From Tetrahymena thermophila SB210 (Eukaryota; Ciliophora; Oligohymenophorea; Hymenostomatida; Tetrahymenidae), in assembly GCF_000189635.1 (NCBI RefSeq), contig NW_002476434.1:1364001-1428000 (forward strand): a stretch of DNA of 64,000 bases, written 5' to 3'. The translations under genes were made by a program, and so were the position numbers. Shown one piece after another: positions 1-64,000 of this stretch (the first letter of the stretch is position 1; each line of letters starts with the position of its first letter). Below the pieces are notes generated by a model. The model was not told the origin of the DNA and made no database searches. It saw only the letters and a list, made by a program, of their open reading frames with translations.

Positions 1-424
1 ATCAACTTTCAAAATAAAAGTATTATTTTGTTTAATAATTATCAATCCTTAAGATTCATCTTTTGATTTTTAATCATCCTGGAACTCTTAAATATTAATT
101 AAAAAAGCTATAGCATAATTAATTAGAATTTTAAAATAAAAAACTTAGATTTTTTTAGTACTAACTTTTTATTTGTTGATTAATAATAAATAAATCAATA
201 ATAATTCAAATAGAATTTTGCATTTTACTTTATTATAATAGAAATTAACTAAAAGACATAGATAGATTTATAGATGAGTGGGATATTTTTTATTTTGATT
301 AAAAACAAATAAAAAGGCTTAGCTTGATTATTTATGTCCATCTCTTTATTTATATATTTATATTTTTATGGGTTTCTCTTTTTCAATTTATTTTGTAAGA
401 TCATCTATCTATCTATAAGTTTTT
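1..424. other. A+T-rich spacer, no gene seen
   Basis: Very A+T-rich sequence left of the first decayed array copy. I found no convincing open frame in the ciliate code and no clear match to the other duplicated segments. Confidence 0.5.
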
Positions 425-900
425 CATGATTAATTAAATGAGAGCGAGACTTTTGATCCTTGATGCAAAATTTTAGAAGCATTTTTTAAATATTAGTAAA
501 TTATTGCTTAAAAATTATGGCTTTAAACAACACTCATTAGCAAAATTCCATCTTGTTGTTTTCTAATTAACTTTTTTTTATAAATATTTTTTAATTTCAG
601 AATAAGAAATTAAATTAATTATAAATAGATTGATACTTTTTTTGATAACAGCATTATTTTACAAGTTTTTAAAATATTTTTGATAACATTTTATTATTGG
701 AATATTTTGAGGCCTTTATATTATTCATCGTTATTAAAGTCTTTTAGATCTTATACTTAAGGAAAGTATACTCATCAAGCTAGTATTTATTCTACAAGAG
801 AATATTTCTAATTGTCTTAATTAAATGAATAATCAAATAATTTATGCTTTTATGTTCATCTTTAAAATATGAAATTATTTGATGAAGTTGCTTTTTCTTC
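425..900 (-). pseudogene. Decayed copy of the ~214-aa array family (copy A)
   Basis: Read on the minus strand, pieces of the family protein are recognisable. They include a stretch reading ENVIKNIL-like (here QNVIKNILKT) near 690, the ..TRWNF.. region near 545-560 in a shifted frame, and YLKNASK..HQGSKV near 430-500, matching FYDYLKNQSKDWLQTSRV of the intact copy at 29226-29870. No start codon is kept and the frame changes at least twice. The KYQ..Y to NDK..RWNF part is read in a different frame from its neighbours, just as in the decayed copy at 11770-12290. The two therefore probably descend from one already broken ancestor that was duplicated. Boundaries are approximate. Confidence 0.7.
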
Positions 901-3900
901 TATTGCTATAAAAAGAAAAAATAAATTAATCATAAAAAATTATTTTTAAAAAAGTTTTTAGTATGATGTTCTAATTATAATTCTTGCTTTTTTTAATTAA
1001 CTATTTGATTTAGAGCAAAAAAAATATGAAAACTTGAATTCAATAATCTTTAAAGTTTTTGACTTTTTTACTCTATATTTTTACCATGCAAAAGGTGAAA
1101 GAAAGCAGAGATTTATTTTAAAAATTATCTAATTAAAATGATATTTTAATTTTTATGAAATAAAAATGTATACTATAATTTTTGAGTGCTTAAAATTAGA
1201 GTAGGCATATCTTTTTAAGTAAGAAATTTCAATTTCAACTCTCTATTAAATCAAAATATGATATCTTATTTGTTATTATAGTTTGTGGAAAAATTGATTT
1301 ACTTCTTCAATAATAATTTATCAGATTTTTTTTGATAATAACAATAATCAGAATGCTTCAGAATTTATAAAGGCTCATAGCAAAAAATAGAAAAAAAATA
1401 GTTATTAAATAAATTTAAAATATTACATCTAAATTTCAAGTAGATTACTTGTGTAATCAAATAATTATTTTCATTATTAGCTTAGAAAATAATTTAATTT
1501 ATTAGTATCGAGTAATAAAACTAATTGTAACTTTTTGAAAGTGCTATTGCAAGTTTTTGTAGAAACAAAATATTATTTTTAAAAGCATATTATTATTAAA
1601 AATATACTATTTAATATTAATCTTATTACTAAGTATTTTAAATGGATATATTTTAGTGAATTTAGATAAAATTATTTTTTAAAATTAAAAAAACAAGAAA
1701 AAATTAAACAAAAATTAGCAAAAATTAAAAATTCAACTTAGAAGTAATACGATAAGTTGCTTTTAAAAACAACCAAAAATAGATTAAAATTAGACAATTA
1801 CTTTTTAATCATGATATCTCATCTGTATTTTTAATTAAATAAATAAAATAGTTTTTGACAATATTTACATAGCAAATAGAAATTTATCATTTTTATCTTT
1901 TTTTGTTTTAGATTATGCAAAAAATAATTTAGTTTTTATAAATTTACTTAATAATTTTCATCTAAAATATGAAGTAAGGATAAATAATTAGACGTATATG
2001 AAAAGTTAATCAGCTGTAATACTATTTGAAAGATTTGAACTATTCTAATTTCTCAATTTATTTACACTCTTTGATATCAGATAAATAATTGATTATTAGA
2101 GTGATTAATTAAATTTTGGTATATTTAGCATATATAAAAATTTAGAAACTATATAAAATGACAGTATAATATTCTCTTTAGTATTTTTATTTTAAAGTAT
2201 TATAAATATTAATTATTATAGCCCATTTAAAACTTTTTATCATGTTATATATCATCTTAATAAGAATAAATATATATCCTGTATAAATAATTCTTTTAGA
2301 TAACAAAAACAGAAAATTGAATGATCAATATAAAAAAAAAAAAAGAATAAGAAAAATCTGAAATATATATTAACAATATTAATTAAGTTAATCAGATGTT
2401 TCTTTCTTTTAGATTTAAGATTGAAAAATTAACAAAATTTATATTTAATCACCACATTTATTCATAAAAATAATTAAGTGTTTTTTTGATTCTTTAATTA
2501 CAAATATTATTTAAATTAATAATTATTTATGTGTTTTCGAGTAAAGAAAGTAGCGAATTTTTCTCTCTTTCTTTACAACTTGATTTTAAAGGATGAATTA
2601 CGTATAATTTATTATCTCCAAATAATTTTCGCAATTTTATTCTTGTCAAATATTTTTATAGGACGTATTACTTTTTCTTGATTTCACTAATCAAGTGCTA
2701 TGATAGAAAAATTCAAATCCAGAAATCGTTTAAATAATATACATAATAATTTTACTAAAACTTTATTATTTTACATTTTTAGTAACTATTTGAGTAAATT
2801 TTAAGTAAAAAAATACTATTTATCTTCTAGGAAATAAACTCTAAAGGGGAATTTATTTAATAATATATATAAATAAATAATTTTATGTTTCTATAGTCTA
2901 TATTTTGATTAGAATTTTTTATAGAAATAGTGAGCAAATTATTAAAACACTTTATGTTAAATATTTAAATTTTATTTATTATAGAATTTAAAAAAATTAA
3001 ATAAATTATTAGAATTTTACTCGCAAAATTATTTAAATTTACACTATTTTCTAGACGTATTATTGAAAATTGTCATCAATTATAGATAGAGCCATTTCCA
3101 TTCAACTTTAAAAAATTCAGAAAAGTTTAATAATTTGTGGGGAAAATGATCAAGTACATATATAAATATATACACACATACATACATACACCTATTTAAT
3201 CTTAATTTAAATTTACATAATAAATTATGAAAATTAATTTTCTTTTTACAATAGAAGGTAGTGTAAATTTATTGTATAATGTAAACAATTAATTTAGTAT
3301 ATACGTCAATAGAATAAAAATAATTTATATTTAAAATAGCTGACTCAATTATCCTGGCTAGAAAACTTTTTCATTCATATTATGCTATAGTGTAATTATT
3401 TAAATAATTAATAATGAATTTTTAAGAACATATTTCTAAAGTAAAAAAATTGTATTTTGTTTCAGGAGTTAAAGTAACTAGATATATAGGTTAAAGTATT
3501 TATAAGAACCCACACACTCTATATATAAAATTGTCAAAACATATTTTAATTAGGGAATTAAGGAAGAGATTTATTTTTTAAAAGATTTAACATAATTAAT
3601 AGAAATCAATGATTATAAATACAATCAACCAACAAAATTTTGATTTATTAAAAACTAAAAACTTATATGTTTTAATATAATGATAAATAAAATATATAAT
3701 CTTACTTTTTAAGTAGTTGATGTTATCTGGCAGGGAATGTTTTATTTCGATTAAATATATTTGTTAATAGTAATAAGAGTTAATACAACAGTAAAAATAA
3801 AATATAAATAGTAATTTGAATGAATTCACTCAAGATAATACTTAAAGATTTTATATATTGTTTTGATTGTAAATATTAATAATTAACAAATTATATTGAT

Positions 3901-3915
3901 CATAGTTTCGAAATA
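901..3915. repeat. Duplicated block alpha, copy I (spacer)
   Basis: There is no gene here in the ciliate code. From about 1040 to 3760 the sequence is a diverged copy of the segments at about 7090-9560, 12420-14400 and 19725-22520. Landmarks in order are: TTTATCAGATTTTTTTTGAT near 1320, CTATTAATTTTATTTAGAT-type A+T stretches, AAAGGATGAATTACGT near 2590, TGTGGGGAAAATGAT near 3140, ATACGTCAATAGAATAAAA near 3303, and GACTCAATTAT near 3343. A short CATA/CACA-rich microsatellite lies at about 3155-3192. The copies differ by many substitutions and small indels, so the duplications are not recent. Confidence 0.7.
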
Positions 3916-4557
3916 TCATTTCTTTTTTTTATATATTTTTATGTCTAATGGTTAGTTATTTTCTATGCAATTTAAAAGAACATTAATTAGCTTCTGATGT
4001 TCATCTAAATTAAACACTTTAGATTTTGAAAGCCATTATTAGGAGTTGTTGAATAGATAATCATAAAATATAAGCTTTAGACTTTAACTTTATAGAAGGC
4101 TTCTAAGCTAAAAATTCCATCTATTAGTTTTGACATTCACTTTCTTTGACACTGCCTTTTTAATTTCAGAGAAAGACTTATTGTTTTTATTGAAATACAT
4201 TTACTAATATTTTTATTTCTTGTTTGAGTCTGATAAATTTACTAAATAGCTAAGGAAGCTCTTTAAAATGTTTTTTATGATATTTTATTAGTGATTTTAT
4301 TTCAATTTAGAATCGATCCTTTCATCAAAATAATCATAATCTTCAGATTATTTAGTAGGCTCTCTATAGCATTGTTATTAATCAAAGTCTGATTCCTTTT
4401 ATTTTTTAAAATTTAGCTCCTTTAAAAAACAGCTATCACAATCATAGTTCAATGCAGATTAGGTATTTAGTTTACTTTATGGAATTTATTAAGAAACTAC
4501 ATCAAGAAATATGTTTATTATGCTATTTAGAGCATTATTACTTTGTAAAGATTTCAT
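3916..4557 (-). CDS. Array family protein 1 (213 aa, unrecognised)
   Basis: One uninterrupted frame runs from ATG (complement of 4555-4557) to TGA (complement of 3916-3918), with TAA/TAG read as Gln. Residues 13-21 are a short hydrophobic motif (IINIFLDVV). Residues 22-90 are polar and variable, with several Cys. From residue 92 follows the conserved half: QNIIKNILKSFLSYL, then SFSEIKKAVSKKVN (128-141), NRWNF (145-149), LIFYDYL (162-168), W175, EHQKLI (186-191), and the end YKKKK. The conserved part looks mostly alpha-helical. I see no signal peptide, membrane segment or enzyme motif. The lysine tail could be a nuclear-localisation or nucleic-acid-binding tail, which is inference only. It is closest to copies 2 and 4. 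I do not recognise the family. Confidence 0.85.
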
Positions 4558-4860
4558 GTACTTTTTTTTAAGATTTATATTTTAATAATATTAATTATTT
4601 TTTAGTATTGAAGTAATCAAGATATTTTTAAACCTAAAAAATTATGCTCGCATTATCAATTTTCTTTTTTTATGAAGCAACTCAAAAAAGAAAAAATATA
4701 TTATATATGTGTATTTATTGGAAACAAATATTGTTAAAATTAAAACCAGTGATTGCAATAAGACATCACTCTAAAATAAATATTTTATGGTGATATCTAA
4801 CAATCATTATTTACTAGAAATAATATTAATTACTATTTAATATTTTATATAATTGAAAAT
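4558..4860 (-). promoter_or_regulatory. Conserved 5' flank of array gene 1
   Basis: The ~300 bp upstream of this gene's ATG is clearly alike in genes 1, 2 and 4. Shared blocks are a T-run just before the ATG, ATGAAGCAACT near 4673, and CAGTGATTG..ATAA..CATCACTC near 4748-4772. Because it sits directly 5' of three intact paralogues it may hold the promoter. It could equally be just part of the duplicated unit, as no core promoter element is recognisable. Confidence 0.35.
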
Positions 4861-5389
4861 ATCTTACCATATAATATGATTTTTAATAATATTTTTAACA
4901 AGCTAATTTACAGTAATAAAAAATATTTTTTAATTTAAACTGTAACCTTTCATTGATTAAGTCCTTTATAAATTAAGAATAAATTTTTGAAAAGACTAAA
5001 AATTGAGCAAAAAATTATGAAGAGGGGGTTTGGCCTTAATTAATTAGAGTTTACAGTATAATTTATTCTTAATATTAGTTTAAAAAAAGCAAACTTTTAA
5101 ATTTTGTTGTATTGTAATTTATATTAGCTACAATTTCTATTTGAGAATTTACTATTAATTATAAATGTTAATGTACATATATATGCAATATTTAAAAAAA
5201 AAACAATTATCATAATAAGAAATTCTCTTGTGAATATTTAATTAAAAAAATAATAAATTGAATTAATGAAAGATAAATATTTTATTTAAAATAAATTATT
5301 CACTATTTATTAAAGAATTTTTTTTTGTTAAATTAAAAAAAATTTTTATTGAATACTTTTCTTTGAATAATATTTAAAGAGTAAATATA
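4861..5389. other. Spacer, partly shared with 10640-11000
   Basis: A+T-rich, with no gene. Short stretches (ACTTTTAAATTTTGTTGTAT near 5092, and the following 60 bp) match the sequence at about 10737 and, more weakly, about 23660, again placing it in the duplicated upstream flank. Confidence 0.5.
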
Positions 5390-6270
5390 TTTGAATAATT
5401 AATCAAGTTTCAATATAGAAACTCTAAAAATATTCTAATTTGATCAGCTTTTCAAAATGAAATTAATTAAAAATATAATTGTATTTATTTAAATCTAAAT
5501 AATAAAATATTTTCTTTCATTAAAATTTGAGGAGTTTATTTAACTTTTCCATATTGTTATATCTTACATCATTATAAATCTGCTATGAACTAGCATTTTT
5601 AATGTCGGGCATTTAGATATACAAATGAAAAGTGTTTTATTAGATTGTTATTATGATTAATTTGACAATTTTTTAATATAATAAAATTCCAAAAACTAAA
5701 GAATTTTTTAAAGTTGAATTACTATTTTTACCTCAACATAATTATTAATTTAGTTTTGCATTATCTATCAAATTTCATCAAAAATTTAGAATTCTTGGTT
5801 TCACTCAAAATTTAAAGAATTAATTAGATTTAATAGAATTTTTAATAATAAATTATATATAATTATATTATAATAATGTTTTTTAATTAAAATAGTTAAT
5901 GATTATTTAGATAATTAAAAGGAGATTATGATTAAAATTTAACTTAATTAAAAATAGCTTTTTTATCACAAATATGTTTAGTAGCTAAATCAAATAATAG
6001 AGATCTTATAAAATTATAAGTGTTTTTTGATTTCTATTAATAATATTCATTTATTTATTTTAATTATTTATAAACTTGTATTAATTTGATACTATTTAAA
6101 AAGTAAATAAAGAAAAGAAGTTGAATAATCCAATTTAAAGTCATAAAAAATATATGATTAACGACCTTTCTCAAAATATTAATTTGGCTACAAAATTAAA
6201 TATTGAAAGAAAGTAAAACCGTATTTACCGTAACCTCAAATAAATAAAAAAATATTTAAGGGCAGCATAA
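5390..6270. repeat. Duplicated segment delta, copy I
   Basis: Diverged copy of about 24600-25480. Shared landmarks are AAATCTAAATAATAAAA near 5491, ATTTAGATATACAAATGAAA near 5611 and GGGCAGCATAA near 6260. No coding potential is seen. Confidence 0.6.
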
Positions 6271-7089
6271 ATAAATATAATAATAATTTAAATGTTAAGA
6301 AATTTGATAAAAAAATTTTTTTTTTTTCTGACCTTAAATTAGATTAACAGTATCTCTAATTAATAAATAAATAAAAATAAAATATTTATTTTTATTTTAT
6401 GAGATAAAAATTGATATTTTTGATTAAATCTAATTTAAGTAGGTATTTTTCAATATTATTTTAGAAATTTACTAACTGTTTGATGCTTTTTAAACTAAAG
6501 ATCTTCTAAAATTTATATTTATTTATTAATTCATTCATTCATGGTTTCTTTTAATTATAAATTTAATTCAAAATTTCTCATGGAATTCTCTTTATTTATT
6601 TAACATCTTTTACCAAAAAATGAATTGCATTTTTAGTAATTTGATTCATAAAAATATCATATTGAATTTGAGATAATAAATATTTATTATTAATTGTAAT
6701 TTAATATTTGTCAATCAGCTAGCAAATAGTGAAAAGATTTATATGATATTAGTGAAAACGTGATTAAAATACTAAAAAAATAAAAAAAAAAACATGTTTA
6801 CTTTAATAGTATGTTTTATTTTATGAGCTTAAAATTTAAATTTTTTATAAAGATTTAATTAAACATTTATTTATTATTCATTCGCTTTTTTATCTATCTG
6901 AAGTTTATTTAAATACTACTATACCGAGTTCAATTATTATATTTTATATTATATTAATTGCTTGAATCAAAATTTTTAGATAAAAAAATCTTTGGTTACT
7001 ATTTGTGTTTAAGTATTGAGTTTGAATGTAAAAATTATAAAGGATATAATAATAATCAATTTGTATTCCATAATTTTATTTTATATTCT
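6271..7089. other. A+T-rich spacer
   Basis: I see no gene, RNA or repeat that I can name. It is mostly A/T runs, for example poly-T near 6315-6327. Confidence 0.4.
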
Positions 7090-9560
7090 TTCAATTTAAA
7101 AGTACTATTAAAATGCTTTGTATTTTAGATATCTAACTCATTTGTTATTTTAGCTCATGTAAAACTAATTAATTTACTTTTTCAATAATAACTTATCAGA
7201 TTTTTTTGACGTTAATAATAATTCAGAATTTATCAAGACTTATAACAAAAATAGAAAATAATAGTTGCTATATAAATTAAAAATACAAAATAGAAATTTC
7301 AAGAAAGAAGACTAAATGTAAATTAGAAAATTATTTATTCTTTTATTTATAATATAAAAAATATATTTCAATTTAATATTTGAAGATAATTTAATTGATT
7401 AGCATTTAGTTTTATTACAAATCATTACTTTGAAAAAGCAATTATGCAAGTTTTATGAATAAAAAATAAATATTAAAGATATCTAATTGTTAAAAATATA
7501 CCATAAAAGTTTAAACTGAAATTTTTTTACACTTTGCTGATAAATTATTTTAAAATTTTTAAAAATATGAGAGAAAATTCAATTTATTTTAAAACTTTTT
7601 TATAATTTGCTTTTGAAAATACTCATAATAATATTAAAATTAGACAATAACTCATTATTAATGATAAATAACCTATATTTTTAATTAAATAAATAAATAA
7701 AAAATTGTTTTGAAGATGCTTATATAACCAATAGCAACTTTAAAATTATATCTATATTTTTTTGTTTTAGCTAAAGCAAAAAAAAAGTAATTAAATTCTT
7801 ATAAATTTTCATCTAAATTACAAAATAAAGATAATTTGATGTTCATGAAAAAATAAATAATTAGTTGCAATAAAATTTAATTTTTTATTACTTTTGTAGT
7901 TTCTTAATTTATTTACACTTTTTAATATCAGATTATGACAATTGATTATTAGAATGGTTAATTAAATTTTTGTATATTTAGTTTATAAGTGTTTTAGAAA
8001 GTATATAAAATAACAAAAGAATATTCTATTTTTAAAAAATAATAACTATTAATTATTATAACACATAGTTATTATTTTTTATTATGAATTATACCTCTCT
8101 TTAACATGAATAATAATCCTATATATACAATTTCTTTTTGATAGCTAATACATAAAAATATAAAAAAGAAAGTGCGAAATTTTAAAAATATAACAAAATA
8201 ATCAGATATTTCTTTCTATTAGATGTAAGATTTAAAAGTAACAAAGTTTATATTTAACCACTTCTTTCATTAAAATAACTAATTGTTTCTTTTGACTCTT
8301 TCTTTAATTAAAAATATTAATTATTTGATTATTTTGTGTTTTCAAGAAAAGAAAGTTGTGAATTTTTCTCTGTTATTTTTTATAACCTGATTTTAAAGGA
8401 TGAATTGCGTTTAATATATTACCTCTCAAATAGTGTTCACAATTTATTCTTATTAAAATTTTTTAGAAGAAGCATTCTTTTTTTTTGATTTTAAAAATTC
8501 ACTATTCATTTGCTTTGATTGAAAAATTAAATCAAAAGAAGTTGTTTAAATAAAGCTGCATATTTAGAAAATATTTGAGCAAATTTTAAGTAAAAAAATA
8601 GCAATTTATCTTCTAAGAAATAAACTCTACCTTAGTTTTGTTTTGATAAAATACATAAAGAGATATTTATATGGTTCTTCAGCCTTATGTTTTCATTAAA
8701 ATTTTTGATTAAAATAATTGCAAATTTTTAAATGACGTTTATGTAAATTTTAAATATTATTTCCAATATAACCAAAAAGAATACAAAACTAGCAAATTTA
8801 AGATTTATTAGCTAAAATATTAAAATGGTGGTATTAAATTTATTTAAATGTTCTTTATTTGCTTGTTTATCACTGAAGAATTTCATCAATAATAAATAGA
8901 ACCATTTCTTTTCAATTTTAAAAAAACTTAGAAAAGTATAATAAGCATGTGGGGAAAATGATAAAGCATTTATTAGAATATTAATTTAAAATTTACCTAA
9001 TAAAAAGTAAAAATTAATTAATTTTGTTTTTAATCCTAGAATCAAATGCAAATTATTTAAGGTAAACAGTTAATTTACTGCATACGTCAATAGAATAAAA
9101 ACATATTATATTTAAAAAACTGACTCAATTATCTGGCTAGATAACTTTTGATTGATATTTTATTACAGTGTAATTATCTAAATAAATATGAATTAAATTT
9201 TTAAGAAAATATTTTTCAAGTAAAAGGATTATATTTGGCTTCAATAATTAAAAAAGCTTATAAGAAAAATTGGTTAAAGTATTTTTATAAACACAAAAAC
9301 AATACTCAATAAAATAAATCTTTAAGATTTAAAATTCTATGATTTATTTCAAATAGCCAAAACATTACTTAATTAAAAAGTTAAGTGAGGAATTTATTTT
9401 TTAAAAGATTCAATTTAATAAATATAAATCTAAGATTAACCAACAGAATTTTGATTGATTTAAATTAAAAACTAATATGTTGAACACAATGACAAACGCA
9501 ATATTAACTATTGATTTTTTAATCGCTAATGTTTTCTTAAGTATTGAGAAAATATAAAAG
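7090..9560. repeat. Duplicated block alpha, copy II (spacer)
   Basis: Second copy of the block described at 901-3915, with the same order of landmarks: TTATCAGATTTTTTTGA near 7193, AAAGGATGAATTGCGT near 8395, TGTGGGGAAAATGATAAAG near 8949, GTAAACAGTTAATTTACTG near 9062 with CATACGTCAATAG after it, and GACTCAATTATCTGGCTAG near 9122. No gene is seen. Confidence 0.7.
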
Positions 9561-9687
9561 TATAGTAAATATAAATAAAAATTCGAGCAAGCTCATACAA
9601 AATAATAAATACTTAAAGATTTTATATATTGTTTTGATTGTGAATATTAATAATTAACAAGTTATATTTAAGCAAATTTTAGATTGG

Positions 9688-10329
9688 TCATTTCTTTTTC
9701 TTATATATTTTTATGTCTAATGGTTAGTTATTTTCTATGCAATTTAAAAGAACATTAATTAGCTTCTGGTGTTCATCTAAATTAAACACTTTAGATTTTT
9801 AAAGCCATTATTAGGAGTTATTGAATAGATAATCATAAAATATAAGCCTTAAACTTTAACTTTAAAGAAGGCTTCTAAGCTAAAAATTCCATCTATTCGT
9901 TTTGACATTCACTTTCTTTGACACTGCCTTTTTAATTTCAGAAAAAGGCTTATTGATTTGTTTGAAATATATTTATTAATATTTTTATTTGATGTTAGAG
10001 TCTTATAATTTTACTAAATAGCTTAGAAAGCTCTTTAAAATGTTTTTTATTGTATTTTATTATTGATTTTATTTCAATTTAGGATCGATCCTTTCTCTAA
10101 AATAGTCATAATCTTCAGATTATTTAGTAGATTCTTAATAGATTTGCAATGGTTCAAAGCTCGAATTCTACTATTTTTTCAAAATTAACTCCTTTTAAAA
10201 ACAGCTATCGCATTCATAGTAAGAGTCAGATTCAATATTTAGTTCATTTTAAGGAATTTATTAAGCTACCACATCAAGAAATATGTTTATTATGCTATTT
10301 AGAGCGTTGTTATTTTGTTGAGAATTCAT
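9688..10329 (-). CDS. Array family protein 2 (213 aa, unrecognised)
   Basis: Single open frame in the ciliate code from ATG (complement of 10327-10329) to TGA (complement of 9688-9690). It is the closest relative of copy 1: most residues agree from IINIFLDVV onward, and the last 70 are nearly identical (NRWNF, LIFYDYL, EHQKLINVLL, end IYKKKK). The start is supported by the matching start MN.QQNNNALN in copy 4. The middle contains a run of acidic and aromatic residues (SEDYDYF) shared with copies 1 and 4. The many third-position differences from copy 1 with few amino-acid changes suggest selection on the protein. That is a by-eye impression, not a measurement. Confidence 0.85.
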
Positions 10330-10640
10330 AAACTTTACTTTTTTTTAAGTATAATATTTTTCGTAATTTTAATTATTTTTTACTTTTAATAGATCAAGAT
10401 TTTTTTTAAAGCTTCACAAATTATGCTTTATCAATTTTCTTTATTTTATGAAGCAACTCAAAAAAGATAAAATATATATTTATTGAAAGTAAGAATTATT
10501 AAAATTTTAGCCAGTGATTAGTGATTGTGATAACACATCACTCCAAAATAAATTACGACAATATCAAACAATTATTATTTTTTAGAAATAATATTAATTT
10601 TGTTCAAAGTTTTGTAAAAATAAATATGACATACTACAAA
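10330..10640 (-). promoter_or_regulatory. Conserved 5' flank of array gene 2
   Basis: Same flank as at 4558-4860. It has TTTTTTTTAAG before the start, ATGAAGCAACTCAAAAAAG near 10448, CCAGTGATTAGTGATTGTGA near 10511, CACATCACTCC near 10533 and TACGACAATATC near 10555 (also at 23481). The role is inferred from position only. Confidence 0.35.
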
Positions 10641-11014
10641 ATATTTTTTTAAATAATATTTTTAATAAACTAATTTATTTGGATAAAAATCTTTTTAATT
10701 TATATAATCTATTCTTAATATTAGTTTACAAAAGTAACTTTTAAATTTTGTTGTATTATATTATATATTAAATATATTTTATATTTGAAAATTTACTAGT
10801 TATTGTAAATGTTGATATATATATTTTTTTTATACGCTATCTTTGCTTAAATATCACAATTATTTTACTCAAAAAATTATATTGTGTATATTTAATTAAA
10901 TAATTGATAATTTAAATTCAGGAAAGAAAGATATATCATTAAAAATAAATTATTAACTATTTATTCAAGAATCAAATTAAACAACATTTAAGAATGTATT
11001 TGAATGACTGATCT
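10641..11014. other. A+T-rich spacer
   Basis: No gene. It continues the flank duplicated at 4861-5389 with many differences. Confidence 0.4.
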
Positions 11015-11600
11015 AATTTCAAGAAAAAAACTCTTACCATAGTCTAATACTTTTTGGTCAGCTTTTCAAATGAGATCAATAACAATTTAAAATTATTAGA
11101 TAATAAAAAAAAATAATTTTTTCATATCTTATTATAATTAAGATAAATTAGAGAGAAAAAGGATTGAAATAAAAAAACTGAGGTATAAAATTAGCATTTT
11201 ATTTTTAAATTTATAAAGATTATCTTTTTTAATTGTTGCTTACATCTTAAATAGAATAAAAAACTCTCTGTATCATTACAATAATTTGTCGAAAATGAAT
11301 GTATATTTTATTTACTATTAAAAAATACTTCTATAAATTTATAATTTTTAAACACAGCCCTTAAATATTTTTTTTTGAGAGCTTAATATTGATTATAATT
11401 TTAAAAAGATATTAATAAAAAATCAAATAATAAATAAAGATATTTTTAGGTTAGTTCTTAATTTAGATGTATTATAATTACAATTAATGAATATTTGCAA
11501 AAAAAACCAATTTGAATTTTTCTTATTATTAATACAATTCAAATTATTTAAGAAAAGCTCGTAATTAAAATAATTAATTCTTAAATAATTTATTTTACAT
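11015..11600. repeat. Duplicated segment gamma, copy I
   Basis: Diverged copy of about 24060-24580. Shared stretches are TACTTTTTGG.CAG near 11048, GGTATAAAATTAG near 11191 followed by CATTTTATTTTTAAATTTAT, and AATTATTTAAGAAAAGCTC near 11542. No gene is seen. Confidence 0.65.
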
Positions 11601-11769
11601 CAAGTTTATATACATAATTATTAAGAAATAATATTACAAAAATAAAAGTAAGTTTAATAATACTTAATAAAATCAATAATCCTTAAAAATATTAGGACAT
11701 AATTCATCAGAATTAGAAATCAATCAATAAAAAATTATAGTCTTTTTTTTAAATTTAGTATTTGCTTAA

Positions 11770-12290
11770 TATATAAAATATATAGCAATAGGTCCGATTC
11801 TACCCCAATCAAAAAATAATGTAAACATATTTCTCTGGACCCCATAATGCAATAAACAACACTTTTTAGCTAAAAAATCCATCTTGCTGTTTCTAATTAA
11901 TTTTTCTTGATAAATATTTTTAATTTCAAAGTAAGAATGATTTATATATAGATTGATACTTTTATTCGATAATAGCATCACTTTAATCATTTAAATATTT
12001 TAAAAACTCTTCAATATTTTTGATATTATTTTATATGTGGAATATTTTTAGACTTTTAAGTTACTCATCCTCATTAAAGTCTTCTGTATGCAATAATTCT
12101 GTCTTATTCTACTTCTATTATCTATTAGTACTATGATGAACCTAGTCTATGGCAACTATATCCTTTAATCTAGCTATTATTAGAGTATATGTACCACTTT
12201 AATTATTTTAGTTAAAAGATTTATCAAGATATTGTTGATTTATTACTGGCTAATATTCAACAATTTCGATAAAATAGTCATTTTCTTCAT
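11770..12290 (-). pseudogene. Decayed copy of the array family (copy C)
   Basis: On the minus strand the family order is still readable: QQYLDKSFNQNN, then IKNI.EFLKYLND, EQKYQSIYKS, and TARWIFQLKSVV (11850-11890) in a second frame. The start Met is missing (ATC-GCA at the expected place), TGA stops interrupt the frame, and the C-terminal third ends in unrelated sequence. It is most like the intact copy at 29226-29870. The break after KYQSIY is in the same place as in the decayed copy at 425-900. Confidence 0.75.
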
Positions 12291-12419
12291 TTGCGATAAC
12301 AAAATAATTAAAAAAATCAGAATTATTTTCAAAACAAATTTTCTAATTATAATTCATATATACTTTAATTAAAGATTAGAAATATTTGAGTAAGGATAAA
12401 AAAGAATATTAACAATTTT
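12291..12419. other. Short spacer
   Basis: Links the decayed copy to block alpha III. No feature is seen. Confidence 0.4.
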
Positions 12420-14400
12420 TCATAATATTTGAACATTTGTGTGTGGTTGTTTTACTTAATAAATTTGCAATGTAAAAGGTGAAAATGGAAACTTATTTTA
12501 AAAATTATCTAATTAAAATGATATTTTAATTCTTATGAGATAAAAATTAATATCTCTATTTTCGATTTATTGATATCAAGCTAGGCATATCTTATGAGTT
12601 TTATTATTTTCAACTATAAATGAGAGTAAAATACTGATTTGTTATTGGAGTTTGTGTAAAACTAATTAATTTACAATTTTAATAATAATTTATCAGATTT
12701 GTTTTGATTTTTATAATAATTAGAAAGCTTCAGGATTTATAAAAACTCCTAACAAAAGATAGAAAAATTAGTTATTAAATAAATTTAAATATCAAATAGA
12801 AATTTCTCCAATGCTAATTACTTTCTATTCAGATCATTATTTTATATTCTATCTAAAATATTAAAAATTATATTTTATATTTTGAAAATAATCAATTAAC
12901 TTTGATTATTAAAATTAATTATAGCTTTAAGATAATGTTATAAAGACTTTTATAGATATAAAATTTTATTATTTATAGTGTAGAATAATTAAAAATATAC
13001 TAATTACTTTCAATTATAAGATCAAGAATTTGAAATAAAGAATTTTTACTAAATTTAGATAAAATTATTTTGAAGTTAATGATAGAAGAAGATTAAAAAG
13101 CATTTTTCTCAAAAATTGAAAATTTAATTAGATAGATAGTGTGTGTTTGTAAAAGAATCTAATTATTTTCATCTAAAATATGAAATAAGCATAATTTCTT
13201 GCTATTAAAAATTAATCAGCTGCAATACAATTTAAATTATTTAAAGCTTTTGCAAAATCTTAATTTATTTACACTCCTTGTTTTCAGATTAGTGATAATC
13301 GATTATTAGAGTGATCAACCAAATTTTGGTATACTTAGTCTATACATATTTTGAATAATTACTAATTAAAAATATGAATTTGGATTATTAGTTATATTAT
13401 AAAAGAATATACAAAGAAAGGTTTGAAATATTAACAATATAAATCAACCAGATGCTTATTTCCTTTTGATTTAGGATTTTCAAAATAATAAAATTTATAT
13501 TTAACCAGCGCGATCATATAAGAACTAAGTGCTTTTCATTTTACTCTTTAATATTTATTATTGTCTTTCTTTTAGGCTAAGAAGTTAAGAATTTTTCTTT
13601 CTTTTTTTACAAATTGAAATTAAAGGATGGATTACGTTTAAAAAATTACATCCCAAATTATTTCGAAAATCTTGCCAAAAACTTTTATATGACTTATTAA
13701 TTTTTAATAATTTAAAAAATAAATTAATCATTTACTTTGATTGATAAATTCAATCTATAAATATCATTTAAATTACTAATAATAATCGTAATAAAAATGA
13801 TAAATAATAATAATATCTAAGTAAATATTTTATACTTTGTATTTTCAAAAACTATTTGAATAAATTATATTTAAAAAACTATAAATTTCTTCTTTGAAAT
13901 AAACTAAAACAAAATTAAATTATTTAAGGTAAACAGTTAATTTACTTATATACATACGTCAATTTAATTAAAAAAGAAAAAAGCTGATTCAATTATTTTG
14001 ATAGAAAATTTCAGATTCTCATAATTTTAAAATGCAATTATTTAAATAAATTTGAGTGATATTTTTCAGTCCAAGTTTCTCAATCAAAAGAATTGTATTT
14101 TATTTCAAAAATTAAAAAATCTAGATTATATTTTATGTTGACCTAAAGGCAATTAATATTCAATAAATAATTCTTTAAGAATTAAAATACTTTGATTTTC
14201 TATAAAATACTAAAAGCTTATTTAGATTAAGAAGTTAAGGAAGACATATACAACTTTTAAAAGATTCAATTTGATTAATAGAAATCAAAAAGTATAAATA
14301 CAACCAAAGAAATTTAGATTAATTTAAATATGTTAACTTGAAGCATAATAACAAACATTAATTACAATTATCGCTACTGTTTTAAAATAATGTTTTATTC
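12420..14400. repeat. Duplicated block alpha, copy III (spacer)
   Basis: Third copy of the block at 901-3915, beginning with TTTACTTAATAAATTTGCAATG near 12449 (compare 1067 and 19747). It continues through TTTATCAGATTTGTTTTGAT near 12690, AAAGGATGGATTACGT near 13622 and GTAAACAGTTAATTTACTTA near 13930 with CATACGTCAA after it. It is shorter than the others, having lost part of the segment between the GGATGGATTACG and GTAAACAG landmarks. No gene is seen. Confidence 0.65.
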
Positions 14401-14460
14401 AGATTAAATATATTTCCTAATTTAAATCAATGCTAATAAATATTTATATATATTATATAG

Positions 14461-14525
14461 CACTTCCTGGCTTAAAATCTTTGTGGTAGCTCTACCGCTA
14501 GAGTAGAAATCTTGTAATTTTACAC
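14461..14525. other. Short G+C-richer patch with a small hairpin
   Basis: An island of near-balanced composition in A+T-rich spacer. It contains CTCTACCGCTAGAG (14490-14503), a 5-bp stem with a CCGC loop. It is not a tRNA that I can fold. It could be a remnant of an RNA gene or of older coding sequence. Confidence 0.3.
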
Positions 14526-14946
14526 AAAAATTTTTAAATATTTTGATGACACACTAATTATTTTTCATTTAATATATATCAAAATATATCAGAAAATAAA
14601 TATTAGTTTAAAGATAATCTTTAATTCAATTATATTGCAAAAGTGATTGATAGTGCTAAAAAACGTTGAGAGATAGCTTATTGGTAAAATAGATAATAAA
14701 AGAAATATAATGGATTAAATGAAAATAATAAATATAAAAAAATGGTCACTTAAATAATATATGAATGAATAATCAGATTTAAATAATAAAATATTAATTA
14801 ATAGATTCGAATAAATTAAGAATAAAAATGGATACTTCATAATTGTTTCAAAGTATTATGATAAAATAATTTAAGTTAAAGTCTAATAAATAAATAAATA
14901 AATATACAAATTAAAAAATAAATTCATTTTAAAAGTTTTTATAATT

Positions 14947-15582
14947 TCATTTTTTTTTCTTATATGTTTTTATTTTTAATGGTTAGTTATTTTCAATGCA
15001 ATTTAGAATAAAGAAAATAAGTCTTTGATGTTCATTTGTATTAGAAACTTTTGATTGTAATAACCATGATTCTGATGAATCAATTAGATAGTCATAAAAT
15101 ATATGCTTTAATTTTTGGCTTTAAACAATACTTTGCAGCTAAAAATTCCACCTATTAGCCTTAATGTTTACTTTCTTAGATACAACTTTTTTTATTTAGG
15201 AAAAGGATATAATGGTGTGTTTACTGTACATTGATTAATATTTTCTAATAGTATTCATATCTTACAATTTTATTAAATACTTTAGAAAGCTTTTTAAGAT
15301 ATTTTTTATCATATTTTATAGTTAGTTATGTTTCATTTTAGAGACTTCAAACTATCCATCAGAAGCATCAGAGTATTAAGCAGATATCTATTATGAATTC
15401 TTAAATTATGAGCAAGAAACTTGTTATTACTATTGAGATACCTCTTTTATACTAATGTTATCGCACATACTACTCCATGAAGACTCCGTATTTAGCTCAT
15501 CCTCAGAAATTTTTTGGGAAACAATATCTAGAAATATGTTTATGACACTATTAAGAGCACTTTGTTTTGGTTAGCTGCTCAT
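14947..15582 (-). CDS. Array family protein 3 (211 aa, unrecognised)
   Basis: Open in the ciliate code from ATG (complement of 15580-15582) to TGA (complement of 14947-14949). It keeps the family frame: NSVINIFLDIV near the N-terminus, a Ser/Gln-rich middle with a run of four Gln, QNMIKNILKSFLKYL, NRWNFQL, HIFYDYL, W, EHQRLI and the KKKK end. The usual SFSEIKK before VSKKVN is replaced here by SFFLNKKV, a local divergence at an otherwise constant site. It is about equally distant from the copy 1/2/4 group and the copy 5 and 7 proteins. Confidence 0.82.
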
Positions 15583-17539
15583 TTTTTATCTAAATTATTA
15601 ATTGTTAATTTGATTTATTTTTTATATTTGTTCTATATTTATTGATTTTTTTAATATGATTAAGAACTATGATAAATCATTACCCTCACTTTTCTAAAAA
15701 TCAACTAATCTTTATTTAAGTAACAAATGATTTCAAACGCATAAACCAAAAATAGCGATAATGCCTTATTTTAAAACTTTAGCTCAAGGTAAGATTTAAT
15801 TATTAAACATCAAAAAATAATAATAAGGTAAAGCCATCAATTTCAGCAAATATCTATCTTTTTTGGATAACTAGAAAATATTTTTAATAATTTAAAATCA
15901 ATTAAATCTTATTATTGATGTTTCAGCAGTTAATGTTTTTGGTAAAAAATATTTTAATCTTATATTCCCTAACCTTAATTAATTACATTTATTTTTAGAA
16001 ATAAAATATGGGATTACTTCGCTGTATTATAAAAGATCACCCAAATAAACACATTTTATAATTACTTAAAGTATTTATGTACCTAAGAGCTAATAAATTT
16101 AAAAAATAAAAAGCTATTTATTATCTAAAAATACAATTCTTTTTGCCAGCAGACATTTATATATTTTAATAAATAAATAATGATTAAACAAACAAACAAA
16201 ACGATAGAGTTTTATTTTGATGATTTAATTTAGTATGCATTTAAAAATGTTAAGAGATCATTTCAAATTTAATACTGGGAGATAGCAACAAAATAACTAT
16301 AGTTTTTTAATTGTTGTGTAATAGTTAGTAAAGTAATTATTATATTAGTATAATCTTTATTGCTTTTACTAGGTGATATTTTGGTGTTGATAATATAATT
16401 TAAGATACAAGTAAAAAAACACAAAAATATGTTTATATTATTAACTTATTTTATAAATAATAATTGTAAAAAATTACTGTGTAAAAATGATTTTGCTTAT
16501 TAAAAGTACCTTTTTTAGCATGAAAAAACTATCATTTTTATAGAGTGGAAATAATATATTTAAAAATCGATTTAGATGAAAATAATTTTTGGAGGATTTA
16601 GGCTTTTTTTAAAGAAAGTAAACCATTTCTTTTTTTATTTTTTTCTTTCAATGAATAAAAATACCAAGTAAAAAACTCTTCTTTGATGTTTTTAGTCATT
16701 GAGGATTTTAAAACTTTTTTTAGATTTCTCAAAACCTCAAAATTATTTCATAGATTAAAGCGAAATTATATAATGAATATTGAATATTGTCAAGAAAGAA
16801 AACAGCAGTAAAGAATAAGGAAAATTATGTATGTGTATTGAGAAATTTATAATTAAATATAAAAAATTATTATTTGCTATTTCAGTCAATTAATTTCACA
16901 GTTAGAAAGAATCTCTTATCCAATTTTATATTTCTTTTGATTGCATTTTCCTAATTTTTTTATCATTTAGTATTGTGATAAATCAATCTTTCTCCCCACT
17001 TTTATTTGAAGATACACAAACTTAATTTTGTATGTGTAAGCAACTGGAGTCACAAAAAAAAGCATAATTTAATTATTTATATGACAAGCATTTACTTCCC
17101 ATGTTTATCTATCACTTATAAACAATCTTATATAAAATTGAAAAAATATGAATAATAAAATCGAATATTATTGAAGCAAAAAAAATAAAATAAATATATA
17201 CTCTTCAGATTATTATTTACAAGTTACTTATAAAAATTTTATAATCTGATCTAACTTTTTAATTGTTTGTTATGATTAGTCAATAACTCACTAAAAAGTA
17301 ATTTATTGTATTTGCAATTAGTTAATTAATTAATTATTTTTGAGCTAATTAATTTATTCTAAGCAAAGATGACTCATAATTAAAGAAAACTTTGAATACT
17401 TTTAATCAAAATATTTTTTGTTTTAGATTGGCTTACTTGAATACTTTTTGCTTCTATTTATGAAGTGCTTGAATCTATATCCTATATTATTAATTTACAT
17501 CAAATAATGTTATTAATTAAAATCTATTATAGAGTATTT
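15583..17539. other. Long A+T-rich spacer
   Basis: No gene in either code is convincing. It contains only A/T runs and short low-complexity tracts. The region does not follow the alpha-block order, so it interrupts the duplicated units. Confidence 0.45.
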
Positions 17540-17990
17540 ATTTTTCATTTTTCTGCCCCCACTATATTTTGATATCAATTGAATACTTGATTTTTTTCAA
17601 TTACTAAGAGAATACTTAAATTATATTTACATTCTTATTTTGTAATTGCTTGTGTGTGTACAAAAATTCATTTGCCCCCACCATATTTTGATATCAAAAT
17701 AATACCTGATAATTAATTAATAAATAATTGAAGGATCTTCAAAGTAAATCAATTTTTTATTTTAAATTACTCATAAAATACTTAAATTGTACATTAGTAT
17801 TTTGTATTTGCATACTAGATATTTGATTATTGATGGATCTTAAAGTAAATCAATTTTCTTTACTCATAAAATACTTAAACCATACATGTATTTTGTAATT
17901 GCATACTTGATAATTGAAAGATCTTAAAAGTAAATAAATTTTATATTTTAAATTACTAATAGAATACTTTATATATACATTATCTTTTTA
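17540..17990. repeat. Degenerate tandem repeat with CCCCCAC boxes
   Basis: TGCCCCCAC followed by ATATTTTGATATCAA occurs at 17554 and again at 17673 (119 bp apart). After that a related unit recurs at shorter spacing without the C-run: GG/AGATCTT.AAAGTAAAT.AATTTT at about 17732, 17835 and 17917, each followed by ATTACT..(T)AGAATACTT or ATAAAATACTTAAA. It is an imperfect tandem array, not coding. Confidence 0.7.
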
Positions 17991-18255
17991 TAATTAGTAA
18001 AAACGACTCTAATATTATATATGATTTTCTGTTAGGTTAGCCTTTGAATATATCGCTTTTAAAATTTTCATTTCAATCAAAGTAATAAAGAGTAACTTTT
18101 AAATATAATAAAATATTTTGTATCGATAATACATAAAATATAAACAAAAAATTATAAATACTTTGCCAAAACGATTAAAATCTGAAAATTTATTTAAATC
18201 TTTCTGTTTTACATCAAAGAGTCTTATTTGTTATACTTCATTAGAGTATCATCTT

Positions 18256-18485
18256 TTAGTTATTATTGGTTAATTAGGAATACGTATTACTCACTTAATC
18301 TCAATTAATTGTTCATAATTACTCTGCGGGTAGGGTAGGGATATTGAAAAAGAATTTTATTTGGCATAATCTTTACTTATTTTAGCTCACCCATTCATAA
18401 TTTTGGTAAGGATATGGTTTAGGAATAACATTCCTAGCTAACTATGGCCTAATTAACTGAGCTGAAATAAATAAATAATAACTAA
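18256..18485. mobile_element. Small element with terminal inverted repeats (tentative)
   Basis: TTAGTTATTATT then GGTTAATTAGG at the left (18256-18278) is mirrored at the right by CCTAATTAAC (18448-18457) and AATAATAACTAA (ending 18485), giving two-part inverted ends. The ~230 bp between and including them is less A+T-rich than its surroundings and holds GGGTAGGGTAGGGAT (18329-18343). It has no ORF of note. It could be a MITE-like element, a structured RNA or chance. No clear target-site duplication was seen. Confidence 0.35.
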
Positions 18486-19724
18486 GTCAAAATATTTTCA
18501 AAATTTAAGAAATTAGGAAATAATTTTTCTAAAAATGAATAGAAATTAGCTTTATTATCCTATTAAATAAAAGCAAATAAAATATTTTTTAATAATTAAA
18601 TTCATTAAATATATTCAAAAAATTAATTTAAAGTTCAATATTAATGATAATAGTCTTAAAAAGAATAAAGGGAAAACTATTTTGATATTCTTATCAATTT
18701 TGCTTATTCCCCTCTCTACTCTTGCTACTATTGTAAACAGTATATAGTTGAAATCCATTTTTGCATGTTGGAAATATTTAGCAAGAAGTATTTAAAATAA
18801 TATTTATTATTTCTGAACTTATAATTGAGATGTGAGTTTTTTAAAATATTGAATTTACAAAAAGATAAAAATGACCATCAATATGTTAAAAAATAATTAA
18901 CACTTTAGCCAAAGAGTGCCAAAGCAGATATAGTTAGCATTCTGCTTCTTTAGAGCATAAATATTAATACTTAGAAAGGAAGAAGGAGATGAACTTAAAT
19001 ATTATTTACTGTTTTTACTATTGCTTTATCAAGATTAATAAAATATCTTTATGTATACAAGCAAAATGATGTTCTAAATATGTTTAAAGAGTACTAAACC
19101 TGAAATAAAATGTATTTATTTTACTAATAAACTTGCCAAAACATATTTTCGAACATATCAGTTAAATTAAGTGTAAAGTATTATAATTTTTGACTACACT
19201 TTTTTTATAGTTATGTAACTTATCATAATATAAATAAATGGTTGTTGAGTTGCAAATCTAAAAAAAAAAGCCTAAAATATTTATTAATAAATGATGATAA
19301 ATACTATTTGGTTTAAATATCACTTAATTTTTTCAATTTACAAGTAATAACCTGTTATATTTATATGATATAATATTACAAAAAAGATACTTCTACTTTT
19401 ATTCTTTCAATTTCTACTAAAAAGAAACAAACAAATTTATATTAATCTTATTTAATATATATTTAAGTCTTAAACGAGCATTTAATTATACTCAGGAGTG
19501 AACCTTATTTTTATGGTTAGTAACAAACATTATAGGGAGGGGATGAGTAATGGTATACCCTTCCTCTGTAAAAAATACTGAAAATTTCCTCTAACAAGGC
19601 TTAAAACGAATAAGGTATAGAAAAGTTTTTAGAATGGTTTTCTCATTAATATCCTATTCTTTTTAATTAAATTGATAGATCAAATGGTAGATTTAGAGGA
19701 AAAAAGAAAATTAAAAATTGAATT
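18486..19724. other. A+T-rich spacer
   Basis: Nothing recognisable. The patch GGTTAGTAACAAACATTATAG to CCTTCCTCTG near 19516-19567 is slightly less A+T-rich but has no ORF. Confidence 0.4.
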
Positions 19725-22520
19725 CATTTGAATATTTGTGGTTTTTTTACTCAATAAATTTACAATGTAAATGGTGAATTGGCAAATTTATTTTAATAGT
19801 TCACTTATTAAAATGATTATTTTAATTCTTATGAAATAAATTTATTATATGACTTTTAATCGCTTGCAAGTAGACTAAGTATCTCTTCTTAGAGTACTAA
19901 ATTTCAATTCTAAGTCTCTATTGAAATCAGAGAAAGATATGTTGTTTGTTATTGTAGTTTGTGTAAAGCTAATTAATTTAATTTTTTAGTAATAATTTAT
20001 CAGATTATTTGATAATAATAATAGCCAGAAAATTTTTAAAAATTTATCAAAATTCATAACAAAAGATAGAAAAAATTCATTTTTAAATATATTAAAAATA
20101 TCATAATAAAATTTCAAATAGACTAATTGTAAATCAGGAAATTATTTCAATAGCGAGTTTTAAATATTATTTAATTTATTATCCTTAAGTACTAAAACTA
20201 ACTATAACTCTGAGAAAGCGTTATCGCAAGTAAGTTTTTATGGATCAAAGATATTTATTTAAAGCATCTAATTATTAAAAATATAATGATCAAGAATTGT
20301 AATCTAAAAATTTTTACTGAATTTAAATAAAATTATTATATATTTTTTCAAAAAATTGAGAGAAAACTAAAAAAAATTTAAGAAGGATATAAAATTCAAC
20401 TTAGAAACTAGCTAACTATTTTATAAATTGAGTTTCAAATCCCATAAAAAGACAAAAAATGAGACAATCATTTACTTATCATCAAGCTCGTCTATATTTA
20501 AATTAGATAAATAAACAAAAATAGCTTTAAAGCTGCTAATATAGCAAGTAATAACTTTATCACCTGTATATTATTTGTTTTTGCAATGCAAAAAGTAATT
20601 AAATTTTGATAAAGTAAGTTAATTAATTATTTTCATCTAAAATACAAAAAAAAATTTACAATGTATGAAAAAATAATCAGCTGCAATAAAATTGAAATTT
20701 TTTTTACTTTTGTAATTTCTTAATTAATTTACATTCTTTAATATCAGATAAGGGATTAATTAATTATTCCTTATTAGAGTGGTTAACCAAATTTTGGTAT
20801 ATTTGCTAATAAATATTATAAGTAATATAATATGATGTATAATATTCTCTTTAGTTAGTTTGACTGTATTTTTAAACAGCAATAATAATAGCTATTAATT
20901 ATTAAAGCGCATCGTTATTATTTTTTATATCTCTCTTTCACCTGAATAACAATACTACCTAAATAATTTTTTTTGATACAAAATGAATAGCAATATAAAT
21001 TGATACGTACATGATCATTATTATAAAAGAATAAACTATGACAAATGTGTAATATAAACTATATAAATCAACCAATGCTCGTTTCTCTTAGATTTAAGAT
21101 TTAAAAAGTAGGAAGTTTATACTTTACCACAACATTAATGGAAATAACTAAGTGTTTCTTTTTGACTCTTTAATTACAAAGATTATTTAAATTGATTATT
21201 TTCTATTTTCAAGAAAACGAAGATTAAAATCTTCTCTTTTTTTTCACAACTTGATTATTAAGGGTGAATTATGTTTAAAATATAACTAAAATAATGTTCA
21301 CAATTTATTCTTGCCAAAAATTTTACAAAGATGCATTATTTTTTCATGGTTTTAAGAATTCAAATTCATTAATGATTTGGTTTTTTGATTGAAAATTTCA
21401 ATCAACAGAAACCTTTTAAATTTTAGCTGACAATAATCTTTTATTTTACAACTTTAGAAACTATTACAGCATGTTTTAAGTAAAAAAATAGTTATTCCTA
21501 TTATTAGAAATGAGCTCTGCCCTAGTATCAATTTGATAAAATAAAAGATACATTTTTGCAGTTCTACAATATATGTTTTTTTTCATCAAAATTTTAAATA
21601 GAAACAATGGTCAAATTTTTAAAAGATTTTCATGTAAATTTTAATTATTTAAATTTTATTTGTTATAGAATCAACATATAAGAATAAAACATGAGCAAAT
21701 TTAAATTTAATTTGCTAAAACATTAAAATGGTGGTTTTAAATGATTTAAAAATATTTTATTTTCTTGTTAATCACTTAAAATTTTCATCGTTATTAATGA
21801 TAGATTAAGCCATTTCTTTTCAATTTTAAAAAGTCTTAGAAAAGTGTAATAAGTGTGGGAAAAATAATCAAGTGTTTATTTATATTAAATATTAATTTAA
21901 ATTGACCTAATAAATAGTCAAAATGAATTTTCTTTTTTGTGCACGAATCAAATTTAAATTATTTAAGGTAAACAGTTAATTGACATACGTCAACAGAATA
22001 AAAACATATTATATTTAAAAAAGCTGACTCAATTATATGGGTAAATAATTTCTGATTTTTTACATTATTTTACAGTGTAATTATTTAAATAAATATGAAT
22101 GAAATTTTTAAGAACATATCTCTAAAGTAAAAGAATTGTATTTTGTTTCAAAAATTAAAAAAGCTACCAAAATTTATTAAAGTATTTATGTAGGTCTAAA
22201 AAATATATTCGCTAAGATCAATCTTACCGATTTAAAATACTATGATTTATACCAAGTTGCCAAAACATATTTTAATTAAGAGGTTAAGCAAGCAAGAAAT
22301 ATATTTTTTAAAAGATTCAATTTAATTAATAGAAATCAAAGAATTTAAATAAAGACAACTAACAGAATTTTGATTTATTTAAAGGTAAAAAACAATGAGT
22401 TTGAATACGAAGATAAATGAAATATAAAATCTTACTATTTAAATTGTTAATCTTTGTTTTGAGAAAAAGTTTTATTTAGATTAAATATATTTATTAAAAC
22501 TAATTAGAATTAATACGACT
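19725..22520. repeat. Duplicated block alpha, copy IV (spacer)
   Basis: Fourth copy of the block at 901-3915. It shows TTTATCAGATTATTTGATAA near 19997, AATGTATGAAAAAATAATCAG near 20660, GTAAACAGTTAATTGACATA near 21969 with CGTCAACAGAATAAAAACAT after it, and GCTGACTCAATTAT near 22023. It resembles copy II more than copies I and III in the GTAAACAG section. No gene is seen. Confidence 0.7.
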
Positions 22521-22638
22521 GTATAAAATATAAATAATAATTTAAACGAATTTGTTCAAAATAACACTCTCAGAATTGTTTTATATATATTATTTTGGTT
22601 TTTATATTAATAGTTAGCAAATAATATTCAATGAAATA

Positions 22639-23280
22639 TCATTTTTTTTTCTTATATGTTTTTATGTCTAATGGTTTGTTATTTTCTATGCAATTTAAAA
22701 TAATATCAATTAGTTTCTGATGTTCATCTAAATTAAACACTTTAGATTTTTAAAGCCATAATTAGGAGTAATTTATTAGATAATCATAAAATATAAGCTT
22801 TAGACTTTAGTTTTATAGAAGACTTCTAAGATTAAAATTCCATCTATTCGCTTTGGCGTTCACTTTTTTTGACACAGCTTATTTAATTTCAGAAAAAGGC
22901 TTATTGCTTTGTTTGAAATATATTTACTAATATTTTTTTTTCGTGTTTGAGTCTTATAATTTTATTAAGTAGCTGAGAAAGCTCTTTAAAATGTTTTTTA
23001 TTATGTTTTATTATTGATTTTATTTCAATTTAGAGTCAATCCTTCCTTCAAAATAATCATAATCTTCAGATTATTTAGTAGATTCTTAATAGCTCTGCAA
23101 TAATTCAAAGCAAGAACTCTACTATTTTTAAAAAATTAACTCATTTTAAAAACATCTATCGCATTCATAGTTAGATGAAGATTCTGTATTTAGTTCATTT
23201 TATGGAATTTATTGAGCAACTACATCAAGAAATAAGTTAACAATGCAATTTAGAGCGTTATTATTTTGTTAAGGATTCAT
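22639..23280 (-). CDS. Array family protein 4 (213 aa, unrecognised)
   Basis: Complete open frame in the ciliate code, ATG at complement of 23278-23280, TGA at complement of 22639-22641. It is the third member of the closely related 1/2/4 group: start MNPQQNNNALN, then NLFLDVVAQQIPQNELNTES, SEDYDYFEGRID, KNILKSFLSYLIKLQD, NRWNFNL, LIFYDYLINYS, EHQKLIDIIL, end TYKKKK. One residue of the usual N-Q-P-L near the end is missing (NKPL). No stop or frameshift was found over the whole length. Confidence 0.85.
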
Positions 23281-23570
23281 ATACTTTTTTTAAGTATAAT
23301 ATATAAAGTAATTTTAATGATTTTTTTCTTTTTACATATCAAGATTTCTTTTAATGTCTCACAAATTATGCTCTGACAAATTTCTTTTTTTTATGAAGCA
23401 ACTAAAAATAATATTTATTGGAGAAAGAGTTATTAAAATTTTAGCCAGTGATTGTGATAATACATCATTCGAAGGTATATTACGACAATATCTAACAGTT
23501 ATTGCTTATAGGAAATTATATCAATTTTTCTTCAATATCTTGTAAAATTGAAAATGTCTAACACCAAAAA
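23281..23570 (-). promoter_or_regulatory. Conserved 5' flank of array gene 4
   Basis: Third copy of the shared 5' flank: TTTTTTTAAGTATAATAT just before the start, ATGAAGCAACTAAA near 23393, TTTTAGCCAGTGATTGTGAT near 23438, CATCATTC near 23464 and TACGACAATATC near 23481. Function is inferred from position and conservation only. Confidence 0.35.
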
Positions 23571-24059
23571 ATATAATTTTAAATAATATTTTTTCTATGA
23601 TAATTTATATCGATAAAAAAATGTTTAATTTAAATTTCTATTGTTTATATATGTTTACAAATGTAATATTTTAAGTTTTTTATTATATATTAGATATAAT
23701 TTATTGATGAAATTTTCTAGTAATTAAAATTTTAATATACATTTAGACACTATATTTGTTTAAATATAACAATTATTTTACTAAGCAAATTCTCTAGTTG
23801 TTTTTAATTAAATAAATGAGAAATTAAATTCAGCGAAGAAAATCTATCACTGAAAATTAATAATTAATAATTGATGAAAGAATATTATTTAATGAATTAA
23901 AAAGCTTTTTACATTTTTCCAATTATCATTTAAATAAAAAGAAAATGCTTATTCTTCAAATCATGCTCTTCTAGTTTACCTATGGAATTTCTAAATGATT
24001 AGTGTTAATTTTAGAAAAAAGACCTTCTTTTTAGATATTTGAATTAACTGATCTATATA
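23571..24059. other. A+T-rich spacer
   Basis: No gene. It is the diverged continuation of the shared upstream flank. Confidence 0.4.
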
Positions 24060-25480
24060 GTTTTAGGATAAAAAATTCTTACATATTCAAATACTTTTTG
24101 ACCAGTTTTTGAAATAAATTGATAACTATTTAAAAATTTAGATAATAAAATTAATTGTTTATATCAAATTATAATTAAGATAACTTAGAGACTGAATGGA
24201 GGGGAGAAGTTAAAAAATTGAGGTGTAAAATTAGTATTTTATTTTTAAATTTATCAAGATTATCTTTGTTAACTTCTTTTATCTTACATAGAATAAATAA
24301 CTTTCACTATCACTTTAATAATTTGTTTAAAATGAATTTATATTTTAAAATTAATACTCTCATTCAAATAATCTTTTGAAGTTTAATTTTTATTATAATT
24401 TTTAAATCTTTTAAATAAATTTCCATAATTTAACAATAAATTTAAATATTTAGAGGTGATTTACTAAATTCAATGTATAATAATTACAGTAAATAAATAA
24501 ATATTTGCAAAAAATTTACTTGAATTATAAATCTAATTCAAATTATTTAAGAAAAGCTCACAATAAAAGTAATTAATTATCAAAATTTCTTTACCATAGT
24601 AGTTTTGCATATTTTAGGAAGTAACAAATATCTTTCTGTTAAAAATTTAAAATTAAAAACATTTTTCAATATTTTTTAAATATTTTTTAATTAATTTTCA
24701 AAGCTTTGTTAAATTTCATTCAAAAGAAAAAATAATTGTATTTATTTAAACCTAAATAATAAAAATTCTTCTTTCGCTAAAATGTATTGCAATATTTAAT
24801 TTTTCCAGATTTTTCTATTTTACACCTTTTTCGATTCTTCTTTCAAATTTCGAGTAGCATTTTCAAGCAGAAGGATCGTGGGGATTTAGATCTGCAAATG
24901 AAATTTTTTATTATTAGTGTTAAGATTATTTAATACAATGAAATTTATAAATGAAAAGAATTTTTAAAGTTGATTAACTTTTTTAACTTCTAAGATTGTT
25001 TGTAAATTAAATTTCATCAAAAATTTAAAATAGCTTGATTTCACAAAAAAATTCAAATAGCTTGATTTCATAAAAATTTAGACAATCAATTAGATTTGAT
25101 AGAATTTTTATTGATTAAATATTTATTATTATTTTATTATAAAAATTTTTAATTAAAGCAGTTAACAGTAATTTATTAATGGGGAATTATGATGAAAATT
25201 CAATATTTTCTTTTATATTTCAATATGTGTAAGCATGCAAGCTCAATCAAATAATAGAGAAAATTATAAAGTATCATTTGGTATTTTTGAATGATCCTTA
25301 TTTATTTAATTATTTATAAATATTTATTTATTTTGAAATTTTTTAAATATCAAATAAAGTAGAAGATTTTAGTTAAAGCTTCTTAAAATCATACAAAAAA
25401 TTTAATTACTGATTAACAATATTTATCATCAAATCTCATATAAATAAAAATATGTTTTAGGGGCAGCATAAGCATAGTAA
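24060..25480. repeat. Duplicated segments gamma (copy II) and delta (copy II)
   Basis: About 24060-24580 matches 11015-11600 (GGTGTAAAATTAG near 24220, AATTATTTAAGAAAAGCTC near 24541). About 24600-25480 matches 5390-6270 (AAACCTAAATAATAAAA near 24749, ATTTAGATCTGCAAATGAAA near 24884, GGGGCAGCATAA near 25460). Here the two segments lie side by side, while in the left part they flank different genes. That shows mosaic duplication. Confidence 0.6.
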
Positions 25481-25829
25481 ACCTTTTATGAAGCCCATAA
25501 AACGGGTAAAATTTTAAGTTTAGGTGATCCTATCTATAACTAAAGAGGATCTACAGTAATTGAAAAGAAAGATTTTAGAAGAAGCTAAATAATTTTATAA
25601 CACTCACCCTAAATTTTAGTTTCTATTAAATACCTGCTTTTCTATTTTAAATTAAATAAAGATTAAGATAAATTAGACCTTAATAGCAGAGTAAACCAAA
25701 CTTGAATATTTTTAATGAGTATATAACATTAAATGAGGTATGAAATTGATAAAAAACAAAAACTTTTCCTTATAAATTTGTATAAATAGTTTGTTTATAA
25801 ATATTTCATTTAATTACTAAATTTAAGTA

Positions 25830-26483
25830 TCAAACAATAAGTCTTTTCTTTTTCTTGTAAGTGTTTATTTTTAATGGTTCATCATTTTATATACAGTTTA
25901 TAAGAAGGTTAATAAGCATTTTATGCTCTAATACTTTGGAGACTTTTGCTTTTTATAACCATGATTCTGATTAATTAATCAAATAATCATATAATATAGG
26001 CTTTAACTTTTAACTTTAAAGAATACTTTGAAGCTAGAAATTCCACCTGTATGTCTTAGTATTTACTTTCTTAGACACTATTTTTTTGATTTCAGAAAAA
26101 GATATTTCCGTTTTTTAGCTGTACATTTTTTCATACTTTTTTTTAGTGTTAGTATCTTATATTTTTATTAAATATTTTAGAAAGTTCTTTAAAATGTTTT
26201 TTATCATATTTTATAATTGATTATTTTTTACTTTATAAATTTCTGTTTATTGATATTATTTATTAACTTCAATCGAGTTAGTAGTAGCTGTATTTGTTAA
26301 GTCTGATTGAGAGAAGTACTCTTGCTATTATTTAAAGTCTATCTCTGTTAGAGAGTAGCTATCACTTTTAAAAATGGACTGAGAGTCTGAACCAAATTCA
26401 TTTTCAGTTATTTCTTTAGAAACAATATCCAAAAATATTGTTATGACATTTTTGAGAGCACAATATTTCTGTTAAAAACTCAT
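25830..26483 (-). CDS. Array family protein 5 (217 aa, unrecognised)
   Basis: Open in the ciliate code from ATG (complement of 26481-26483) to TGA (complement of 25830-25832). Family landmarks are complete: NVITIFLDIVSKEI, QNMIKNILKNFLKYL, SFSEIKKIVSKKVN, YRWNFQL (Y instead of N before R), PILYDYL (L instead of F), SWL, EHKMLI, TYKKKK. It is the one copy with a C-terminal extension: four extra residues (RLIV) follow a KKKKR run before TGA, because the usual TGA position is lost. The N-terminal third is Ser/Thr-rich and diverged. Confidence 0.83.
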
Positions 26484-29225
26484 TTTTGTTTTTATCAATT
26501 AATACTTATTAATTACTTTTGTTTTGGATTTAATGATCTGATCAATAGTTTTTTAAAGAATAGTAAATTATTAGTATTTAATTAATATCAGCAGCCAACA
26601 ATATTGATTATGCCATTTGAAAAACAGTTGATTTATCTATATATTAAAAAAAATACTCTTTATTTAATAATACACAATGATAACGAAACTCTTTAGAAAT
26701 AAAAATTGTAATCCAATTTCAGTATTTTGTTTACAAATGGAAAAACCATAAAAATATTGGCTTAATTAATGGTTATTAAAATAAAAGATTTGTCTAGATA
26801 TTTAAATATAGATTTAAAAACATTTTACAAAATTTTAATAAATTTCTTTAAATATTTAGTTTATTTCTTTTTATTTTTTATAAATTTTTCATATAAAAAC
26901 TTAGCTATTCTCTATAAGAACAGCTAAATAAAAACATTTTACTATTGATTGGAGTATTGTTATTTTAAAAAATTAAAATTTAAAAAAATAACCAAAGTAT
27001 TTATTGTATTTTATATTTATAATTTTTCAATAGATAAGCAACATTTTTAAATAATTAAACAAAGATACAAGAAAGAAACTTTTTTTATCTAATCTAATAA
27101 GTTAGAACTGTTAAGTGTTAATTTAAATATTTTCTGGTCAATTGAGTAAGAGTTTTCAATCAACGCTTAAAATTAGCTTTATTTTAAGAGAAATCAAAAT
27201 ACATAATTTTAAATAGGAAGAAAAGCTAAAAAAATAAAATAAATAATTTTAAAAAAACTTACATAAAAAAATAAAAATAGTCTTAACATTTATTTTATTA
27301 AAAAGTATTAATTTTATGATATAAATAAGATTAGCTAAATTTATCACTGTGTTTAAATTAAGTTGCCATTTTTCCTTTATTATCAAATATTTAAAAATAT
27401 TTCTTAATATTTTACTGAATAGTATAATTAAGAGTTTGTTATAATCCTTATTATATATATCTACCTTTAAATTGTAATTAATTAGATTTTATTCTGTGAT
27501 AAAAAAGTTATTAAAGCTCATATAATATTCCTATTATAAATTATTGATAAATATTTTTGTAGAAAAATATTATATAAAATAATCATATCCCTTATTTATT
27601 TTTAGATGCTTTTTAATAATAATTCAATATCATTCAAGTTTTTAAAAAAATATAGATAGCGTTTTCATGCTAAATATTCAATCAATTGATGTTTATAAAT
27701 ATTACTAAATTATAATTGATCAATCTTGATAAAGAAGGATTGATTGTTCCTATAAGACTTATGGATTATTTTAAACTGAAAAGGAACAATTAAAAAATAA
27801 AAATAATTCGTAAACTAAAGCAAGTAATTATGTCCTATTATATAGAATATCCTAAACAATAGACAAACTATCTATTATTATTATATTTTAGCATTATCAA
27901 CATAGTTTGCCTGAAAACAAATTAAATAGAATAATATTAGATTTAAGAATCTATCTCATAATGGTTGAATAAAAAAATACTACCTTGCTTTTTAATTTTT
28001 TATAATTAACTCATGAAATGATTCTATTGTGATTTCTTCATCTTCAATAAATTTTTTTTATAAAATAAATAAAGATTACCTAGGCCTAAATAATGGCTAA
28101 TCAATACATCGTTATATTATTATTAGAACATATTCTGATTTCTTATAATAATTTAATTTAGCTTCAAAATGTCATTTATTTTAATAAAAAATCTAACAAA
28201 TGATTAAAATTTATGTTATTATTTTTGGTATAACCATTTAATTTGTTTGATTAAATCTTTATTTTCATTTGTTCAATTTGTAAAAATTAATGATAATTAT
28301 TACGTAATTTTTAATTAATAAAATATTCAACTAATTAAGTTGTGATTATCATCGCTATAAGCTTATTTTTATAAGTGTATGATTATTAAAGATTTATGAA
28401 AATTCTGTTCTCAATAAAATGACAAAATTTTTTATGGATAATAAATTCTAGTATTTTCTTTTTTACTTGTTCTTATTATTCAGCATTAAAAATTGAATTT
28501 TTAATTTGTATTTAAACAAAAATCAAAACATAAATTAATAAGGTAATGATTTGAAAAATATTTGTGATTAGTTGTTTATTTTATATCAGAATACATTTAT
28601 TACAAAAACATATATTATATGGCTGAGTAAAAACAAATCCACTCAAAAATTTAGATCATAAAAAATTCGATAACAATTTTACTTATTTTACTCTGTAAAC
28701 AATTTGATTCATAATTAATTTTAATAGACTACATAATTTGAAATTCAAGCTTTTAAAAATTTTATACTAAATAAATTATTCTCCTTCCTTTCTTAAATAT
28801 CTGGTTGACTGACTGACTGACTGATATTTTTAATTTTTTTCAAAGAAAATAAATTATGATAATAAAAAATAAAAAAATCTTTTTCTAATAATTTATAAAT
28901 TATTTGTGATTTTATATGATTTTTGTTTGAATTTAATTTATTAATTTTTGGTTTTTTTTTACTTTTTGAGATAAATCTGGTTTCTATTTGAACAATTATT
29001 AATTTTATTTATTATCAAATAAGAGGAGTTTTAAGCTAATAATAAAAAATGTTAATTATATAGAAAAAGTAATATCTTTCTTGAAATATTGAAAGATAAA
29101 TTCAGCTTAATATATATAAATACATTAAATTAATTAGTTATTTTATATATTTTCTCAACAAATAAAATTATAATTTATAAATTAGATTATCAAAATATAA
29201 ATTTGTAAATTAATTAATTAATTAT
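26484..29225. other. A+T-rich spacer
   Basis: No gene seen. A perfect TGAC/GACT microsatellite lies at about 28806-28824. The order of alpha, gamma and delta blocks is not recognisable here, so the spacer between copies 5 and 6 is older or of different origin. Confidence 0.45.
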
Positions 29226-29870
29226 TCATTTCTTTTTTTTATAAATCCTTATTTTGAGAGGTTACTCTTTTTCTATTTGTTTTACGAGGTCATTTATTAG
29301 TACTTCATGCTCAATTAAATTAGACACTCTTGACGTTTACAGCCAATCTTTTGATTGATTTTTTAAATAATCATAGAATATTGGCTACATTTTCTCGCTT
29401 TAGATTACACTCTTTAGTTTGAAGTTCCATCTAGTTGTTTTGTCATTAATTTTTCTAGATAAAGACTTTTTAATTTCAGAGTAGGGGATAAGAAATTATG
29501 CATTATACAAAGATTAATACTTTTATTTGATTGTAACATCATTCAATTCATCTAAGTATCTTAAAAAGCTCTTTAAAATATTTTTGATAATATTTTATTT
29601 TTAAAATATTCTTATGTTTTAATGAAGCTACTATTCATTTAAATCTATTAATTACAACCCCTCAGACACAGAGTATTCTGAATCATCTTTTTGTTTGAAT
29701 TATAAAGAATATGGCTCCAAGCTATTCTACTAATCAAACTAGCGCTCTATAAGTGATTATATGTCGTTTTAATTATCTTAGTTAAATGAGATATCAAGAT
29801 ACTGCTGTTTTAATTAAGACTACTTGTCTACAATATCTAAAAAAATGTTGATTATATTGCTTAAAATCAT
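29226..29870 (-). CDS. Array family protein 6 (214 aa, unrecognised)
   Basis: Uninterrupted ciliate-code frame, ATG at complement of 29868-29870, TGA at complement of 29226-29228. It belongs to a second subgroup. The middle is longer and richer in Leu/Gln (SLIERQFDQQNSLEPYS), the core reads IKNILKSFLRYLDEL, YSEIKKSLSRKIN, TTRWNFKLKSV, PIFYDYLKNQS, WLQTSRV, EHEVLI and IYKKKK. The decayed copies at 425-900, 11770-12290 and 42330-42690 are most like this one, so its subgroup was once larger. Confidence 0.85.
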
Positions 29871-32800
29871 TATTTAGTAAAAAAATAAGATGTATAAGGG
29901 TTATGAAATAGTCTTTTTCTTTTATTTTGATTAATAATAATTATATTAATTTATTAAGCAGAATTTGGAATTAAATTTTTAAATATCAAATCATCAAAGC
30001 TAGTTAGTTGTTATCTTTGAAGAAATATTATCTAATTTTCATTTAAATTAACAAAAACAAAATATAAAATTCATTCTAAAGGATTTTTTAAATATTTTTC
30101 AGTATTTAATAATTATAATTTTAACTTTAAAATGTTAAAGTTAATGTTTTACCTTTTAAATTTGCATTTAGAAAGTTAATCTTAGATTAAAAATCATGTA
30201 AAATTCAAAGCAAATTTACATAACTTTACTATTAGCTAAGGTATTTTAATGTATAAATAGAACAATTAATCCATAATTAATTTGAGAGTAAGATATTTGA
30301 TTATTTGTTGTAATTATTGTAAAAGCAAACAATTTACTAGCCTTCTATTTATAATAAGCATTATTTTTCGATTATGATTATTATTCAAGTTCAGAATTAA
30401 TCAAAACGTAAAAAAAGAAAAATAGAAGGATATATATGTTTATTAATTATTACTCCTCAATATTTTAAATCGTCATACTTAAAGTTAAATAATATATTTT
30501 CTTTGTATTATAGAAACATATGAATTCGAATTAAATATTATTATAAACAATAAATCATATAATTATATAACTTAAGTTATTAAAGAAAAATAAAATGTTT
30601 AAATATATTTTTTATAAATAATAAATAATATTCATTTAAATAATAATAACGAAATTATTTTTAAATGTGTTAGATTGATTTACCTAAAATAAATAATATA
30701 ATTTCTCGTTTTAGTAAGATTTTCGGTTCATCAAAATTAATTTTATAAAGAGCATTTTTTCACCTCCAAAGTAGTACTTAAGATTGGGGGGGGGGAGTGA
30801 AAATATATGAGGATTTACAGTATTTTATTTAATAGATTTATACTATAATTGTAATAAAATAGATAACTGTCTTTATTATGCTTTTAACAAATACATTTAT
30901 GCATATCATCTATTTTTTTTATATAGTTATGGTCATAATAATAATTAAAATAATAACTTAATTCTTAAAATTTTTACTTTTTCTTCAAGTGTTAAATAAG
31001 AAGTAGAAAAATAGATTGAAATAGTTAGTAGTTTTAAAAAAGTATTATATTTAAAGTTTTTACCTTTTTTATTTCAGATCAATAAATAGAAGTTACTCGA
31101 GTTTTTTTTAAAAAAAATTATAATAATTTACACTTAAAAAGCAAAAAATATAATTTTTTACATTCACAGACATATGTTGATTATCAAAATGCCAAATCTA
31201 AAAAGCTTTAAATATTCTATTTTGTCCTTTCTACATTTATTATTTTTGAACACAAGAATTTATTTAGATTTATAGATATGCCTTTTAGTTTTAAATTCTA
31301 TGTTACATTTTTAAATTTTAGATTGTTGTTTCATTTGTTTCATCAATCTTATAAACTTAGTAAATGAACAAAACTTATATTTAAATTATATAAGCTAGAA
31401 AAAAATTTTTGTTTTTAAATATTAAGTGAAGCTAATGTCTACAAATTTATATAATTATTCTGTAAATTTATACTTATATAATTTGCATTCTAATTTAATT
31501 TATGTTTAGTTTTAATTTACTAAAAATGGTAATTTTAAGGTCACTTTGATCAACCTAAATCTATTGAAAATATTCTTGATTTATAATAATGCATTTTTGA
31601 TAAAGCACTCTATCTATTTTGTTAATTTACTTTGATATTTACCTGAATTGAACCTCAACTTACATATTATTTGGCAATAAAGTAATGGATAATTTAATTC
31701 AAGCTAATAAACATGATAAATCTTATTATTTAAAATATTTTTTTGGATAATTATACATAACAAAATCTTAAAAAATGTGTACATTTATTGAATTTGTTTG
31801 TAATTAATTATCAAATTAGTTATTTGCCCCAATTTTATCTAAAAAATTAGCAAAGGGAGAAAAATCTAAATATTATTTATAAAAGAATCAATCATTGAAT
31901 TTGAATAATTTTGATTAGGGGAATTTTTTATTTTTAAAATTTTGTAAAATCAAGCCTTCCTTACAATTCATATATTTTTATTTAAACAATTTTTTTTGTA
32001 ATATAAAATATATATAATATATCATGATTAAATTTTCTTTAATATTTTATATGCTAACCCTACTAATTATTTAAAAAATATAATATCTTAATTATGTTTT
32101 CTTTCTTCTGTTTTAAATATCTTTATGAGTGGGAGAAAGTGATATAAAGTGAATATCATTTTTGAGAAACATTAATTTAATAATTTTGTTTGTTGTTTTT
32201 ATGCTTGAAATAAATAAAAGTAATTTGGGTAAAATTTTTAGTATACTAGTTATGTCATGTAGAAATAAAGATCAATATTTCAGCACGATGACCTAAATCA
32301 TATTTCTTATTGCGATATTAAGTGATTTAATCATTTAATTATAAAAATTAAAACCTTTTTAAAAAAATATTAATGGGATTCGAATATAAGCAGGCAATAT
32401 AAAAAGAAAGAATAATAAGTGTAAGCATTACTTTTAAATAAATTAATTACCTCAGAATTACTAATTCCTTAATTATAATCAAAACAATATTTTTATTAAT
32501 ACTCAATAAAATTTTTTAATTTTTAATAAAGCTTGATTTACTTAATTTGAAAGAAAAGTTAATATTTTGAAAAGCAAGATTTTGGATGCTCTATATTTTT
32601 TAATGTTTTTGATAAAATAATACAAACGATTGATTAAAATTTTGAAACTATAAATCATCTGGAAATAAAATTTATTTGTTTACATTAATAAAAAAATATT
32701 TTATTTAATGAAATTAAACATTTTAAAAATGTCAAAAAAAGCTCTAAGTATAAAATTGATATTAATAAAATTAAAGTACATTTAGTTGAGGTAATTATAT

Positions 32801-32921
32801 ATATATATATATAAATTATTATTAATATTTATTATAATGTATGAATAAGAAATATATTATACTGAAGATAAAGTTTCTATTTATTTATTTATTTTGATTA
32901 AAAAAAAAAGAATTCATTCAT
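29871..32921. other. A+T-rich spacer with a G10 run
   Basis: No gene seen. A run of ten G (30786-30795) stands out in A+T-rich sequence. An (AT)n tract lies at about 32794-32812. Confidence 0.45.
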
Positions 32922-33563
32922 TCATTTCTTTTTTTTATATGTTTTTATTTCTAATGGTTAGTTATTCTGAATACAATTTAAAATGATATCAATTAGCTTT
33001 TAATGATCATTTAAATTATTAACTTTTGATTATTATAGCCATTGTTTGGATTAATTGATAAGATAGTCATAAAATATTTACTTTAAGCTAGAACTTTGTA
33101 CTATACTTCTGAGCTAAAAATTCCATCTATTAGCTTTGCAATTAACTTTTTTTGATACATATTTTTTTATTTCAGAAAAGGATATATTATTTTCTTTGTT
33201 ATACATTTGTTGATACTTTTACTTGATACTACTATCTTATAATTTAATTAAATAGTTTATAAAGCTCTTTAAAATATTTTTTATTATATTTTATTGTTAG
33301 TTATGTTTCATTTTACACTCCTCCTTTTCTCCAAATGAATCAAAAACATCATATTACTTAATCTTTTCCTTTTAATTTTGATACGATTTACAAACTGTAC
33401 GTTACTAATTCTTGAAGCATAACTAGCTGAAACTGCTGCTATTGCTCTCTGAACTCTAAATATAGTCCAGGATAAGTTCTTTTTATGGGGTTTCTTTAGA
33501 AGCGATATCTAGAAATATATTTATGATGCTTATCTCAGCAGTTTATGTTTATTAATAATTCAT
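32922..33563 (-). CDS. Array family protein 7 (213 aa, unrecognised)
   Basis: Open frame in the ciliate code, ATG at complement of 33561-33563, TGA at complement of 32922-32924. It carries IINIFLDIASKE, a Ser-rich stretch (SSESNSSSFSQ), then QNIIKNILKSFINYL, SFSEIKKYVSKKVN, NRWNFQLRS, QIFYDYLINQS, WLQQSKV, DHQKLI and TYKKKK. The QS..L linker between RS and IFYDYL is shortened by about two residues relative to copies 1, 2 and 4. An extra Cys pair in the variable region is not conserved. Confidence 0.84.
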
Positions 33564-36500
33564 TTACTAAATCTGCCTCTACATTTTTAAATTTTGATTG
33601 ATATTATTTATTAGTATTTTTTGTTTGATCATTATTTTTTAAAATAGATCAAACTAAGCTTAACCCTTTATCTTTTTTTCTATTTATCTATTTACAAATT
33701 AGAATCAAAAATTTTGCTTTGTTTCAAGGTAATAGAGCATATCAAATGAATTAATTGGCGATTTTAATAACATATCATTTTGAAATGCGTATGTTAATAA
33801 TTTTTTAACTTAATGTAATCACTATTATCTAATATAATCTGAATTAAATTATGTAATATTCGATATCAGTAATGTACCACAAAACTTTTTCTCGAAATTA
33901 TTGTTGACCTACTAACTTAACTTAAATTAAAATAGATCATATGCTTCCACTTTTTAAAGTTGGGTACTTGAGGAAAACCTAAACCATTTTACTCTTCATT
34001 TATTTTTTGAAGCTATTTATTATAAATTTATTGCATTCTTAGTATATATATATTAATCATTCAACATCTAGATATTAAATTTCTTCATGTTAAAAAAAAA
34101 AAATATTATTGATAATAAAAGTACAGATTTTTAGAATGAAACCTATTCTTAAAAATCTTTTTTTTATGAACTAATCAAAAGAAAAAAACATTAAAAAAAT
34201 ATTTTATTTAGATCAAATGCCTAGCTATTTAAAATGTTTCTCTTTTTTTTAAAAAGTTTCCTATCAAAAAACTCTTAAAAAGAAAAAGCTTTATCTATTT
34301 CATTAAGAAACTCTTTTTTGAAAAATTTGCAACTCAAAAAACTTAAAAAAGATTGCTTTATCTTATTTATTTAGTCTTATTTACTATACTTAAAAGCTTT
34401 AAAAAAATAGTAAGATATTATTAATTTCCTTTTTACGCCATTTAAATAATATTTTATGATCATAATAAATAAATTTAATACATTTTTTACAATTATTTTT
34501 TTAATTCATAATTTTAGTTATTTTTGTTTGGAAAACATGGTCTAAACAATTTTAAAATTTCTTAAAATATTATTCTTGATTAACATTGATAAGATTTTAT
34601 TTTATTTTAAAACAATTATAATCAACTGAGAGATAAACTGACATACTTGTTTATTTTTAGTTGTGTAGCTTAAAGACTCTATTTTTAGTTTATATATTCT
34701 TAAAATAAATATTAGTTTAGATTTTCTTGATTTTTTTATCAATCTTTACATCTATTCTCACACTTTTAATTCTATGTTATCGAAGTCATAAATGTTTGGT
34801 AATCAGTTAATTAAAATCTAAAAATAAGATAACAAAAGGTATTATGATATATTTAAGTTTGATTTAAACAAAAACCCAGAATAATAATTTCAATATTTAT
34901 TGAATTTTAAATGAAGTTATTTATAATTTTGAATTGCGTTTTAATTTTCTAAAATTTATGAATGATAAAAGGTAAAAAATATTAAATTAAAATAAACAAA
35001 TTATAAATCTTACATAATTAAAAATTAGATTCCTCAACGATTGTGTTTTAGCTTTTTTATCTTACTCGCTAAATATAATTTATATGGTATGTAACATTTA
35101 ATAGATTCAAGCATGCAGGCAACAAATGGCTGATTAAAAAAAGAATAAATTATTCAGATTGTTTAATTTATAAAATTAAAATAAATTTATTAATATTTAG
35201 GAAATAATAACTCTTCTTTTTATGTAGTAATAAGTGTAAGACAGACTCCATAATTAAATTAAATCGCAAATATTTTTGATATTATTTGTATATATTTTTT
35301 AATTAAAAGTTTAGAATTGTTCTATCATAATAATTTATTAAATCTAAAATAAAATCTTAAAAATATCAGTCAATATTTAGAATAAAAAATAAAAAAGCTA
35401 AAAATATTAAAAATATTTAGAAATATTGTTAGGTATTAAAGTGTTTAGATAGATAAAACGTATTCCCTTGTTGCTATTTCGTAGATAATTAAATAATATA
35501 TACAGTATCCCCTCTAATATAAGATGCTTATATTCTAAGATAAATAAATTTTTAATAAGATAAGTATATTCTGACCCTCCCTCTCTCCCTCCAAAATTTA
35601 AATTAAATACATTTTAATAATTACATTAAATATATAAAAAATTAAAAACTTTGAAAATGATAAAATACATTTTGAAATTTCATTCAAAAAGATGCAAATT
35701 AAATTTGGAATATTTGAAGATTTTTCTTTTTTAATTTATGTTGATTTTTTCTTTTATTCTTTCAGAATTTTTTTTGTTTCATAAAGAGTAACAGTGAAAC
35801 AAATTGAAAGATATAATAATTTTGATAACCAATATTCATCCTGTAAATATAATTTACAGAAACAAGAGTAAATAAATAAATACTTATTCAAAATTTAAAT
35901 TTTATAGCTATTCAAGCTTTAGTTTAGTACTAATATCAAATCAAAAACAGATCAATTAATGATATTACTTAATTAATGCAAAAACTATTTAACAAAAAAA
36001 AAATAGAGCCTTAATTTTCTTTCTAAATGAAATATTAGAACAAAAATTAATCATATTAAAGAAGGTGATTAAATGCAATAAGTAAGCAAACATAAAAATT
36101 ACAATAATCAAAATATTTACTAAATCAGATTAAGTAAAAAATTATTTAATACTAAGGCTTTAAGTAGTAAGTAAAATAGGTTTTTTCTTAAAGTTTACAA
36201 AAAATGATAGAAACTTTTAAAATCAATTAATCCATTAATTTTTTTGAAAATATTCTCTTCATCAATTATTTACTAATATTTTGACTCTTACCTTAAAATG
36301 ATCAAATGGATAATATAGATTAAATAAGGATTTGAAAATCGATTAACTTAGGGGCAGGGGAAATAATTAATGAATATTTATAAATAGTTAATGATTATTA
36401 AATAAATTAAGAAAGGAATAGAAATAAATAATTTGTATTTTATATTATGAAGTAATTCTGATTTTTATGTAATAAGTTGACTTATTTTTACTTGATTAAT

Positions 36501-36825
36501 TTCATTATTTTGATTTTCCCATTTTTATTAGCATTTTCAATAAAATAAATTTCCTATTTTGTAAATAAAATTGCAATCATTTTAAAAATATTTAATTGAA
36601 CAACTTTCATATTTCGAAATAACTTACAAATTAAGAAGCAATTCAGAATATTTTTATTGACTTATAATAATTTCATGATTAAAGGACTTTGCGCATATAA
36701 TAATAAAACTATAAAAGAAATTTCTTAATCATGAAAATCTAATTTTAGAAATTTACTAAAATTTAATAATAAGATAATTTTAAAAATGTATATTTTTTAT
36801 AGAATATAAAAAGTAAAAAGTGAAC
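33564..36825. other. A+T-rich spacer
   Basis: No gene seen. A C/T-rich tract (CCCTCCCTCTCTCCCTCC) lies near 35576-35593, and short perfect A/T inverted stretches are common. Confidence 0.4.
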
Positions 36826-37025
36826 ATGAGCTAATGCGATTACTGTTATCACCAAGAGATCCTAGCTTTTCTCGACTCTATCACCATACCACTGTAACCC
36901 AAAATTACTCACCATAGTAAAACATATGCCTCACTCAGTACCTCTTCTACCATGTCCCAGATATTTTCCGTCAAAAGTGTTACATTTCAACAATCAATAC
37001 CAAACAACCCTTAAAAACACTGTAA
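36826..37025 (+). other. G+C-richer island with a code-6 open frame
   Basis: About 200 bp with clearly higher G+C than its surroundings. A ciliate-code frame opens at ATG 36826 and stays open to TGA at 37186-37188 (120 codons). Its first half has ordinary amino-acid composition with several Ser, Thr and His; its second half is A+T-driven. I recognise no domain. It could be a remnant exon, an RNA gene or a small gene. Open frames of this length also arise by chance when only TGA stops. Confidence 0.3.
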
Positions 37026-37188
37026 AATTGTAAGTTTCCAATATTTTTTTTATATTGAATAAAAGAAGATTTACTAAATTTTAAAGTTATATATTGAATA
37101 CTTAGATAATTTTAGATTAATTCGCTCTTCAACAATCAACTAGTCAAATCATTATTAATTTAACATATATCACCTTTTAATTAACTGA

Positions 37189-37665
37189 TAGAAAGGATGA
37201 TAATAAAAAAAGCAGTTAGTGATAGATAAAACAGTGTTACTTAAATTGTTCTATTAACTTTAATGAAATATCTATTTTCTATTTGAACTTTTGATTAAGG
37301 TTACAATTCAACAGACAGACTGATAAATTACCAAGATGATTTTTTTTATTCTGAATTTAAAAGCAAAAAATAATAGATTTTTATATATAATTCTTATAAA
37401 AAATTACATTGAAATTAATTATTATAATATCAAAAGCTTTTATTTTTATAATAGTAATTTTCTGATCAAATATATTCAATGGAAAAATAGAATCTAAGAT
37501 CTTTATTATATTATTAGTATAAATAAATCTATTTATTGATTTAATTAAATAATCTTCAATTAAAAACAAACTAATATTTCATTTACTATCTAAATAGTTA
37601 TGTATGCAAAAGGAATGAAGAACAATAATATTATTTTATACATATATAATATTATTCTAAGATAT
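37189..37665. other. A+T-rich spacer
   Basis: No gene seen between the G+C island and array gene 8. Confidence 0.4.
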
Positions 37666-38316
37666 TCATTTCTTTTTTTTATAAACTTTTAAGTTAATTT
37701 GCACATCATCCTCAATGCATTTTATAAGTTTGCTTATTAAAATCTGGTGGTCAACTAAATCAGTTACTCTAGATTTTTTGAGCCATACATCTGATTGATT
37801 AACTAGATAGTCATAAAACAAAGGTTAGAATTTTTTACATTCAACAATGCTTTTGAGTATTAAATTCCATCTGGTTGCTTTCTTATTTATTTTTTTGGAT
37901 AAATACTTTTTAATTTCAGAAAATTGAATTTAAGATGATGTGCTATTCTTGTTGTTATTATACATTTATTAATATTTTTATATAAGATTTACATCTTTTA
38001 ATTCAACCAAATATTTTTAAAAGCTTTTTAAAATATTTTTAATAGTGTTCTATTTTTAGATAAATTGGTCTTTATGATTAACTGGTACATTTTTAAGCTA
38101 TAAATTCATAATGGAGTCTTCTTCTATTTATTAAGATGTCAATTCATAGCTTGAATATTTTGCTAAATATGAATCACAATTTAACAAAGAGGGGCTGTCA
38201 TTATCCAAAATCCAAGATTCAGTTTCACGCGTCTTTTAAAGTTATTACTTTTCAACCAAGTCTAAAAATAGAACAGCTACATTATTCAAAGCATTTTAGT
38301 TTTCTAAATGATGCAT
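37666..38316 (-). CDS. Array family protein 8 (216 aa, unrecognised)
   Basis: Open in the ciliate code from ATG (complement of 38314-38316) to TGA (complement of 37666-37668). It is the most diverged intact copy: NNVAVLFLDLVEKQQ, a long acidic/Ser middle with ELTSQQIEEDS, then TIKNILKSFQKYLVEL, a five-residue insertion before QFSEIKKYLSKKIN, ATRWNLILKS (L for F), PLFYDYLVNQS, VWLKKSRV, DHQILI, and end VYKKKK. It is closest to copy 6. The start is fixed by the MHHLENQNALN alignment to other copies. Confidence 0.84.
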
Positions 38317-41300
38317 TTTCTTTTTGTAATATTAAAACAAGTTTTTGCTTAGTTTTGTTTTTTTAATTAATTAATTTATTATAAATATTGTTAAACAACA
38401 ATCAAATTTTTAAATTGACCTTTTGTAGTTAATAAAAGTTTACTTTTTCTTACATAATTTATACTGCTTGATATAATATCTAGTTTTTTAAAAATTCCTA
38501 TCAAATTAATTAAATTTAGTGGATTAGGTGAAGTAGAAATTCAATATTTGTATCATCAAATACTTAATTATTACTCCAAGATTAATAATTAAAAATGGTG
38601 AAGTACTATCGATAATTAAAATTTACTAAATGGTTAAAGAAATTTATATTCTACTTTACTTAAAACTTTTAAATAATTTAAAAAAATAATACATCTTTAT
38701 TTGTCAAAATTATATTTCTTAAGATAGAAGATAATAAATAATTAATAATTTTAATTATAATTTGTGGTGCGGTTAATTTCAACTTAAAAGAAAAAAAAAC
38801 AGTTTTGTTTATTAAATTTTCTTTCAAACTGAATACAAACAAACATCAATAAATATTAAACAATTAAAAATTTGACTTAATTTTTCTTATTAACTTAAAA
38901 AATCTTTTCAATGAATTTATTGTACATTCATTCATACATATATAAAGCGATTAATTTCATCAATTATTTTTCAATTTAAGATGTAACAAATTCATTCATA
39001 GTGAAAAATCTAAATATTTTTATTCTAACAAAATACCTAAGTGAATATCAATTTAGCTTTTGTTTATAGGTATTTTAATATTTAAACTAACTAAATTTAA
39101 ATATTTTATGACAGAAAATTTTGATTTTAAAACATTTTATTTGAATATTTCGGAACAAAAAAACAGTCTAATCTATATTTATTTTTTTTTGCTTATTGAT
39201 TTAATTAATATGAAGAATTTCATAAAGCATGTTTAGAGCATTAATAAACAAAATAGAATTTTAAGATTAATACCCTTAATTGATACATGGTTGAGTATTT
39301 GGTAAGTATTTAGTTTCAAAAGATTGTCTCTGGCTTATCTATAATATCAAGTAATATGTAGCCTTTTCAAATTAACATTATTATTTATTAAACTTAAGAT
39401 TTAGTGATGCAGTTTTGTGAGATCCTATTCAGATTACCAAACGACAAAGGAATTTTTAATATTCAGCTTACTAGAATTTTTCTTTACCTTATTACATTAA
39501 TTTATATGCCGAAAATTTATTGTTTAGCTGAAGGATATATAAAAGAAACGTAAAATATGATACTAATATCACTATATTATTGATAATTTAAACAAACAAA
39601 TATTATTTGCTTTATATTACTTCAACAATAATATCACTCTCTTAGTGATATTAAAAAAGAAAATAATATTGTTTACTTTAATTTATTTTATTTAATTAAC
39701 TATCATTACCATTTTAAAGATAATTTACTTATTTTAGAACAAGTATTTTGTAGCTATTTGATTTAATTTTTCTTCTTATTACTATAAAAATTTTTCTAAA
39801 TTAACTTATTTAAATTTTTTTACAATTTCAGTAAGATTGTTGATAGTGCTTTATAGCTTGATAAGAATGAAATTATTCTATTAATAGATACCTATACTTA
39901 TCATATTATTTGATTTATATAAAAGTAATTGAGGTATACTAAGTAAATAATTAAAAACTAGAGATAAAATAGTAAAATTTGTAAGTTATTTGCTATTAAA
40001 TCAATAAGAAGTTAATATTTTTAAGGCTAAAAATAGTAAATTGTCAAAAAATGTATCTCTTAAATGCTCTAAAACTTTTAATCATAACCTTAAAAATATT
40101 TATAATTTTGTTATCACATGACAAAATTTGAATAAATCCATTTACAGAGAACTATTTATTGTTATATTTTTACAAGAAATTGAAGTATATTTTGTAATTA
40201 ATTAAAAACGTGTGATGAATTACAAATTTTTATAATTTAATGGTTCTAAAGTCTGTTTGTTACAGGCTAAAAGGCCTAAGGTTACAAATAGTAAAAAGTA
40301 AAAACCATTTTTCTTAAATACTTCAAAAATTTTAATCATTAACTAAAAATTATTTATTAAAATACTAATAAATTGAGTTATAATTTCTTTATTGCTTAAA
40401 AAAATTTAATTTTATTCCATTTTTTGAAATATGTTTCTCTTTTATATGCCATTAAAAGAAATATATTTGTAAATAATTTAAAGCATCAATAATAAATTTT
40501 GAGAATATAAATCTGAATGTTATTTGTTCTAAATTATTTTAGAAGCTAAATGATCTGAGATAATAAATAATATTTCGTTTAAAAAATTAGAATTCATACT
40601 TCAAAAAGTTTATTCACTACCTTAAAAATTGTGAAAGATTAAAAAATGAAATTTATTTTTTGTTTTAATATAAGTAAATTTGTTAAAAATTTCTTCATCA
40701 CATGATACGAATTAATTCACTTATAAAGAGCTGTAAATAAATAAATATGTTATATACTGTAAACCTCTTAAATTTAGATGTTACTTAATAAAAAAGAGTA
40801 AATAGAAGACCATTTTAAAATTCTTACTTTTTTATAAAATAGTTTTACAATAAAACAATGTGAATAAGAAAAATACATGGTACGCTTAAGCATATAAGAT
40901 GTAAGATGTAAGATCAAACAACATCTAAAATATTTATCTAAATTTTTTTATTAAAAAGATAAACTTTTCAGATATGGAAGTAAATTTGAGAAAAATAATT
41001 AAAATAGACTAAGTAGAATAATTTATAATAATTAATTTCAATTTAGGTAAATTTTTTATATTCGACTCACACATTACAGATTATTTGGTTAGTTAATGAA
41101 TTTACATTCAATTTAATTTTAAATAAAATAAAAATAATAAGGCTTACCTTTTACGTTTAAGTAAATTACTTTATATTATTTTTACTAATTTATATTAAAA
41201 AATTTTCGTTATGCCTCATTTTATAAATTAAAAAATATTTATCATTTTAAAATTTATTACGTCATCATCAATCAACACTAATTTAATTAAATGAAAGGAT

Positions 41301-42329
41301 ATATACAATCAAGAACACAAAAAATAATTTAAATAAACTATTATATGATATACATACTTTATAACAAACAATTTTTTGAAAAGTTTTAATTTTTTATGTT
41401 AACAAAGATTTTACTCAATACTTACAAAATAAGTTTGAAGTAAATATAGAAATGCAATTTATTATAAATAAGAAAAATACCTGAATTAAATTGCTTGCTT
41501 CTAAGTTTAAATATATAGTTGTAACATAAAAATTTGTTAATTAATTTTTAATAATCTGATAATAATTCAAAAATTTAGAAAAGGTTAAATTTTGTGAACA
41601 CAATTATTTCATTATTCTATATTTTCAATACTAATTATATTTTGCTGTAATTTAAAATATTATTAAAAGATAAATAAATATATTTGTTTTCTTTCAAAAT
41701 ATAGTTTACTAATTAACAACTAATTTATTAATTTCCTTTTTAACTATTATTTCAAATAAAGACTTTTTACAATTAAATGTTTTGAATGAATTTAAGTTAT
41801 TTGATATCATGTATAATTGCTTAAACTTATGATTAAAAAAAATAGAAAGAATTTAATAAATATATCTTATCATAATTATTTTATACTAATAAGAAGCTAT
41901 TGCTATTAAAAATTAGATATATAAAAAATTTTCAACTTTTATCATCTTTATTAAAATGATTAAAAGATAGTGAGAAAGTTTTTTGTGAAATATTTTTATT
42001 AAAAATAAATATGAGAAATATAATTTCATATTTTTAAAGTTTTCTGAGATAAATAAAGTTGTATGTATGCATAAAATTTATATTTTAATTTTATAAATAG
42101 AATATTTTTAAATTAAAACATAATTTATTCAAACAAAAAAAGTAAATTATTTGCTAAATTTACTTAAGAATAATGTTTTTAATAAATGAATTAAAATAAA
42201 TATATAAAATAAATTATTTTTGTTTTTTACAGTAATAGTTGTTTAGGATATTTAAAAGCTTATTTGTTTATTTTTGTAAATATTTAATATTTCTATTAGT
42301 ACGATAAGAGTTTGATAGGTATTAAAATA
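38317..42329. other. Long A+T-rich spacer
   Basis: I see no gene, RNA or named repeat in this 4 kb. AAGATGTAAGATGTAAGAT near 40898 is a minor tandem repeat. No alpha-block landmarks are present. Confidence 0.45.
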
Positions 42330-42690
42330 ATATTTTATTTTCTTTTTTTATATTTTAATTCTTCAAAGATTGCTCTTTTTTGATTAACTAATCAATTAGT
42401 ATTTCGTATTTTTATTTATTAAAAACCATAAAAACCATCATATTATCTACCTATATTTTAGATTATGCTATTTAATAAATATAAAAATTGGATTCATACT
42501 TTGACTGAAAATGACACTTTTTAATTTTAAATCCAATTTTTTCATTTTATCATTAACATTTTTTTGACATGTATTTTTTAATTTACAGTAATAAGTTTTA
42601 TGTTGTAAATTATAAATTGATTCTATTAGTTATTAAAATAATTGAAGAGAAGGTTCATTATTTTTTTAATTTCTTAAAATAAGAAAATAT
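42330..42690 (-). pseudogene. Decayed copy of the array family (copy D)
   Basis: Minus-strand remnants keep the family order: NVNDKMKKLDLKLKSVI, then SQSMNPIFIFIKQ near 42480-42560 (compare INDKTTRWNFKLKSVI and QPIFYDYLKNQ of copy 6), then YEILIDQLIKKEQSLK near 42350-42400 (compare EHEVLINDLVKQIEKEQPLK). The diagnostic RW is lost, TGA stops interrupt the frame, and no start is seen. It marks the right edge of the array. Confidence 0.65.
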
Positions 42691-43714
42691 TATTCATTAT
42701 TTTTTGTTTTTAATAAGTAGCTTGTTTGTTATTTGAAAAATTATCAAATTATAATTATAAGAAAAAAAAATAATTAATTCACCAAAAAGCAAAAACAAAT
42801 ATATAAATTTTATCAAATAAAATATTTTAAAGTAAACATCACTTTAACTAATTAACTAATATATTTTATATTTAATCTCTTAAAAGCTATAACAAAAATA
42901 AGAAAATATTTATATCCTTTATAGAACCATAATATAGAAGAAAATAATATATTTTTTACAATAATTTACTAACTCCTATTAAAAGATAGATTTTGAAGTA
43001 GTTAAAACATTTATCAGAAAAGAGTTCATTCATTAAATTTTAACTATCAATTTTTTTAATATAGATTATAAATCTAAATAACAATTTATATTCGTTTTTG
43101 AATTTTTTTTTCTCTCAAATTATTTGAATTTAATGTAGTTTTTTAGAACAAACTTAATGTTTAAAAAAATATACTTTAATAAACAATTTAATAATAAAAT
43201 ACAAATAAAATTATTAAGCAACTCTGAGAAGTATTAATTAAGAGAGCATTATTATCTATCATATCAATATAAAATTAAATAAGACACATTTATATGCTTT
43301 ATAGTTTTTTCAATGAATTATTTATTTTTATCACTTTAATATTATTATATATCATATAGAATTTTCTTGAATTATTTTGATATAAAATTTGAATTAATCT
43401 CCATTTAGATAATTTGAAAATTTAAATTAACAAAGATCTAAAATAAATCCTCTAATAATTTATTTAATTATACATATAATCTATTTTCTTAATTTAGATT
43501 AGAGTTTTCTCCTATTTTTTGGCTACTTAAGTCAATTAAAAAAAACTTACTAAATATTTTACTTTGCTACAACCTAGCGACACCCTGCATATTTAATAGT
43601 TTTTGTACAAAACAATATTTTTTTAAATGTTTTTAATCAAAAAAAAAGATTAATTATTAATTTAGTAAAATTAAAAAAAAAAAAGAAAAACAAATTTAAG
43701 AAAAAAAAAAAAAA
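42691..43714. other. Spacer upstream of the next gene
   Basis: A+T-rich. A short less A+T-rich patch (CTACAACCTAGCGACACCCT, 43567-43586) lies about 130 bp before the next ATG and is followed by long A-runs. This is the likely promoter/leader zone of the gene at 43715. Confidence 0.35.
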
Positions 43715-44857
43715 ATGCAAAAAAAAGAAATATTTCACATTGAGAGTGATGAATGCGAATTTAACTTATCCTTCTATGAAAAGATATTCAAGAGTTTGAA
43801 AGATTAACTAGAAGTACATAAACAATCAAGTGATATCTAATTTGAACTTAAAAATAATTTATTCTTCCTCTACAAAGGCATAAAGAGTCGCTTAAATTTA
43901 CAAAAAATAAAAAAAGATCTATTTGATTAAACATTCAGTGTCAAATTGATCAACAAAGAAGTAACAAGCATCATGAAAAAAGGATCTCGAACTCTAATCA
44001 GATTCATTTAGTGTGTTTCAAAAGAAAATGAAAACCTTTTTTTAAGAATAGTCAAATATAAATACGAAAAAAAATTTGTTGTGATACACTTCTTTGAAAG
44101 AAAAAAAAATAGCAGAAAAAGTACTACTTCTGCCAATACTAATGCTAATAATAATAAAATTGCTGTTAATACTAATAACAATATACCTACTAATAATAAT
44201 ATAAAAATTGAAACAACTGAAAACACTCAAAGCAAAGCATCGAGCAAAAATGAAGAGACTTTAGTAGTATAACATGAAAATTCCTAAACTTTTCAAATCC
44301 AACAGTGTAATTTAGATAATTAGCTTAATAAATAACAAGAATAAGTGCTTAAGCTACAAAGTCCTCCTAGTTTAAATATTTCTTTAAATTCAAGTATTTA
44401 AATCACAGATTCTATATAGAAGAAAGCTAATTCAAAGGAGAAAGATATATTTGAGAAGTTAATTCAAGAACCTCTAATTTAAAGTAGCTAATCATATAAC
44501 CTTTAGCAGCAGCAAATTATTTCAATTTATGATCAGCCAAAGAAAGAAGCTTTGAGCTTCTAAAATGAAAATGACTTATAACGTAAATTGCTAAAATAAG
44601 CTGAATAAATCTCCTAATTAAGAATAGAGAAGAATACTTTGGCCAACTAGCTAAGAATGGAAATGTAAAAATCATTACATTTCGAAGATTTATACTTACA
44701 GCTTAGATCTTATATAGTTAAGGAGAAGTTTAATTCTTTAAAGTAAAATGGCTTCAAGTACCCTTATTCTGATAATGATTTTAAGCAATATGCACCAAGC
44801 GATGATTTCTCAATTAAGCATGAAGAAAATTAGATTAATTAAATAGAATTAGAATGA
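43715..44857 (+). CDS. Unrecognised protein with N/T-rich linker and coiled coil (380 aa)
   Basis: A single-exon ciliate-code frame from ATG 43715 to TGA 44855-44857, with many in-frame TAA/TAG codons as Gln. Residues 1-128 look like a compact domain of mixed charged and hydrophobic residues (FNLSFYEKIFKSLKDQLEV early; IMKKGSRTLIRFI near 90-102; KFVVIHFFERKK near 118-129). Residues 130-190 are a low-complexity Asn/Thr/Ser linker. From about 195 the protein is Gln-rich. Residues around 290-330 form a probable coiled coil with leucine heptads (LLKQAEQISQLRIE, LANQLRMEM). There is no signal peptide or membrane segment, so it is probably cytosolic or nuclear. The layout (N-terminal domain, linker, coiled coil) suits a regulatory or scaffold protein. 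I do not recognise the N-terminal domain. Confidence 0.82.
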
Positions 44858-46410
44858 AAATGTTGTTCATTTCAGAATTTATTCAATTTTTTTTTTTGGC
44901 ATATTTGAGTTTAAAAAATCAATATTATAATTATACCACTTTACAAACATTCATATTTAGCTTTCTAAGTTTATTTTTTATATAATTTTTCCGTTTTTCC
45001 TCTAATAAATGAAATTGAATTGTCTAAATTCTTTTGAAATCTATTAAAAAATATCATTTTATCATGCTTCCTTTTAAAATCGTTTATTTTATATAAATAA
45101 AAATAAATTTTCTGTTTTTGTTCAGAATTATAAATGAATATTGTTGTTATCAAAAAAAATAATTGATCTTAAAGTTAAAAACCTAATTATCTGAAAAAAA
45201 TCAATTTTATTTCCTAATGCATCAAGAATTCTTGCTTTTATCATGCTTTTGTAACAAGAACCTTTGTTTTATTGTGAACTTTTGTTTGAATAAACATTAA
45301 TTTTAAAATATAAATCATTATTTAAGATAGATTGTTTACTATTTTAAAACAAATATAATATGACTAACTTTAAATTTTATGTATATGTAACACGCGAGTT
45401 AAAGCAAATAAGACTCTATGGATGTAGATAAATGCTTAAAGAATAAAAAAGTTTTTTTGTAAAATGAATTAATAAATAAATTGATTTAATTATCAGAAAA
45501 AGTATTAGCTTCTAAAAATTGCTATTGTATTATTTATCTATCATCTAATTACTAAAAAAAATAATTAATTTTTAGTTTGACTATAAATATATATAAGTCC
45601 TTATCTTCATTTGAATAATAAAATAGATATTTCAGCTGGATTTTATAAGTTTTGAAAACATTAAAGCATAACATTTTTGCCAAAATTCGGTTAGAGAATT
45701 AAATTTTATACTTTATAAGGGCTATTAGTAATTATTGTAATTTATTTATATAATAAATAGTAGGTATCTTTGTGCCTAGCTATGTTGTTAGCATAAAATA
45801 TTAATTTTATTTTATTTATTTTTATATATTTATTTTTTTTTCTTTAAGAAAATAAGGATTCATAAAATTCGCTTTAGTAAATTAAAGCAAAAATTAGATA
45901 TATTTTTGACAATTTAAACTAACAACAACTTTTTGCTAAATTTAATATATTATTTATTTATTTATTACTGTATGATACAATAATATTAACAATAATCTTA
46001 GTATATTATAAACAAATAATTGATTTGGTATCTTTTAGGAAGCTATTCTTTAATGAATATTCTTTATATATTTATATCCAGATAAACATTATTATTGATC
46101 AAATCAAGTTTTGAAAAAATATTTTAAACCTTCTTAAATTTGAAATAAATTATCTTATTAACAATAATTTATATATATATATCTAAGATTTTATCTCTAA
46201 AAATAATTATACCTTCTTTATATTCATACTTTAGCCTTTATATAAACAGAGCCTTAATGAAAGCAAAAGGCAATATTTTAAATTTAATTTTTTTAATATA
46301 AAATATATGAAACTATTCCAATAGATTTAATTTACTTTAAAAGAGTAAGTGCAATGTCTTTTTCATGTAATTAATAACTACTTATTTATATTGCATTTTT
46401 AATTTTACTA
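44858..46410. other. A+T-rich spacer
   Basis: No convincing gene. A minus-strand open frame with an ATG at 45151-45153 stays open for about 90 codons but has a purely A+T-driven composition. Confidence 0.4.
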
Positions 46411-46517
46411 AATAATCTAACTCCTCATTAATTAAAGGTATCCCTCACAATTTTGAAGGGCTACTATGTGTGTGATTTTGGTCCTTAATATATAAATTCA
46501 TGAGGAGTTAAATTATT
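46411..46517. repeat. 107-bp element with 23-bp inverted ends
   Basis: Left arm 46411-46433 (AATAATCTAACTCCTCATTAA..) and right arm 46495-46517 are reverse complements with only two mismatches over 23 bases. The ~60-bp interior is less A+T-rich than its surroundings and has its own small stem (CCCT..AGGG around 46443-46460). It could be a miniature inverted-repeat element or a structured non-coding RNA. There is no ORF. Confidence 0.5.
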
Positions 46518-47260
46518 ATTTTAGACATATTATATGATTTTTAATTCTTTATATCTTTCTAACAGTAAAATTTCAATAAAAAATTTACAAATCATATTAG
46601 AAAATTATAAAAGAAATCAATAAGATAATTTAAATAAATAAAATTATTTCATTTTTTTTAAAATAGTATTTTAATTTTCTGAAGTATCAAAAATGTTGGA
46701 AAATAATAAGTTTTTGTTAGAAATGCAATCAAAACATCAAAGAGAGTAATTTTGATTATATCAAAAATTTTCTGTTCAAAAAGAAATTTAGTTTAGCTTT
46801 GAGATTAAAATAATAAATTTGCTTTTAACTAAAAAAATTTGAAAGAATATTATTTTCAAAAAATATATAAAGAAAGATAGATATAAATATAAACTCATAT
46901 AGAATTTTAAATTATTTTTTTAATAATATTAAAATAAAAGCTATTTTTAGATTTAAATAGTTTTAGTCATTTAAGAAATAAGTGAAATATTAAATAATTA
47001 AAAAATAATCAAATAAGTAAAATATTTATATAAATATATAGTTAAAAATATTTAGGTTATTTAACTTAGCTATTTATATAAGATGAAAAACCTAAGAACT
47101 CTTATATTATATCCTTTTATAATTCAATAAGATAATACTAGTACAAAAAATATTCTAATAGAGTAATCTATTTTTGTAACTCAAATCACAAAACTTATCA
47201 AAAAATATAAAAATTATTAGTTTTTTTTATATAAATAAATTGTTTTCTTAATATTGTTTA
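46518..47260. other. A+T-rich spacer
   Basis: No feature seen. It includes the 3' flank of the minus-strand gene at 47261. Confidence 0.4.
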
Positions 47261-47746
47261 TCATACTAATAAAAACATAATAGATAACATAATGATACTT
47301 AACTTCAAAAGAATCCCTTAGCTATATCCGTTATTTAACTCAAAAAATTAATTAGCACCATTTACTTTGACTCTAAACAATACTTTGTAGGTTAGTAATC
47401 CATTGACGCGATTTGCTAAGCAATATTATATAAAATTGTATGGAGATCCACTTGTTTGATCAATTATTTTGAAATCCTCATTTATGACTAATGATTGAGT
47501 ATATGGTTTAAAAGTATAAATCTTTTATTCATAACTTGTGCCAAGTAATCTGAGATAAGTTATCTATTAATTGTCAGATTAAATTTATAACCTAACATCA
47601 TAAAAGAAGCATCCATCACAAATATCCTTCGCAATATTTGTTAAAATTTTACCATTTAATTGATCTATGGTTAACTGGCAACTATCATTCGCTTAAGCCA
47701 TAAATATTAAGCAAAAAATAAAAACAGTTGTGAATATTTTAAACAT
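47261..47746 (-). CDS. Predicted secreted, probably GPI-anchored surface protein (161 aa)
   Basis: Ciliate-code frame from ATG (complement of 47744-47746) to TGA (complement of 47261-47263). Residues 1-19 are a classic signal peptide (Lys3, then a hydrophobic core, likely cleavage after AQA at 17-19). The mature part has four Cys (23, 43, 46, 109), enough for two disulfides, with a CDGC motif at 43-46. Residues 145-161 are hydrophobic with one Lys and end the protein, after an NNGYSQG stretch rich in small residues. That is the pattern of a GPI-attachment signal. The short mature chain (~120 residues) and lack of known motifs fit a small ciliate surface protein of unknown role. A C-terminal transmembrane anchor is the alternative. 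Confidence 0.8.
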
Positions 47747-48699
47747 TCTCAATTCCTAAATAAAATAAATCCTTTTAATCTTATTTTTATACTTTTAGAT
47801 TTAAGAAATTAATTATTTGATTTTAGATTTTTTTTCTTTTTTAATAATTGTAATTGCTATAGAACAGCAAATCAATAAATAATTCCAAATATTCCTTATT
47901 ATGAAATATACAAAATTAGGTATTACTCATAAAAGTGCTATTGTCAGTTAATATAAAAAATCTATTTTTTAAATTAAAAAAGGAATTAGGTTAGGTTAAA
48001 ATATTTGATGATCAGAAAAATATAAAATTATAAATAATATTTTTGATAAAAAAAGTTTACAAAAAATATTCTTATCTTTCAAATATGTTTCTAGCAAATC
48101 TGTTTTAATTTTACAGACAAAAATAAACAGAAAAAATGAAAATTAAAAATATTTTTAGATTAAAACCAAATAAATGTTTCATTTAAGAGTTTTGATCCTT
48201 CAAAAAAATAACATTTTTTTTTCAAACAATTAATTTATTTTCTTTTCAAATATTCAATTTATTTTTATAAAAATAAATAATTCACTTTCTATTTTTTAAT
48301 TATTGTTTAGGTTAGCTATATAAGAAAGAATAAGTACATTTTATTTGCCCTTAAAAAATAAATTTGTTATTTTATATTTTAATAGAAATAATAGTTTATT
48401 TTATTTTATTTAGTGATGAGTATTTTAAAAGATAAGACAATTTATAATGAAAAATACAATATATAAAAGGATGGGGACCTTATTTAACGTAAAACATAAA
48501 CAACTGAATATATTAAATCATTAGAAATCTATTTTATTATCAAAATATGGTTTTTATCCGCAAAATTCTTATAAATGAGGGAAAATAATTATTGAATGTT
48601 AGATAGATGGTAATTAATTAAGCATTTCAATTTAACTAAATGGGTCAATCTTTGAATTATTAATAGAAATTCAAAAATTTAATATAATCAGTCAATTAA
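47747..48699. other. Spacer and 5' flank of the secreted-protein gene
   Basis: A+T-rich, with no gene. The sequence just before the ATG of the minus-strand gene (TTTAGGAATTGAGA in minus reading) is its presumed leader. Confidence 0.4.
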
Positions 48700-49200
48700 T
48701 TGTTTTAGTAATTCACTTGTTTAGTTTGCTCTAGCTTATTAAGATGAGTTAGGTAGGTAGGGCTTGTTTTTTATTCACAAAGAAGATGGAATGAGAGGCG
48801 AAGTGTCAGACACTTTGTTTGTTTTGAATTAGTGAATCTTAATAGAACAAGTGAAGTTGAAATTTTCTAGATGATTTCATTCGTAAGTGAGGCACGGGTG
48901 GTGGTAGCGGTGGTCGTAGCATGGTGTGGGCGATGGGGGATTTTTGCTAATTCACTATTTACTAAACTTGAAGGTCTTTTCTATTCAATTAGTAGGGTAT
49001 AGTATATCTTTTCAAGTGATAAATTCCTAAACAGTCGCCACTTTTGTTAAAAAGTGTTTTTAAGCGAGAGAAGGATGTCATCTTGCATAAGAATAGATAA
49101 TTCCTACAGGTAGAGTAGATTATAAAGACCTTTAAATCAAGAGTAGTGCTGTGACTCTGCGTCACAAGTGATATCAGCGGCTCAAAGAAAATGGTTTTTA
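48700..49200. ncRNA. G+C-enriched stretch with nested inverted repeats (possible structured RNA)
   Basis: Composition jumps here; for example CACGGGTGGTGGTAGCGGTG lies at 48893-48912. Nested inverted repeats are present: TTCACTTGTT (48712-48721) with AACAAGTGAA (48846-48855); TTATTAAGAT (48736-48745) with ATCTTAATAG (48836-48845, one mismatch); and in the centre the palindrome AAGTGTC-A-GACACTT (48801-48815). A second hairpin TGTGAC-TCTGC-GTCACA lies at 49150-49166. Together they would fold into one ~145-nt stem with a central hairpin. A ciliate-code frame from ATG 48870 is open for about 140 codons but looks unnatural. No known RNA class is recognised. Confidence 0.35.
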
Positions 49201-51419
49201 TTTATTACAACTAAAAAGTTAGTTATAACTTAAATTTCCCTTTCCTAAGAAATTTTATAGCAGTACAGCATTAAATTTCTCCGATTGTTATTAATTTGAT
49301 TAAAAATTATACAAAATTGATTAATCTTTTTTAGATATTTTCTAGCTTTTTAAGTACTCAACGGAGGGATAAGTATTAACTGTACTTGTTTTTTATTAAA
49401 TTTTAACACAATTAATTCGATATTTGTAGGATTTTTTTATTCCTTTTCTGCTAAGCATCTAAAGGATAAAACCTACTTTCAAATTTAACTTAATTTTTTG
49501 CAGAATTCATTTAAGTTATTTGAAAAGCTCTTTGATGGCGGCATTCGAATATTGATAGAGTGTTAATTTAAAATTTAAATTTATTACGCTAAATTTGAGA
49601 ATCACCTTCCTTTTTGGTTATGATAGTTTAAGTATGTATATGTAAATATAGGGATGAAGAAATTAAACATGATTATTATAAATCTTGAGTGGTTGATGGG
49701 GAAATCAAATCTTCATCACGAAAACTCTACTTTAGGATTCGGTGTTCATGTATATTACTTTTATAGCTTGCAAATTTTGAATTCATTTATTTTTTTATTT
49801 TATTACTACACAGGTATGTCGTCGTTGTCTGTTTTTCTAAAGAGTTGTCTGATATATCATAATCATAGCTCAGTCTTTAATAATCTCCAATTTTTAATGG
49901 AAATTTTAGTTAGATAGTTTGTGTTTGGGTGGGTTGAAAAAGTAGTTGCGTAAGCAAGTGGGTCAAGTTACTAAGCAAAGAGTTACTAAGAATATTGCTA
50001 AGGGTAAAATGCTTTTAAAAAAGAAAATGCTAGTGAGACTAGCTATGAAATGGGTGATTATTAGAAGGATGATAAATCAACTCCACTTCAAATTTTTATT
50101 TTCTTTTTGAATTTTCAAATTTAGTTTCTCATAGAGTTATTTTATAGTTATGATGAGAGCAAGCGAATGTAGTTTTTCTAAATGATAAGTTCGCTGCTTT
50201 GTATTTAGAGAAGCTATTCTCTGATTAAATTGATTTCTAATGAGGAAATTGTTTTAACCATAAAAAGCTCTTTCTTTTGTATAGGATGTAATTGATCAAT
50301 CATGTCATTTGAGAAATAACTTGTAACTTATAAGAAACTAAAAATGAAATTTGCAAAAGAAAAAAAGAGCACTCTTAGTCAGAGCAACTCCGTTTCATTC
50401 TATGCTTTTCACATTGACCTCCATCTACCTAATGATGGTAGATTTCCTTGAACTTAGCACACTAATTTTTCGTTCTATTCTCCACTGAATCGCCTCTTCT
50501 TTTTGGTTGTTATGAAGGGAAGGAAGTTTTTTTAACTCAGTTCTTTTCATACAAGCTCTGAAAGGGGAATGAGCAAGAGTACTAGGAAGTGAGTTAAGAA
50601 GAACACGATCCAGCTTTACATATATAAGAGAATAGATATTAAAAAGTTATCTTACGTTTAAATAATTATCAAAGGCTAAGAACAAATGATTTGTTTTGTT
50701 AGTTTTCAGTGTGATTAACTGAAATAAAATTACTAGAATAATTTGAGAGGCAGAGAGAGATAATTTGATTGTATTTTGTACTAAAAAATTCAAAAGACCT
50801 CTTAAAAACTGAATAATTTCATAGTTTTTATGTTTTTAATTATCAAATTTCAAGCAATTTTAAATTGATTATTTGTTTGTTTTCTATCACATTTTTTGTG
50901 ATTTTCGCAAATAATAAGAAAATCTAATTAAATATGTGGCATGCTATCAAAAAAAGCATTGTCTGTCTTGTAGAAGCGAAGCAAAGGAATTCACTTTTCT
51001 TTCAGTGAATCTTGCTCATTAGATTTTCTTATGAAAAATGGCATTTTAATTTTTTTTTTTTTAACGAAAGAGGAATCAAAGCATTGAATTTATCCATTTA
51101 TTAATTCGTTCAGTTGATTTTTCATAGGACCTAAAATGCCGTTTTCATATTTAGAAAGAATAACCACTTCAGGGTTTTCTTTTGAGAATTAAATGATTCA
51201 GGAACTCAATTAGTTTGTAATTAAAGACTATACCTTTAGTCTCTTTTTAAATGTTATGGGTAGTAAAAGTTTATTCAGAAGATGTAAGCCAATAATTTCA
51301 TATCCAATCGAACTAATTTCAATATTTTCGTGAGGGAGAAGTAATTTCTCAATCTCTCAATCACGCAAGAATGATTGATTGTTTGAGAGTGGTATGATTG
51401 ATAAAGTAGCTGCAATTCT
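49201..51419. other. Intermediate-composition region with open fragments, no clear gene
   Basis: Less A+T-rich than the left of the window. On the minus strand, immediately 3' of the asparagine-rich gene and in the same frame, long open stretches separated by TGA continue to about 50991 (for example KYENGILGPMKNQLNELI near 51110-51160). Another protein-like stretch with a Met at 50548-50550 ends at TGA 50395-50397 (contains KEEAIQWRIERKISVLSS). On the plus strand a frame from ATG 49654 is open for 212 codons. A perfect hairpin ATTCACT..AGTGAAT lies at 50989-51010. None can be called a gene with confidence. It may hold 3' UTR, decayed exons or an RNA. Confidence 0.35.
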
Positions 51420-52962
51420 TCAATTGAAGATATTTTGGTGGGGAGAAGAGATCAACAACGACTATTCATATTCACTTGAACTTTCATTATTTTGAAGGTC
51501 AAAGTGATTGAAGCCTTGGTTGCCGTTGTGTAGTGGCGAACTATTCTTGTTCTGATTAAGAACAGTCTTCTCTGCTACCATTGTCAAGATCTTAGCAGCT
51601 TTCACTTTATTGTTAAAAGCATTATTTTGAGTTTCAGAATTAATCTTAAGACGAAGTAGTTGCGTCTTGATAAACTGGATTGGAATATTGGTTGAATGAC
51701 ATATTTCTCACTTTGAACGGTTTTGGGTTGATTTTCAAATTAGCGTTCCACTATTCAGGCTTATTGATGAAATGAAGCATAACTTGATTCTTAAAACGAA
51801 TATACTGAGTCTTATCTTCTGAATTTCCTAGCATTATGTATCTTAAGGAGCGTTCTCTTAAGAACCATTTAGCGAATTTTCTAAATATTAGTTTCTGCTA
51901 TTTAACATCCTCTTCTTCTTCTTTAAGGATAGCTAGCAAGTCTTTGAAGGCTCTGTGGCCAGAAATTTTAGGGATGCTGGATCTAATGAAAGGAACAATT
52001 TTTTCATATGTTTCTTCACTTTCTTAGCAGAAGCGCTTGAGAATGATTTCCTTATATTCTTCAGAAATAAAGCAACGCATCATTTAACGAGCAATGTAAC
52101 GACAAATATTCTTATCGTAGTCACGTCTCTTTTAAATAATCTTTTCATATCTTCTTCCATGAAGGTCTCTTTCGCAAATTTTGGGTTGCCCATCTCTTTC
52201 GCGTCTTTCATTTTCTTCTCTAATTTAGCGCTATTCTTCTTCGCTGTATGGTTCAATTATCATCTCAGGAGGCATTTCTTTGAAATCATCGATCTTAAGC
52301 AAGTTAGCTTCACAGAAACTATTTTAAGGCTCGACAGTGTAATTATTGTGAATTTAATTTTTTTAGCTTTAAAGCTGTTAATCAAAGAAATTAATTTACT
52401 AATTCTTTTATTCAGTTAGGACTTAATTAAAAAATGATTGGTTAGTTTTAACTTATTCTATTTCACTTTCAAAGTGGTTTCTCTAAAAGAAATCCATTTC
52501 GCTATTGTGGAAGTTGCTGATGTTGTCAAAGTGATTTTCATTATCATCTGAGTTTAAATTCATAAAATCATATTCGTCATTGTGGTTGTAGTTTTTTCTA
52601 TTTTCGCAGACAGCTGGAAAGCTACTTACATAATTTAAGCTGAAATTATTAGCTTCTTAGAAGTGGTTTCCATAATTATTATTCTCTTACTCATGTTGAT
52701 TAAGCCAAGGGAATGGGGCTACTTCATTGTGAGTGTTTTGAGCCTTGCTGTTGTTGAAATTAGCATTATTAGAATTATTATTATTATTGTTATTCACTAT
52801 GCTTTTGTTATGTGTCAGTGTTGCCAAAGGATTTAACACGTTACCAAAATTAAGAAAGTCACAGGAGTCTGTCTTTTTGAGGGTGAAATCAAATTGTTCA
52901 AAAGCATTTGATGTGTTGGAGAAGGGAAGTTGGAAGTTTAATGCGCTATCAATGTGATTCAT
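51420..52962 (-). CDS. Asn/Gln-rich protein with a C-terminal module resembling the array family
   Basis: From ATG (complement of 52960-52962) the ciliate-code frame is open to TGA at 51634-51636 (442 codons). Just past it a second frame, offset by +1, continues with clearly protein-like sequence (NNAFNNKVKAAKIL, then Asn/Ser-rich) to TGA at 51420-51422. Joining needs a GT..AG intron at 51645-51711 (67 nt; 491 aa) or 51645-51675 (31 nt; 503 aa), or a +1 slip at TTC-TGA. Residues 1-260 are Asn/Gln-rich and low complexity, with an N-run near 58-67. Residues ~215-270 are charged. Residues ~285-400 form a helical domain (CRYIARQMMRCF; KFAKWFLRERSLRYI; QVMLHFINKP). By eye its hydrophobic pattern and order match the conserved half of the array proteins: IKNILK..F, then S+..KI..K, then IF..+L, W and a final ..LI..I. 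It probably acts in the nucleus or cytosol. Function is unknown. Confidence 0.78.
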
Positions 52963-53350
52963 TTAAATGAAAGGGTAATTATTGATTTCTAATTCTTGTA
53001 ATTAACTCGTTTTGATTTAAGGTTTTCTTTTTGAAAAAGAGGAAGCTTTTTTTTTAAAAATAGCTTTGGGGGCTGAAGTTTAAAATTGGTCTAAAAGACG
53101 GTTTTTTGTGTAAATGAACTGGAAATTTCGCTCTACGCGATTTGCACTTAAAATGTTTTCTGGTAGGAGAAACTGTTTGAGTGTGCTTTGCTTATATGTG
53201 CTCTTTGCGGGATGTAAAATTTTTAGGAAATAAATTTCCTCTTTCTTTTTTGAGTTTTAATTGTTTTGTTTTTTATTATTTTTGAGAAGCAAGCTAATAA
53301 TTGCTTTTTTCCATCCTTTGAGATATTGATATCCCCTCTTTATTTCTGAT
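52963..53350 (-). other. Probable 5' leader of the Asn-rich gene
   Basis: Relatively G+C-rich for the window and free of an upstream in-frame ATG that would extend the protein. The composition drops back to A+T-rich beyond about 53400, suggesting a transcribed leader of several hundred nt. Confidence 0.35.
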
Positions 53351-55303
53351 CATCAGATATAATTAAATCTTATATCCTCTACCAAGCTTTCTCTGTCTAT
53401 TCCACCATTCCACCTTTCAAAATTACATGCAAAAAATATAAAATCGTATACATACAAAAACAAACAAGAAAAACATATATCTTTCCCTATACGGTAATTC
53501 GATAGCAATCAGTCCATTTATAACAAACAAATTACATGATTAAATAAATTAATTGTTTATTAATCAATTTTTGTTTAGATGCAATCACTCACAAGCATTC
53601 TTAGTTAGTCTATATTCAAATACCTATTATTTTTAGCTTTGTTTAAGAAGACTCTTTATAGTTTTCAATGAATATTTATCTATCTTTATTTATATATTGA
53701 TTGACTCATTTATTCTTTTTTTACTTTGAATTGCTTTGAGCTTTTCAGAGAGAATAAATAGTGTTTTAACAAGAAATAAATTAATATATAACTCTATTAT
53801 TTTTGTGACTGAGGAGAGAGGGCAAATTATAAATTTATTGGAAACATCAAAAAAATACTTTCTATTTATTTTTCTTAGCCATATTTTAAAATTAAAATTA
53901 TCATTAAACTTAAAATAAAACATTTATTTTTTATTTTTCTTTTGTATTTAAAAAAAATAAATTTCTTATAGAATTTGTTTGATATTTTAGTCAAATAATA
54001 ATAAAATCAATAAATAGATATAGCTTTTAGTTATTAATAAATTTATTAGCAATTAGAAAGTAATTTGAATTCATTCATATTTTCAATTTGCAGTTTTTTT
54101 TAAAAGGGTTTTTTTTGTCACCAAATCTATTTCAAAACAAAGGGAATAACTCAATTAATTGAATATTAGAATTTAATTCCGGATTGTATGTAAAACTATT
54201 TTAAAGATAGCGATGAGACAAAAAAAACTATATCAGATTGATTTGGATTAAGAAAACTTACCATATTTAAAAAATCAAGAGTTTCCATAGAGATTATATT
54301 GATTTTATGTAGAAAATTTATTATTATTCCTTTATTTGAAGAACTTATAGCAAAATAATTTAAAAGTGATGGGATTGTAGATGCTTTAAAAAGTTTTTTG
54401 TTTAAAATAAATGTTAAATAATAGATTACCATAGCTGAAATCTATTTAAGAAAAATTAATTCTGATAATAATTCTTGTAAGTCACTTTTAAATAAAAAAA
54501 TTAAATTAAAAGATGAATTTTATATTGATTTTAACATTTGTGTGCTAAATAAATAAATTTAATTTCACCAAAATAAATTTGATAATTTTGATTTTTAGTT
54601 AAAATTATTTTTTACCATTTTAAATATTGAATTTATAAAAACCTAAGAAGACTTTAAATGGAAATTAATCTGAAATATTAAATGTATTTGGTTGACCTTT
54701 GAAAGTAAAATTATGAATCTTTTATTAATATTTTGAATAAAAATTTTATTTAAAATTATATTTTCAAAATTGTTTTAGAAATGATAAATTGAATGTGAAA
54801 GTATTTTTGAAGTAAGTTTGATAAATAACAACTAAATAAATGCATGGTATTATTTATTGTCTTTATATTTAATCTCTTTAAAATAATAATAGATATCTTA
54901 AAAATATCAATTATTTTTTATAAACCATTGAAAGAAAAAATTTTCAGTTTTTATTAATATTTTGGAAAAAAATTAATTTAAAATTTTAGTTAAAATTAAA
55001 TTTTCAAAAATGTTTTAGAAAAAGATAAATAAATAAATAAATAAATTGAATTTAGAAGTGAAAATTAATTAAATTATTTTTCATTTGATAAAAAACTAGA
55101 TAAATGTAAGATATTATTTATTACCTTTATTTGGAAGTTATTTAAGCTTTTTAAAATATTTATAGATATCTTTCCAAATTAAGGACCTATCGTTTAGATA
55201 TTTATTTTATTAAGCAAATCTTTAATTTTAATTTGAAATAGAAACTAAATCAATAATATCCATTAAAGGATTAATAATATTCAACTTTAAATAAATTACA
55301 AAG
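53351..55303. other. A+T-rich intergenic spacer between divergent genes
   Basis: It separates the minus-strand Asn-rich gene from the plus-strand mitochondrial-protein gene, so promoters of both should lie here, but none is recognisable. Two loosely similar stretches (AAAGTAAAATTATGAATCTTT near 54698 and AAAGAAAAAATTTTCAGTTTT near 54930, each followed by TATTAATATTTTG) suggest an old local duplication of about 240 bp. A minus-strand frame near 54150-54432 is open for ~90 codons but is A+T-driven. Confidence 0.4.
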
Positions 55304-57670
55304 ATGATTTTAGGTAGCAAGAATATACTCAAAAGACTTTATTTAAGCAGCTTTTAAAAGACTGGCAATTTAAAAAAAAATGCTAAATTATATTAGAATT
55401 TAAACGATTTGTTTGCATCTCGTTCCTTATGTATGATGGCAAATAGATCATTCTCTAACATAAATAAATTTGGAGAAAGTGGATTATAGTTAAATGAAAA
55501 AAAAGACTAAAATTAAATCAAAAAGGGAGAGAATGCTTAACGTCGTTAAAGATTAACAGAAAAAGAGGAATCCGATGATTCAGATAATGAAAGCGATTCT
55601 AAGCTAAAATAAAATGTGAATGATGAATCTTAAATGGAAAATGAAAACGAATCAGAAGATCAAAAAGAAATTAATAAACTTACTAAATCAAGAAATCATA
55701 GTGCTTATGATTCTAATGATTCTATTGAGAATTTGGTTGGACTTGAATCTCTTAATGATGAAAATATCCAAAATACCTAAAAGTTGTTAAATAAAATTCT
55801 TAAAGGAGAGGTAGAGTTTGAAGAAGGAGATTCCATCGATAAGCTCGTTTCTCTAGAAGATGTTTTTAAAACAAGAGAAAGACGTCTTTCATTCTAGCTT
55901 ATGGAAATAGAAAATCCATAAAGAATACTTTAATTCTATAACGAAGAAGTAGAAAGAATCAAAAAAAGAGATGGAGAAGAAGATCCCCTTAGTGTTGATG
56001 AAATTTGTCTTTTCTTCTACTTTGCCACTTTTTAGAAAAAATTTATCTCAGATAATGCTACTTTTTAGAAAATTCTTGTTTAAATTATTGAAAATTCTAA
56101 AGATCTTTCAGCAGATTCAATGCAAACATTTATTTGGTCATTAGGCTCATACATGTATGAATTTGGATTTATAGAGTTGTCTGAGTAAATGAAAAAAAAT
56201 TTATCTGATTCAATATTAAAAAAGTGTTAATTTTTCGATTATGCTCAAAATCCTTCTTTGTGTTTTGCCCTAAGCTAAATATTTTAAGGTGAAAATGATG
56301 GTGCTTTGTCTCAACCAATTGTAGATGTTCTTGCCACTAAGAGTGCAAAATACATAGAAACATTAACTCATGACGAGTTAATTACCATGATCATGACTTT
56401 TATGACAGTAGGATATTCAAATTCCTCAACAATAAGTCAATTCGTAGAAAGACTAGTTCAAATTAAAGAGGTAAATTTAATTATTGAATACTAATTTAAA
56501 GTTAAAAATGATTTGTAATTTCATAATATTTTAAAAAAAGCCAAAGCTTTTAAATGTGAAAACATTTTTAACTAAAGTTTTATATTTGATTTTGATTTGT
56601 TAATCGCTTTTGATTTTTTTATGTTAATAATTTATTATTTTTATTCATTTTTATTAATTTTAATTTTTGCATAACTTTTTTGGAAGAATTTTTATAAGCT
56701 TTAAAGAAATTTAATCTTGCAATGCTTGTAAAATTAAGAAATTAGATGTATTTTATCAGAACTAAGTAAAAAATATTGTCTAGAATTTAGATAGATAATT
56801 TAAAACTTTTAGATGAGCTTATGACAAATCAAATAAAAAATTCTTCAAATTAAAATCGATTTTATTAAACTAAATGTTTATTTAAAGTTTTTTTTTCAAT
56901 TCAATTATTAATAATCAAATAGGAATTAGACGAAGAGCAAATTTAAAAAGCCATTAGTGCTTTAGGTGAGTTGAATTATGGTAACTCAAAACAATTCTCT
57001 ATTCTCACAAAAGAAATTCTAGATAGAGACTTAGGTAATTCAGAACCAAATATGTCTACCGAAACAGCCTGCAGTTTGATTTTTACCTTATCAGGTGCCT
57101 AAGTAATTTTTTATTTTTTTTGTTTGTTTTTAATAATATTCAAAAACTAAACGAAATTAAAAGGAAAAAAATGAGGAGCTGCTTAGGAGATTGCTAAGAA
57201 TCATCCATAGTAAATATAAAGAAATTAATATAACAAGCTATGTCAATCTTTGGCTCGGATTAGCTAGATTCAGAATTGATCCTGCCAAATATGAATAGAC
57301 ATTTTCTATTTTGCACAAAGTTCTTGGTTCTGGTCATGTTTTCTAGATTAAAGATTTAAACAATGACGAAATTATTAGAATTATTATTGCAGCTTCTTCT
57401 TTAAAGTTAAATAATAAACCTCTTGTTGGTGATCTCTTAAACAATATATAAAATAGAATGAGATTGCTTAAGACTGATTAGCTTATCCTTTTGGCTAGAT
57501 CAACAGTAATCTATGTTAAATAATTTGAGTCTTTCTTTGTAGGCGTTCACGGTGAATGCTTAGCTAAGCTTGATAAATTCACTCCCGAATAGAAATAAAT
57601 TCTTAAATAAACATTCAATCGTACAAGAATACTTTTCCCACATTCACCATTAACTGATACAACAATTTGA
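55304..57670 (+). CDS. Probable mitochondrial helical-repeat protein (617 aa, 3 exons)
   Basis: Exons 55304-56470, 56923-57102 and 57164-57670 join in frame in the ciliate code (389 + 60 + 168 codons). Introns are 452 and 61 nt with GTAAAT/TAG and GTAATT/AAG ends. Residues 1-55 lack acidic residues except one, are rich in Arg/Lys/Ser/Leu (NILKRLYLSSFQK; FASRSL; NRSFSN) and look like a mitochondrial presequence. This supports the ATG at 55304 over the ATG pair at 55433. Residues ~80-190 are an acidic Asp/Glu/Ser linker. From ~200 to the end the protein is a series of helical hairpins of ~35-40 residues (QTFIWSLGSYMYEFGF; ELITMIMTFMTVGYS; YVNLWLGLARFRID; EIIRIIIAASSLKLNN), the style of FASTK-like or HPR-type organelle RNA-binding proteins. 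No C-terminal RAP domain is seen. The role is inferred: mitochondrial RNA metabolism or translation. Confidence 0.8.
56471..56922 (+). other. Intron 1 of the mitochondrial-protein gene
   Basis: 452 nt, strongly A+T-rich, GTAAAT donor and AAATAG acceptor. It is longer than the other short introns in the window. No ORF or RNA is recognised inside. Confidence 0.8.
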
Positions 57671-58646
57671 TAAATATGGAAATTGAATTTAAAAATGTTA
57701 ATTTTCAATATAAATTTTAAATTTTATTTTCTCAATATGACTTGTATGAAATATTCCTATATAATTAAATTGAAATTTTAAAATAATAAATTCCTTATCA
57801 GAAATTAATATTCAGATTGGAATAGATAACTTAAATTAGCCTAAAATTATTTACACCATTTTGTTCCTCATAATTAGAATTTTTATTCTCTTAATTTTTT
57901 AAATTTCTTTCATTCAAAATTTCAAAATTACAAAGATTAAATTAACAAACAAGCTATTTGATTAAAAAATATATTGAATTTTTATTTGTTTGTAATAAGA
58001 ATTTGTGTGTATTTTTTCCAGTTAACACTTTGGATTATTTATTCTATAATCAATATAAAATTATTGAATTATGTGTCTTAAGTTGTGTTTGATAGAATAT
58101 TGAAATATTTTTTAATTGTTGTTAATTTAAATTTAAAAATTAATTGAGAATCTATTTTAAAATTATGATATTTATTTATAGAATAATTAATTTGTTTAAT
58201 ATGCATATTAGTTTATTTGTTCGTGTTTAATAAATTAAGTAAATATTGAGTTATTTGTTTATTTATTTATTTATGTGAAGAAAAATCTTAAATTTCAATT
58301 GTCTATAGTAAAAATAATTAATAACTAATTATTTTTGTTATAAAAATCAAAATCAAAATGAAGACATACTTAATGATTTCTGATTTGAAGTTGAATTTGT
58401 CGATTTTAATTATTAATATTTTTTTTTTGATTAATCAATAGCTTGCACCTTATCAAGCAAGATTAGAATGAGGAGAAAGTCACTAATGAATGAATGAATG
58501 TATCACCAAAATTTGTTTGTATTTATTATAATATTTTTTTTTTTGCTTTGTTTTGTTTTAAGTGTGGTGGCTAACTTTAATTAATAAAAAAATATTTAAT
58601 TAATAGAATTAATTAATTAAGAAACAAAAATAAATATATTAAAAAG
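57671..58646. other. Spacer between two plus-strand genes
   Basis: A+T-rich with TTTA and TGAA microsatellite-like runs (about 58257-58274 and 58486-58501). It must hold the 3' end of the upstream gene and the promoter of the Vps4 gene. Neither is recognisable by motif. Confidence 0.4.
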
Positions 58647-60804
<2,158 letters not shown>

Positions 60805-63800
60805 TCTAAATATTAAAAAATAATTTTAATCAATTAATATAAAAAATAAACAAAAAACCTATATCTTTAAATTAAAATCCTAATTGTTATAAATATTTTT
60901 GTCATTTATTTTAAAAAATATTAAAGTATCTTCAAATTAAGCTTCAAAATGCAATAAATATTCTTACCTAGTTTTTGGCTTTTTAAAAGTCAGTAAGTAA
61001 ATAAATAAATAAATTATTTTTATTATCAATTTTAGAATAATAATTCTCCCAAAATCTTACTGTCATCGAAAGTAGCATTTATTCAAAAGTATTTATTCTT
61101 TATAAATTATTTCATCAAATAAATCATTTTTAGATAATAAAATAGAAAATAAAATTAATAATTAAAATATAATATAAACTTTTGATATTATTATGTATCT
61201 TAAAAATCAAATTTATTTTATGTTAGAAACAAAAAAACCAATATTAAAATCGATTTTTTGTTAGATGTGAAAACAAACACAATAATAATATTCAAGAAAT
61301 TTATATCAATTATTTTAATATTTATTTAGACTTTAAAATAAGTAAAATTTTTTTTTTTTTTTATATAAGATGTAGCCAGCCAGAGAGAGATTCAATTAAG
61401 GTGCATGAATAAAATATTTTTATAAAAAATTAGTAATTAAACTATATTAAAAATCTATCACAATAAAATCATTTATTATTAATTCGTTTTATATTTTTTA
61501 GCTTTATTAAAATATTTCTCATATATTATTTTATGAAATATAAATTTATATCTAAAAATTACATTTTTTAATGCATGGTATTTAAATTTTTAAGATTTCA
61601 ATTAATAGTTGTGATTATTTATTTATTTGTTTTTTTATGATCTTGATTAATTAAAAAACAATTTTGAAAACTAAGTTAAGTCTTAAAAAAATTGAAATTA
61701 GATATTTGCTTTCTAAGTATTATTGAACTTATTGAATAAATGAAAATATTGAAAAAAGTAATTTAAAAGGAGTAAATTTATTATTTTTTACTAGATTAGA
61801 TACTCCATATTATTTTTGCAATTATTATACCTGAAAAGATGCTTCTTATTTTTTATCAGATTATTAAACAATATTCTTACATTAAAATTTTAATTCATTA
61901 AATTCTAAATATTTAAAATAGATAAAATAGCATATTACTGATAGATAAATAAGGAATTTTGAAATTATTTTAACTTGAATATTAATTTTGATTATAAGTC
62001 TTAACAAATATAAATAACAAACATAAAAGAAATAAAGGTAATATATATCTCATTTAATAGTTAAAAGAGATTTACTTTAATAAGAATAAAATATTATGCT
62101 AAATTAACATTTATAATATCTTTCTAAGTAAACTATAGAAGAAAATAAGAGAAAGAATTTCAAAATTACATTTAGATAAATATTATGCTTAAGTTGGTAA
62201 ATATTTAAATAAAATATAAAAATTAAAAATTAAAAACTGGCTAGTAATATTGAAAAATACTAATTTATCTATTATCAATTTTTTTCTTTATATTTTCTTC
62301 ATAAAGTCTTTTTATGGATAAAAAACTATCAAATGTCCATGCGAAGAGCTACAAAAATATTGTATTATTTAGGTTTTTAAAGTAATATTAGTACAAGTTA
62401 AATAGATTTTGAGTGTTTTATTTCAAAAATTATATTTTAAATGTTAAAAAAATGTATTTAAAACATCTTTAATTATTTTTACTACTAACATAGGGATTAA
62501 TGTCCAAAAAAACCTTTACTATGGAGAGTCAGTCCTTTTTTTAATAAAAATAAAACCTAATTATAAAAATATAATGATTTGTTATAGCATAACATAAAAA
62601 TATAAATTTTTATTAAAATAATCTGAAATTTTTCAAATGACATAAGAGATTTGTATATTTATTTAAAATAGAAAAAAAAAGAAGGTTTTTCAGATTTTTA
62701 ATTTTTTGTTTAAAAATAATAAGCGACAACACAAAGATGCTTAAAAAGATAATAATCTTAGAAAATAGAGATTTTTTTGATTAGCTATAAAGTAGTTAGT
62801 GGATCATTTAAATTTACAACAGCAGATTACACAATTATCAAATTAATTACAAAATTTTCAAAGAATTTATGAAAAGCTAATTTTTATAAACTAAGCAAAT
62901 TTTGGTGAAAGCTGTCTGTCTATTATCTAAATTACTCAACTTAGAAACAGTTTTTTTTCATGTTAGAATGAGTTTACATAAAGATAGCAATTAATTAATA
63001 TAATCATAATTTTAAAGCTATTCTCTCACAATTGATTTTCATTTTTAAATACTAAATAATCAGATAATCTATTTGCTTAAATTACAATTAAATATCTGCT
63101 CAAATCTTTTTTCCTAAAGTATGAGAAACATTACATTATTTTTTTAAAAAAATATTGTCATTTTATTGAAAAATATTAAATTCATTAAAAAGAAACTAAA
63201 TAAAGGAACTTACATTCCTTTATATTTAAATTATTATTGTTTGCATTATTAATTTTCATAGTATTTATGAGAAAAACTTATTTCTTTTCCTAAATAGGCA
63301 AAAAAATTACTACTTTGTGTGAAATCTTATTATTAAAATATTTCAAATGAATCCTAATAAGAAAACTAGTTATATTTATGTTATTATTTACTGGATTTTT
63401 ATTTATTGTAAGGGATTTGTAAAATAATTCGATGGAACAGTGTATAATATTTGTTTTATGCTGGATGGAAGAGACTTTTTAAATTTACTAACGCATAATT
63501 TTAAATAAAAAAGAAAAACGCTGTGACTATCAATTATCAACGCCAAACATAAATAAATAAATAATTAATTATAATTTGGGGTTTTAATTAATTACTGAAA
63601 CGAAAATATGTTATTGATTGTAAGTAATTATCTTTTTGGGAATTGTAAAGTAAATAAAAAAAAATTAAGGTAAAAATATAAATAGATGATACAGTAGTAA
63701 TTATAAGTGGGAATCAAGAAATATGATATAATCTATTTTTTCAAATTAATTATTAAAAAAATCACATTTCAGAAAGGAAAAAAAAAATTATATCTATAAA
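60805..63800. other. A+T-rich intergenic spacer
   Basis: No convincing gene in 3 kb. Small less A+T-rich patches (GTAGCCAGCCAGAGAGAGAT near 61373; TATGGAGAGTCAGTCC near 62520; GATGGAACAGTG and GCTGGATGGAAGAG near 63431-63473) have no open frame worth naming. The last lies about 330 bp before the next gene and may belong to its promoter. Confidence 0.4.
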
Positions 63801-64000
63801 ATGAGCTTATATATGAACAACTTGGAACAATTAACTTTGGAATATGTTAAGATATATCAAAAGATATATATGGCTAGATAGGATATATTTGACTCCTTAA
63901 ATATCTTTAATGGCAAAGCATCTATCTAATGTTCAACTGAATAATCAGACTTTAAAATTATCGCATAAGGCATAAAGAAAATGTCTAACTATCTCAAAAA
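63801..64000 (+). CDS. 5' part of an unrecognised gene, cut by the window end
   Basis: ATG at 63801 after an A-run, then an open ciliate-code frame to the end of the window (66 codons, with several TAA/TAG as Gln). The visible part starts MSLYMNNLEQLTLEYV and is mostly helical and polar, with no signal peptide. Too short to assign a family. The composition rise at the ATG and the lack of TGA make it likely real. Confidence 0.6.

Follow-up and report, generated by a model that had tools for sequence, protein, structure and literature searches.

A tandem array of DUF4441 genes under purifying selection in Tetrahymena thermophila

Eight intact and three decayed paralogues in the window

The window analysed here is a 64,000-nucleotide stretch of the Tetrahymena thermophila SB210 genome (C114:1364001-1428000, where C114 is contig NW_002476434.1). 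Under the standard code its first 43 kb appears empty, as an earlier sequence-only reading had noted for 42 kb; with table 11, no ATG-initiated ORF of at least 100 aa is found in positions 1-43000. That reading had also proposed eight intact and three decayed minus-strand paralogues, and the code 6 ORFs together with a profile search recovered all of them (Table 1). Each intact copy is open over 211-217 codons in code 6, as claimed, and none of the eight contains a TGA. The order of motifs that had been described is shared by the copies, with minor deviations in some: RWNL at 37666, LYDYL at 25830, SQIKK at 14947, SEIKQ at 22639 and SRKIN at 29226. The YKKKK motif is present in all 13 intact copies of the full array (see below), and in 12 of them it forms the very C-terminal end.

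Table 1. Array features in the window. Coordinates are window positions; those of intact copies are the CDS including the stop codon.
Feature	Position	Strand	Details
Decayed copy	343..945	-	c12-like; profile i-E 4.6e-12; 324-706 vs 29214-29610, 69%
Duplicated block, ~11.5 kb	343..11883	-	Decayed copy, c07, c08; ends defined by decayed copies; best-matching offsets mainly -34 kb and -22.4 to -22.8 kb
c07	3916..4557	-	Intact DUF4441 copy, 213 aa
c08	9688..10329	-	Intact DUF4441 copy, 213 aa; protein used for structure model
c08 C-terminal part	9691..10059	-	aa 91-213; DUF4441 match 91-207; helical in model
c08 N-terminal hydrophobic motif	10264..10305	-	aa 9-22, with IFLDV
Decayed copy	11884..12276	-	Profile i-E 5.4e-9; stretch resembles other decayed copies left of window
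Duplicated block, ~12.4 kb	11884..24300	-	Decayed copy with c09 and c10; approximate right end; best-matching offsets mainly -23.2 to -24.2 kb
c09	14947..15582	-	Intact DUF4441 copy, 211 aa
c10	22639..23280	-	Intact DUF4441 copy, 213 aa
c11	25830..26483	-	Intact DUF4441 copy, 217 aa; 4 residues past YKKKK
c12	29226..29870	-	Intact DUF4441 copy, 214 aa; DNA match to decayed copy at 343
c13	32922..33563	-	Intact DUF4441 copy, 213 aa
c14	37666..38316	-	Intact DUF4441 copy, 216 aa
Decayed fragment	42483..42632	-	Profile i-E 3.1e-5

The copies belong to a large family, DUF4441

The sequence-only reading knew of no named family with these motifs, and this is contradicted by Pfam. All eight window copies match PF14536 (DUF4441) at E values up to 0.01, the best being 2.1e-25, and four of them score 82-88 bits against a curated cut-off of 24 bits. 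In c08, residues 91-207 cover positions 1-113 of the 116 in the profile. The profile search that had been suggested returned this named family, and we found no mention of DUF4441 or PF14536 in the open-access papers searched. DUF4441 is the only Pfam match of the window copies, bar a weak one to BP28CT at 0.0022, and an ORF extended 5' of its ATG gave bPH_4 at 0.0014, below the cut-off. Four long family members have no Pfam domain besides DUF4441, and five large array ORFs gave no Pfam match, to a transposon protein or otherwise, at E 0.001.

Across the genome (101 Mb in 445 contigs), at least 150 members lie over the PF14536 cut-off (150 of 176 candidates scored), a lower bound because only 10 of the 13 intact array copies were among those listed over it. 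Of these 150, 103 are clustered, in 24 groups within which gaps do not exceed 15 kb. Seven groups hold at least five members, and 78 of 79 pairs of neighbours have the same orientation. The array is one of several DUF4441 arrays in T. thermophila. In a midpoint-rooted tree of 76 rows and 119 columns, the array forms a single clade (96/94), and a wider clade around it (98/98) takes in one member from contig C91 and all eight of the sampled RWN-type members from outside the array. Sister RWN arrays lie on C115 and C134. On the earlier suggestion that the system could be ciliate-specific, DUF4441 was not found in 14 control genomes, at least two of them bacterial, and a weak search of viral and prokaryote contigs, using few short peptide patterns, returned no confirmed relative of the array profile. 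Judged by their sequences, the copies are additional members of a named, little-studied and very large family.

Two further features were noted elsewhere in the window. A 552-aa ORF at 51634-53292, in a region of higher G+C (~28-30%), has no Pfam match at E 1, and two tests did not identify it as a relative of DUF4441. Positions 59180-60451 hold a gene for an AAA ATPase (Pfam AAA), split into at least two pieces; by eye, it is VPS4-like.

The array extends beyond the window and contains repeated blocks

A protein search identified 14 copies across C114:1333917-1402310. Thirteen lack an in-frame TGA, and the remaining one, the decayed c06, has two. The array extends at least 30 kb to the left of the window, and the left-hand 34 kb outside it contributes five more intact copies, 13 in total, and additional decayed ones. 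Decayed copies were detected there by profile at 1330180 and 1341668, and weakly at 1352649 (i-E 0.0009).

When the array was cut into tiles, 131 of 150 had a match, and the best matches lay at offsets near 11, 22-24 and 34 kb. In our reading, the left and middle parts of the array consist of five blocks, each 11-13 kb long and comprising a decayed copy alongside two gene slots. The gene pairs are c01-c02, c03-c04, c05-c06, c07-c08 and c09-c10. At the DNA level, c12 is matched by three of the five decayed copies, which in turn are matched by the remaining two. Blocks one and four are mostly mutual best matches, as are blocks three and five. Near the right end of the block at 11884, best matches are instead at -35.4 and -13 kb. 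The repeated blocks support the earlier suggestion of an expanding array insofar as it has grown by tandem duplication, and the left and middle parts may have done so through unequal crossing-over of these two-slot units. The remaining copies, c11-c14, have little in common with the others outside the coding sequence and have dS values above 1.3 in 41 of 42 pairs, although some fits in that run were stuck; they appear to be older than the rest.

Other repeats were also seen. A block of ~430 bp in which no coding sequence was seen is present at 3271-3653, 9050-9465, 13900-14330 and 21946-22383, with more copies left of the window. It lies 226-646 bp downstream of c01-c05 and c07-c10, and ~206 bp downstream of the decayed c06. 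The sequence TGAGTCAGC is exact in 7 of its 10 copies, and no conserved RNA structure was found in the block. A tandem repeat of ~93 bp in 2.6 copies (17724-17969) is located between two array genes, and C114 carries a separate 2.1-kb head-to-tail duplication with 84.5% identity immediately to the left of the array (-39344 to -35057 in window coordinates).

The genes are protein-coding and under purifying selection

The sequence-only reading had argued from the retained frame to selection on the protein. Its conclusion stands on the dN/dS values given below, but its argument is weak. ATG ORFs open in code 6 within positions 1-43000 number 48 at a minimum length of 150 aa and 21 at 200 aa; 30 Markov-1 simulations gave 54.4 +/- 6.2 and 22.2 +/- 5.3, respectively. 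Openness in code 6 is weak evidence because, at such base composition, chance yields equally many ORFs. What goes beyond chance is the shared sequence, the dN/dS and the indel pattern.

At 60 alignment columns that mix TAA or TAG with other codons, CAA/CAG account for 71 of the 525 codons beside them (13.5%, against 3.0% overall), which is 4.6 times the background rate, with the absolute partner counts of GAA (68) and AAA (66) each exceeding that of CAA (55). This fits TAA and TAG being read as glutamine.

All 22 unsaturated pairs, which draw on 9 of the 13 intact copies and share copies among them, have omega below 1 with LRT above 3.84, both for the whole protein and for the domain. Summed over these pairs, dN/dS comes to 0.30 for the protein as a whole and to 0.15 for the domain. 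It is 0.35 at the N-terminus (significant in 4 of 22 pairs) and 0.52 in the middle region (significant in 5). In no pair does dN/dS significantly exceed 1; the closest case is the middle region of c02/c04 (omega 4.05, LRT 3.6). In ten unit pairs, the indels in coding sequences are all of 3 or 9 nt and number 0-1.6 per kb, compared with 15-24 per kb in the flanks. Identity in the same pairs is 85-92% in the CDS and 57-83% in the flanks, where the low values arise partly from alignments running past the end of the duplication. The assignment to DUF4441 and the action of purifying selection on the products are both near certain.

One flank window downstream of c07/c03, ~1139 bp from the ATG, shows a codon-phase bias (chi-square 11.2) and might conceal a short second coding piece.

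Predicted architecture of the proteins

From N- to C-terminus, the proteins comprise a hydrophobic motif, an acidic linker of variable sequence and a predicted helical domain of unrecognised fold. The N-terminal motif, [ILM]FL.[ILVYA], is present in 13/13 array copies; among 64 rows sampled outside the array, it occurs in 7/8 of the other RWN-type rows and 2/56 of the rest. It is typical of the RWN subfamily. In the structure model of c08, helices run from residue 83 to 199 with pLDDT of 59-88 in 10-residue blocks, and the N-terminal half is below 50; the C-terminal domain is predicted to be all-helical. In comparisons with solved chains, the best match of the family profile is chain U5 of PDB entry 7W5Z (E 6e-29), and the next is ferritin at 0.07. 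Nucleic-acid-binding chains are present among the structure comparison rows at low Z, and are uninformative either way.

A DUF4441 chain in one complex IV model

Chain U5 belongs to 7W5Z, which three papers describe as a structure of Tetrahymena complex IV (PMC10060162; PMC10227065; PMC10263302), and is identical at 172/172 residues to the product of another DUF4441 gene, ORF L065:1334-1849 (C127). This identity points to T. thermophila or a very close relative as the source of the genome, whose telomerase RNA likewise looked identical to the T. thermophila RNA. The array profile also matches it (E 4.8e-6), and the window proteins themselves are distinct from it. A SURF1-like subunit used as a control was found in five entries (7w5z, 8b6h, 8bqs, 8gym and 8gzu). 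In the same comparison, which omits chains of unknown residues, the U5 sequence was found in 7w5z only, and the family profile matched no chain of the other four, which therefore lack the U5 sequence. As it is absent from these four complex IV entries, U5 may be misassigned, and the assignment has probably since been revised. Among the five entries, U5 is the sole DUF4441 chain, and the family does not recur across the models of the complex.

Possible functions

For the array as a whole, we tentatively favour a reading, possible though short of probable, in which selected genes grown by blocks encode soluble, non-enzymatic intracellular adaptors; the adaptor role is much less sure than the family assignment and the selection. 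In each product, the conserved helical domain at the C-terminus would bind to a partner that all family members share, and the short N-terminal hydrophobic helix would dock onto a second partner. The acidic, faster-evolving linker would tune individual copies, and additional copies would provide dose and variety. We regard as unlikely a broader version, in which DUF4441 would be a Tetrahymena repertoire of over 150 adaptor or regulator genes, built on a distinct helical fold and diversified in its linkers by block duplication, much as LRR or F-box repertoires are elsewhere.

The strongest rival is nuclear regulation, in which the acidic disordered N-terminus would act on proteins and the basic helical domain would bind DNA or RNA. 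In 52 of 63 members, the 60-residue stretch preceding the domain has a net negative charge, though for short genes it may take in upstream sequence that is non-coding. Array domains carry a net charge of +12 to +18, the Lys columns K4, K43 and K120 are conserved in 82-96% of rows, and several of the ten long members examined have long Q/N-rich N-termini bearing Lys-rich stretches. However, a positive charge is predicted from this base composition, and neither the window copies nor the four long members contain a DNA- or RNA-binding Pfam domain above cut-off. We consider such regulators somewhat unlikely. Both ends of the array proteins, with the hydrophobic motif and YKKKK in every intact copy, could instead suggest peripheral membrane proteins, an amphipathic N-terminal helix and the lysine tail together gripping an acidic membrane. 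This appears decidedly improbable: no lipid-binding Pfam domain above cut-off was found in the window copies, and most sampled rows of the wider family (54 of 56) lack the N-terminal motif.

The identity of one member to U5, part of a complex IV dimer, and the match of the array profile to that chain would suggest accessory subunits of mitochondrial respiratory complexes. The distribution of U5 and of the SURF1-like control among the five entries speaks against this, as do the array N-termini, which hold 0-3 Lys/Arg in the first 25 residues across the 13 proteins, unlike a usual presequence; we judge a respiratory role very unlikely. Finally, intact copies interspersed with decayed ones and long repeated flanks are what a by-product of unequal crossing-over, or a selfish element with no cellular role, might leave behind. 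The selection tests make this hardly credible, given the domain dN/dS and coding indels in threes, and it also sits poorly with at least 150 members sharing a conserved domain and with five large array ORFs that gave no Pfam match.

At least 150 DUF4441 genes in a leading model organism, with no mention in the open-access papers searched, represent a large blind spot, and the selection result makes functional study worthwhile. The subfamily motif offers an entry point for a partner search, and the doubtful chain in the complex IV model merits a second look.

Comparison with known systems

Over their C-terminal ~115 aa, the window copies match nearly the whole of PF14536 above its curated cut-off. 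Within that family they fall in a subfamily marked by RWN in the domain and by the N-terminal FL motif, which is absent from 54 of the 56 other sampled rows. Chain U5 of 7W5Z contains the same domain, but its relationship to the array proteins is only distant, and its own place in complex IV is doubtful. The Tetrahymena LRR genes (PMC6564038) are likewise a gene family amplified locally in tandem. That paper names seven domains, DUF4441 not among them, and its main text has no word beginning with DUF. Unlike the LRR genes, which are chains of 90-bp exons, the array copies read as single ORFs.
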